Origin: Mesostigma viride
Taxonomy: Eukaryota > Streptophyta > Mesostigmatophyceae > Mesostigmatales > Mesostigmataceae
Reading direction: 5' to 3'
Assembly (NCBI GenBank): GCA_009746045.1
Contig: RPFO01000745.1
Span: forward strand, 1-64,000
DNA: 64,000 bases
The notes beneath the pieces were generated by a model. That model worked only from the letters and a program-made list of their open reading frames with translations, was not told the DNA's origin and did not search any database. Shown here one piece after another: positions 1-64,000 of the stretch. Made by a program: the position numbers and the translations under genes. Position 1 is the stretch's first letter; each line of letters starts with the position of its first letter.

Positions 1-1678
1 TATAGCCTTTATACTGTCCTCATCCAGCAGTTGGTGGCTAGCCCTGGGCAGGAAGAGGAGATGCAGATGCAGCCCCTGGGACCTGACAAGGACCTGGTGT
101 TGCCTAATCCTTTAAATATTTCCCTGCTGGACGTCATCAAGGCCTTCACCAAGACGGAGGACATGGCTACTGCAGCTATCCAGAGGGGCAACTTTGGCAA
201 TAGACCTGTAGAATACTGGGAGGGCGTTCTGTATGTTCACACTCATGATGCAGAGCACACGGTGACTAGAAAAGTGTATGTGCCTGAGATGGCCATTCCC
301 ACAGTGTTACATTGTTTCCATGACGATGTGACTGCGTGTCATCCTGGTTATGCTAAGCTACTTCATGAGGTGCAGCAGAGGTTTTGGTGGCCTGGCCTTT
401 ATCAGGATGTTAAGGCCTATGTGGATTCCTGTGACTCCTGCCAGAGAAATAAGGTCAGGAACCAAGCCACGCCCATCTTTCCCATGGCTATGCCCATTCC
501 CCTGCGCCCTTGGATCAGTGTGACTATGGATTTTATCTGTGGTCTTCCCATGTCAGATGGTGGCAATGACAGGATCCTTGTGGTCATGGACAGGCTTCCA
601 GGATGTGCCATCTGATTCCTTGCAATACTCATCTCACCGCTGCACAGTGTGTGGATTTGTTTATGAAGGAGATCTACCGTCTGCACGGCATGCCTAGAGT
701 GATCATCACTGATCAGGACCCCCTTTGGCTGTCAGGGTTTTGGAAGTCATTCTTTGACATCCTAGACACTAAGCTGGCATTCGGTGTGGCATACAGGTGT
801 GCCAGTACTGGGGCGGTGGAGAGGATGAACAGAATTGTCAGGGAGTGTCAAAAGCACTATTGTACCACGACAACAAGGACTGGGACAAGAAGCTACCTTT
901 CATAGAGTTCGCAATCAACAACTCTCCTCTGGCTCCTCACCAGATGTCCCCCTTCGTGATCTGCAATGGCCAGTGTCCCTTGACACCATTCGACTTGGAA
1001 CTGCCTGACAGAGACGCTGAAGGCCCTTTCCAGCGACGTCTTGGTTCAGTCCAGCAGTTGTTGGCTTCCTTCCAGGAGGCTCACAGCATTGTGGCTACCC
1101 AGCTGTTGAGGACACAGGACAAGTACCTGACTAACGCCTGGCAGCAAACGGTGGCCAGTCATTCCTTTGTAGCTCCTGGGGACTTGGTGTTGTTGGAAGC
1201 CAACAGAGTGCTGCCTGAGAAGGAGCAATGCAGGAAACTGCAACCACTCTGGTTGGGTCCTTACCCAGTGTTGGCAACCTTCCACTATGGTACAGTGGTC
1301 CAGGTCCAAGTGCCTTCTCACTGGAAGCTCAGGAATAATATTTTTCACCTAGCCCAGCTGAAGCTGTACAGGCGCAACACCTTACCAGGCAGATTGTCTG
1401 CCCCTTTGCCTTATGAATTGGATTCTGAGGGGGAGAAGATCTATGAAGTGGAGCGGTTGTTGGCTCACAGGGTGAAGGGGAAAGGTCGTACCAAACAGTT
1501 GCAGTTTAAGGTACACTGGAAGGGAGAGCTAGAGGTGACTGCTACGTGGCTGTGGTTGTCTGATCTCACCAACAGTCACTCTGCTGTACTAGAGTATTGT
1601 CAGCGTCATGGTATCACCTTGCCTGAGTGGTATGTCATGGGCTCTGAGCGGTGTGCTCCCCTTCATAGCTCCCAGTGA
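1..1678 (+). pseudogene. Ty3/Gypsy chromovirus pol 3' end: integrase plus chromodomain, frameshifted
   Basis: Integrase joins retrotransposon cDNA to host DNA. The fragment opens within pol. Around 310-450 an HHCC zinc-binding segment is visible (CHPGY, then WWPGLY, then CDSCQRNK). The DDE catalytic core follows, with the first Asp in VTMDFICGLP and further core segments in IITDQDPLW and AVERMNRIV. The C-terminus (about 1435-1620) is a chromodomain, with YEVERLLAHR, then FKVHWKG, then a WL segment, which places the element among the chromoviruses; such domains are known to direct integration to particular chromatin. The frame shifts near 600 and again near 860, so three frames are needed to read it and it is not functional. 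The stop is at 1676-1678. The 5' part lies outside the window. Confidence 0.9.
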
Positions 1679-1726
1679 GCACTGCTAACACCTCTTTTTG
1701 GTGTTTTGTGTCTGTGGTTGCCAGCC

Positions 1727-2987
1727 ATGGCCGACTCCCATCCTGAGGGGACACCCAGGCCACCTGCACGAACCCAAGAGGACGTGAGGGCTACGTATGT
1801 CTTTCAGCACGACTACGCTGGCCCCAGAGCCCGGGCCCTTCGATCCAGGAAGACGCTGGGTTTGTGGAAGCCCATTTTCTCAATCTGTTCCAGCGTATGG
1901 TACATGATCAGCAACGGCACGAGCAGCGTCACGGGGCCTTGATAACCAGGTTGATTAATGTGGAGGGTCTGGTTACTCAGATGGCAGAACACTTGAGGGC
2001 TGGGCACATTCCAACTGTGGGTTCTGCTGTGCCTGCAGTTTCTGAGGCTCCAGTAGCTCAGGAGGCTATCCCCACCCCGGTGGTCTCAGTCCCCTCTCCT
2101 ACGGAGGCTCCTCCACCCCCTAAGGTGGTGGTACACTTGCCCAGGTCAGCTGTCCAACAAAACAGGTGGAGCAGTTCTTGGACCACCGTAATTGTGCTCC
2201 TGGACAGTGCGAGTGGTGTAAATCCTTGTACACAGCCATGCAGGCATTGGATCAGACAGTGGTGGAGGAGGGTGAACTAGTACCTGAGGGTATGGTAGAG
2301 TTGGCCCTTGACTGTCTGCCCCCCAGTCTCTGTGAGATTGGGTCACCTATGGTGGCTTACATTATGCACACCGTCTTTGCAGTGTACCCGTGGCCTTCGT
2401 TTGACATGAGGCCGGTGGAGGGCCAGGACTTGATGGAGGCTCTGCCCAGTGACCTGAGACTCGCCTTTGCAGGGCTCAAGCCAGTTGGATATTCCCAGAC
2501 CTACACTGAGCTACTTGAGCAGGCTGTCAAGCAGGGAGAGTTTGACCTTACTCCGTCGTCCAACTGCTCTGTGATGTCTTGTTTTCCACACAAGGACAGC
2601 ACAGTCTTTGTGGGGCTGCAGTTACCAAAGTTCCCTAACGAGCTGAGGGCCAGGCTCACACCTTTGAGGGTGCTGGTACCCATCTTGGGCGCCAGGTGGG
2701 GGCCTATCAAGGCCTTTCTACAGCTGTGGTGGGCCTATAGCAGCTGGCTATGTCGCCATAAGACTGCCAGTGGCTGGGTCTTCGATCCCCTCCGACAGGC
2801 TGTGGTCACTCTGTCCTACCCTGCCCAGTGCAGTAGGTTTTCAGCTGAGTTGGGCAAGGCTGCTGAGACCTGCTTGGATATTCAGGTCAGCAGGAACTGG
2901 CCAGATCTGGTGTCCATGGTGGAGCATTTCCCAGTGTTTGGAACGAGGGGGAAGGATATGAAGAAGGGGGATTGGTTCACTCTGTGA
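1727..2987 (+). pseudogene. Extra ORF downstream of chromovirus pol, unknown function
   Basis: I do not recognise this protein. An ATG at 1727 lies about 50 bp after the pol stop, and reading on to the TGA at 2985-2987 needs frame changes near 1850 and 2165. The N-terminal part is polar; a short helix-rich stretch with QQRHEQRHG follows, then a Pro/Val/Ala-rich linker (about 2030-2130), then a Trp- and Cys-containing C-terminal domain (2166-2987) starting with a CAPGQCEWC segment. It sits where some Ty3/Gypsy elements carry an additional gene (env-like or antisense-derived), but no signal peptide or transmembrane anchor is obvious, so an envelope role is not supported. Because it lies between the integrase and the 3' LTR, it belongs to the retrotransposon rather than the host. 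Confidence 0.55.
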
Positions 2988-3353
2988 AGGGTTCCAGGAT
3001 GGTTGGAGATGGGCTGTGGAGTGAGGTGGGGATCCAGAATGGAGGCGACCAGTTCTGATGTCCAGTCCAGATTTCCAGCAATGACAGTTCTGAGTTCATG
3101 GTAGCTTTGCAGTTGTATTATCCAGGCATGGTTGCCTGTGTGTTAGTCACTTGATGACATTTCATCTGTGGGTGAATTTGTCTTATTCAGGGTTGACATG
3201 ATCAGATGATACTGAGATAGGAGGCCCTTTGGGGATGTAAAAACCCACTTGCTTGTCCCAAGAGGTGGTGGACTTCCTGTTTATTGTTGTGTTGTTTTGT
3301 GGAGGTTGTTGTTTTATTCTTCTTGGCTTCTAGGAACTGGGAGTTCCTGTCTT

Positions 3354-3363
3354 GAGGGGGAGA
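3354..3363 (+). other. Polypurine tract of the chromovirus
   Basis: A pure purine run (GAGGGGGAGA) ends two bases before the LTR. This is the expected primer site for plus-strand DNA synthesis and supports the LTR boundary. The stretch 2988-3353 contains no ORF I can support. Confidence 0.8.
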
Positions 3364-3365
3364 TA

Positions 3366-4068
3366 TGTAACAACCAAATGTTACATCCAAAGTTTTCCTA
3401 CTGTTGAATCTTATTATGAGTTCTTTAGGACAATTATTTGAGAAGTTAGGAGGCTTCGACGTCTGATAGATATTGGGCCTGCTGAGATCTGTCGAATCTA
3501 TTGTTCTACCCTCATTGGTCGTGGCCTGATCCACGTAGGGTACTTTGCATGGTGTTGTTTAGTCAGTCATAGATTCTCTGCAGTACCGTTGTACCTGGTG
3601 GATTTGGTTCCAGGTCATTGAGATTTCGTATGTGCTGGCTTTGTGTTGTGTGGAGGATTCGGAGGCTAAGATCTTATCTTGAGTGATCCTCACTTTTGAT
3701 TGGTCCTTCCGGGTTAGGGTTGGATGGATGCTGCGTGCACGATGACTTTTATCCTGTTTGGGGCGGCCGTGCATGCGTGCGTACGTGAGAGCTAAAGCTA
3801 TGGTGTAATTCAAGGGTTTCCTTGTTTCATCAATCAAACAACCCTTGCCAAAAGTCAACTATAACTTCAACAGATAGTCGACTTGGATATAACTTGTCTG
3901 TTGTGTCTAACAAGGGTGGGGACTCATTCCCTTAACTGTTGAAGATCCATCTTCATTGCTTCTCTGGACGTGAAGTTATCTGTCGCGACTCCAACCCAGG
4001 TATAAAGATCTTTTCACGCTAATGTTGATACTGAGGCTGTTGCAAACACAACATTTTTAGTCGTTACA
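3366..4068 (+). repeat. 3' LTR of the chromovirus (703 bp)
   Basis: The LTR begins TGTAAC and ends GTTACA, a perfect 6-bp terminal inverted repeat with canonical TG...CA ends. It is immediately preceded by a polypurine tract. A TATA-like GTATAAAG lies near 4001. The sequence directly after it is Penelope-like element sequence entered in mid-repeat, so the chromovirus probably inserted there. The 5' LTR is outside the window. Confidence 0.85.
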
Positions 4069-6112
4069 CCATTGCTGCGATCGCTCTCCCACCATTTATG
4101 AGGAAATACCGGCAAATGGAAAGCCACTGAAAAGGTCTAGCTAGTCAGTCATTACGTTAATTAGCCATGCCATGTTTCCAAACGTCCAAGAACTGCATAC
4201 AACGGTGCAAAGGCAAAATCTGGAGGACAGCACTTTCAAATGTGCGGCGGGAACCAAAAGCCCGCCTATGCCAGAAAACATCATGTTGTACTGTACACTT
4301 GACGCGACGGTGCGGACAACGAATCCAGTGCCAAGCTCGATCGGAACGGCCACATTTAGGAGATCTGGCACCACAGGGCTCAGAGGCGCGGAGATAGTAC
4401 GCGATCCAGCCAGTCCACAACCTGTTAATTGTAGAGCTTGTGCCTAGGGGCAGCACGTACCGAACAGATGTGGGTGATGTTGCAAAAAACACCGGACTTG
4501 AGAGTCTGAGCATAACGTCCGGGCGGTCATAGTCTTTGATCGACCAACAAACGCAACCACCTGCACGTGCGTGTTTCTCAGACCAAGCCCACGGCAACGT
4601 GGCTCTCAGGGATTGCGTCAGGTGCTATCGTGCGGGATGCTCATAATTATATTATCACGAAGGCTGACCTTGTTCATTGGATCTCTTATCTTGTCGATAA
4701 CACCTTCATTTGTTTTGCGGGCAATGTATACCAACAAGCTATCGGCATCCCTATGGGCACTAACTGTGCCGGGCTCCTTGCAAACCTCTATCTATACACT
4801 TATGAGCTTGCATTCATGGAGAATCTCATTGCCTCAAACGATGATGTTCTCATCAGGCGTTTTATCCACACATGTCGATACATCTTGATGTTGATGATGT
4901 CATTGCTTTCGACAACCCTGATTTCGCAACCCATTTGTACATCACCGCTGGTCTGCCTGGCATCTGCCCGCAAGCGTCCCTCACATTACAGCTCACGTCG
5001 GAGGATACTCATTGCAATTACCTCGATCTTAACATTACCCATAACAAGTTCTAAGGGCTGGCGTACGGCTGTCTATGATAAGCGCAAGGATCCTAATTAC
5101 CAGCAAATTCCTTTTATTCGTTACCCCGATATTCACAGTCTCCTTTCCCACACTGCAAAATATGGTGTTGTTCTCTCTCAGTTACATCGTTTTTCCCGTC
5201 TTTGTTCTTATCGTGTCGATTTCATCACGACTCTTGTTGAACTCTTGCATCGTTTATTGGTCAAAGACTATGACCGAGACATTATGCTCCGTCAAGTCCG
5301 GTGTTTTTTGCAACGTCACCCACATCTGTTCGGTGCTGCCCCTTGGCACAAGCTCTACAAACAGGTCGTGGACCGGCTGGATCACATAGTATCTCCGCAC
5401 ATCTGAACCCTGTGATGCCAGATCTCCTTTGCGGCCGTTCCGAGCTTGGCACTGGATTCGTTGTCCACATCGTCGCGTCGCTGCAGCAACACGATGTTTT
5501 CTGGCATCCGCGGGCTTTTGGTTCCCGCCGCACATTTGAAAGTGCTGTCCTCCGGCTTTTTGCCTTTGCACCGTGTGCAGTTCTTGGACGTTTGGAATCA
5601 TGGCATGGCTAACGTGCAGATGACTGACTAGCTAGACCTTTTCAGTGGTTTTCCATTTGCGGGTATTTCCTCGTAAATGGTCGGAGAGCGATCGCAGCAA
5701 TGGTGCTCACCACTAGACACTCCTGGCCAGTTAGGCTCGAAACACACGCCCTGATGAAGCATGCTGTTTCCGGCCCCACCGTCTAGGTCATCTAGTCGCT
5801 CTACACGTAAGCCAGCCATAATTTCAATGCACAAGGATACACATTTCCATCACCATTCATCTTCATCATCCTGAACGACTCGAACACGCGGACAAGATAA
5901 CGGCAGGCTCGAGCTACCATGGTCCGGATCCTCCCGATTTCTGGCCTGCGCTGGTTGTCTCCTTGATGCAAGAGTTCAACAAGAGTCGTGATGAAATCGA
6001 CACGATAAGAACAAAGACGGGAAAAACGATGCAACTGACTAAGAACAACACCATATTCTGCGTGGGAAAGGAGACTGTGAATATGAAGGTAGCAAATAAA
6101 ACCTGAATTTGC
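4069..6112. mobile_element. Rearranged, truncated Penelope-like element copy
   Basis: The copy is built from three blocks homologous to the full element at 17492-22271. Block 4069-4555 matches 17751-18203 in the same orientation, antisense to the RT gene. Block 4557-5965 is sense-strand RT 3' end, 3' region and long-terminal-type repeat. Block 5966-6112 again matches antisense C-terminal coding sequence (18207-18330 region). The head-to-head join at about 4556 resembles a snap-back or twin-priming product of target-primed reverse transcription. The chromovirus LTR abuts its left side. Confidence 0.8.
4567..5406 (+). pseudogene. Penelope-like reverse transcriptase fragment, catalytic motif disrupted
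   Basis: This is a 5'-truncated copy of the RT C-terminal half, closely similar to the intact ORF at 18048-21104. The motif B segment (IGIPMGTNCAG) is preserved. At the catalytic YIDD box an 8-base insertion (about 4883-4890) shifts the frame, so the aspartates are lost from the original frame, and another frame change lies near 5050. The copy stops at the same C-terminal residues and TGA as the intact element. It cannot encode active RT. Confidence 0.85.
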
Positions 6113-6726
6113 ATATTAATTTGCGTGCGTACCGGTCGATCGTGGCACTCGGCAGTATTTATTTTAGCTACTAGAAGTTAGAGCATGATTGCACGTGGCC
6201 AAGATTTCTCATCATTTCTCCAGGCGAGTAGAATAAATAAATAAGGCTGAAAATGGCATCAACTACTGGTCAACCATGTTGCTACGGCGCCAATTTGAAT
6301 GCCATATGCAACCCAACGAGCAGCAAACATACAAAACGTGTCAACCGCCCAATCCACAGCCATTTGGATCTTCAATCTTCAGTGAAGTCGTGGGGCAAGT
6401 GCCGCAGCCCCCGGGACTGAAAACAGTAGTAGGCCTGCCCGTTCGGCAGTCCAGACAGTGTCCCCACGACACGTGCAAGGATGGCCTCATTACTAGTCCC
6501 CTCCCCCCCGGCTTACACTCCCGGTGTTGACCAAATTACTGGGTCCACATCTGCCAAGCCGAAGGGGTTAGATGTTACATCCTTAGTGGGGATGTTAAGC
6601 CCCCCACCCCGGTGTGCAAAAGGGGAGTGACACTGCTCAAGACACCCCTCCACATTCCCAGGAGTCCCGAAGCACCTCTCTAACAAAATTGCCCGCAAGA
6701 TCTCTAGATCGGCTGAGCTTCCACCT
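6113..6726. other. Intergenic, no supported gene
   Basis: This lies between the Penelope-like fragment and the 3' end of the DUS1 gene. Short AT-rich stretches (about 6225-6245) occur, but I see no ORF with coding character and no RNA gene. The 3' UTR of the minus-strand DUS1 gene should lie in the right-hand part. Confidence 0.4.
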
Positions 6727-11532
<4,806 letters not shown>

Positions 11533-12631
11533 TTATGTCTCAGCAAACATCGCAAAGTCGATGCTGTAGGCTGGCCGAGCTGCTGGCAATGACTAAGAAT
11601 TCTAAAATTTCAACGAACTAAAGTCGATGCGGCCAGGCAAAGCCGATTCCAAAACAGCATTACGCGTGTAAGCCCCCTTCAGATTTGGATGCCTCGCAGC
11701 CTGCAAGCCATAGAACTGCCACACGCCCTCGCCTGCTAAACATGTGGCAGATTAATTGGTCGCAGCCGGCATGGCAGGGATGGCGGCTGCAATTATTATG
11801 TCCGAGTTACGTCTCACGACACACTCGGCGGTTTATAGCCAAAACACAGTTGAATGGCGTTTTACCAGTTCAGTCAGTCCTGCAGTCAGTTGGATCCCAC
11901 GCCTCACGCCTGACGCCGGACGCCGGTCATAGCCAGACAGAGATTGTATAGCGGCCGGTGCAGTAAAGATTCTATAGCGACCAGTTGTTAAGACGCTTGC
12001 AGTAAAACGTGTAAATGGTACAGTTCAGTACGATGCGCTGCTCCTGAGACGAGGCCCAAGGGTGCAGAGTCTTAGCATCGCGGTTGCTCATTAAAAACAA
12101 GGTTGGTTGCTACTGGACTTCCACCCGTCAATCTGCGCACAATCTGGGCACAGGCCTCGCTTTGGTGGCATTATAATGGCCGGCTCCCGCGTTTGGGTCC
12201 ACTCATCAACCGTTCGGGCCTTCTCGAGCACGTCGCAGATTCTTGCTCGCAAATCGCGACGTCATTTCCTGTTTATACCCCCTAAGCGTTGTTATTATTT
12301 GTCGGGTATGGCTGTTTTATGCCACTGGTAGTTTGTGTCCTTAGCAAGTCTGGTTGGTGATCTCTTTTCATGCCGTCGACAATTTGCACTTTCAGGTTGT
12401 TCCCAGTTTTGCCCACTTAACGGAAACGCGTAAGGAGGGGTAGCGTCGCGGCTCGGGGTTTGAGATCGCCGAAATGCTTGTCTGAAGCTACATTCCGACA
12501 AGGCTCAAGGGAAAATTTTGCTGTCCGGCTTTGTTTCGCCTGGACTCTGGCCTTCCCGACGTCTTAGTTTAGTCCGGTATTTTCGAGAACTTTACTCCAT
12601 CTGAACACACGGCTTGCGGCCGTGCGTCCCG
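11533..12631. promoter_or_regulatory. Shared upstream region of divergent DUS1 and PPPDE genes
   Basis: About 1.1 kb separates two divergently transcribed host genes, so both promoters should be here. I see no clear TATA box, no RNA gene and no ORF with coding character. The statement is positional only. Confidence 0.45.
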
Positions 12632-15600
12632 ATGACAACGGTTTTATTGAACGTATATGACGTGACTAATTGTCCAAATGAGAATACAAACGCCGCCATT
12701 TTGCACATTAACCGCGCATTGAGAGATGGCGTCGGCATTGGTGGGATATTTCATGGAGGAGTCGAGGTAAGGCATGTGGTGATGCATTACCCTGGGTGGG
12801 TTAATATTATCTACCAGCAGCTGGACCAGAAGCAGTTGAACTGGGTTAGTACAGGATTCGATTTTTTTTTTCTTTGTAAACCGCAAACTCTAGCAGGACA
12901 TGAGCTGTTTGCGTCGCCTCTACGGTCGCCTTGGTAGTTTCAACCTGTCCTACATGTCAGCATGCCTTGGACATTTTCCATGGTAATGATTTTTGTACGA
13001 CTCCTTCCATGCAGTCCGTCCCCTCATTCACTCCTTTAATAGCCCCCCTTGTTTTGATACAAAGGACAGCACTATTTAGCCATTAGCTACTCGGCTGTTG
13101 GCTTTCTATCAATTTCCTTGTCTTTGGCTCACTCTATCATGTCCTGCCCCAGCATTTTTTTATGTATGTCGCCATTATTGGGTGCCTCGAAGTCAAACTG
13201 CCTCCTCAACGCCACCTCTACTTGTACTTGTGCCGGCATCGAATGGCAGATCTTTGGCGACGAGTGGTCTTTTGGTTACTGCGAGGAGGGCACGGGCGTG
13301 TTCTGCTGCGCGCCGCGCAAGAACAGCATGTACACCTACCGGGAGACCATCACTCTGGGTGTGACGGCTGTCAGCACCGCCAAGGTTCGGCGGGCAAAAA
13401 GTGCTTTGGCATAGCATGCCTGCGGTCCCCACATTCACGTCCTCTGAGGGCAGGGGTGGCAGGGGCCCTTCCCTGGATCTGTGTAATGTCGTTCTTTGCA
13501 AAGTCATGGTGATGCGTGCCTACCCAGGTGTTAGAGGTGACACTGGGAGTAAGTAAGCAGTAAGGTGCACCCATGAGGGCATGTCACGGGGTATGTTTGA
13601 GGGGGAAGCAGTAGCTAATTGTGCACTGAGCAAACGCCGCTGACTGATGGGGTCACACGCTCACCAACGTTCTCATGACTTGTGAATGGCCAGTAAACGG
13701 TCCTCCCTTGCTGCCTTTGCTGACTGGGCACCAATGAACGAACTTGACGCGTATTTGACTGACCTGGGCTTATATAACTAGGATGTATGAAATGAGACAA
13801 GCAGTACTCCAAGTAGTAATACATTGTCCGTAGTAAATGTGTCTCCCCATGCCTCCAGGGGCCTGGAGTTGACTTCCCTTGGCAACCGCTGCCCGTTGCT
13901 TGACTGCCCATGTGCCTACCCCACACGTTTGCCATGCCTCCATGTGCCCTCTTGCTCTGTGCACCTGTTCACCGCATCTCATCAATGTCCCCATTCACCT
14001 GTTTTCTTGTGCAGGCGTGTGAGGGTTATCAAGAAGCTACATGTTCCTAAGTGCTAATGACTTCACCCCATGCTCTTGCTATTCCCTATCCATGCATGGT
14101 TTGCGCCCGTTCTGCCTGCAACGTTGGTCCCAATCTCGTCAATCGCCACGTTCTGATGTTTGCTTGGCCATCATGTCCTTGCCCCCTGCAACGTGGGCCC
14201 TAAGATCTTCGATGTCCTCGCTCGTTCGTTTTCATGGCCCGTACACGGGTAGGTGCGCGAAATCATCAAGGAGCTAAGCCAGGAGTGGCAGGGCAACACC
14301 TACGACCTGTTCGGGCGCAACTGCAACCACTTTTGCGAGGCCTTCTGCCAGAGGCTGGGCGTGGGGCCGCTGCCAGGTACGCCTGCATCGCTGAGGGGTT
14401 GGGTTTGTCAGGTTTAGCTTGGTTGGGGGAAGCAATTGGGTGGCTACACACCGCTTGACCGATACGTCAGTCCCATTAGCCCCAGTACAGACGGATTCAT
14501 CAGTCCCATTACACAGTCACCACCCGCATGTGCGCTGTTGGGTCATGGCATGCTTGGCCCATGCCGTGGTCAATCACAAACAAACACAAACAGGTTGGGA
14601 TAGCCTTTTCTATTGTGTTGACCCCTGCAGGTGCGCCATGGTCTGCCTTCTGTTTGCCGGCAAGTCCCCCGCACACATCACATGCTAAAGCAAGAGCCCT
14701 GTTCAATGCCATACATGTGTTCACTCTGTCTGTTTGGGAATATTATTGCAGAGCTATGTTTGATTTTCTTAACTTCACCGCGGGCTTGTTTATGCACATG
14801 TGTGTTTGTGTGGGCGGCCAGTGTGGTTGCTTTCTGTGTGTGTGGGTGGGTGTTGGTCTTCTGACATCCTTAAACTCCGGCTCCTGGCGAGCGCAACTCT
14901 TACAACGTCTGTCACACCCCATGCAATGCCCTCGATTCTCGTATCTCTGCAGCGTGGGTCAACCGGCTCGCCAACGGCGCGGATGCCGCACTCGACTTTG
15001 CGGGATCGGCCATGGACTCGGTGCGTGGCCCTCGGCTTTGAGTTCCTTGGCTGCGTTTCCCTTGGCTGTCTGCCATGGCTGTGCGATCTACCCCATGCAC
15101 GTCCACCAGGGCCAGACAGGCTGCTGTTGGCGCGGATGCTGCTCACTAGTGCAAGCAAGCATGGGCGGTAGGCATTGCATGGGAGAGCAGGGATGGCGCT
15201 GTGCAGGGACGAAGGTGGAAGGGAGGAGGGGTGTGGGTGGCTGTGCATTGCATGGAATGCCGTGTTGCCTTGCCGGTGATTCGCTAGCCTTGCAAGGGTA
15301 CCCCATGTATCAGTAGCCCTCAAGGCATAGGAATGGGGGCAGGCAGGAAGGAGCGGACTGAAAAAGGACGGGGCGGGGAGGAGGACCAGAAAGGCCGCCT
15401 TCATTTGTGGGCAATTGGCTCTCCAGCACAGTCTCTGTGCAAGGCGACTGTTTATAGCGTGGTTGCACTTGAGCTGCCCCAGCCTGGCTGGTGTTCAAGT
15501 TGGCTTGGCGTTGGCATGAGCCGCGTGGGTAGTCCAAGGGGGTGGGAGGGAGTTGGAGGGAAGGGGGTGGGGAGGTGGGGACAACATAGGGAGGCATAAG

Positions 15601-16067
15601 AAGATGAAGTCCATGTACATCTCTGTCCACCCCTTTTGACCTGCCCATATATTCTCCTTTTGAGGACTCGTGATATTTGATACTAAGATCACGAGATCTG
15701 ATCCAAGGAATTTATATTTAATGTTTTTTTTTTTGCATTTGCGGCTTCCATGTTCTGGTGACACTGTGGCCGCCAGATGCGGGCGTTTGGGTCAGACCTG
15801 TCGGATGGCATGCGGAGCGTGCTCTCGTGGATCAAGGGCGACCGCAGCAACCGGGCAGGCTCGCAGCGCAACAGCCCGATGTCGGCACGGAGCGCGCCTG
15901 CGGGCACCACCTCGGATGATCGGATGGGGGGTGAGGCTCCGGCGGTTGCCGAGGTGGAATCGATGGAGGATGTGGAGAGGGATCGGGAGGATGGCACCGC
16001 ATCCACGGGGGGTGGCAAGAAGGCTCTGTTCTCGGGGCTGCGGCGCTCCCAAACGGCCGTGCGTTGA
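12632..16067 (+). CDS. PPPDE/DeSI-type thiol peptidase (five exons)
   Basis: The family comprises cysteine isopeptidases that remove SUMO or ubiquitin in eukaryotes. Exons are 12632-12766, 13250-13384, 14253-14376, 14953-15020 and 15777-16067, with GT-AG junctions that keep frame; the exon 2 donor (GTTCGG) is unusual but GT. Motifs are VLLNVYDVT at the start, GIGGIFHGGVE with the catalytic His, WSFGYCEEGTGVF, MYTYRETI, then YDLFGRNCNHFCEAFC with the catalytic Cys, and WVNRLA near the fold end. Exon 5 encodes a polar Ser/Gly/Glu-rich tail of about 96 residues with no domain I recognise, ending TGA at 16065-16067. I chose ATG 12632 because it directly precedes the conserved first strand. No frameshifts are seen. 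Confidence 0.9.
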
Positions 16068-16264
16068 GACGTGAGAAGGTTGAAATATGTGAGACATAGA
16101 TCTTGCATCTTGTGGCTAATGGCCATGCCTTGTCAGTCATTGGGGTGGGTACTACTGTCAGAGGAGCTGTGTGTCTCGTTGATGTTACTATCAGAGGAGA
16201 CAGTACCAATGTACCTATTTCAAGAGTGTTCCACTTGGTACCAGGCATTCGCCTGCTGGTATTG

Positions 16265-16660
16265 TCAGATAATTAATTAATTAATTAATTTTAAACTCGT
16301 GCTCCCGTTAGGGAGTCATGGAGCACTGGAGTGCTTTTAATCCCTGTATGAAGTGAGACAACTATGCATGGACGCATGGTGATGGTGCACAACAGGAAGA
16401 AAGGGCAGAGACCCCCTTTCTCCTTCATGCCAGTGGCATGCCACAACAGCAATCGGACACGCCAGACGGGCCCCCTAGGGTAGAGCTGATGTTGATAGAT
16501 TTTGTAGAATGTAGATAGCTGTTGTGGATAGATTAGACCGGTAGGACTGTTTGCTCCCATCGACCATCCATCCATCCATCCATCCATCCATCGGGGTTAA
16601 TGCTCCGTGACTCCCCAACGGGAGCACGAGTCTAATTAATTAATTAATTAATTAATCGGA
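16265..16660. repeat. Palindromic repeat bounded by TTAA arrays
   Basis: Left end (16265-16335) and right end (16590-16660) are inverted copies: a (TTAA)n array, then a segment centred on ACTCGTGCTCCCGTT facing its complement. The interior carries an (ATCC)n run at 16563-16592. The same terminus recurs at 23793-23860. The structure can be read as two oppositely oriented LINE/SINE-type 3' ends with (TTAA)n tails, or as a foldback element. Confidence 0.75.
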
Positions 16661-17480
16661 CACGATAGCTAGACGATCCGGCAAGTTCTGTGGGTGCAAT
16701 AAGACCCGCGGTGTCAGATAAGTTATTGTAGCCGAGGAAACTTCTTAAGTTGAATGATTTGAACGATAATGGCATTGACATGACACCCCAAAAGGGCACT
16801 TTTCTGGAAACCATACCTAGGCATGTGATAAAAATCCAGTTATGATGGGGGACTCGGCATGGACATGTGCTACACTAGACGTGACGGGCTCACCCCCGGG
16901 CAGCCTCCTGGTTTGTCTGTAATATGGAGGCAGATGGTGCGCAAGGATAGATGGCAAGTAGTGATGAAGGAGACCACCCCCAAGCCTGTGGGGGCTCCGC
17001 GTGTGACCAAGTATGGCATTCATAGCGATTCGGGCCGCGGTGCCCACACCCCTGTAACTAGGACCTAGATAGCTTATACCATCCATTCCATCCCCTGTTC
17101 CGCTCCCACTGAGGGCTTATGCTCACGTGACGCAGTCACGTGTCTATTAATTAATTAATTAATTAATTAATGATGGGAGACCATAAATATGATTAAAAAA
17201 AAATTTCCAACCACTTGGGGGGGTACTACCCCCCACCATGTGACAGTTATGTGCTAAAAATAGAAAAAGACGCTATTTTTGGCCGATTTTCCCTAGAACA
17301 ATGGGCAAACCCAATGTGGCCAAATCATATATTCCCATCTAATTGCAACCCTTGCCATTAATTCCAGCTAGTTTGCAGGTCAGAATAAGCATGTTTAGAC
17401 ACATTGAAATAATTTAGCCCAAAACACGTATTTTTTGGTGCCTAATAAAATATATCAAATCATAGACACATGCAATGGGG
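16661..17480. other. Non-coding stretch with another TTAA-tailed repeat end
   Basis: No supported gene. A (TTAA)n array at about 17143-17171 follows a short palindromic segment (CTCACGTGACGCAGTCACGTG, 17121-17141), which looks like a further tailed-retroelement end. 17172-17480 is AT-rich and unremarkable. Confidence 0.5.
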
Positions 17481-17491
17481 TCAAATCTTAT
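17481..17491. repeat. Target-site duplication, left of Penelope-like element
   Basis: TCAAATCTTAT occurs here and again at 22272-22282, exactly flanking the element. Confidence 0.85.
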
Positions 17492-17492
17492 G

Positions 17493-17720
17493 AAGGAGAC
17501 AACCAGCGCAGGCCAGAAATCGGGAGAATCCGGACCATGGTAGCTCGAGCCTGCCGTTATGTTGTCCGCGTGTTCGAGTCGTTCAGGATGATGAATATGA
17601 ATGGTGATGGAAATGTGTATCCGTGTGCATTGAAATTATGGCTGGCTTACGTGTAGAGCGACTAGATGACCTAGACGGTGGGGCCGGAAACAGCATGCTT
17701 GATCAGGGCGTGTGTTTCGA
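17493..17720 (-). repeat. Pseudo-LTR of Penelope-like element, left copy
   Basis: A direct repeat of 22045-22271 with only a few differences, mainly around 17557-17575. Copies or parts of the same sequence occur at about 5735-5965 and 24175-24215. Confidence 0.85.
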
Positions 17721-18047
17721 GCCTAACTGGCCGGGAGTGTCTAGTGGTGAGCACCATTGCTGCGATCGCTCTCCCACCATTTACGAGGAAATACCCGCAA
17801 ATGGAAAACCACTGAAAAGGTCTAGCTAGTCAGTCATCACGTTAGCCATGCCATGATTCCAAACGTCCAAGAACTGCACACGGTGCAAAGGCAAAAAGCC
17901 GGAGGACAGCACTTTCAAATGTGCGGCGGGAACCAAAAGCCCGCGGATGCCAGAAAACATCGTGTTGCGGCAGCGACGCGACGATGTGGACAACGAATCC
18001 AGTGCCAAGCTCGGAACGGCCGCAAAGGAGATCTGGCATCACAGGGT

Positions 18048-21000
18048 TCAGATGTGCGGAGATACTATGCGATCCAGCCGGTCCACGACCTGTTTGTAGA
18101 GCTTGTGCCAAGGGGCAGCACCGAACAGATGTGGGTGACGTTGCAAAAAACATCGGACTTGACGGAGCATAATGGCTCGGTCATAGTCTTTGACCAATAA
18201 ACGCTGCAAGAGTTCAACAAGAGTCGTGATGAAATCAACACGATAAGAACAAAGACGGGAAAAACGATGTAACTGAGAAAGAACAACACCATATTTTGCT
18301 GTGTGGGAAAGGAGACTGTGAATATCGGGGTAACGAATAAAAGGAATTTGCTGGTATTTAGGATCCTTGCGCTTATCATAGACAGCCGTACGCCAGCCCT
18401 TCTTGTTATGGGTAATGTTAAGATCGAGGTAATTGCAATGAGTATCCTCCGACGTGAGCTTTAATGTGAGGGACGCTTGCGGGTAGATGCCAGGCAGACC
18501 AGCGGTGATATACAAATGGGTTGCGAAATCAGGGTTGTCGAAAGCGATGACATCATCAATGTATCGACATGTATGGATAAAACGCCTGATGAGAACATCA
18601 TCGTTTGAGGCAATGAGATTCTCCATGAATGCAAGCTCATAAGTGTATAGATAGAGGTTTGCAAGGAGCCCGGCACAGTTAGTGCCCATAGGGATGCCGA
18701 TAGCTTGTTGGTATACATTGCCCGCAAAACAGATGAAGGTGTTATCAACAAGATAAGAGATCCAATGGACAAGGTCAGCCTTCGTGATAATATAATTATA
18801 ACCATCCCGCACGATAGCACCTGCCGCGATCCCTGAGAGCCACGTTGCCGTGGGCTTGGTCTGAGAAACACGCACGTGCAGGTGGTTGCGCCCGTGAGGC
18901 CTACGTGCATACAGACGAGTAAGGAGGCTATCTAAACGAGCTTTCAAATCGTGCAAATCTAGTGTGGTATATAGAGTGGTGAAATCATAGGTGGCTATGG
19001 GCATAGGTATACGTTTCTCTGCTGCTGTCTTAGAACGGCTAAGGGCGGCAAGGCGTAGGCGTACTTGGGCTGAGTCTATGACGATCCAACTACCAGCGCA
19101 TTCATACCCGGCATTCGACAGCACCTCCACCCATAATGCATTGGCTTCGGGGAGAAGAGCATTCAAAGCATGGCAGATGAGTTTCGAGAGAGGCATCAGT
19201 GGGGCTGAATGCGACGCAGCAATGGTGCGCAAAGCAACAGGAGTTTTGTGCAGCTTAAGAGTGAGATACAGATATGGGAACGTAGTGGTGGTGGCGCGTC
19301 GCTGCCGCTTAAGGAATGCCCGAGCAAAAATGTTTTGGCTGTGCAGAAAAGCCCGATGAGCAGCAGTGATACTGGCGGTGGACTGTGCACGCTGAACATA
19401 GGTAGGGCTGGACGCCAACTCGTGTTGCAAAGTAGCAAGGTAGTGCTTCTTGCATATGAAAGCAAAGTTGTTGGCACTCTTGTCAACACACGTGATGATA
19501 AAGTCCTGCTTGAAGTGGTCAAGAAGTGCTTTATCTGTGGTGTTGAGCCAGGTGGTGCGGTGGACCTGCTGGAGACGGTAATCAAGCCTGGTGAGACGTG
19601 CATTGCATTCGTGAATGACGGCGCGAAACCACGGTTCCATGGCAAGGGGAGCAAGCTGTAGGTCCGTGCTCATGGCATTGCAGAATTTGCGCAGTGATGT
19701 GGAGAGCAGTGCATTCACCTCTTTGGCACACGTGCGCTGGACCCACGGCCGAAACTTGGTGCCTTTGGCAAAAAGGTCTACAAGCGTGTGGCTCGGCAGG
19801 ATGCTGAGGTCAGCGGTCATGACGTGCTGTGAGGTGGGATCAAGGTACTTGAAATACCGTTGTTGTTGGCAGGGGCAGGGCCCTGCCAAGATGGTGGCCA
19901 GCTCGGTGGGCGTTGTATCGCGGCTGACCTTCCCGTTGCTGAAAACCATTTGTCCCAAGGTGGGAGAGTAATGCCAGGCGGCAATGGGAGTGCCGAAAGT
20001 GTTGCGCACCACGAGCGGCATCGCAGCCTGCACTTGCGGCAAATGCAGAATGTGTGGCAAACACAGCTCATCCATCGCAGCATGAATGAAAGGTGAGATC
20101 AGCAAACGGCGCGGACGCAGTGCATCTGCATTCCCATTGACACGGTGCCGAATGATACGTGAGAGAAGGCCTCGCAGACTAGTGGCATGGGAGCGGGGGA
20201 CTTGCAGATCAGCTGGGGAGCACGACCCGACGGCAATGTGTAAGCTGGTAAGCTTCTTCAAGCTGCAGGCTTCGAGATAGGATGCATGAAAGTTGCCGCG
20301 TTGCATAAGCCGAGACATGTGACGTAAGCAGCGGAGACTGGTGGAGTAAAGGGAAGGATCGGTGGACACATGTGTGGAAGGTGGAGGGGCCGGGGTGACG
20401 CTGGGGGGATAGGGGCGATATGGGTGGAGATTGTGCTTCAGACGCCAGGCACGGATGAACATAAGAGGGCGGGGACGGAGGGGAGGCGGGCGGCGGCGAG
20501 ACCGAGCTTTGAAACTCTTGCCTTCAATGCAAAAACCGTGGGGCAGAAATGCATGTAACATTCGTTTCCAAAACGTTTCCCGATGCCCTGCGGCTTTGCG
20601 AAAAGCGGCGCCGGTAAAGGTGCCGGGGACATGTTCCAAGGGGACGACTCGCCAATCCCACCACCCGTATTGGGCCATGGCGCCATGTAGGGGGGTGTCG
20701 TCGTTGGCGGCAGGGCGGCCAATATGAAGGCGGCGTGCCGCTCGGACATGTTCCTGAAAACGCGTCCAGGCATCCCGTTGCGTCTGGCCAACGTAGATAC
20801 GCTGAGGGTACCTGCGGTTGTAAATGGCATAAATGACGCGACGGGTGCTTACGGGGTGTGGGCGAGTGGAGTTGGTAAGCGACAAATGCGTGCGCTGTAA
20901 GCGCCGGAGGCGACGTAGAGTATGGTCATCCTTGCAGTGATGGTTATGGCGCGTGTTGATGCGACAACGCTTCCGCCATGCCTGTGAGGAGATACGATAG

Positions 21001-21104
21001 GGGAACTGCCGAGAAATAGCAGTGTACTTCCGGTAATCAATGCCACTGGATTGCCGTATTCTGTGGAGGGTAAGAGCATGCCAGAAAGTCATAAGGTGTT
21101 TCAT
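18048..21104 (-). CDS. Penelope-like reverse transcriptase with N-terminal GIY-YIG domain
   Basis: This 1018-aa protein would copy element RNA by target-primed reverse transcription after nicking DNA. Residues about 90-108 carry the GIY-YIG signature in the form IYAIY...RIYVGQT (AIY replaces GIY), and RFQEH and the QYGWWDW region follow as expected for this nuclease fold. A basic His/Arg/Cys-rich stretch precedes it. The RT palm occupies roughly residues 600-900: LKLHKTP, the motif A region TYDFTTLYTTL with its Asp, motif B IGIPMGTNCAG, and the catalytic YIDD at about 848-851, then NYLDLNI. All RT catalytic residues are present and no internal stops occur, so it looks competent. The start at 21104 is the most upstream ATG before the GIY-YIG domain. 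It ends TGA at 18048-18050. Confidence 0.92.
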   Translation of the reverse strand: MKHLMTFWHALTLHRIRQSSGIDYRKYTAISRQFPYRISSQAWRKRCRINTRHNHHCKDDHTLRRLRRLQRTHLSLTNSTRPHPVSTRRVIYAIYNRRYPQRIYVGQTQRDAWTRFQEHVRAARRLHIGRPAANDDTPLHGAMAQYGWWDWRVVPLEHVPGTFTGAAFRKAAGHRETFWKRMLHAFLPHGFCIEGKSFKARSRRRPPPLRPRPLMFIRAWRLKHNLHPYRPYPPSVTPAPPPSTHVSTDPSLYSTSLRCLRHMSRLMQRGNFHASYLEACSLKKLTSLHIAVGSCSPADLQVPRSHATSLRGLLSRIIRHRVNGNADALRPRRLLISPFIHAAMDELCLPHILHLPQVQAAMPLVVRNTFGTPIAAWHYSPTLGQMVFSNGKVSRDTTPTELATILAGPCPCQQQRYFKYLDPTSQHVMTADLSILPSHTLVDLFAKGTKFRPWVQRTCAKEVNALLSTSLRKFCNAMSTDLQLAPLAMEPWFRAVIHECNARLTRLDYRLQQVHRTTWLNTTDKALLDHFKQDFIITCVDKSANNFAFICKKHYLATLQHELASSPTYVQRAQSTASITAAHRAFLHSQNIFARAFLKRQRRATTTTFPYLYLTLKLHKTPVALRTIAASHSAPLMPLSKLICHALNALLPEANALWVEVLSNAGYECAGSWIVIDSAQVRLRLAALSRSKTAAEKRIPMPIATYDFTTLYTTLDLHDLKARLDSLLTRLYARRPHGRNHLHVRVSQTKPTATWLSGIAAGAIVRDGYNYIITKADLVHWISYLVDNTFICFAGNVYQQAIGIPMGTNCAGLLANLYLYTYELAFMENLIASNDDVLIRRFIHTCRYIDDVIAFDNPDFATHLYITAGLPGIYPQASLTLKLTSEDTHCNYLDLNITHNKKGWRTAVYDKRKDPKYQQIPFIRYPDIHSLLSHTAKYGVVLSQLHRFSRLCSYRVDFITTLVELLQRLLVKDYDRAIMLRQVRCFLQRHPHLFGAAPWHKLYKQVVDRLDRIVSPHI

Positions 21105-22044
21105 GATGATTCAGATGCACTGAGAGCTAAGACATCAAACAGAACCAGAGCGGAGCATATTGAGGTAAGTCAATATTCACTGCGTAACACCCGTTACGCG
21201 ATAGCGGTGGTCCATGATGCATCTCCCCGGGGCAGGATGTGGCTAACAACACAGCTGAATGGACTCGGAACATGTGGATTCCCAGTGGGGGGGCCTTCCA
21301 ATTGTCATACTTGACACCTCTTTCCTGTAACGAAAAGATTTCCCTTCTTCATGTTCCAGATGAGTCACCGTGCTCCTGCCTTTGTGTTTTTTTGGCGTTT
21401 GTAAAGAGATATGGGAGGGTAAACAAAAGCAAAGGCTGATATTGCCGTGTGGGGGGCCCGATCCTTGGTTAGTCTCTCAAGTGCCCACAGAAAAACACGA
21501 GAGTAGCACACACAGCGCGCAGCCCAGCCTAGCTCCCTCAGTAAGAGTAAAAGAAAAAGGACAAGAACAGCAAAACAAACGAGAACAAGAAAAAGAACAA
21601 AACACAGACACGTAGTGCAATGTGAGCGGAATGATGGAGGAAGGTGAGAGGGGGACATCGTATTGAATGTGTAGGCATTGAGGCAGCCGAAGCGTCCCAT
21701 CCCCGGGTACATTCGTGGCTTTCAAAAAAGCCACAACCTGCGTGGAAGAGGAAAATGCAGGAACGATGAGTATGATCCTGAAAACGAGGTTGAGGAAACG
21801 CGGAGAGGAAATGCCGGCCGCTGAAACGATTCCGATGGAACTATGGGTTTCGCCGACATGAGGCGGTGCAGCTGACTATCTCTATGGTGTCGTGTGTCAC
21901 CGGGAGTGCCGGTTCACGTGCGCACTCGTCGGACTAGCCCGACGACATGTGTGCTTGGTTGCCCACGGCTGAAATCCTCTTGCCCGTCATGCAAAGGCCA
22001 CGCCTCCTAGCCGAAAACGAACTATATTCAACCAATCTAATATC

Positions 22045-22271
22045 AAGGAGACAACCAGCGCAGGCCAGAAATCGGGAGAATCCGGACCATGGTAGCTCGA
22101 GCCTGCCGTTATCTTTCCGCGTTTTCGAGTCGTTCAGGATGATGAATATGAATGGTGATGGAAATGTGTATCCGTGTGCATTGAAATTATGGCTGGCTTA
22201 CGTGTAGAGCGACTAGATGACCTAGACGGTGGGGCCGGAAACAGCATGCTTGATCAGGGCGTGTGTTTCGA
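22045..22271 (-). repeat. Pseudo-LTR of Penelope-like element, right copy
   Basis: Matches 17493-17720 in the same orientation; the right end abuts the target duplication at 22272-22282. Confidence 0.85.
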
Positions 22272-22282
22272 TCAAATCTTAT
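22272..22282. repeat. Target-site duplication, right of Penelope-like element
   Basis: TCAAATCTTAT, identical to 17481-17491. Confidence 0.85.
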
Positions 22283-23789
22283 ATTCAAAATTGGCCCAGG
22301 GTTGCAATCACACAGCCCCAAAGTTTCAGCTCATTCTGACCACGTTTACCCACATTGAAATATGGTCATGTGCAAAAAAAAATTGATCGCTTTTTGTGGT
22401 TTGGAGCTCAAACACCACCACAAAGACACCCTTGCCCACCACAAACTGGGCCAAAACAAGTGCAATTAATTAAATTAATGTATCACGAAGCTTGCCACCA
22501 AATTACAGGTCATTCTGACCTAGTTTGCCCATATTACATCTTGTTATATAGCTGCCAGCCTGCATGCTTGGTGCACCATGACATGAGGCAATACCATGAG
22601 CACATTCCTAAGCTTGCCCCCTGCAAATGGGGCAGAACCACGAAAAACAAATGCTAGTAGATGCTTGAAGAAAACAACCACCAACTCTTTAACCATTATG
22701 AGCAGGTATGACCGCTTGCGGGAATCACTCATAGCCAACACCATGTCATGACGCTTATGGATAAAAGGTGCATCCTTCATAGCCATAACGACCTGATCCC
22801 TGTCATCTAGGAAGTACAAGCCATGTGTAATGGAGGCTAAACAGGTGGGGATGTGAAAAGTAACTCACATATTCTCACCTTCCATACAACAACCTTGTTT
22901 TCCAGCAGGCTGAAGAGCCATGACAGGCGTTTATGAGCTCGCCAGCTCCTTGCAACGGTGATGCCGCTCCCAGGCAGCTAGGGTCCTTGACTACGCAATA
23001 TAGAATGTCTACCGTGTGAAAACCTCCATACAGGAAGCGTAGCAAAGCCAGATAACTGCCCGATCAATTCTGGGTAGCTTTAGGAAGCATGGCATACGCA
23101 GCGTAAGGAAAACCACTGAAAGCTGCGGAAAATCTGATAGCACAACTGCAACAAGTGGAGAACAAAATAGCAAGAAGAACCCAGAAGCGGCGCCAAAAGT
23201 TTCATGCCAGGCTCACTAAGAGCGCAAACAGACTGGGCGGTGACATGCGGCAAATCAACGTACCACGGCCGGCATTATTTCCTACCCAGGCGCGCAAGAA
23301 AAGCCAGCCAGCCATGGATTGATTAACCGCGGATCGCGCAGGCCTGAACGAAATCATTTTAGAAATGACAAGAAATGGCCGCAGATCGAAGACGCTTAGG
23401 TTATTTTCATGGTGTCCGTTACTGAACGGCTCTTACTGCATCAATACAACCCACGAATATCGAGTTCTACCGCGTCGCAGGCACGCATGCTAGATTATTC
23501 ATCGCGGCCAAATTGTTGGATGAGACCCCCGTGCAAATCTGTACCAACAAAGGCAGCGAATTTGCAAATAGTGCAGATCTGGCTACTATGAAACATCATA
23601 ATAGAACATCACTTTTAACCATCGGCTTAATTTTTCGGCCTGTCGCCCGCCGGATTAGCCATATTTTAACGGAACGCACGTCGCCATGGCCACCTCCGCA
23701 CGGTGCGCGCACTGTGCACCACAATTTCACGGTCCGTCGGTACCGTCCCGACTTTTTTGGCGCCAAAAAAGTCCTGGGTGTCATGTCCC
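22283..23789. other. Non-coding stretch, no supported gene
   Basis: AT-rich to mixed composition; the short frames here show no conserved motif. A direct pair of similar motifs (GCTCATTCTGACC near 22329 and GGTCATTCTGACC near 22508) hints at an old duplicated repeat. Confidence 0.4.
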
Positions 23790-24215
23790 CTGAATTAATT
23801 AATTAATTAATTAGACTCGTGCTCCCGTTGGGGAGTCACGGAGCATTAACCCCGATGGATGGATGGATGGGTGCAAACAGTCCTACCGGTCTAAGCTATC
23901 TACATCAGCTACCTACAACATCTATCTAACAGCATTACTAACTACAACATCTATCTAAACAGCATCACGCTAGCTGCCCTAGGGGAGCTGTCTGGCGTGC
24001 CTCCCGCGGGTTTGCACACGCGGGCGCTTCCCCACAGGGGGGGGCTCGTTGTCCTCTATGACCTGGGCCCACTTGGCCTTGTCCATCATCTTCTTCCAAA
24101 TCACGGAGAGGCCTAGGCCCCCCATGTCCTCTACTAGCTGTTCTTTGAAGGTGCTTTATTAATTAACTAGAATGGATTCTCCCGATTTCTGGCCTGCGCT
24201 GGTTGTCCCCTTGAT
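23790..24215. repeat. TTAA-tailed repeat end plus Penelope-like scrap
   Basis: A (TTAA)n array at 23793-23812 is followed by the same ACTCGTGCTCCCGTT terminus as at 16590-16660 in reverse orientation, and a (GGAT)n run at 23854-23870. At 24175-24215 a short antisense piece of the Penelope pseudo-LTR appears (CCCGATTTCTGGCCTGCGC). Confidence 0.7.
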
Positions 24216-24889
24216 ATTTATTAGTACTAGAACGGGCGCCTGCGTCGCGTGGATCCCAACAAGGAAACTTTGACAATCCTTTGTACAGAATGGGAAGGAG
24301 GGAGGGCGCCCTAGCTTCTGTCACTGCCTGGGGGAGCAAGCCACTAGGGACGAGGGCATAGGGGCAGATGACATATATGACTCGTGAGCACTTCCAGGAT
24401 TTTCATAAAAAGAAAATAGTGAGTAATATTAGGTTTTTTACTGGCTTGGAAATGTAATACCTTACTCTAGGGTAATGCAGCCGACATGAGATGAACGTCA
24501 ATCAAACAACAAGACCATGCCTTGTATTCAACTCGCAAATTCACTGAGAACACCAAAAGTCAAGCCTGCCGTGGTGTTGGGTACGTGCACTGAGCCGTCA
24601 CCCCGTCAGACGAGCTTAGTCACAGGGCACGCGGCTGAAGGCGCACGGTGTAGCTTTCAGTTTGAGAGAACGAGCCCGGTCAAGACAAGTGTGCTATCAA
24701 TTCGCTGAGTGGGATTCATAAGCATGCCCGTGCAACAGAAACTGACGGCTGCGCTTGTGCAACCGAGTTTAATTAATTGTGCAAGGTTCCGTCATAGCGA
24801 GTATATTGCCTCCTGACCCAAGTTGGCTGATTACGATCACTCATTGTTGTCAGAAAGCAACAAACGTGAAAATGATCACTCGTGTTCGA
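24216..24889. other. Non-coding stretch, no supported gene
   Basis: No ORF with coding character and no repeat that I can assign. Confidence 0.35.
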
Positions 24890-25500
24890 TCGAGGCATGG
24901 ACGCTCACGGACAAGCTGGGTGAGATTAATTAGGCAGCGTAGGATAGCATTTGTAGGACATCTTGCTCGAACCAGTCAGGTATAGACACCGCCGTTGGTC
25001 TGGCCGGCCCCCAGCAGCTTGGCCAGCCAGGCCGGCATATCCTGACCTGGCCTTGCATGCCCCAAGGACTGACAAAACAATCATGAGAAGGGTTGGTAGA
25101 CCTGCCATTCAAACTATACCGATCAGTTGCTGGCCTATACCTAGTGGTCCCAGCCCAGTTTTAAGACCGCATTTCCCCCCTCTCTCTTGCTTGGACTGCT
25201 ATGCAGGACAAGAAGAGGTCGGGCAGACCAGGCATTGTTGGTCCGGGCCCACACGCCAGCCCGGCCCCTGTCAGTGTGGGCAAGCCGCCCCCCGGCCCCC
25301 CAGGAGGAAGGGGCGCTTTGCTGAAGTAGAGTAGCTCAGTAGGATTTTAATTTGTAGATTAGCTCAGAGTTAGCTTCTAATGTTAGGTTTCGCAGCTTCG
25401 CTCATGACCCCCACCCACTATCAGTATCAGCAAGGGAACTGAATACGTGCTATATGATCTCCCAACGCAGTCATGTTATAATTTTATTTTATTTTTTCAT
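24890..25500 (+). mobile_element. 5'-truncated LINE 3' end
   Basis: Homologous to 26480-26960: both share the coding end around the segment AGCATTTGTAGGACA, a Pro-rich C-terminus, and the 3' UTR ending TCTCCCAACG then a (T/A)-rich tail (25483-25500). The copy begins in the C-terminal part of ORF2, so it is a typical 5' truncation. Frames are disrupted. Confidence 0.7.
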
Positions 25501-25589
25501 TTAATGTGCGATCTTAGCGATACGCTAGCTAGACTACATAGCAGGCATGGTACCAGGATAAAACTTGTTGTTGCTGATTAGTGACGAGC

Positions 25590-27033
25590 ATATCATGGCA
25601 TTTTTGTTGACTATATCAAGGCCTTTGACACGGTCCTCTGGGAGGCTCTTTGGGCCATCCTAGCTCTGGATCGAGTGCCACCTGCGTTTATTGCTGCCAT
25701 TCGCCGACTGTATGAGGGCTCACAGGCAGTAGTGCGGACTGCGGAAGGCACCACCCCACCATTCAGTTCCCCCTTCACCACGGGGTGTGGCAAGGTTGTG
25801 TCCTGTCCCCATGTACCTGTTCATTATTGTCGTGGATCACGTCATGCGCCGGGCACGTGCGCGCTTTACTGCTCTTAAGGGGTTCGAGCCAGGCTTGGAC
25901 ATCCTTAACGTGAAAGAGCACGGCGGGGTTAGACCTGGTTACCGCCTTGCCGACCTGATTTATGCGGATGACACCACGTACCTCATCGAAAGCCCCGAGC
26001 ACATTCAGACCTGGCTGGACTGTCTGGGCCTGGAGGCGCGGGCGGTGGGGTTGGAGATTAGTGTCAAAACTGAGGCGATGGTGATTGGGGCCTCCAGTAC
26101 ACCACCGCTGCCGCGCCTGCTTGACGGGACGGAGGTCCCGTTCCGCGACCGCTTCAAGCTGTTGGGGAGTTGGCTTCCTGACACTGCCGACGATGTGGAC
26201 ACGGCCACATCGGCCTTGCCTGGGCCAAGCTCCGTTCGCTCAACACCTACTGGCGCTCGAAGGGCCTGGGCGAGCACCGCAAGCGCATGCTCTTCAAGGT
26301 CCTCGTCCTCACGGCATGCTCACGTATGGCGCCGAGGCGTGGACACTCCCACCCAAACTGGCAGCTAGGCTAGACGGCACGGTTTACAGGATGCTCCGAC
26401 AGGTCCTTAACGTAGGGTTTTCCGAGCGTCCGTCATCAGAGTCTTTGTATCATGGCATGCCTCGTATTTCGGACGAGATTAGGCAGCGTAGGATAGCATT
26501 TGTAGGACACCTTGCTCGCACCAGCCAGGTCGACACCGCCCTTGGTCTGGCCGGCCCCCAGCGGCTTGGCCAGCCAGGGCGCCACATTCTGACCTGGCCT
26601 GGCCCCGAGGGCATTCCCAAAAGGGTAGGGAAACCTGTCACGACCTACATCCAGATGTTGCTGGACGACCTAGCTAGTGGTCCCAGCCCAGTTTGAGCAC
26701 CGCATCCACTCTCTCTCCCGTCTTTGGACTGCCATGCAGGACAAGACGCGGTGGAAGAGGATTGTCAAGGCGCACACGCCCGACCCTGTGGGCAAGCCCC
26801 CTCCCCCCAAGCGGAGGCGGCGTTTTGATGAGTAGTGTAGTTAGGATTTTCTAGACTAGATAGCTTAGAGTTAGGATAGTTCGATTACGCGGCTTCCTCC
26901 ACCCCATCCATCATGGAATATGTGCTATGTACATGATCTCCCAACGGAGGCATGTTATAATACTAGTATGTAGTATAATATAATATAATATAATATAATA
27001 TAATTTAATTTAATTTAATTTAATTTAATATCA
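25590..27033 (+). pseudogene. Degenerate LINE reverse transcriptase and 3' end
   Basis: Residues of a non-LTR reverse transcriptase are recognisable: DYIKAFDTV (motif A, catalytic Asp), a GC.LSP-like motif B that needs a frame change in the C run at about 25806-25810, and LIYADDTTYL (motif C, YADD) at about 25955-25985. Another frame change near 26200 precedes the C-terminal region with RQRRIAFVGHLARTSQ. Fingers and endonuclease are missing. The 3' end carries CTCCCAACGGAG and runs into AT-rich TAATA/AATTT repeats (26968-27033). Not functional. Confidence 0.82.
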
Positions 27034-27533
27034 TGGCGGATATGTAAGCATATGAAGTTTGCCTTAATTGCAAAATGTCCGACATCCACGGCTTGAGTCA
27101 ATCTACTAAGTACTTTCTGCATCTAGTACTCAAGGTGGTTGAAAGATACTGAATTTCCGGTTTCCATATTGCAGCGTGCAGTGTAGGTGCACTAATGCTC
27201 GTAATTATTGGGCATATTTTAAATTCAGTTTCAGGCAACGAGCCAACGATGACGTTGGTTTTCTACAGTAGTTTCCCAACGCGCTGCCAATTACCATGCA
27301 CTCGAAAGCAGGACGCTAGCGGTGGTTGTTGTTGCCCACGCTGCACTGGGCAGCAGAGATTTCAGTGTCATTTGGACGCAACGAGCCACGAGCCACGAGG
27401 TAGCCATGGCTGACGGCGGAGCTCATACCGTACCATAACGTTTGAGCACCGAATTTAGCCGTGAATATCACAATTGTTGCGTCTTTCTACGACGCACATG
27501 CTGATATAATTTTCCGAAGCTATTACGCAATAT

Positions 27534-29449
27534 ATGACGAGCAAACGCTCCTCGACGCAACGCAGCCTGGCGGCTGCGCTCGGCAATGAAAATACGTCTG
27601 CAGCTCCAGCTGCAGCTTCGCCATCAGGGCCGGAAGGCTGTGGTGACACTAGTCGCGCACTGGTGCTCGCCGCCTCGCCCCGAACCCTCCCGGGCTTTCC
27701 TCGCCCTCTGCATCGCCTGACCCAAAGCGCAGTCGCCCAGGCGAACCTGGCTGGTCTGAGCGTGATTTTGACGTTGCTAGGCTCTTTACCACCTTCGACG
27801 TCAACACGCCTGCCTTTTTCGACATATTGCCACCCATCATGCAAGATACTGGAGCTCGTGTTTTACGGGTCACACGCCTCACTGCTGGCCCTGTGCCAGC
27901 AACTCCAACTCAACACCCACTTTTTCCGCAACGGAGCTGACGGCCGGTTTTCCCATCGCGTATCTGACGACCCTTCTCCGGCCAACCTGGCCGGCTGGTC
28001 TCGCCCCCGCCTTCAGCTCGCAGCTCTCTTTACCCTCGTTAAGCGCTCGGCCGAGGACCTTCTGCACCCCGCCCCCATTACCGAATCCACCTTCCTCCAC
28101 CACCTCCACGACGCCCTCTCACAGCACGTGACGCCCATTGCTGCAGATGTGGCAGCTGTGGGTCGCATGCTGGCTGCTGAGCTCCCCACCATCCCCACCG
28201 CCACCGCCACCCTCCTCGCCTCCCCCCCCCCCCCCTCCGCCTCCACCGACTCCATCACCGCCCAGCTCCGCGACATCGACCAGCGTCTTAAGGACAATGC
28301 CATCGCTATCGAGGTCCTGCATGCAGAACACCGCAGGCCTCACCGCCCAGGCGGTGAAGGACATTGCCGCCAAGCCAGCCCCTGCTGGCCTGGCCGGCAA
28401 TGCTCCTCCCTGCATCACGACCTGAGCGGACATGCTTAAGCAGCACACCACCTCCACCACCTCCGCCGTCGCAGCCCAGCTCCAGCGGCAGACGCTTGAC
28501 CTCCGCGAGTAGACCGAGCTCGCCAAGCGCAGCCTAAACGTCATTGTCAGGAACTTCGACATGGAGGAAGGTGAGAATTCCGAGAAGCTCACGCGTGCGT
28601 TTGAGAGAGAAATCCTAGGTCGCATGGGCCTGAATCGGGTGAGCTAGATCGAGGTGGTCGCCCACCGCCTTCCCCGCGCGCGGGGTAAGGCATGGGGGCG
28701 CCCCCGCTCCTTCTCGATCACCTTTCAGAACCTGGCGGACAAGATTTCTTTCCTTAGACGCCGCAAGCGGCTCGAGAAGACTCACTTCACCCTTGACGAC
28801 GACTTGACCCTGGCGCAGCAACAACGGCGACGGGAGCTATGGCCGACCTACCTCCAGCTCCGGCAGACCAAGGCGGGGCAGCCGGTGTGCTGGAAGGGGG
28901 CGGCCATCTACGTCGGCCACAAGCCCTGGCATGCGACCCCCGCCGCGCGGCCCCAACGACTGACTCGAGACGCCCCAGCTTAGTAGGGGAATACAGCAGT
29001 AGTAGTGTAGAATATATAATAGACCGTGGCCATGTACATGTACGCCTCCTACATGCACTATTCCAGCTGATTCACGAGCATGCATTATTTAGCCATGTAC
29101 ATGCGTGCCTATGATGTGCCACACCCCAGATGATGCCTAGCTTTATTTCGTTAAGCTGTGCCCATGCAGAGAGCTGCTCTCTGCTGAGATGCCGCGCTCT
29201 AGTTTTTTAATTTGTATAGCTATGATGATCTTCCCCCCCATGACTGTAGGCTCCCCCTTAGCTCCAGGGGCATAGCTTGATAGATCATGGGGATGCAGGT
29301 GCCCTGGTGCACCTAGAGCAAGGGTCGTTTACATTCCCACCCTTGCAGGAAGTAGCTTAGAATGTATTACAGGCCATATGCCCCTTCTCAAAGGCTATGT
29401 GCTACATATACTCCCAACGGAGTTATGTTCCTAATTAATTAATTAATTA
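27534..29449 (+). pseudogene. LINE ORF1-like protein remnant with 3' tail
   Basis: The first 300 codons (27534-28439) hold a low-complexity N-terminus, then an alpha-helical region with TAQLRDIDQRLKDNAIAIEV that fits a coiled coil. Frame changes lead to VIVRNFDMEEGEN and, from 28654, to a basic domain with FQNLADKISFLRRRK, TLAQQQRRRELWPTYL and VCWKGAAIYV. This order resembles ORF1 nucleic-acid chaperones of L1-like LINEs. No ORF2 follows; instead a 3' UTR ends ATACTCCCAACGGAGTTATG (29409-29428) and a (TTAA)n tail adjoining the viral element. It is an internally deleted retroelement or a non-autonomous relative. Confidence 0.6.
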
Positions 29450-30154
29450 TCTTCCATCATCATTCCGTCATCATTCCGTCATCGCGACTAGCAAATGTGC
29501 ACCACCCTTATGCTGGCATATGCCACCCCTATAGTGACCCTATAGTGACCGCGGCCTAGGATGGGGTCTCACCCTAGCTAAAACCTAAACCCTGAACCCA
29601 AACCCGTCTCCAGACTTTCCTTGACCCCATGGCCTATGAGGGGCACTGCTCACCAGGTTATGACATTTAGGCTGGCATCTGTCACCACCCCGGCAGTTGT
29701 GATGGTGTGTTGGGGTGTGACAAGGATGGCGAAAAATTGCACGTACTTACTCTTAAGATTAAGAACGCCCAATTTTTCGCCACCCTGCCACCCCTTGGCG
29801 CGGGTCATAGGAGGTGTTTGTCAAGGTGTGAGAGTGATGGCGAAAAATTGCACGTACTTACTCTTAAGATTAAGAACGCCCAATTTTTCGCCACCCTGCC
29901 ACCCCTTGGCGCGGGTCATAGGAGGTGTTTGTCAAGGTGTGAGAGTGATGGCGAAAAATTGCACGTACTTACTCTTAAGAGAAAGAACGCCCAATTTTTC
30001 GCCACCTTCCCCCACTGGCCGGCGCTGGGGTTGGCGTGGGTTGTTGGATGTGGCGAAAAATTGCACGTACTTACTCTATATATAAAGAACGCCCAATTTT
30101 TCGCCATGTCCTCGCATGGTGAGGGAGGCGACGAGGGCCGCGCGGCGGGGTGTG
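29433..30154 (+). repeat. PLV left terminal inverted repeat
   Basis: Near-perfect inverted copy of 47333-48057, running from the (TTAA)n array through TATCTTCCATCATC to GGCGGGGTGTG. It contains a degenerate telomere-like stretch (29580-29607) and four hairpin iterons. Confidence 0.95.
29728..30105 (+). repeat. Four hairpin iterons in left inverted repeat
   Basis: Units at 29728-29781, 29839-29892, 29950-30003 and 30052-30105. Each is 54 bp, opens GGCGAAAAATTG and closes with its exact complement CAATTTTTCGCC. The first three are spaced 111 bp apart with near-identical spacers; the fourth has a different spacer and an altered core (CTCTATATATAAAG instead of CTCTTAAGA). Confidence 0.95.
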
Positions 30155-30279
30155 ACCGGAACCGGATCGACGTCTACTCGGAGACGAGGAGACAGTGAGC
30201 GCGACGTCTTGGAGGTTGTAAACCGTTTTTACAAAGAAATGCATGGCAGAAAAACAGGCTTTTATTAAAATATTTAAAA

Positions 30280-33200
30280 TTACTTATCCGCTCCCTGCAG
30301 GAAAGGAGCGATTTCATCCATCGACAGGCCAGACAACGACGTGATCGAATAATCCTTCTCATCGCCCCACCACGAGGGTTTATACCTATCAAGAAACGCA
30401 TGCATGTCCGCCTTCGAAATTTCCAAGTAACCACCGCCACGGCTGTTGCCCTTTGACCCTTTGGCAGAAATTCCCAGAGTTGGGCTTAACAACCTGTTGA
30501 CGAGCCCGCTACACTGTGCAAAAGACAAACTACCAGCCTCGCCTGCTCGCCGTTGGTATCCAAATGTTGAGCGCATGAACCAGGCCTTGTCGGCAATTTC
30601 GCCGTCAATTCTATTCCCTAGTGCAATCGTCTCGTCGCGCGTCAACTTCATTGTGAGATTGGACGGATCAGCCGTCGTGATGAAGTCGATGATAGGCGTC
30701 CCTTCTAGTAGCTTGAGCGTAATGGCCAGAGACTGTGCTAGTCCAAAACGAGAATACGCCTTCAAATCAAACAAGGACTCTGACTTCTGCAGAATCAACA
30801 GATTGTCTCTGAAATGCTCCTTGGTTCCTAGTCCCGTCAACTTCGAATATTGCCGAATGCCAACGTACGCCTTCCTCCCCATCTCCTTGTCCAGAATTTG
30901 AGGGAGCTCGTCGTCGATGAGATTATATGGAATCTCATACAACCGATGAGTCAATTCGTACACCGCCTTCAGACGCATTTCGTACGGTGAAAGTGGAACC
31001 GTGCCGCCGATTCTCCCCTCTAGATCCTTGTACTCCTCCTCGCTCAGAAGCACCACCTCCCTGTCCTTGTCTGGATCTTCTAGTACCGGAAGCGGAGGGG
31101 CGTCGATGTCCCCCAACTCCTCCACAGCCGACACCTCCACGCCGTAGTCCTCCGTCAGTATCTTGATGAGATTTCCCTTGTAGTGGGACCTCGACACCGC
31201 GAGATCTTGCTGGTTCCGGCAGAAGAGACGGAACTTGGGGCAATTTCTGTCATAGATACGCGACTTGTCCGCGCTCCAGTCGCAGACTACGTCGGCGTTG
31301 TCGAACAGCAGCTGGATGAGCGCAGTGTCCCCCGCGATCATGTTCTCGACGATCGTGCCGTAGTCCGTTGGGGGGCGGTTAATGAGCGAAGTATCGTCTC
31401 GGTAGAAGATTACCATCTCTCCCTTGACTAGATGGCGAACCCTAAAAATTTGCTGGAGGGTTGTCGTGTAGCTCGCGTAGTTATCCCCGTTGATGAACAT
31501 CCCCACCATGCTGTCGAATGTGTGCTCGGTATAGGAGACCCCAACCGTGATCGTTGGACTGAAAATCAGAAAGTCAAGGTCAGCCCACGCAGCATTCGCA
31601 CCAACCTCTAGATCCTCTTTGCTTGTCAGGCTAGTGTAAAGGCGACCATTCTTTTTCTGCTCTGTGATTTTTTTTAATACCTCATACGCCATGGCGGCCT
31701 CTTTTTTTCCAGACATTGGGCAGAAGATCCTCTCACCCGCCTCTATCCTCCTCTGACACTCAGTAACAAACCTGTCCACGCAGACCTTTCGCCAGTTCTT
31801 TTCTGATGTCACATCCACCCATCGCAGAGTCCTGTTGGTAGGGCGCCGGAAGGTGTTGCAATCCACCTCCATAGTATCCGCCGCGCGATAGGCCGCTATG
31901 AACTCGTATACCTTTCGAGTAACGGTAGCGTCTAATGCAATCACGACCTTGGACGTCTCAATGAGCCTGATGAACTTCCTCAACACCTCGCGCTTGTATT
32001 TCACGTGGCCCTGCGAAATCGCGGTGAGGGTGTTATATATTTCGTCTAGGATGAGGAGATCGAACGGTTGGTCTGTGACGCGCAAGATGCTGTTAAGAAC
32101 AACCAGCACCCTGTCATCAGACATCATCCCCTTCGGACCGCTCAGGTAGTGACGGAAATTCGGGTCACTGGACAAGATATGGAACGCGTTGTCCTCCCAT
32201 GCAATCGTCCTCCCGCGCTCGCCCAGAGACTTGTAGTTGCGATCCTCCTCCTTGGACAGGCTGATGTTAGCCACCATGCAGCACACGCGAATACCTGGAT
32301 CCCTCCTCACCGCCTCGTTGACGAGTTCACGAATCCTCTCAGATTTACCTGTCCGCAGTTGGACTGGACGAGGATGGTGCTCTTGTGCGGGCCTCTAAAT
32401 AGCGCATCCCAGCTGAAAGGCTTGATTTTCTCGGACGAGTACGTGTGAGTGAACGGGACTTGATCAGAGTCCGCCCCTTGCATAACGGGAGGTGCGATCT
32501 CGATCTTGCGAGCATCTGGCGATTTCCTGTAGCAGTCATAGAATACCTGCCCCGATGGGTATTGGAGCGTGAATGGGCCGTTCTTCTCGTGCACCTTGTT
32601 GCAGATGAGGCAGATGTGGTCGTCACACTGTTGATACTTAACCCTCACGAGCTTGACGTCTGGAGACAACTCAATGCGGCCACATTCGAGGTAATCACAT
32701 TCGGGGGCCACCTTCTCCATCGCGGCGAGAGATGCAGAAATGTCGATGTCCTTGCCCGCCGCCTTCACCGTACACTCGCGACGTCCGCGAACCCTCTCCT
32801 CTTGAGCGATGCCGCCCAGTCCGGAGGCGCACTCACTACCACCCCGCCAGAGACGTCGTCAGGCGAGTAAACGTTGATGAGATGGTCGAGGAAGTCGCTC
32901 GACGAGCCTTCGCATGTGCGCAGAATTCCCAGAGGGTCGGTATCCCCAAACTTGTGCATCCCGACGCACCGGAAAAGACTGTCTCTCCTGTAGACGGCCT
33001 CGTCGATCACCGTATCCATTTCGCCAAAAAAGTCAGCTGGGTGGCGACAGATCTCGTCGAATTCTTCTTGACCGCTGACCTTGTATTTAAGCAGCTCGTG
33101 AGCGTCATCGTGAACAGGCGAAGAAGTGTCGAACGATGCGCGCTTGATAAAATCGGTGAGGCCGCTGTACCAATACACTCTCGCGTCAAGGTCGGCAAGA

Positions 33201-33775
33201 ACGAGACCGCGCACGACGATGTGGAAGGACGATTTGAACAGATCCTTCTTCATGCGAGACGCTGTGCTGACCTCGTAGCGAAAACCCTCCGTCGCGATGT
33301 TCAGGACGACTCGGCAATACTCGTCGTGCACACGGCGGAAGTGTCCTGGATAATCGATGTTTGCCAGACGCTCGTCATCTGGATCGACCTTGTCGTCTAT
33401 GTCGACGTACGCCCACGACGGGTCGTCTGGCTTTATGACTTCGTCGAGCGTGCGGCGAACGGGATGAGCAGCGCACTCCGCATAGATCCGCGAAAAGTCT
33501 GCGAGGTTGCCGTAATGCGCGTACTCGTTGGCGTCTCGCGTGTTGATGCCACGCGCGCAAATGAAACGATGGCCGAGAGACACCCCGGCCTCTTTTGTGG
33601 GGGCCTTCTTGTAGCGCCATTGCGTGACGACCTTGTTCATGGTCTCATGGGTGGCCTCGGGTGGTGGGTGGAGTAGAGCCAGCCACGGAATGTCCGAGTC
33701 CTTTACATTCCCACCGGATGTCGAAAAACTTCCAGAAGGTCCGACTGCGACGACACGACTTGGTGCAGACGACAT
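30280..33775 (-). pseudogene. PLV primase-superfamily 2 helicase (AEP plus UL9-like), two frameshifts
   Basis: This is a replication protein expected to prime and unwind viral DNA. The N-terminal part (33775-32765) is an archaeo-eukaryotic primase: YVDIDDK supplies the metal-binding acidic pair and KSSFHIVV the downstream His motif. The middle part (about 32768-32307) has a Cys/His cluster (CDDHICLICNKVH) like the zinc-binding region of viral primases. The C-terminal 676 residues resemble herpesvirus UL9-type origin-binding helicases, with LLILDEIYN (Walker B) and VIALDATVTRKV (motif III). A shift near 32765 joins primase to the middle part. A second, near 32350, falls inside the Walker A loop, just after SNCGQ, so the ATPase is lost as written. 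A TAGA (TCTA on the coding strand) at 33794-33797 lies upstream of ATG 33775. It ends TAA at 30280. Confidence 0.85.
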
Positions 33776-33793
33776 GATATTATATTATATGTT

Positions 33794-33797
33794 TAGA
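33794..33797 (-). promoter_or_regulatory. TCTA motif upstream of primase-helicase
   Basis: On the coding strand TCTA sits in a T-rich then AT-rich context 18 nt before the ATG at 33775. Confidence 0.55.
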
Positions 33798-33994
33798 AAA
33801 AAAAACATTTCGATCAAAAAGTTTTGAAACCATCGACTCTTGACCATCGAGTGGGAAATGTTGGGATGAAAGTTTTATTTACCGGATATTACGAGCGGTT
33901 TAGATTTCTCCCATGGCACGAGTGTTTTAAATGGGCCTATGGTAAATATCTCCCACGGAAAACCTGTCCGTGTCAGAACTTACTGGCGACTTTT

Positions 33995-35244
33995 TTACAG
34001 TATTTTCCTCGGCCTCAGCCGACGTCCGCCAGTCTCGCCACCCCCCTGCCGCTCGTAAAGGGCTCCTGTGAGCACGTCGTGTCCCATCAAGTCACCAGCC
34101 CATTTTCGCTTTTGCCACGACGCGCCCTTCAGAAAACGGGTGATGTACGCCTGCCTGGTTGCATCGATGCCGTGGTAGATGCGGTTATAGCGGTTGCTAT
34201 ATAAGGTGTGATCTATTGGATTGCCCGGAGACCTCGGGTCCTCGAATACGTATGCCTGGTTAGCTCTCGCCCCAAGTGCGTTAATCAGCTTAGAGTACCC
34301 ATCTGGGATCTTGAAGTCGTAGACGCCGAAAGTCTCTCGCGTCTTGAATTTTTTGATGATGATGCGATGCTCGCTAGGAATGTATCCGTTCTCGTGCGGC
34401 CCGAGCTCGTCGATAGACCCGACGATGCGCATTTGATCGTGGTCGTACCTGGTCGGAGGCAATTTCTCACCGGACAGATAGAAGACCCATCAGAGCTGCG
34501 TCGGAAGGGGTCCTTTTTGTACTCGGCGGCGGCGATCCGCTGGAGCTGCTCGTACGTGTGTCTCAAGGGCTTGTTCTCGGCCCTATAGAACTTCCTGTCG
34601 ATATCGCCGACCTTCAGCTCACTGACCCGGGCAGCATACGCGTCCGTCACGTCGCGTGGGAGCCTCTTCTCGGATGGCATCATTCGATTCACCCCGTTGA
34701 CGACGCCAAACAGGTTCTTCTCGTTCTCCCTCCACGCGTCCTCTTTCGAATGCGCGAGATTGCGTTTAGGTTCCGAGGTCTCGTGGACGACGCGAAGGAC
34801 GAGGGCGGTGTCGGCGAGGCAATCGACCGACTCGTCTTGCGAGCACCCCATTTTGTCGAGGAGAACTCGCAGCCTGCCGATGTACCCCCTCGCGGTTCTG
34901 CGCGTCGCCCCGCGCTCTTTCGAGGGCCTGCCAGGCTCGTGATGCTCTGGCCGGGCATCCGCTGCGGCGACGGCCTCGTTGAACGTCCAATATCGCCCAT
35001 CGCTAACTCGCGCGGTAGTTTCGCCGGGATGAACCGGTTCCGGCGAGGGTGGAGAGGTCGCCTCCAAGCCGATTTTGTCCGCGCACTCTGGGTTATTTGC
35101 GATCCATCGGTCACTGGGATTCCAGACGCCCTTCTTGACCTTGCTCTTGGCCGAGATGCAGTTCGTCTGGTCGCGGGCGATGGCTCGCCTCTTCGCCTGG
35201 GCCCGTCGCCACTGCTCGCGGCGCTCTTCCACAGTCACCGTCAT
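33995..35244 (-). pseudogene. PLV tyrosine recombinase (integrase), frameshifted
   Basis: This is probably the integrase of the element. The N-terminal part is rich in Arg/Lys; the C-terminal part (34462-33995) carries tyrosine-recombinase features: an Arg-containing DATRQAYITRFL segment and GHDVLTGALYER, giving the late His and the candidate nucleophilic Tyr in the usual spacing. A single frame change near 34465 separates the two halves. I prefer ATG 35244 because a TCTA motif lies 15 nt upstream at 35260-35263; the in-frame ATG at 35259 would overlap the motif. The assignment rests on the C-terminal motifs and is less certain than that of the capsid genes. Confidence 0.65.
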
Positions 35245-35605
35245 TTGATGACTGAACATTAGACAATTTTTTTGCCCGTGGCTTTTTATACCCCACGGGG
35301 TGGATTCTTGGGCGTCCTCTGGGCCGCTTTGGTTCGTGTCGTTTTTCCGTTTTGGAGGGTAACCGCCCACGTGGACGCCTGCGATCGCTCACCAAGGCGA
35401 GGATAGCCAATCGGATTTCGGGTTTCATATCGTGACAGGTGGACGGAATCGTGTCGTTGTGGCCAGCTTCTTGAAGGATCCTAACGACACGTTCTAACGT
35501 TTTCTGTCCGAGACGAGATCCCGCGCAGTACCGAAGCAGTGCTTGAGTGTCTAGAACGTACTCCTTCTCGACGCCAGTGTATCGTTTTGCGGGCGAAGGA
35601 TTCAT
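35111..35605 (-). CDS. PLV small AT-hook protein
   Basis: The ORF starts at ATG 35605. Its first 75 residues are a helical, acidic-to-neutral region (EKEYVLDTQALLRYC). A basic segment KRPRGRPRIHP, the canonical RGRP core of an AT-hook, and KKPRAKK follow, so minor-groove DNA binding is likely. As read it continues into the recombinase gene in another frame; the true end is probably near 35265, because a TAA lies in the adjacent frame after an A-run (about 35264-35270), which suggests a one-base indel. Function unknown; a recombination or replication accessory role is suggested only by position. Confidence 0.6.
   Translation of the reverse strand: MNPSPAKRYTGVEKEYVLDTQALLRYCAGSRLGQKTLERVVRILQEAGHNDTIPSTCHDMKPEIRLAILALVSDRRRPRGRLPSKTEKRHEPKRPRGRPRIHPVGYKKPRAKKLSNVQSSNDGDCGRAPRAVATGPGEEASHRPRPDELHLGQEQGQEGRLESQ
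35260..35263 (-). promoter_or_regulatory. TCTA motif upstream of recombinase
   Basis: Follows a T/A run on the coding strand and lies 15 nt before ATG 35244. Confidence 0.45.
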
Positions 35606-35627
35606 GTTATATTATAATCAGAGAAAT

Positions 35628-36511
35628 TTATTTTATCGACAAGAAAACATTGAAGTTCTTTCGAAACATTTTTTTCGGGTCGCGTTGGTCGAAGTCGATC
35701 CCGAAAAAACTATGAGGGTCGTCCTTGACGGCGTGATCCCACAGCGCGAGAAACTCGTCTGGCGCCACGGCTCCTGCGCTCTCTTCCGCGATCTGACGCG
35801 CGGCCCTGTGGTCTTTTGTGCGAAAAGAGCCAGAAAACTGATATTGGCTCGCACTGCTCTAGGGACACCACCGCTGGTGTACGCTTGCGTAAGGAAAATC
35901 ATACTCGTTAGGAAATGCCTGTGCTTGAAAGCAAAAGCCGCGACAGCGTTCTTGGAAGAGCTTTGGTAGAGTGCGCTCCCTTGCATATCGTCAATCAGAA
36001 TCAGTGAGCTAGGAGGACCGTGCTCGAACCTGGTCTCGGGTTTCGTCCAGTTCATGGCGTCTAGACGCAGATACATCGACAGCTCCATCAAATCTTCGTT
36101 TTTCTTTCCGTGGACGTATTCGCGTTGAAACGTTTCCCACACCCTGAGATCGTCCTTGTACCGCTCGTACTCGTGGAGGTCAGATTTGATGTGATCCACC
36201 ATTCCATCGAATGCCAGGTTGGAGTACACTTCCATCTCCATCACTGGCTCGGGGAGCTCTTTGTACTTTGGCTCCGTGTGTGCGGATCCACTGATAAGGT
36301 AGAGCTTGTCGAATGAGTTGTTAGTGAAATAAGTCTTCGCCATGTTGACCGCCGCGGTTGTTTTTCCCGAACGCCTCGCCCCACAAAAGTTGGCAATGAA
36401 GTGCAAGCTCGGCATGTTTTGCGGGGCGGGACGCTGAGGGGCGTATCGCTGCTTGATGTCCCTATTCTCCAGCGATTGAATTCGTCGCTCTTCGATGACA
36501 GCCATTACCAT
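35628..36511 (-). pseudogene. PLV packaging ATPase, FtsK/HerA (A32-like), C-terminal frameshift
   Basis: This is the motor expected to translocate viral DNA into the capsid. Walker A is GARRSGKTTAAVN (about residues 44-56), and Walker B is SSLILIDDM (about residues 168-176), followed by a TQAYTSGG segment. The reading frame changes near 35827 at a T run (four T where the conserved frame needs five). The downstream frame then encodes a plausible continuation, with IAEESAGAV and FFGIDFDQRDP, ending TAA at 35628-35630. Total length near 290 residues is normal for the family. The ATGs at 36511 and 36505 are both possible starts. Confidence 0.88.
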
Positions 36512-36584
36512 TCTTAAGACATTTTATTCCTCCAATGAAGCGAGGAGGGATGCCGGATGGCGGCCATGCGAATCTCGTACGGGG

Positions 36585-37049
36585 TCATCGCGACAGGGGC
36601 GGGGGTGGCGGTGGAAGCTGGCGGGTCTTGATCGGGGGTGGCGGGGTGTCCGGCTCTGACTCCCTTGGTTTTCGCCCCCGTCTAGGTTTCGGCGTGTCGG
36701 CGGGTGTCGAGGCGACGCTGTCTTCCGCAAGAAGGCGTTCGATGCGCGATTTATTTCGAGCTTCTTGCAGCTCGAGTTCAACGAGCCTTTGTCGCTGGAT
36801 TTCCAGTTCCTTCGCGAGGACCTTGCGCTTCGTTATCTCTGCCTCCTTTTCATCGTTCCGTCTCTTCTCCCTCTCTGCCTTTGAGCGCTGTTGATAAATC
36901 CTCATCTTGTCACGTAGGGCCTTTTTCTGTTCGTCGTTCAACGGCTGTCCTTTTCGAATCGTCCTGACCAGGTCCACCTGCTCTTCCCGAGTCTCGGCGA
37001 AGGTCTCGTCCTGGAAGCTCATTGGGGTCTCTGAAGCCTCAGAGGCCAT
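36585..37049 (-). CDS. PLV coiled-coil protein with basic AT-hook-like tail
   Basis: 154 residues. Residues about 35-110 are a long charged helix (KALRDKMRIYQQRSKAEREK through ELEIQRQRLVELELQEARN) that predicts as coiled coil. A Pro/Thr-rich linker with KPRRGRKPRE and a polyproline end follow. The C-terminus may be frameshifted: beyond the stop, an adjacent frame reads MTPYEIRMAAIRHP, which looks coding. It could be a scaffold or DNA-binding virion protein; no family is recognised. Its start faces the plus-strand structural gene across only 24 bp. Confidence 0.6.
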   Translation of the reverse strand: MASEASETPMSFQDETFAETREEQVDLVRTIRKGQPLNDEQKKALRDKMRIYQQRSKAEREKRRNDEKEAEITKRKVLAKELEIQRQRLVELELQEARNKSRIERLLAEDSVASTPADTPKPRRGRKPRESEPDTPPPPIKTRQLPPPPPPLSR

Positions 37050-37073
37050 GTTTATATTCTACGTAGATAATAA
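37050..37073. promoter_or_regulatory. 24-bp divergent promoter with palindrome TCTACGTAGA
   Basis: The whole space between two divergent ATGs (37049 minus, 37074 plus). The palindrome at 37058-37067 presents TCTA on each strand, within AT-rich flanks, 14 nt from the minus ATG and 12 nt from the plus ATG. Confidence 0.65.
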
Positions 37074-39115
37074 ATGGTCGTGCTTACAACCCTGAGCAGA
37101 CCGACAAACCTCGCCACCGGGTTAACGCTCGACCCCGAAATGGAGGAGCGTGTTTCTGCTGTCGAAACGGACATCGACGGGCTTGAGACTAGCGTGTCGT
37201 ACTTCTGAGCAAGTCGCACCCATTTGATGAGTCGCTTGTCGTCGACGGATTCAAAATTTTTTATCCAAGCCAACCGACAAATTTGCGACTCGGAGACGAT
37301 TACGACGACGAAACCGCGAGTGACCCATCGGAACTCGTCTACAACCTCGTCGTGAACGGGTATTCGTATTTCAAAAGGCACTACGATAGTCGACGATCTC
37401 ACTCTAAACGAACCGTACCTTACGGCGAAAGTGGGAGCAAACCAATACCACGTCTTCGACTTCAGCCCTGACACGCTGCTAGACCCCGGCGGCAGAGTCC
37501 TGACCCGCGCGCAACTGGACTATCTTTTCGACCAACACGGAGTAGGCACCACGTCGATAACTAATTTGAACGGGGATTTCGTCCTTCATCTCGAAGACGG
37601 GACGACCGTGTCGCACCAAAACGCGTTCAGCGTCATCAACGACCAGGATGTGCGAGTTCAGCTTCCTTACAATGTTACTAATGGCGACGCGAGTGGGATT
37701 TGTAAATATACGTATCGCGACTATCACATGACCCAATCGGCCATGGGCGATAACGTCGTGGATGGAACAGTGGGGTATCCGTATTTTTCCGATGCGTTCT
37801 TTGGACTCGGCGGATCTCGATTCAACGGCCTCCCTCTCCGCGTGGAGTTGTTGTCTTTCGCACGATTCGCGACGACAACCGCCGCCTTCCACTAACTGGG
37901 AGATCGTTCACCATCACGCGTACCTACTCGCCACTCACGGATTGGAGAATGGGACCGATTGAACCTTTGAACGCAATCCACTGGAGCACCACTCCCGCCA
38001 ATGCTACATGGGAGGTAGTGGAGGGTACGACCCTCAAACAGGGCATTAAGATGACGACCCCTTTCGCGTACCAACGCAAACTTCCCATCAGGTGGTACAT
38101 GAATTCCACACAGCTCACGCCGACCACCCCGACGATCGGCGGAGTCTCCCTCTCGCAAAACGGAGGACTGCGCGGGGAAGACGCCGTAATCACCGCGCCA
38201 GTAGCGGCAGACAGTAATAAGTTTTTGAACTACGAGATAGACGTATACAACGACTCCACCCTTACCGCATGCAGCACCCAAAAAGGAGGGATGTTTATAT
38301 GCGTTTCAAAAATGAGCCAGCTTCACCCGGCATCCGGACCCCGAGTTCGTACATTTCGTACCTCAATCCTGTAAAAATCGCGATTAACGGCGTGTACGCA
38401 GACCATGGCGTTGGATGGGGGAAGTCGTTGAATCCTCTCACCGGTTTTCATCTGATGGCGAACGGGGTGTCTCAAGTGGCGTTGGACGGGAAGTTGACGA
38501 CAACAACGTTCCAAAACCCATCCGAAGGCGATGATGTAGAACTCAGATACAGGATCGTAACCGTAAAGGACTCGCCAAACCTGTCAGGAGAGACCGTGGA
38601 GATAGACGGCCCCGCTACGACGCTCCATTCTCTAGAATCATTCTCGCGCCACTCCGTGACCACGCTGCAAACAGAAGCTTCGAAATACTACTTTGAAGGA
38701 TCTCCCGAAAAATTCTTTTTGGTAAAAACAGCCACTCCGGCACCAAGCAAATGTGTTGTTTTTTCAGAGCAGCTCATAGACGGCCCATTTCTATTGTGTT
38801 TTCAGCTATATTTGGGCAGCAACGATGCCTTTGTCTCGTTCGCGGAAAATACTATGTCTTTGACGAACAAATATCACCCGGCCACGACAGATGCCCATCA
38901 GAACTGGAGAAATGCAGCTACGACGCATTGGGGTATGCTGGGTATCAATCTCACCATAGTGACTATGCACTCGACCTGTTTGACAATCTGAAGTCGAAGG
39001 TTCGATACACGTTAAACTCATCATGGAGGCAACAAAACAGCTACTGGGTGGCATTTAGAGAAAGTCGGATGGAAAGGTGGAGCGTTATATATCAAAAACA
39101 ACTCCTCAAGAACTT
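37074..39115 (+). pseudogene. PLV large structural protein, multiply frameshifted
   Basis: Starting at ATG 37074 (MVVLTTLSRPTNLATG), coding sequence can be followed for about 2 kb, with frame changes near 37195, 37390, 37870, 38290 and 38870. Segments that look continuous include VYNLVVNGYSYF, KVGANQYHVFDFSPDTL, TRAQLDYLFDQHGV, MGPIEPLNAIHW and YLNPVKIAINGVYADHG. It is Thr/Ser/Asn/Gly-rich and beta-like, with no transmembrane segment; an early GLETS-containing helix may trimerise. I do not recognise a domain. Size and position at the start of the right arm suggest a spike or minor virion protein. This is one gene if all shifts are indels; two genes remain possible. Confidence 0.6.
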
Positions 39116-39121
39116 AGTGAC

Positions 39122-39967
39122 ATGACTAAAATCTCAAACTCGTCCGGTATATTTACAACCACTCCTACAGACATTCTTGACCCGTACATTCCGATGCCCC
39201 TCCGACCAGTCTTCCACTTGAGCGGAGAGTACCACGGCGCGTATGTCTGGCCCATTAAAGACGACCTCCAAGACATAGAGTTCGACTCTCTAAAAACCAA
39301 CAACCCATCCGGAGCGTACACAGCCGTCGGCGACGTGTTGGAGCTGCGTCACAGGTCCACCTCGTCGAGGAATTGTAGCATTTTCGGGAAATACAGCGTA
39401 ACAAAACCCGTGCCAGGTGTTGCAAATACTTGGTTCAAGGAGCTAACACTCACGAATGAGAGTGTCATACGCACGGTTGTTAAGTGCCCGGATGTTCAAT
39501 ACGGCGTGCAAATGAACGAATATACTGCCAAAATATATGGGATTCTACCAGCTCGTCAGTCGGTGAGGAAGTTTTATGTAAGACTTGGATTTTCAAACAC
39601 CAAGTTGAGCAATGATCCATTGCTTATCAGCGTAGTCGTCGGAGAATCGTGGACTGGTGGTTTTTCTACAACGACAATATCAAAATCCTCGTCGTACGTT
39701 GACATAACCTGTGATCATATTTCACTGGTTGATCCTCCAGTTACTGGTATGATCCATTTGGCGACCGTGACGTTCCAGGTATTAGATCCAACTGTATCTG
39801 GCCCGAGCCCGCTTTTATTTGCTTCCAGCCTAAGCTACTATTATGGATCAAACCTGTCGTCGATCGGCGGCAATCACGGGATGGACGTGGCCCTGTATGA
39901 AGATGTCCGAGAGACTCGACGTATATCCCATACAATATTGGAAGCAGATAATCTTTGGTCGGTCTGA
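39122..39967 (+). CDS. PLV putative virion protein, unknown
   Basis: I chose ATG 39122 (MTKISNSSGIF), giving 281 residues; the frame is also open upstream to 39077. The protein is beta-rich and Ser/Thr/Val-rich (DILDPYIPMPLRPVFHLSGEY, VVVGESWTGGFSTTTISKSS), with no transmembrane segment, like a capsid-associated or fibre protein. It is one of the few plus-strand PLV genes without an internal frameshift, although its last residues overlap the next ORF in another frame and a terminal indel is possible. No family recognised. Confidence 0.6.
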   Translation: MTKISNSSGIFTTTPTDILDPYIPMPLRPVFHLSGEYHGAYVWPIKDDLQDIEFDSLKTNNPSGAYTAVGDVLELRHRSTSSRNCSIFGKYSVTKPVPGVANTWFKELTLTNESVIRTVVKCPDVQYGVQMNEYTAKIYGILPARQSVRKFYVRLGFSNTKLSNDPLLISVVVGESWTGGFSTTTISKSSSYVDITCDHISLVDPPVTGMIHLATVTFQVLDPTVSGPSPLLFASSLSYYYGSNLSSIGGNHGMDVALYEDVRETRRISHTILEADNLWSV

Positions 39968-40380
39968 GGCAGCCCATATACGACTACCCGCTTCCGCAAT
40001 TTTGGCACGGCGCCCCTGTGGCCGTGATGTCTTTCCACGACCCGGCAACGCAATCGGAACTAACTCTTCCGACCGCGTTGACCAATATCCTTGTCAGGTT
40101 AACATTTGATAACAACCCACCAACGATTCTCGACATATCAAACCCATATCGCTTAACGGCTAGCGGCCTGTCCGTCTGGCCGGAAAACGTTATCATTGGC
40201 AGCAACTGGAATGTTGTTTCGGGGTACGAAGAGGATGAAGGGGTGTTTGAAATCGCCTTGAGGATTCCTCGCATCACCACTGACACGTCAACAAACATAG
40301 CACTATCTACGGCGTTTTGTAAGTCACGCGCTGGAAAAATGGCCGCGTCGACTAACAAGACCCTCACTTGGACGCTATAA
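39955..40380 (+). CDS. PLV putative virion protein, unknown, 141 codons
   Basis: The open frame contains QPIYDYPLPQFWHG, PTALTNILVRLTFDNNPP, WPENVIIGSNWNVVSGYEED and a Thr-rich C-terminus, ending TAA. It has no good ATG: the frame opens at TTG 39955, and an internal ATG lies later. It could therefore be the frameshifted C-terminal domain of the preceding gene. Beta-rich, no motif recognised. Confidence 0.5.
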   Translation: MVGLRQPIYDYPLPQFWHGAPVAVMSFHDPATQSELTLPTALTNILVRLTFDNNPPTILDISNPYRLTASGLSVWPENVIIGSNWNVVSGYEEDEGVFEIALRIPRITTDTSTNIALSTAFCKSRAGKMAASTNKTLTWTL

Positions 40381-40383
40381 AAA

Positions 40384-40387
40384 TCTA
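40384..40387 (+). promoter_or_regulatory. TCTA motif upstream of zinc-finger gene
   Basis: Sits in TATAAAAATCTATGATTATA, 15 nt before ATG 40403. Confidence 0.55.
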
Positions 40388-40402
40388 TGATTATACTCAG
40401 AA

Positions 40403-40905
40403 ATGGCGAGGCGTCAGAAAACAGCAAGGCGTCGTCCTGTAGGCAAAAGGGGAAAACCAAGCGAAAGGTCGCACCCAGTCGCAGGTGACCGCTTCATCGA
40501 CCAACACCATTGTCATCCACAGCGCGCCGGTCCGAAGAGCGGTGAACAAAGGCAAGGTCGCAGAGGCGCGAGGGTTCAAGGACGCCCTTCTGATGGCGTC
40601 AGTCATGGCGAACTCAAGACCGGTCGCGTACCCCCGTTATCCGCGTATGCCCAACCGGCACCTGTCGCGGCTCCCGAACCGGTTGTCGTCGATGCGGGAC
40701 TGGCGGCACCCCCGAGCCTGCGGGTGTATCTGTCGGAAAGCGAGTCCAGGTGGGGGGCACGAGGTGGAAATGCCCACAGCCCGGGTGTAAAAGCACGTTC
40801 GCAAACGAAAAAAACCTCCTTCTGCATCTCAGGAGGGTCCACAACACGGTAGTGGGAATCCCAAAAGAGGCGCGGAAAAAAATCTCACAGAAGAGTAACA
40901 CATGA
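40403..40905 (+). pseudogene. PLV basic protein with C-terminal C2H2 zinc finger, frameshifted
   Basis: ATG 40403 begins a very basic N-terminus (ARRQKTARRRPVGKRGK). The frame changes near 40480 (to VIHSAPVRRAVNKGKVAEARGF), then near 40625 (to AQPAPVAAPEPVVVDAG), and again near 40735. The final frame holds a textbook C2H2 zinc finger at about 40765-40842: CPQPGC, then 12 residues, then HLRRVH, i.e. C-x4-C-x12-H-x4-H. The TGA at 40903-40905 overlaps the next ATG as ATGA. Role unknown: nucleic-acid binding in the virion or transcriptional control. Confidence 0.65.
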
Positions 40906-41140
40906 GCAACCCGCTGTTCACCGACGCCGAGATGCTCGAGATATCGCAGTGGATGACCCTTCACACAAACGTCCCCCGGGAATTCATCGAATCAGCCATG
41001 CTTTATTGTAGGAAGAAGCCGCTCACCGGAAAAAAAAGCGCGCTATCAAAAGGGCGATGGCACAGAAAGAAGAGGGCGTGGTCAAGGTTTTTGGGACAAA
41101 CGAAATTACTTCTGAGCTAATGTCAGACGAAGTGGCCGAT
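40902..41140 (+). pseudogene. PLV small ORF, unknown, frameshifted
   Basis: ATG 40902 overlaps the preceding stop (ATGA). It begins MSNPLFTDAEMLEISQWM, a helical acidic segment with VPREFIESAMLYCRKKP. After the A-run at about 41031-41037 the next frame (KRAMAQKEEGVVKVFGTNEI) looks more coding than the original. It would end close to the penton start at 41139. Tight packing supports co-transcription with neighbours. No family recognised. Confidence 0.5.
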
Positions 41141-42001
41141 GAAGGAGTTCATCCAGGAGACGCTGACACTCACTCTTCGCACGGAGAACCGGACTCGCGG
41201 GACGCTAGTGGATCCGGTGTGGGACATCCCGGCGGGGCTCCTTGACGACTATCACGACGTCGGGCTTACCCTCATGACCATCCCGTTTGAACAGACTCAC
41301 ATCAGCGAAGGAAACCGATACTTCACTGTCCGTTTGTCTGGCAGCGAGTCGCCCGTCAAGGTGACTTTGCCGCTCGGCTCCTACACGACCATCGAAAACC
41401 GGAAAAACATTGAGGACGCTTTGAAGGCGGTGGATCCGGGTTCTCGGTCACGTACAACAGGGCGACTAGCCTTTTTACCGTGACCAATGCCGTCGAGTTC
41501 TCTATCTCGGTGGATGAGCCAACGGGCCGGGTGTTGGGGCTCATGGAAGGCTCTTATCCTCTCACAGGCGCCCTCGCTAGCAACCGGCCAGCAACGAATG
41601 GGAGACTGAGAATGGTGTATGTGTATAGTGACATCGTCCGGGGAAATGTGATATCGTCATCGACAGGAACTGGATATGGAGGTCTTTTGGCAGTTTGCCC
41701 CAATATGTCGCAGTTCTTAGAACCCATTGTTTGGCAGGCAGCGAACCCTTTGTGGCAGCATCTCAAGGACTCTCCCAGCAACATCACGATCCGACTGCTC
41801 GACGAAGACGACGCTCCTATAACTGTCTACTCTGACTGGGCTCTTCAGCTCTCCTTCCGCATAAGCCCTCAGAAGGCGATGGGGATAGAGGCTAGGAAGA
41901 TCGGGAGCGTTTTGAAATACATGGCCCTAGATAGGACCGTCCAGCCACAAACCAGATTAATTTCTCAGCCATCTAGTACTGTCGAGGACGATGAAACTTA
42001 A
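41139..42001 (+). pseudogene. PLV penton-like minor capsid protein, one frameshift
   Basis: Expected to form the pentameric vertices. ATG 41139 (MKEFIQETLTLTLRTE). The first frame carries GNRYFTVRLSGSESPVKVTLP and the second (from 41480) VYVYSDIVRGNVISSS, GYGGLLAVCPNMSQFLEPIVW, NITIRLLDEDDAPI and LQLSFRI, the usual succession of strands in polinton and PLV penton proteins (single jelly roll). The shift lies in the GGG-containing stretch near 41440. It ends TAA at 41999-42001, overlapping the next ATG at 41991. The position just before the major capsid gene is typical of PLVs. Confidence 0.75.
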
Positions 42002-42346
42002 TTTTGGCGCGATCGGAAACGTGGCTAGACGCGTGGGCGAGTTTGCTGGAAACGCAATCAAGAGGGTCGGCGACGGGGCGGCGATCGTGTCGGCTGTCAA
42101 GAAGGCCGGCACGTCGCGGGAGAGGTTATCTCGAAAATCGGAGACGGGGCGCGAGCCGCGAGACAGGTCGCGGGCATCGTCGATTCAGCGCTCGGGCACG
42201 TCCCCTCTACCATGATCGCGAAAAGTACGCTCCTCGGGAAAGCGTACTCGGCCGCGAACACGGGGCTGAGCGCCCTATCGAATCTCGAGAGAAGAGTGGA
42301 CGGGGCGAAAGTAAAAAATCCTATACTCGGCCAGCTCCTTCAGTAA
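41991..42346 (+). pseudogene. PLV small Ala/Gly/Val-rich virion protein (pVI-like), one frameshift
   Basis: ATG 41991 (MKLNFGAIGNVARRVGEFAG). The first 40 residues form amphipathic helices; after a frame change near 42112 the next frame continues in the same style (VISKIGDGARAARQVAGIVD, LGKAYSAANTGLSALSNLE) and ends TAA 42344-42346. Small amphipathic, basic proteins next to capsid genes occur in adenoviruses and PLVs (pVI or pX-like, capsid cementing or membrane lysis). The comparison is by character and position only. Confidence 0.6.
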
Positions 42347-42351
42347 AAATA

Positions 42352-42355
42352 TCTA
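42352..42355 (+). promoter_or_regulatory. TCTA motif upstream of major capsid gene
   Basis: In AAAAATATCTAACTC, 21 nt before ATG 42377. Confidence 0.55.
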
Positions 42356-42376
42356 ACTCGAGTGTATACACCATCG

Positions 42377-43669
42377 ATGGCTTCTGACAACTCCTGGTAC
42401 TCCCGCGCTATCCCAAAGTCTATGCAATACCTCGTGAAGGCGCTAGGCCAACACACGACTCAGCGAGTGCATCTCAGCACCCTCTCAGCCAGCGACGGCA
42501 TCAAACAAGGGTCCGTGGTCGCGGTTCGCCTGCCCACGTCCGGGTTCGTGGACTTGCACTCCTTCGCCATGTTTTTCACGGGAACGCCGACGACCACGGC
42601 GGGGTTCGCGAAGTTCCCCGCGTACACGTCCTCCATCGTCAGGCGCCTCGAGGTGCTGGCAGGAGGGCAGACTGTCGATAGCATCAACGACTACTCCCAG
42701 CTGTTCCATACTCTTCTCTCGGTGCACGGAGGTGTCGAGTACAACCTCGCACAGGCTCCTGCTGGTTGGTCGAAGAATAGCAACACCGTCACCGCTGACG
42801 TGGCTGGCACTCTTACAACAACGTGAAGGCGAACACAGCGGTGGACGGCGTCATCGACCACTTTTGGATTCCTGAGCGGCGAGCCTCGGATCGTGGATCT
42901 GAGTCTCTTCCCTCCCATCGAGATCCGAATCACACTCATGGACGGAGGGGTGATGCTCCCTAGCGTGGCGCAGGCAGCCGCAGCAGGCGATGGCATCGTG
43001 GCCGTTGCAGCAGCGACAGGTGTTGGTTTCGAACTGAGCAACATCCACTTTAGCATCGACACGTACAGGTTCCAAGAGGATATCGTGGGCCAGATTTTCT
43101 CGTCCAGGCTTGCCGAGGGTGGAACTCTCTCCTTCAAGTGGCGGACGTGGCAGTCCACCAAACAGTCGCTCGGGACTCGTTCTCCCTATGCCATCAAGGC
43201 GTCGCTGTCTTCCGCGTCCGCCAGCAAACTCCTGGCGATTCAGGTTGCTGCCGGCGCGGACGTGACCAACGCATCCGGCAATACGATGTTCAATCACATC
43301 GCGGATGGTATGACTTCCTACCAATACGACATCAACGGATCCAACCTAGCGCCTGGATACCGTACGAACGCAACCGAGGCGTGGATCAATCTGTTGTCCG
43401 CGTTCGGTGACCAAGGGAATGTCTTGTCCTGTGTCCGGGAGGGTATGACTCCTACCACGTGGCTAAACAACAACTTCACGATGGCGTGTCACCTTAATAT
43501 GCCGTGTGCCGGTCCAGAGTACATGAGCGGCCTTGACCTTCGTGGCACGGCATCGGTGGTCACGCTGCGAGTCGAGAAGGGAGCGACGGACTGCATTTCC
43601 TACATCTTCACGGAGTGCGAATCAAAGATGGACATCGCTGCAGGCAGGCAGGCAGCTGTGTACCTCTAA
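42377..43669 (+). pseudogene. PLV major capsid protein (double jelly roll), two close frameshifts
   Basis: This is the hexon-like shell protein. ATG 42377 (MASDNSWYSRAIPKSM) is chosen over the in-frame GTG at 42362. The first frame shows VHLSTLSASDGIKQGSVVAV and VDLHSFAMFFTG, the second (from about 42862) has GEPRIVDLSLFPPIEIRITL, the conserved strand pair of PLV capsid proteins, and LSNIHFSIDTYRF. The C-terminal half has LNNNFTMACHLNMPC and SYIFTECES. Two indels about 50 bp apart, near 42815 and 42865 (the second in a TTTTGG run), interrupt it. Total length near 430 codons is short to normal for PLVs. It ends TAA 43667-43669. Confidence 0.85.
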
Positions 43670-43683
43670 AAAATATATATGTG

Positions 43684-43687
43684 TCTA
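43684..43687 (+). promoter_or_regulatory. TCTA motif upstream of 56-codon ORF
   Basis: In ATATATATGTGTCTAGTGAC, 10 nt before ATG 43698. Confidence 0.5.
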
Positions 43688-43697
43688 GTGACAAACG

Positions 43698-43868
43698 ATG
43701 GACTACTTTCGAGACCCTAGCATCACAGCTAATCCGTTTAACAGGTTGAAGTTGATTTTTGACATCCCAGAAATGGCAGATTCTGGTTTGTCCATGACAG
43801 TTCCCGTAAGGCAGGCACTTCCCCTTCTCCCCACCTTCAAATATCCGCTACCAAATCCAAAAAAATAA
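43698..43868 (+). CDS. PLV short ORF, 56 codons, unknown
   Basis: ATG 43698 to TAA 43866-43868. It begins MDYFRDPSITANPFNRLKL and ends in a Pro/Leu-rich tail. No transmembrane segment and no recognised domain. It is preceded by a TCTA motif and followed within 2 bp by the fibre ATG at 43871, which supports it as a real small gene. A frameshifted remnant of a larger protein is the alternative. Confidence 0.5.
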   Translation: MDYFRDPSITANPFNRLKLIFDIPEMADSGLSMTVPVRQALPLLPTFKYPLPNPKK

Positions 43869-43870
43869 CG

Positions 43871-45581
43871 ATGACTAGTCTATACAAATGTTGTTGGATA
43901 GTGGTATATGCCCCGCTCTTTTATATAAACGCCGCGTTCCTGGTACCTCGGTCACGGTCGGGTTATCAACAGTGGACCTTACACCATCGGATGTCCCCGT
44001 TCTCGTTATGGCGACATTCAATGAAGATGTCACGGGTTTTGATCTATCAGACATTGACGTGACAAACGGAACGGCAGTCGGCCTATTTTTAGGTGCACCG
44101 GCGACGTACTTTTTTGACATTACAAATATCACAGGTTCGATCCCAACCACGGTTTCCGTGAAAGAAAATAAGGTAACAGGGGTGTCTGGTGCGTACAACG
44201 AAGACTCTAATCTGTTATCATTCACCTACACCCTCCCCCACCGCCGTCACGCTTGCTACAACGGCAGGGACGTATCCAACCACAAGCCCCGTCACAATGG
44301 ATGTCACATTTGACAAGCCCGTGACCGGGTTTGGTAGCGGGGACATCTACGTGAACAACGGAACAGTGTCGTCGGTAACCGGTACCGGGGCATCATACCA
44401 GTTCGCAGTGACACCGACCACTCCATACTCCCAGACGACCGTGAGGGTGGTCGATGGCACGACGGTAGGCGAATTCGGGGTCACAAACGCCGAGTCCAAC
44501 ACGGTCGCGTTCACCTACTCCCCTCCGCCTACAGTCACCCTCGCGACTTCGGCCGGGGCAACACCGTCCACGAGCCCAGTCGGCGTGACGGCCACCTTCA
44601 GCCGGTCAGTCACTGGTTTCGCGCTCGGGGACGTCGTCGTTACCAACGGGACGGCGTCCAACTTGGTGCAGGTAAACGCGGCCTTTTACACGTTCGACGT
44701 GTCAGGAACCTCGAACACGTTGACGACCGTCAGCGTGGGTTCCAACGCGGCGACGGACTCCGTGTCGGGTAACGGGAACTCGGCGTCTAACTCTCTTACT
44801 TTTACGTATACACCAGGTTACAACCCCGCAACAGACCCCAATTTGTTCGCGTGGTACGATCCGTCCGACAGCGCCACGGTGTTCAGCCACTGGCACAACC
44901 CAGCAAAACACGACAGGTGGGAACGTGATGCGCGTGAACGACAAGGGGCCGAACGGGTACCACGTGACGCAGGCAACTTCCGCCAAGTGCCCGACACTGG
45001 ATACGGCGGAGCTGAACTCGAAACGGTCCCTCCGTTTTATTAACTCGCGGTCTGGCTTGTTGGAGTCCGTGAACAATTTCTGGAATGCGGTCGGGGTAAG
45101 TGCGAGTGTTTTTCTAGTCGCAAAACAACTAACGACTGCAACGTATCCACAATTAGGGGATATGCTACGGGTCTCCGAGGATATATGCTTGGATCGTCGA
45201 ACGGCGATTGTTACCTCATGTCTTATCAGTCAGAGAACAGATCGTTCTCCTCTTTACTCCCGTCTGTACGCGACACCGTGAGCACCAGGCTCAGTTCTTT
45301 GACAACAATGCACACGTCTGGCGCTTTCATGCAACAGCAGTACAAACGCCTTTCTCACCCGCTTCGACGGACGAGCTGGCTATGACAGAGTGGGATCGGA
45401 TCCTATACTTGGTTCAGGGAATCTTTCTATTGGAGGAGACTCGTCCAACACGAGTCGCGCTTTTGATGGGTGGATCGGCGAGATCCTTATCTACAACACC
45501 GCCAAAACGTCAGCGGAGCTTGAGGTGATCCGCGGCTACCTCGCAGCCAAGTGGGGGGCGCCGTTAACTCCTCCAGCATAG
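43871..45581 (+). pseudogene. PLV fibre/adhesin: three Ig-like repeats plus lectin-fold domain, frameshifted
   Basis: A likely host-attachment protein. After a short N-terminus (ATG 43871, frame change near 43915) three tandem Ig-like domains of about 95 residues follow (about 43945-44230, 44235-44520, 44527-44812), each with FxxxVTGFxxxDIxVxNGT, the signature of bacterial-type Big_12 repeats, and ending LSFTYT or similar. From 44830 a concanavalin A/LamG-like domain begins (NLFAWYDPSDSATVF, then VNDKGPNGYHVTQAT) and closes with FDGWIGEILIYNTAKTSAEL and GYLAAKWG, typical for this fold. Frame changes lie near 44225, 44915, 45150 and 45385. It ends TAG at 45579-45581. Bacterial-like domain combinations in an algal virus fibre suggest exchange. 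Confidence 0.8.
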
Positions 45582-45598
45582 GCCTCTATAACTAAATA

Positions 45599-45602
45599 TC
45601 TA
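45599..45602 (+). promoter_or_regulatory. TCTA motif upstream of 45620 gene
   Basis: In ACTAAATATCTATCCATATC, 17 nt before ATG 45620; a second TCTA lies at 45584-45587. Confidence 0.55.
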
Positions 45603-45619
45603 TCCATATCATGTAAGCA

Positions 45620-46335
45620 ATGGACTATCCAAATTATTACCAGATAGTACTTGACAGCGAGGCCTCATCGAGTGACAGTGACGTCGAGAACGCGGCATTT
45701 CGTTTTAAAATTAAGCCAGATCCGAGTGCTCCCATCATTGACGGGGATTGGAGAGGCGGGCTTCACTTTGCTTCCATTGCAGGAATCGAAAGCACCCCCC
45801 CTCACGTGCTCATTGGCTTGGTATCCCCCAGTTTCTTGGGTGGTGAGCACAATTTGGACCAGGGGGTTGTGTTGGGATCAGAAATATGCAAAAAAACAAC
45901 AGCAACAACGACCACTTTCGACTATTCTTTGATCAATGATCACGCATATTTCAATTTGAGGAATCCACATCTCTTTAGGAACGGGGGCATTCTGGAGATA
46001 AGGTTGGCCCACATAGATAGGGACGTAGGAGACACGGAATATCAAAACGTTGCTGCATATGAATCTTTCGTCTGCGTGTTACAATTTGAGAGGGTGCGAG
46101 GTTTTACTAAATGCAAATGTCACGGTAAGTAATTTCTGTGCATTATACGACAATATGTATGGGTGGATGCCTTGGAAAATTCACATTGGTGGACACCCTG
46201 GAGAATTCGTTCAGGCGTATGAGAAACGACCCCGAGTACGCGCGAGCTTACGAGTCCGTTTACCTGAATTCACGTCCCAGAACTCGCCACGTGGTAGAGG
46301 CCACTCTGGACTTGCATCACTGCAAATTTTAGCCA
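45620..46335 (+). pseudogene. PLV putative structural protein, frameshifted
   Basis: ATG 45620 (MDYPNYYQIVLDSEASSSDS). The first 160 residues look like a beta-sandwich virion protein (NAAFRFKIKPDPSAPI, DWRGGLHFASIAGI, HLFRNGGILEIRLAH). The frame changes near 46090, leading to VTVSNFCALYDN and YGWMPWKIHIGGHPGEF, then again near 46195 to NSFRRMRNDPEYARAYESVY, ending TAG at 46330-46332. No family is firmly recognised; the opening residues and the W-containing strand resemble minor virion proteins of polinton-like elements, which is weak evidence. Confidence 0.5.
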
Positions 46336-46481
46336 AGTTCGACACTTGTGCAAGTCTCGCCACCTCCGCGCCCTGTCCAGGCCGTGCCAGCAGACGTAAC
46401 GGACCTTTGCACACGGTGCACAAATAGGCAAAATCACGTACAAGTCACGCATCTCACGTTGCAAGCCCTCTGCCGGTAGCC

Positions 46482-47057
46482 ATGGCTTCCCGACACGCAG
46501 GGCCCTGCGAGAAGGCGCTGGCCACGCTTGGGAAATACCTCGATGGTCTCGAGGACGGCCAGACAAAGATATCGGACCAACTCTCCTACCTGACGCATCA
46601 GGTCTCCCTTTTGTCCGGGGCACCCGGTGCTGTTGGAGGCACCGGACCTACCTGCGAGGTTCTCAAGATTCACGACGCCGGATATGACGATGTCGACCGC
46701 AAGACGCCCAAAATTTGCGTCGAGTGGGTCTACGAGAGGAACGCGGCAAGGCCGAGGAAGGTCGAGGACCGATGTGAGTGGATTCGCCTCGACCAAGCCG
46801 ACGGATGCGTTAAGATGGTCGACGAATTCGTCGATGGCTTCTTAAAGTCCAAGCGCCAGCCAGGCATTGCCCCCGTTACCCTCTACAAGGCATGGGAGGA
46901 GGCAAAGAAGGGTTTCGAGGACGCAAAGACCGCCACTTCCCATGGCAGGAAGAGGAACCGCGAGGAAGTGTCAAGCTCCCGCGGCCTTGGCGACAAGAGG
47001 AAGACCGGCTCGAACGTTGTGAAGAGCCAGACTGGAAACTCCAAGGACAAGGAGTAG
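46482..47057 (+). CDS. PLV 191-aa basic-tailed protein, unknown, intact
   Basis: ATG 46482 to TAG 47055-47057 with no frameshift, in contrast to most neighbours. Residues 1-45 predict helical (EKALATLGKYLDGLEDGQ). The central part (about 57-130) has CEVLKIHDAGYDDVDRKTP, a Trp-containing VEWVYERN and CEWIRLDQADGCVKMVDEF. The C-terminal 40 residues are Lys/Arg/Ser-rich with a nuclear-localisation-like GRKRNRE. No family recognised. It is the last gene before the right inverted repeat; a nuclear regulatory or host-interaction role is only a guess. Confidence 0.7.
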   Translation: MASRHAGPCEKALATLGKYLDGLEDGQTKISDQLSYLTHQVSLLSGAPGAVGGTGPTCEVLKIHDAGYDDVDRKTPKICVEWVYERNAARPRKVEDRCEWIRLDQADGCVKMVDEFVDGFLKSKRQPGIAPVTLYKAWEEAKKGFEDAKTATSHGRKRNREEVSSSRGLGDKRKTGSNVVKSQTGNSKDKE

Positions 47058-47332
47058 AGTGTCGTCTTGTTGACGACGGCAACGAGCTTGCCATTTCGCT
47101 CTTGTTCAATGAGCTGATAACGAATGTGAACGTGATATAAATTTTAATGAATTCGTTTATGCAGTATACAACGCGTCAATGCATGCTGAAAACAATTTTC
47201 ATTCGTCTCGAAATGCAGTTCTAACTACGGGTTTTTAATCCAGAGTAAACCTCTCGTGCATCAACGCAGGTCGTATGGGATTCTTGCATAGGTCGTCTGA
47301 GTTTCTAGAGGTTACACAGAGTAATCTCTTTG
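47058..47332. other. Non-coding stretch before right inverted repeat
   Basis: AT-rich, no ORF. Holds the 3' UTR of the 191-aa gene. Confidence 0.5.
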
Positions 47333-48057
47333 CACACCCCGCCGCGCGGCCCTCGTCGCCTCCCTCACCATGCGAGGACATGGCGAAAAATTGGGCGTTC
47401 TTTATATATAGAGTAAGTACGTGCAATTTTTCGCCACATCCAACAACCCACGCCAACCCCAGCGCCGGCCAGTGGGGGAAGGTGGCGAAAAATTGGGCGT
47501 TCTTTCTCTTAAGAGTAAGTACGTGCAATTTTTCGCCATCACTCTCACACCTTGACAAACACCTCCTATGACCCGCGCCAAGGGGTGGCAGGGTGGCGAA
47601 AAATTGGGCGTTCTTTCTCTTAAGAGTAAGTACGTGCAATTTTTCGCCATCACTCTCACACCTTGACAAACACCTCCTATGACCCGCGCCAAGGGGTGGC
47701 GGGGTGGCGAAAAATTGGGCGTTCTTAATCTTAAGAGTAAGTACGTGCAATTTTTCGCCATCCTTGTCACACCCCCCAACACACCATCACAACTGCCGGG
47801 GTGGTGACAGATGCCAGCCTAAATGTCATAACCTGGTGAGCAGTGCCCCTCATAGGCCATGGGGTCAAGGAAAGTCTGGAGACGGGTTTGGGTTCAGGGT
47901 TTAGGTTTTAGCTAGGGTGAGACCCCATCCTAGGACGCGGTCACTATAGGGTCACTATAGGGGTGGCAGATGCCAGCATAAGGGTGGTGCACATTTGCTA
48001 GTCGCGATGACGGAATGATGACGGAATGATGATGGAAGATAATTAATTAATTAATTA
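47333..48057 (-). repeat. PLV right terminal inverted repeat
   Basis: Inverted copy of 29433-30154 with very few differences, so the two ends have been homogenised or are young. It ends GGAAGATA followed by the (TTAA)n array. Confidence 0.95.
47382..47759 (-). repeat. Four hairpin iterons in right inverted repeat
   Basis: Mirror of the left array: the outer boundaries GGCGAAAAATTG (47382) and CAATTTTTCGCC (ending 47759) enclose four units; the variant TATATA-core unit is again the innermost. Confidence 0.95.
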
Positions 48058-48139
48058 ATTGGACGCTACAGTATGTAGTAGCCTTGCGCTAGCGGTTGTT
48101 GCTGTTGCCCACGCCAGCGTTCGTGGGCAAGTGCTGCAG

Positions 48140-48200
48140 AGTGGGCACTGCAGTGGGCACTGGGCACTGGGCACTGGGCCGCATTGGGCACTACTGGGCA
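48140..48200. repeat. GGGCACT-type tandem repeat
   Basis: About six imperfect heptamers (GTGGGCACTGGGCACTGGGC) between the virus and copy A. A related but shorter GCCCACGC/CACTGGGCAG segment occurs at 27330-27360 on the other side of the virus. Confidence 0.8.
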
Positions 48201-48216
48201 GGTTCACCAGGTTGCG

Positions 48217-48790
48217 TGTTACGTCGCGTAACTTTTGTTGTTGTTACGGACGTAAATTAGGTCCCTTGTTGCCTCAGCCATTCCGGAGCAGTTCGCTGAC
48301 TTTCCTAGGCTGACGTGTAGTAAGGACCTTTTGGCCGGTCGGTACCGGGCCTTGTGACGTGGCAATTGTACAGTATGGTGGTTCGGTGCAGTCGCGCCGC
48401 GCTGCGTACTTTAGTAGTGGTCCTTTTATCCTGCGTGTGAACCTTGTGGACGTGCGTTGGTCCTGTGGGCGAGGGTCGATGTCGGCCCGAGCATACACGC
48501 CTGTCGGCGATCATTTATGCAGCAGTTGTCCTTCGTGAATGGCACTCGGCGTGTGTTAAATGAATTAACACATATAGGCTTGGGTCATGGCAGTGTAGTA
48601 TTGTTTCCTTCGTAGTACCCTGGTTTTATTCGGTATATGGCGTATTATAAGGGAATGCATTGAGAAGCAGCGTCGTCGCGTCCTAGGTCTTATAGCCAAT
48701 ATAGCTCCTCACTCCTAGGTAGGTGCCTCATCACTAGTTTAGGTAAGGTTAGGCGAGATGTTTGGGATAGAGTCGAGCCAGGACGTAACA
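48217..48790 (+). repeat. 5' LTR of Ty3/Gypsy copy A (574 bp)
   Basis: Starts TGTTACG and ends CGTAACA, a perfect 7-bp terminal inverted repeat. Nearly identical to the LTR at 55980-56552. The primer-binding site follows one base later. Confidence 0.88.
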
Positions 48791-48791
48791 A

Positions 48792-48803
48792 TGGTAGCGG
48801 AGG
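48792..48803 (+). other. Primer-binding site, copy A
   Basis: TGGTAGCGGAGG differs at one base from the complement expected for the 3' end of initiator tRNA-Met (TGGTAGCAGAGG). The identical sequence follows LTR B at 56554-56565. Confidence 0.65.
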
Positions 48804-50195
48804 TTTAGGTAGACGCGACGAAGTTCCCTTGCAACCCTATACGCCAGAGGCCTTCCGCGGCCAGGGCACAGAAGAAGACAACCTCTTGACAGGTAATGGG
48901 CGGGTCGCCGTCAAGCTAGGGGGTAGTGCTGCCCGATTCGGGACACGCCCTGCCTAGAAGTTAGACCTGCTCAAAGCGGATGAACTCCTCACGTAGCTAG
49001 TTCCTTTTCCTTTTCCTTTTCCATCTGTGTGTGCATTTCCTTGCTGGGTGCTGTTTGACGTTAGATAGTGGGTTTGACGGTTCAATAGGGATGGATAGTG
49101 GGACGATTAGCGTCCCTTTAGACTACACCTCTTTTCCGTGCACGCTGCTGCGTTTTCTTATATGCTCGTTAGCTCTAGGCGAGCATCATAGATGCTTTGT
49201 GGGGGGGGGAGGAGAGGTAGGACCTCCTCCACCTCAAGTGCCTCCTATCCGTTCATTAGGAATCGGCTAGTAGAATAGGAAAGTGCCTAGGAATAGATTC
49301 GGCTAGTCGCCGATGCTAGAACGTTGTTCATCGCCTTCCACTCTCTTTTACGCTTGGATGTATATGCCTACGTTTAGACCCTTGTGGTTGGTGTTGTACC
49401 CCACAGCAGGAGTTCCTCGGCTACGGCGTTGGTCATCGACGACCATTTGGGCGCCATCTTTCAACGACTCCCATATCAGTGCCTACTGTTGCCTATGAAA
49501 CCTGATCGGTCTTCCCCTACCCCTGCCTTCAATGTACAAGGTAACCCTACTGATACCCCTAAGGTTAGGGCTGCCCAGCAACGGGCCAGTGAGCCAATAC
49601 GTCCTCCCCCTGTCACTATACTTCTACCCTTCCTGCAGCCCCTACCTCTGGTGCTGTACCCCCAAGACGTTCTTTTCCTTCTCATTCGACTAGTAATAAT
49701 AGCTTAGCAAAATAAGTACTACGTAGTTATTACCCCTCAATGGGCATCTATTTTCTTATCGTGGGCCGATGCTAGGAAGTTCGTTTAGTCGTGTACATAT
49801 ACTGTCCCCAAATATAAGAAGTTTATGTCCTTTGAAGAAACTCAGACCTACCTTTTGACTCATAGTGAATCAGATGTAGGTCTCCATTCTCGTCCTGCTC
49901 CTCTTGCTCGCCCTTTCGGTAGATAGCCTTGTTTTGGTTACACCACCTCCATCTCCCCCTCGTCCTACGGTGTCATCCTCCTCTAGTGTAGATACTCCTC
50001 TCACCTTAGAGTTTGGCTCCCTATCCATTACTGTTATTAAAAAGGATTGATTTTACTTGTTTCCCTCTCTTAGGACATTAAAAGTTTTTCCTTTTTGCTT
50101 TCCTTGCTTTAAATTAGGGCGTTGTCCTCCTCCTTATTGCAACCTTAATTGTTTTTCCTCAAACTGAACATGGATCTAGTGGGTGGAGAGATGTC
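48804..50195 (+). other. Leader region of copy A
   Basis: Long 5' leader shared with copy B (56566-57730). It contains a CCTTTT-type pyrimidine repeat (49003-49021). No supported ORF; several deletions and insertions relative to copy B (e.g. about 49690-49900 present only in A). Confidence 0.6.
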
Positions 50196-51927
50196 AAAGT
50201 TCAAAATTAAGGACCAATTTACTATAACCTAGGTACCGGGGGGGGGGGGTCACTATATGGACCGTACCCCATGTGGACCGTACCCGGCATGATGTACCCG
50301 ACCCGTGGTACCGGCACATGGTACCCGGATTCCGTACCCGGGTACCGGGTATAATGGCGGGAAAGTAGGTACCTCGACCAAAAATATAACCGATTTTGGA
50401 GCGAAAAAGTGGGTGCGGGAATGATCTGAGGTGGATATGGCGACCTGACAATCGTGGCCGGCGTTTTCACGTGCGTTTATCATTTCGGGCGCCCAGTAGC
50501 AAAAACGAAAGGTCGTTAGTTATGCTTAAAGGCTGTGAAATTTTCTGCGCAAGTTTTTATGTGTAGCGCTGTAGCACAGCGGCACAACACAAATGGGTCG
50601 CAGATCGCCTGCTTGCGGAGGGTCGATTTTGGCACAAACATGTTAGTGTATCAGCAATGGTGGTGCGAATCAAGCCAGGAAATTTTTGTGGACGATTTTG
50701 ATTATAGTCTGGAGTTTATAAACGGAGTATTTGACATGGGAGCGCCTGGGCCGTGATATTCTTGCCCGATTTCCATTGTCGACCATGTTTTAGGGACGTT
50801 CAGGCTGGGCAGCGAGCGCACCTTGTAGGTCTTCACTTTCGGTATTTCTTGGACCTAGAACGCAGCACAAGCGTGGTTTATATCATTTTTGAACCGGTTG
50901 GCCAGCTTTGGTGCGCTCAGCTCTCGGAAAGCTGACCTCGCTGCGGATTTCAGCGACTTTTTTGCAACCATCTGAATGAGGCGACGTAAGTAGCAGGTAC
51001 GTGCCGGGGTGCCCTAGATCATGAGTGTAACTGGCAACGCTGTCGTGGTGTTTTGAGTCAGTAAGCTATGCCTAAAAAGAGGGAACGCTCTCTGTGCACA
51101 TAACTGTCACACATAGTTGGTTTACGTCATACAATTTTTTACGTCTCTATCTTCGTCGTCCGCTGCAGCTAAAACACACATGCGTAAGAGCAGTTTTACT
51201 CATGTGTTAGTTATAAACCATGGTCCTATGGCCTGCAGTCGTTCAGGGTGTTCTCAGTCAGTATATACAATATGGTTTACGTGTTACATGCACCCTGAAT
51301 TCGCTCACAAAGCGTTGCATGTTAGCACAACGTTGCTCTGTAACTTGATTTGGCTGCATTCATGTGTTAGTTGCAATGCAAATGCAATGTTTTTTCATCG
51401 CTGGGTGGTGGCCAGCATGTCCGTGATGTCAAAGAAGGTTTGGCATATGCTTAGAAAAAGTTTACCGCAAGGGGTGGGCCATGTTCAAGCCGGGCAACCT
51501 CAGCAACCATGCAACCGTATATTGCATTACCTGCACCATCTGTGACACCGTTAAGCACGCGTATATATAGAGGCAGCCACATCAGGGTATGGCCTTGTTA
51601 TACGCTGCCCCGCCATCCCAAGGCCTCGTAGGGTCCCCTAGCGCTTGTAAGATGCTCAAGGGACCGTGTGGATAGCATGGTCATGCGTTGACACTAATTG
51701 GTCCTATTGGTCCTAAATTCTCATTTTGACCAAATTCGCGGTTTGAGGCCTGCCATGGGCCAGGGTCCATTCAGGCACTAAATGTAATTATTTGAACCCA
51801 GGTTTTTGTCCAAAATTCAAAAAGTGTGTTATCTGTAAGTGGTAAAAATGCCAGGGTCAAAATTTGATCTTTGCACATATATTTTTTAATTCAAACTGGT
51901 CCTAAAATAAGGACTTTTCTTGGGAAC
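50196..51927. mobile_element. Insertion of about 1.73 kb in copy A gag start
   Basis: Copies A and B are collinear up to GAGATGTCA (50195) and again from CACTAGTAATTCTAATAATG (51931); the intervening sequence is absent from B. Its ends look like imperfect inverted repeats (TTAAGGACCAATTT near 50206 against AAACTGGTCCTAAA near 51895). A CCGTACCC-rich zone (50265-50345) lies near the left end. No transposase is seen, so a non-autonomous DNA element is likely. Confidence 0.6.
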
Positions 51928-51957
51928 ATGGACACTAGTAATTCTAATAATGCCAAC

Positions 51958-52007
<50 letters not shown>

Positions 52008-53091
52008 TCGTCGTCCCTCTGTCACCCCTCCTACCTTTGAGCAACGTACGCGTGTCCGATTTAGTGATGACCCCTCCTTTACCCTGAACCAGGCCCCTGC
52101 CCCTCCTGCAACCTTGGGCCAACCCTCAACTAGGTCCTCACTCCCTGACAATGCTTCTAGGCCTCCTCCTCACCTTGTTCCTTCCATCCCTGCTTATAAC
52201 ATGGGTCGTATCTCCGCCCCTGTAGGCCCTTCTGGTCGCCCTAGTGCAGTTCCCTTTTATCCTCCTGCTTCTTGGTCCTACCCTGACACGGCCTACGAGG
52301 CTGCCCAGGTCCCTACCCGTGTAGCAGAGTTAGAAGTTAATAGTGATTTCAGCACCATGCCTCTAGACGACAGAAATTATGATCATTTTGCCTACTCCTC
52401 CCTTCGTGAACAATATACTGTTCCCTTCTCCTATGGGTACCATCCTGAAACGGTGGCCCCTTCTAGACCCCTATCCAAAGCCTTTCCTCTTCCTTCTTTC
52501 TACTATCCCTCTTATGTGGCAGTGGAAGACAGTGGTCCTATGGGTAAATCTGATCCTTCCCATCCTCCTAAGCCCCCTGCTCTTCCCCTCTTTGCTAACC
52601 TTCCCAAGTTGGATGTCAAGTCTACCCCTCAACAGTTTTTCACTTTTATTATGTTGCTTACCCAGAACACAGAGTCGTGGCAAAATCATAATAGATGGCG
52701 TCTCCCTGATGCTGTTTTAGTCCCTCACTATCTTACTACCTGTATTACCCCTGAGCTTGCTAACCTCATTCAGTGTGAATCCTTGGCCTCTCATGCCTAC
52801 CCTAACTCAGTAGCAGGATTGTTTTAGCGGTAAGAGAGCCATTTAGTTCCTCCTGATGCAGATTGGCAGGATAGATTAGCCTTTGGTACCTTGCAGCAAG
52901 GTACTAAACCGTTTAAGGAATATATGAAAGAATTTGATGCACAGATGGTACGAATTAGGGATTTGTCGGGCGCAGAAGTACGTGCTCGTTTCCTTCAAGG
53001 CCTCAGTAGACCCTTATTACGTGAGGTAAAACGCCAGTTCTCTGCCTACCGTTTCACTGATCTGCCCCTCAAGCATGTGCGACAGCGTCTA
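51928..53091 (+). pseudogene. Copy A gag
   Basis: Gag-like protein starting at ATG 51928 with a polyasparagine tract (encoded by (AAT)n at 51958-52003), a Pro-rich region, then a capsid-like helical region (LPKLDVKSTPQQFFTFIM, then WQDRLAFGTLQQGTKPFKEY and GAEVRARFLQGL, as in Ty3/Gypsy retrotransposon gag). Stops interrupt it at TAG 52825-52827 and TAA 52831-52833. The coding sequence is cut by the TTAA transposon at 53096 and resumes at 54820. Confidence 0.78.
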
Positions 53092-53095
53092 TTAA

Positions 53096-54815
53096 CTCGT
53101 CGTCTGTCCCTGGTCCTCTACGGAGGACTGAGTTGAACTCAGTCCTCTCTAGAGGACCGAGTTTTTGGGTTTCGTAGAAAATTCGCCCCAGTCAGAATGT
53201 TTGACAAAAAAATTCTCTCAAAATTTATTCAAATACTACGTGAAAAGATCTTTCTTGGACATATTTTTGGGATTTTTTTGGATTTGGTATGCGCGGCTAA
53301 CTGTACGGTCAAAGTACAGGTGGTAAGGGTACTTTTCCACGTGAAACGCGAGTTCCGGAAATGCACGACCTAGCCATGGCGGCTCGCGCCCATGCATGCA
53401 GTTTACGTTTGCGGACGAGTGAGCTGTCCAAACTCAGTAAATAGATTTAACATGCCCTAAAGATGATATAAATCAATTTTTAGCTCGCGGGGATGCGATT
53501 TACTCGGTGTCGGCACTGTTCTTGCTGGAAAAAACTGCGATAAGGCAGGTCGACGGAATCGATGACTGCGCTTGCTTTCCGGCGCAATTTCAATGGCTGA
53601 TAGGTTTCTTTCTACATTTTAACATGCATTGTATTAGAATAAATTGAGTGACAGTATAGATTTGATGATTTCGACCATTCTGTCACGTCATGGTCTATGT
53701 GCCGAAGAGTGCCACTTTTGCGGGCACCGCCTGGGCCAAGGTAACGCCAGCCGTGCCAGGTAAAGCCGGATAATCGTTGCCTCTTCGTTTCTTGATGTTC
53801 TTACATGAGTTTAAGCTTGCGAGGCGTTGTCAGGTTCAAGTCTTGATGCTCTTTCTTGACCGTTGCCTGCCCCTCTCTAAAACCCCCTTTTCAGATGATG
53901 TTAGCAGGCATTTGCCTGAACCCAGTGTAGTTGTGCAGGGTTTAAGGAGCTGTGCAGGTTTAAACACCTTCATAGATGTAAGTTATTCTTTTGCTACGTT
54001 CATACTGCATGATTGTGTGGCCACGGGCTGCGTCAAGGGTGCATTCAAGCTTTTGCGGGTGAGTGAAAAGTCTTGGTGACAAACCACTGCCATCATGTGC
54101 CAGCAACTATGTTGGCCACATCATGGCAAGGCAAAACAGTTATAGCCATATCTATTGTTGTTAGAAACAATGGAAATATGCTTAACCTACCCATTATATT
54201 GGTGGTTGACACTTATAACATAACCCTTTGTTGGTAGGTATCCAAGCCCATTCCCTACACGCATGCATAGGCTCTCACTACATGATAAGGTATGATATAC
54301 CTGAAGTATGATGATGCAAGTGTGTTGTCCTGTAATGCTTGAAGGGAAATGAGTTGATTGGGATGGTTGGTGGCCACGGTGATGTGTAGTATGACCGCAC
54401 TTACATGCTAGCAAAGTTAGCAAAAGCCCCATTCCTCTCCTGAGGACTGAGAGTTTTTTAATTGTTTCAGGCAGTTGCAGTGGCCAAATCGAGCCCAGTT
54501 TTTTGCCACGTTTCAAGAACTATATTGTTTACATGCCTATATTTTTTCTTCATGCCCCAGGATTTGATTGAATTTTTCCCACTCGTTCTTATCCCGAAAA
54601 ATGCAAATTCGCGAGGGGTGCCCAACGTCCGTGTAATTTTCAGGTGTTCGGGTCAAGTTTTCACATATGCAGTATTTTTGCCAACAAAATGACATCTAGT
54701 ACACCCCAGATCCACATCAAAACATTTGGGATGGACCCCCCACCTAGTCGCTACATGCGGTTGAAAATTGTCAACTCAGTCCTCCTGTGAGGACTGAGTT
54801 GGGACAGACGACGAG
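53096..54815. mobile_element. TTAA-flanked DNA transposon with 15-bp perfect ends (1720 bp)
   Basis: Starts CTCGTCGTCTGTCCC and ends GGGACAGACGACGAG, a perfect 15-bp inverted repeat, flanked by TTAA on both sides (53092-53095, 54816-54819). Copy B has the empty site with a single TTAA at 59004-59007. Subterminal palindromes (GGACTGAGTTGAACTCAGTCC at 53134-53154; a similar one at the right end) lie just inside. No ORF shows transposase motifs, so it is non-autonomous. TTAA duplication is characteristic of the piggyBac superfamily. Confidence 0.85.
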
Positions 54816-54819
54816 TTAA

Positions 54820-55979
54820 GAGTAGCAGATTTCTTTACCACTCCTCTTCCTACCCATCTCCTCCGTGTTGCTGATTGCATGTTTGCTCATGCTCCTTTGT
54901 GTACTAGGGTTCATAACCTTGTCCTCACTCCTGAATAAGAATAGGCATATGTAGAAGAATTCGATATTTGCGTTACAGATATATCTGCATTGGATGTGTC
55001 TCACATCTCGTGTTATCATTGTCATGAGGTGGGCCATCTTAAGGCGGAGTGCCCCAAGTTCCTTTCTGGTGCTCCCCCTCATCCCGATGCTCGCCCTCCT
55101 CGTACCCCTCAGCGTGCTCCTATTCGTCCCACTCCAGGACGCATTCCCTCAGCTACCCCTAGTAGGCTGAATGTTGTGCAGACAGGACCCTCAGGGTTCC
55201 CCTATGATAATCAGGCTCCTGCACCCTCTTCGCTCCCTCGCGACCCTCCAGCAGTGGCTTTTTCGCCAGGGACTTCTTCGGGGTTAGTCCCAATGGATGT
55301 GGGGGGGAGGGGGAACAGTAGGCCTGTCAGCCGGGGGTAACCTGGACAGGTCCTTAGATAGTACCCCAGATAATAATTTTTGCCTGCCTGTTTTCATAAC
55401 TTCTGTAGGAGCTGAATCATCCCTACCCTTACGTGTCCGTCCTCTCATGTTTTCGAATGGTGGCTTAACTGTTCCCCATACTGTTGTAGACCCTTTCTTG
55501 CATGTTGATGAACTTTTGAATGTCTCTGTGTTAGTGGATAGCGGTGCGGCTAGCTCCTTTGTGAGCGAGGCCCTAGTTAGGCGTTTAGGATTAGTCCCTA
55601 TCCCTCACACCAAACCTGTCACTGTTCATTATGCTGACGGTCGCACCAGTCATTCCCCGGGTACGGTGTCCCTTCCCCTGGTCATACAAGGACGTACTAT
55701 CAACCTGACGGCCACTATAGGCCCTATCACTACCGCTGATGTATTACTAGGATTAGATTGGCACAAGGATAATAAGATTACTATTAATTATGATACCATG
55801 GTCATTTGGTTTCCAGATAGCTCTTACTGGGTACCGGAACGTCATTATAGATTAGAAAATTTATCCTTGGTAGATATTACTCCTCCTACACCTGTTGATC
55901 CTCCTGTAAGACCTATATACCTGAAGTATTAATGTCCAATGATGAATTGCGATCTGAACTAAAGGAATATGGATACCTA
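54820..55979 (+). pseudogene. Copy A gag end, zinc knuckle and protease, truncated
   Basis: Contains the CCHC zinc knuckle CYHCHEVGHLKAEC (about 55015) and the retropepsin core VLVDSGAASSFVSEAL (about 55530) with LLGLDW downstream. Copy A has one extra G in the run at about 55333 relative to copy B, which shifts the frame, and a two-base insertion near 55915. The sequence ends abruptly at GGATACCTAT, where LTR B begins. Confidence 0.85.
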
Positions 55980-56552
55980 TGTTACGTCGCGTAACTTTTG
56001 TTGTTGTTACGGACGTAAATTAGGTCACTGTTGCCTCAGCCATTCCGGAGCAGTTCGCTGACTTTCCTAGGCTTACGTTTAGTAAGGACCTTTTGGCCGG
56101 TCGGTACCGGGCCTTGTGACGTGGCAATTGTACAGTATGGTGGTTCGGTGCAGTCGCGCCGCGCTGCGTACTTTAGTAGTGGTCCTTTTATCCTGCGTGT
56201 GAACCTTGTGGACGTGCGTTGGTCCTGTGGGCGAGGGTCGATGTCGGCCCGAGCATACACGCCTGTCGGCGATCATTTATGCAGCAGTTGTCCTTCGTGA
56301 ATGGCACTCGGCGTGTGTTAAATGAATTAACACATTTAGGCTTGGGTCACGGCAGTGTAGTATTGTTTCCTTCGTAGTACCCTGGTTTTATTCGGTATAT
56401 GGTGTATTATAAGGGAATGCATTGAGAAGCAGCGTCGTCGCGTCCTAGGTCTTATAGCCAATATAGCTCCTCACTCCTAGGTAGGTGCCTCATCACTAGT
56501 TTAGGTAAGGTTAGGCGAGATGTTTGGGATAGAGTCGAGCCAGGGCGTAACA
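55980..56552 (+). repeat. 5' LTR of Ty3/Gypsy copy B (573 bp)
   Basis: Same TGTTACG...CGTAACA ends as LTR A and nearly identical throughout. It begins in the middle of copy A pol, indicating nested insertion or recombination. Confidence 0.88.
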
Positions 56553-57704
56553 ATGGTAGCGGAGGTTTAGGTAGACGCGACGAAGTTCCCTTGCAACCCT
56601 ATACGCCAGAGGCCTTCCGCGGCCAGGGCACAGAAGAAGACAACCTCTTGACAGGTAATGGGCGGGTCGCCGTCAAGCTAGGGGGGTAGTGCTGCCCGAT
56701 TCGGGACACGCCCTGCCTAGACGTTAGACCTGCTCAAAGCGGATGAACTCCTCACGTAGCTAGTTCCTTTTCCTTTTCCTTCTGTTTGTGCATTTCCTTG
56801 CTGGATGCTGTTTGACGTTAGCTAGTGGGTTTGACGGTTCAATAGTGATGGATAGTGGGACGATTAGCGTCCCTTTAGACTACACCTCTTTTCCGTGCAC
56901 GCTGCTGCGTTTTCTTATATGCTCGTTAGCTCTAGGCGAGCATCATAGATGCTTTGTGGGGGGGGAGGAGAGGTAGGACCTCCTCCACCTCAAGTGCCTC
57001 CTATCCGTTCATTAGGAATCGGCTAGAATAGGAAAGTGCCTAGGAATAGATTCGGCTAGTCGCCGATGCTAGAACGTTGTTCATCGCCTTCCACTCTCTT
57101 TTACGCTTGGATGTATATGCCTATGTTTAGACCCTTGTGGTTGGTGTTGTACCCCACAGCAGGAGTTCCTCGGCTACGGCGTTGGTCATCGACGACCATT
57201 TGGGCGCCATCTTTCAACGACTCCCATATCAGTGTCTACTATTGCCTATGAAACCTGATCGGTCTTCCCCTACCCCTGCCTTCAAGGTACAAGGTAACCC
57301 TACTGATACCCCTAAGGTTAGGGCTGCCCAGCAACGGGCCAGTGAGCCAATACGTCCTCCCCCTGTCACTATACTTCTACCCTTCCTGCAGCCCCTACCT
57401 CTGGTGCTGTACCCCCAAGACGTTCTTTTCCTGCTCCTCTTGCTCGCCCTTCGGTAGATAGCCTTGTTTTGGTTTCACTACCTCCATCTCCCCCTCGTCC
57501 TACGGTGTCATCCTCCTCTAGTGTAGATACTCCTCTCACCTTAGAGTTTGGCTCCCTATCCATTACTGTTATTAAAAAGGATTGATTTTACTTGTTTTCC
57601 TCTCTTGGGACATTAAAAGTTTTTCCTTTTTGCTTTCCTTGCTTTAAATTAGGGCGTTGTCCTCCTCCTTATTGCAACCTTAATTGTTTTTCCTCAAACT
57701 GAAC
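56553..57704 (+). other. Primer-binding site and leader of copy B
   Basis: Primer-binding site TGGTAGCGGAGG at 56554-56565, then the leader collinear with copy A. No supported ORF. Confidence 0.6.
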
Positions 57705-59062
57705 ATGGATCTAGTGGGTGGAGAGATGTCACCTATACCTACCACTAATAATTCTAATAATGCCAACAACAATAATAATAATAATAATAATAACAATCGT
57801 CGTCCCTCTGTCACCCCTCCTACCTATGAACAACGTATGCAAGTCAGATTTAGTGATGACCCTTCCCTTACCTTGAACCAGGCCCCTGCCCCTCTTGCAA
57901 CCTTGGCTCAACCCCCCAGCAGGTCCTCACTAACTAACAATGTTTCTAGGCCTCCTTCCCACTCTGTGCCTTCCATGCCTGCTTTTAACACGGGTCGTAC
58001 CTCTGCCCCTGTCGGCCCCTCTGGGCACCCTAGTGCAGTTCCATTTTACCCACCTGCTTCCTGGTCCTACCCTGAGACGGCCTATGAGGCAGCCCAGGTC
58101 CCTACCCGTGTGGCTGATTTAGAAGTAATAGTGATTTCAACACCATGCCCCTAGATGATAGAAATTATGATCATTTTGCCTACTCCTCTCTTCGTGAGCA
58201 ATATACTGTTCCTTTCTCCTATGGGCACCAGTCTGAAACGGTGGCCCCTTCTCGACCCCTACCCAAGACTTTTCCTCTTCCTTCCTTCTATCCCGCTTAT
58301 GTAGCAGTGGAAGATAGTGGCCCTATGGGAAAAACTGACTCTTCTAATCCCCCTAAGCCCCCTGCTCTTCCCCTCTTTGCTAACCTTCCCAAGCTGGATG
58401 TCAAGTCTACCCCTCAACAGTTTTTCACCTTTATTATGTTGCTTACACAGAACACGGAGTCGTGGCAGAATCATAATAGATGGCGTCTTTCTGATGCTGT
58501 ATTAGTTCCTCACTATCTCACAACCTGTATTACTCCTGAGCTTGCTAACCTCATTCAGTGTGAGTCTTTGGCCTCTCATGCCTACCCTAACTCTGTAGCA
58601 GAATTGTTTAAGCGTTTAGAGAACCATTTAGTCCCTCACTATCTTACTACCTGTATTACCCTTGAGCTTGCCAACCTCATCCAGTGTGAATCCTTGGCCT
58701 CTCATGCCTACCCTAACTCAGTAGCAGGATTGTTTTAGCGGTTAGAGAGCCATTTAGTTCCTCCTGATGCAGATTGGCAGGATAGATTAGCCTTTGGTAC
58801 TTTGCAGCAAGGTACTAAACCGTTTAAGGAATATATGAAAGAACTTGATGCACAGATGGTACGAATTAGGGATTTGTCGGGCGCAGAAGTACGTGCTCGT
58901 TTCCTTCAAGGCCTCAGTAGACCCTTATTACGTGAGGTAAAACGCCAGTTCTCTGCCTACCGTTTCACTGATCTGCCCCTCAAGCATGTGCGACAACGTC
59001 TATTAAAGAGTAGCAGATTTCTTTACCACTCCTCTTCCTACCCATCTCCTCCGTGTTGCTGA
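57705..59062 (+). pseudogene. Copy B gag with internal duplication
   Basis: ATG 57705 (MDLVGGEMSPIPTTNNSNN) with a shorter polyasparagine tract than copy A. A one-base deletion at about 58128 (GTAATAGT against GTTAATAGT in A) shifts the frame. A segment of about 126 bp is duplicated in tandem (58505-58630 and 58631-58756). The first duplicate reads TTTAAGCG (sense), the second TTTTAGCG (TAG stop at 58736-58738), the latter identical to copy A. The zinc knuckle region follows in the next ORF. Confidence 0.8.
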
Positions 59063-59177
59063 TTGCATGTATGCTCATGCTCCTTTGTGTACTAGGGTTC
59101 ATAACCTTGTCCTCACTCCTGAAGAAGAATAGGCATATGTAGAAGAATTCGATATTTGCGTTACAGATATATCTGCA

Positions 59178-61715
59178 TTGGATGTGTCTCACATCTCGTG
59201 TTATCATTGTCATGAGGTGGGCCATCTTAAGGCGGAGTGCCCCAAGTTCCTTTCTGGTGCTCCCCCTCATCCCGATGCTCGCCCTCCTCGTACCCCTCAG
59301 CGTGCTCCTATTCGTCCCACTCCAGGACGCATTCCCTCAGCTACCCCTAGTAGGCTGAATGTTGTGCAGACAGGACCCTCAGGGTTCCCCTATGATAATC
59401 AGGCTCCTGCACCCTCTTCGCTCCCTCGCGACCCTCCAGCAGTGGCTTTTTCGCCAGGGACTTCTTCGGGGTTAGTCCCAATGGATGTGGGGGGGAGGGG
59501 GAACAGTAGGCCTGTCAGCCGGGGTAACCTGGACAGGTCCTTAGATAGTACCCCAGATAAAAATTTTTGCTTGCCTGTTTTTATAACCTCTGTAGGAGCT
59601 GAATCATCCCTACCACTACGTGTGCGTCCTCTTATGTTCTTGAATGGTGGTTTAACCGTCCCTCACACTGTTGTAGACCCCTTCTTGCATGCTGATGAAC
59701 TCTTGAATGTCTCTGTGTTGGTAGATAGCGGTGCGGCTAGCTCCTTTGTGAGCGAGGCCCTAGTTAGACGTTTAGGACTAGTCCCTACCCCTCACACCAA
59801 ACCCGTTACTGTTCATTATGCTGATGGTCGCACCAGTCATTCCCCGGGTACGGTGTCCCTTCCCATGGTTATACAAGGACGTACTGTCAACCTGACGGCC
59901 ACTATAGGCCCTATCACTACCGCTGATGTATTACTAGGATTAGATTGGCACCAGGATAATAAGATTACTATTAATTATGATACCATGGTCATTTGGTTTC
60001 CAGATAGCTCTTACTGGGTACCTGAACGTCATTATAGATTGGAAAATTTATCCTTGGTAGATATTACTCCTCCTACACCTGTTGATCCTCCTGTAAGACC
60101 TATACCTGAAGTAATAATGTCAAATGACGAATTACGTTCTGAATTAAAGCAAAATGGATACCTATTATGTATGTTCCTTCAGTTAGAAGTACAACAGATA
60201 CCTAGCACTAACAATAGTGTGGATATAGATGTAAATACAGTGGATACAATAGGAGTAGGATTTACTGAAAATGAAATAGTAAGATACATGGCTGTGATAG
60301 ATTCCTCAAAAGTATTTGAAGAAAAGACTCCTTCTTATCCTCCTCCTCGTTCTGTTTTACACCGTGTAGTTATCAAGGACGGTGCAGTTCCTACGCACTC
60401 TCCGATGTATAGAATGGGCCCTACCGAGTTAAAGGAACTAAAACAGATTTTAGTGTCATTATTAGAAGCAGGATTAATAGAGCCTAGTAACTCTCCCTAC
60501 TCAGCTGGTGTCCTGTTAGTTCCTAAGCCAAATGGCAAGTTTCGCCTAGTTACTGATTATAGGAAGTTGAATGATATTACTGTGAAGTCTAAATACCCTC
60601 TCCCTCGTATTGATGATATATTTAATAAGGTTAAAGGTTCCACTTGTTTCACAGTACTAGATTGTGCGGATGGTTTTTGGCAGTTGCGGATAGCTCCTGA
60701 GGATTGCCATAAAACCGCCTTTGCTACCCCTTTTGGTCATTACCAGTTTAGAGTAGCGGCTATGGGACTCTGTAACTCGCCTGCCTCTTTTCAAATGTTA
60801 ATGAATGAAGTGCTTAGACCCGTTATGGGAAATTCTCACCTTCCTCAGGTGTCCTCTGATCTAAAGGATCCTTCCTTCTCCTCTGTTTCCTTATCTGAGC
60901 ATGACCGTTCTTGTGCTCAAGCGTACTTAGATGATATTCTTATTTACTCTCCTGATTTTGAAACGCACCTACGTGATTTAAAGAAAGTATTAGAAATAAT
61001 GGCTGAAAATTCTTTGTGGGCGCGCCGTGCTAAAGTTCGTTCGGGTAGGAGTGTCCCATTTTTAGGGCACGTTCTGTCTGATGCCGGGGTCGCTACCGAC
61101 CCGGATAAAACTAAGTCAATTCAGGAATGGCCTACCCCTACCGACGTTAAAGGTGTACGTAGTTTTCTAGGAATTGCTTCTTACTATAGGCGTTTTATCC
61201 CGCGTTTCGCAACTATAGCAGCCCCTATTAATCATTTATTAAAGAAGGATATCCCCTTTGTTTGGAGTAGTGAATGTCAGTCGGCTTTTCAGTGCCTAAA
61301 ATCCCTACTCCTTTCCCCTCCTGTACTCATCCTACCCGATACTACCAAACCCTTTGTGGTAGCTACAGACGCTAGTAAGGTAGTTATAGGGGGCGTCCTT
61401 CTCCAGGATCAGGGTCAGGGCTTACAGCCAATTGAGTATATCTCTAGGACAATGCTCCCCGCGGAGCGTAACTATCCTGTACACCAGCAGGAACTCTTAG
61501 CTGTGGTGTATTGTTGCCACGCGTGGCAGCACTTTCTTAAAGGTGCCCAATTTGATGTTTGTCTGAATGAACCCTGTGAGCTAGATCCTTATAGATTAGT
61601 TATACAAACGGATCATCGTCCCCTTACCCATCTGCTCTCCCAACCCAACCTTACCCCTCGTCAAGCGCGCTGGATGGAGTTTTTAGCACAGTTTTCCCCT
61701 TTTAAACTTCGGTAG
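59178..61715 (+). CDS. Copy B zinc knuckle-protease-RT-RNase H polyprotein (845 codons)
   Basis: Uninterrupted pol segment of a Ty3/Gypsy element. Domains in order: CCHC knuckle CYHCHEVGHLKAEC (about residues 8-21), Pro-rich linker, retropepsin VLVDSGAASSFV (about 175), RT with FRLVTDYRKLND (about 455), motif A VLDCADGFWQ, motif B GLCNSPASFQ, catalytic YLDD (about 585), and RNase H VVATDASKVVIGGVL (about 730) and IQTDHRPLTHLL. The frame opens at a TTG after an in-frame TAG near 59130, so initiation is normally upstream in gag. It ends at TAG 61713-61715, where coding sequence continues in frame afterwards. All RT catalytic residues are present. Confidence 0.9.
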   Translation: MDVSHISCYHCHEVGHLKAECPKFLSGAPPHPDARPPRTPQRAPIRPTPGRIPSATPSRLNVVQTGPSGFPYDNQAPAPSSLPRDPPAVAFSPGTSSGLVPMDVGGRGNSRPVSRGNLDRSLDSTPDKNFCLPVFITSVGAESSLPLRVRPLMFLNGGLTVPHTVVDPFLHADELLNVSVLVDSGAASSFVSEALVRRLGLVPTPHTKPVTVHYADGRTSHSPGTVSLPMVIQGRTVNLTATIGPITTADVLLGLDWHQDNKITINYDTMVIWFPDSSYWVPERHYRLENLSLVDITPPTPVDPPVRPIPEVIMSNDELRSELKQNGYLLCMFLQLEVQQIPSTNNSVDIDVNTVDTIGVGFTENEIVRYMAVIDSSKVFEEKTPSYPPPRSVLHRVVIKDGAVPTHSPMYRMGPTELKELKQILVSLLEAGLIEPSNSPYSAGVLLVPKPNGKFRLVTDYRKLNDITVKSKYPLPRIDDIFNKVKGSTCFTVLDCADGFWQLRIAPEDCHKTAFATPFGHYQFRVAAMGLCNSPASFQMLMNEVLRPVMGNSHLPQVSSDLKDPSFSSVSLSEHDRSCAQAYLDDILIYSPDFETHLRDLKKVLEIMAENSLWARRAKVRSGRSVPFLGHVLSDAGVATDPDKTKSIQEWPTPTDVKGVRSFLGIASYYRRFIPRFATIAAPINHLLKKDIPFVWSSECQSAFQCLKSLLLSPPVLILPDTTKPFVVATDASKVVIGGVLLQDQGQGLQPIEYISRTMLPAERNYPVHQQELLAVVYCCHAWQHFLKGAQFDVCLNEPCELDPYRLVIQTDHRPLTHLLSQPNLTPRQARWMEFLAQFSPFKLR

Positions 61716-62400
61716 GTTAAAGGTGTAGATAATATAGTGCCTGATGCCCTCTCCCGCCGCGCAGATTATTCCTTTTTCGAGGACTTAGATGTTCTCAATA
61801 CTACTCTAGTTCCTACCACCCTTGGTGTAACCCCTTATGGTGAACTACCGGATGATGAACATTATGCCTACCTCTTTCATACTGTTGTTCGCATGCCTGA
61901 CCTCCTTTCTCAGGTAGGACTCTCTCTCCCGTGTGAGGCCCTTCCTGTGGTCTCTGTGGGGGGGAGGGGAAAAATAAAATTTCTATATCGCTTAGCCATA
62001 TAGCGACTAGGTCAGGAAAGTCCTATGATATAGATACTCTTTAAACCTGATATAGATACTTCTGTAGCGATGCCTACCTCGGATCTCGAACGCCTTACCA
62101 GTAGATTTACGGCCACTGAGCCGGAAGCTTTAGCTGCTATTGCCTCCCATCCCCAACAGTTAGGTAAATACCCCTGTAAGTTTGTAGGTGGTTTTTTTTT
62201 TATATGTGCAGTTAACAGATTCTCCCCCTCAATGGCGCCTTTATGTCCCTCCTATCTGTCGCTCCTCCTTGCTTGTTGAGTTGCATGATTTAGTTGCTCA
62301 CAAGGGCGGTAAACGGGTACGGGATTTGGTAACCCATTCCTACTACTGGCCCTCCCTCTTAAAGGATGTAGATGCAATTTGTAGGACCTTTTAGAAAGAA
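61716..62400 (+). pseudogene. Copy B integrase N-terminus, truncated
   Basis: In frame after the TAG come VKGVDNIVPDALSRRADY, the usual RNase H-integrase connection, then a spacer ending at TAG after GGRGKIKFLYRLAI. From about 62180 in another frame the HHCC zinc-binding domain appears (ELHDLVAHKGGKRVRDLV, then YYWPSLLKDVDAIC). Homology stops at about 62400; the catalytic core, 3' LTR and any chromodomain are absent. The element therefore cannot move by itself. Confidence 0.8.
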
Positions 62401-63990
62401 TAATAAGGGTAGAGATCCTTGTGTTTGTAGATTCCCCTGTTCCGTCATCGTCGGCGTCGACGAGACGCGTGTCGGTGGAGCCGTCTCCTATCCCTCTGGA
62501 CGTACGTGGGTCCAGAGTCTGCCAATCTTGCGGCTACCGTGTCTGCAAGGCAGGCCTAGATCCAGTCCTTAGCCTCGGCATTCGGGGCATTCTTGGCGCC
62601 TCAGTCGCCCGCTGTCGTTGCGCCTGGTGTGGCGCCTGTTGCTGCTGCTTCGCCTACCCCTCATGTTGCCTCGGCGACTGCGGCTTCGCCTGCGCCCCAG
62701 GGCGAGCCCTCGGTCGCTGCGGTTTCGCCTCCTGCTGCCTCCGCGCCTGCGGTCGCCTTACCTGTGCCTCCGTGTGAGCCTTTTGCCGCGGCGATTTCGC
62801 CCGCCGTCGCTGCTTCCGGGCCTTCCCAAGCTCCGTCGCAGCCGTTGCGGGGCTTCTTTGGTGACACGAGTGGGCTGCCCAGGCTCTGGGAGTGGGGCCC
62901 CCCTTAGAGGATTCCAGTGCCGGACTGGAGTCTTGATGGCAGTCAGTTTTTTTTGTAAGGTGCCTGTCCCTACGGGCCCAATTTTCAACATGCGGCCCGA
63001 GGGTGCGCCTCCAGCGGAGGCCATGTCGTCAGCCGCGGTTGCAGGTCCGTCGCGGCCTCATGCGGTGCCGGCTCCCTCTGCGCCTGTGCAGGATCCTACC
63101 CCTGTTTCGGTTCCTACTCCTTCGGCCCCTCGCTCGCTGGCCACGGTTGTTAGGACCAGCGGTGTTGATCAGCGCGCTCTCCGCGCTGCCGACTCCCTAT
63201 GGGAGTTGTCCCAGGGCGACCGGGAACGTGCCCCCTCCGTGGTGCATTTTACGCCGGAGTCGCGAGATTCGCCCGTTCCCGGATATGGTATGTTAGCGCT
63301 TGCGTGCCGACAGTGTGACCTCCCGCGCGTCGCTCCGGAGCTGTCCATTTCGCCCATGTCCTACGGGTTCTCCCAGGTGTGTCGGGCGCCGCGGGACCGT
63401 GGCCTACCCATTGACTGATCGGCCTCCTTTCGATATGGTTATTTTAGCTGATCCTGTGTTCCAGGGCGAGATCCTGGTTCGGCGAGTCCTGTATCGCTAG
63501 GCTAGGCGTCCCAATGACTTGGACACCTACGGTGGTTTCCAGTGGGCTTACCCTCCGCCTCTGGGCATTATGGCCTCAGATGCCCTTACGGTAGAGTTTC
63601 CTGCACGGTGCCGGGTGCTACGTACGGCGCGATTCTCCTGCAGCCCCTCCTGGAGTGGGATGCCCGTCGTCCAGCGCCCCTCCCGGGCCAGGGCCTGGAC
63701 TCCCGTGGCCATCCTCCCCCTCGGGCTAGCGACTACCTAGAGACGTTCGGGTCGCGACAGTGCGCTCGTCGGTGGCGCTCACGTGAGGTTCGGCACATCC
63801 GGTTGTGGCCGGCTAACGTGGAGCCTCTGATAGATCTGTTCTTCCCTACGGGTTTGCGTCCCCGGATCCGGTACCATCGCCTACTCCTGCGGGCTCTCTG
63901 TTTGATCGCGGTAGAGCCTTTCCTATGCCTCTTTGCCTGTGGCTTCATGGAGTGGGCCCGTGGCCAGGTCGTTCTTACGCAGCATAGGTA
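62401..63990. other. Pro/Ala-rich unassigned sequence, possibly another retroelement
   Basis: The composition changes sharply at about 62400 to GC-rich, Pro/Ala/Val-coding sequence. Frames with coding-like character include 62593-62907 (Pro/Ala-rich), 62990-63418 (PSVVHFTPESRDSPVPGYG) and, after several shifts, 63540-63994 (ASDYLETFGSRQ, RLWPANVEPLIDLFF). I do not recognise any of them. A gag-like region of another element is a reasonable guess. Confidence 0.35.
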
Positions 63991-64000
63991 TTAACTCGTC
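63991..64000. mobile_element. Possible end of a second TTAA transposon copy
   Basis: TTAACTCGTC repeats the target site plus the first six bases of the element at 53092-53101. The window ends here, so only 10 bases can be compared. Confidence 0.4.

Follow-up and report, generated by a model that had tools for sequence, protein, structure and literature searches.

What kind of element lies between two long inverted repeats in a contig of the green alga Mesostigma viride, and how would it have been copied? The window, i.e., the whole 64,000-nucleotide stretch of contig RPFO01000745.1 that was analysed, had previously been read from its letters only, and was said to hold a near-complete integrated polinton-like virus (PLV). 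The element would be, with a probability of roughly 70%, the genome of a small, polinton-like DNA virus with a double-jelly-roll capsid, integrated and since decayed, probably in a chromosome of the alga. Direct support for this reading is provided by the inverted ends, the capsid fold seen through a relative, a superfamily 2 (SF2) helicase of the Herpes_ori_bp type, an Ig-like fibre and the broken reading frames. There is good support for the integration of a small double-jelly-roll virus that is structurally near complete, but the copy that remains is a decayed one.

Ends and layout of the element

The element spans positions 29433-48060, i.e., 18,628 bp measured from one outer repeat end to the other, and the coordinates first proposed were accurate to within three bases (Table 1). 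The two arms, described beforehand as near-identical repeats of about 720 bp, agree at 717 bases; they differ by 5 substitutions and by 6 gap columns, which comprise a 2-bp gap and an additional AATT unit. Units of AATT close both ends (four at the left end, five at the right), and outside them the flanks have nothing obvious in common, so that a target duplication is absent, save possibly AATT itself. This absence is compatible with the action of a tyrosine recombinase, without proving it. Since the two arms are not identical and the flanks are unlike, a simple assembly copy is rejected as the source of the repeats.

Both the length and the repeats fit the description of PLVs as elements of 14-40 kb, usually with terminal inverted repeats. 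Gene directions diverge from about position 37070, the replicase, the recombinase candidate, the ATPase and a charged protein being read leftward and the structural half rightward. Rfam and tRNA scans of the window returned no matches. A linear viral genome with inverted ends would have been joined to the chromosome by a tyrosine recombinase, leaving no target duplication except, possibly, AATT.

Table 1. Positions of the features of the element in the window, with the basis of each assignment
Feature	Position	Strand	Basis or remark
Left terminal inverted repeat	29433..30154	+	722 bp
Four 56-bp palindromes, left repeat	29727-29782, 29838-29893, 29949-30004, 30051-30106		Hairpin z -7.4 to -8.5
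Primase-like region, Cys-rich stretch and SF2 (Herpes_ori_bp-type) helicase	30280..33784	-	Three frames; Pfam, tblastn of P0008, P0009 and P0010, alignment
Tyrosine-recombinase candidate, AT-hook near 35326	33995..35611	-	Three ORFs in two frames, one gene or two; catalytic residues by eye
Packaging ATPase, likely	35633..36523	-	Pox_A32 below cut-off; P0009 residues 1-41
Charged, coiled-coil-like protein	36585..37058	-	ORF; no Pfam match at cut-off
Long reading in several frames	37080..40380	+	ORFs; no Pfam match at cut-off
Basic protein, possible C2H2 finger	40391..40905	+	zf-C2H2 E 0.0054, below cut-off
Penton candidate	41121..42001	+	Two ORFs in two frames; position, and motif by eye
Small protein immediately upstream of the capsid gene	42029..42346	+	P0003 match starts at 42110
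Major capsid protein gene	42377..43669	+	Interrupted by a stop at 42824-42826; fold of relative, protein searches
Fibre, Ig-like (Big_12) domains and LamG-like end	43879..45578	+	Several frames
Protein, open reading frame	45617..46132	+	No match
Protein with basic end, open reading frame	46428..47057	+	No match
Four 56-bp palindromes, right repeat	47381-47436, 47483-47538, 47594-47649, 47705-47760		Palindrome search
Right terminal inverted repeat	47333..48060	-	728 bp

Capsid, fibre and packaging genes

The capsid gene is backed by the predicted fold of its relative P0005, with which the window pieces align and whose model presents a double jelly-roll; this model, of low confidence chiefly in its second half, was built from more rows than a first and poor one (pLDDT 42.4). 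Its best matches among solved structures are capsids of the giant-virus type, virophage capsids matching as well, and a MELD virus protein stands at rank 15. A protein of Tetraselmis viridis virus S1 was second with the poorer first model and is absent among the best 50 matches listed with the better one. The VIA-align rows name the Sputnik and mavirus capsids and no PLV capsid, which excludes nothing. As regards the PgVV-like sequence family of capsids, protein searches recovered only 7 close relatives of the capsid; no sequence relative was found among named PLVs, and a PDB sequence search with the ORF and its profile returned no capsid.

The fibre, proposed as an Ig/lectin protein, stands in its Ig-like part, with a Big_12 match of E 1.9e-16 in Pfam and 51% identity to P0006 (tblastn). 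The LamG-like end is less secure (Laminin_G_3, E 0.0003, 21.4 bits vs a cut-off of 27.6), and a lectin-bearing fibre would not be distinctive in any case, since LamG fibres are among those reported in PLVs (PMC12220804). The penton remains unproven: searches of Pfam, PHROGs, NCBIfam and PDB with the candidate pieces tried gave no match (at most weak PDB hits to other proteins).

On the leftward side, the packaging ATPase is likely: Pox_A32 matches with E 0.00054, although at 19.9 bits vs a cut-off of 22.8, and residues 1-41 of P0009 match it at 49% (tblastn), PDB searches with its pieces giving weak hits to other proteins or none. The tyrosine recombinase is likewise unproven, as the pieces tried matched nothing in the same four libraries; residues 28-122 of P0010 match positions 34905-34636 of this candidate (tblastn). 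Beside it lies one canonical AT-hook core, but the stretch read earlier as a separate AT-hook protein may be merely the start of the recombinase candidate.

The reported lack of a DNA polymerase B, a DDE integrase and a protease is borne out by Pfam, which found no PolB, rve/DDE integrase or protease family in any of the 52 ORFs of at least 80 aa in the coding direction of both halves, a result that concerns ORFs of that length and families with a Pfam model, in a broken element that may have lost pieces.

A replicase of the origin-binding helicase type

Together with a palindrome array in both repeats, the replicase constitutes the most unusual part of the element, and neither its Herpes_ori_bp type nor the array had been named in the sequence-only reading. 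The helicase ORF (30280-32394) matches Herpes_ori_bp with E 1e-21 over profile positions 105-425 of 820, a range that covers the helicase and ends before the C-terminal DNA-binding end. In PDB it finds replication origin-binding proteins (1e-8, and 9.7e-12 with a profile of three relatives), and among phage replication families phrog_4913 (6e-19); tblastn with this ORF against the phage collection gave no match. Five relatives were recovered, namely P0008 (53%), P0009 (54%) and P0010 (34%, with 12 member sequences), besides two more distant proteins of which one is fungal, and in relatives a ResIII match falls below the cut-off.

The primase, announced together with the helicase, is the weaker partner. 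Upstream on the same strand, the Cys-rich and primase-like stretches can be aligned with the N-terminal portions of the full-length relatives P0008 and P0009, and motifs of the archaeo-eukaryotic primase type (AEP) can be recognized by eye. The sole Pfam hit of the region, AEP_C962R (E 0.25), lies below the cut-off, and PDB searches with the primase pieces gave weak hits to other proteins or none.

Palindrome arrays and the question of the origin

Each terminal repeat carries four imperfect palindromes, eight in total vs none expected from 100 shuffles. Their outer 13-bp half-sites are identical in 16 of 16 cases, and three further hits in the window carry two mismatches. Folded singly, the left copies give the z-scores expected of any palindrome (Table 1). 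Copy 4 is identical to each other copy at 52 of 56 positions, the differences being confined to the centre, and the spacer that precedes it is identical to the others at 34 of 57 positions; for 200 shuffled spacers the mean identity was 47% and the highest value 58%. This hints that the palindrome arms may be under constraint, a sign that depends on the single comparison with copy 4, because copies 1 and 2, identical along with their spacers, are probably recent duplicates. A search of IMG/VR with the palindrome pattern returned 0 matches.

Given that the replicase falls in a family of origin-binding helicases, it is a natural guess that the palindromes are putative replication origins. The primase-helicase would bind the paired half-sites at both ends, open the palindrome centres and then prime, and a polymerase of the host or of a helper virus would extend the primers. 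A bolder reading would see here a separate lineage of small double-jelly-roll viruses, in an early-branching streptophyte alga, in which polymerase-led copying was replaced by a herpesvirus-like scheme, with a primase-fused, origin-binding-type SF2 helicase acting on palindromic origin arrays in both terminal repeats and the host polymerase carrying out synthesis; we advance it tentatively, as rather unlikely in its entirety.

The palindromes might well be something else, namely sites for recombinase, packaging or transcription, or by-products of repeat duplication, and this deserves serious weight, with chances not far short of even. Paired inverted half-sites suit recombinases, and the element does encode a recombinase candidate; moreover, copies 1 and 2 have the appearance of a recent duplication. 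On the other hand, four copies at each end, with arms kept next to a diverged spacer, resemble a set of binding sites more closely.

As for the enzyme that would extend the primers, the virus would have encoded no polymerase of its own, and it is quite conceivable, if clearly on the lesser side of even, that a satellite virus was copied by the polymerase of a giant virus instead of that of the host. No polymerase family was found by Pfam in the 52 ORFs, and the PLV PgVV is described as co-replicating with a giant virus (PMC10120064), but the host polymerase would do equally well.

The proposed scheme would provide polinton-like elements that lack a polymerase with a concrete candidate for an origin, many integrated elements in PMC10120064 being described as without a detectable one, and, if true, a single replicase module would be common to polinton-like viruses, mriyaviruses and herpesviruses. 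The palindromes themselves give the question of the origin a direct test.

Decay of the integrated copy

Besides the stop within the capsid reading, frames change in the replicase, the recombinase and penton candidates, the fibre and the long reading (Table 1). We think it unlikely that these breaks are sequence errors in an intact element. The arms are 99% identical, which would suit a young insertion; nevertheless, two retroelement ORFs of the window, 1020 and 860 aa long, are open, a mild argument against errors, though both were noticed for being so. Moreover, the single 2-bp gap between the 722-bp arms translates, very roughly and as a guess from one event, into about 11 indels in 16 kb, so that ordinary decay suffices to account for the broken frames.

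Surroundings of the element

Elsewhere in the window, an ORF of 1020 aa (18048-21110, minus strand) resembles, by eye, a Penelope-like reverse transcriptase whose N-terminus is GIY-YIG-like; Pfam gave no match for it at E 0.001. At about 4067-6101 lies a partial copy of this ORF in inverted orientation, 97-98% alike. These inverted repeats exceed the viral ones in size; as part of the reverse-transcriptase ORFs, the repeats at 4067-18890 were rejected as a second virus. At 51868-61715 there is a Ty3/gypsy-like element in two head-to-tail copies, in which Pfam recognizes protease, reverse transcriptase and RNase H at 59133-61715 and protease at 55288-55932, with a 126-bp tandem duplication at 58502-58763. 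A chromodomain-bearing retroelement end (773-1678) and a fragment with a reverse-transcriptase match below the cut-off (25733-26368) were also observed. Pieces of a dihydrouridine synthase (Dus) gene (8740-11532, minus strand; Pfam E 6.8e-15 and 1.2e-6) probably belong to the host, and a purine-rich AG-type repeat of 695 bp occupies 7344-8038.

Relatives and comparison with known viruses

The best relatives are 54-67% identical. Three Mesvir1 gene models fuse genes that are neighbours here, namely ATPase and helicase (P0009), recombinase region and helicase (P0010) and capsid and fibre (P0006); the gene order would thus be kept in other copies, provided that the models are right. Sequence and alignment scans of IMG/VR yielded 0 confirmed relatives for the capsid, the helicase, the ATPase and the recombinase candidate, weak evidence of absence given that the alignment scans used two peptide patterns each. 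A literature search for Mesostigma viride with Polinton found no paper, and among the papers listed the sole one with both Mesostigma and a polinton-like virus concerns Drosophila viruses; streptophyte capsids are mentioned in PMC10120064, in whose main text Mesostigma is not named. An undescribed lineage, as had been suggested, is plausible in view of the small number of capsid relatives recovered, though a lectin fibre would not set it apart and the AT-hook stretch may not be a protein of its own. The element contributes a capsid family whose known relatives are very few, probably from the streptophyte lineage, to which land plants also belong.

Regarding the broader affinities, it seems improbable that the element is closer to mriyaviruses, which are small viruses related to the giant ones, than to polinton-like viruses. 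Some Yaraviridae are described as combining an AEP with a UL9-like SF2 helicase in one protein while lacking a polymerase (PMC11253617), as in the present case, and among solved structures the capsid model is matched best by capsids of the giant-virus type; virophage capsids match this model too. Moreover, mriyavirus genomes are given as 35-45 kb with an HUH endonuclease in all (PMC11253617), whereas the element has 18,628 bp, and Pfam scans of its 52 ORFs, which a divergent HUH could escape, found no HUH, RuvC or late-transcription-factor family. Inverted repeats and a recombinase go unmentioned in the available portions of PMC11253617, and the element has the former and a candidate for the latter. 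Identity with Mavericks/Polintons, which are marked by a protein-primed PolB and an rve integrase, is rejected, neither family appearing in Pfam scans of the 52 ORFs of at least 80 aa in the coding direction, although pieces of the broken element may have been lost.

In turn, with polinton-like viruses as described in PMC4642659, PMC7805220 and PMC10120064, the element shares its size, inverted repeats, double jelly-roll capsid, lack of a protease and integration in an alga, as well as the likely packaging ATPase and the tyrosine-recombinase candidate. In the green alga Cymbomonas, many integrated PLVs with inverted repeats have been described, some with a tyrosine recombinase; PLVA and PLVB carry polymerases of the pPolB or TVpol type, and PLV2 has pPolB and is reported without a recombinase (PMC10675990), whereas no polymerase was found here. 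Indeed, polinton-like viruses are described as using pPolB, TVpol-S3H or a primase-SF3 protein, unlike the SF2 replicase of the element. A primase joined to an SF2 helicase, as in the element, is nevertheless reported in 20 PLVs of the cryptophyte Rhodomonas lacustris and in one MELD virus element (PMC12220804). Such primase-SF2 PLVs, the AEP-UL9-like proteins of Yaraviridae (PMC11253617) and the LamG fibres of PLVs indicate that the kind of virus is already known. Its capsid family, Herpes_ori_bp-type replicase and palindrome arrays would make it a variant for which no description was found in the literature searched. The MELD domains are named Prim-Pol, PriCT_2 and ResIII in PMC12220804, whereas Herpes_ori_bp dominates in the element.
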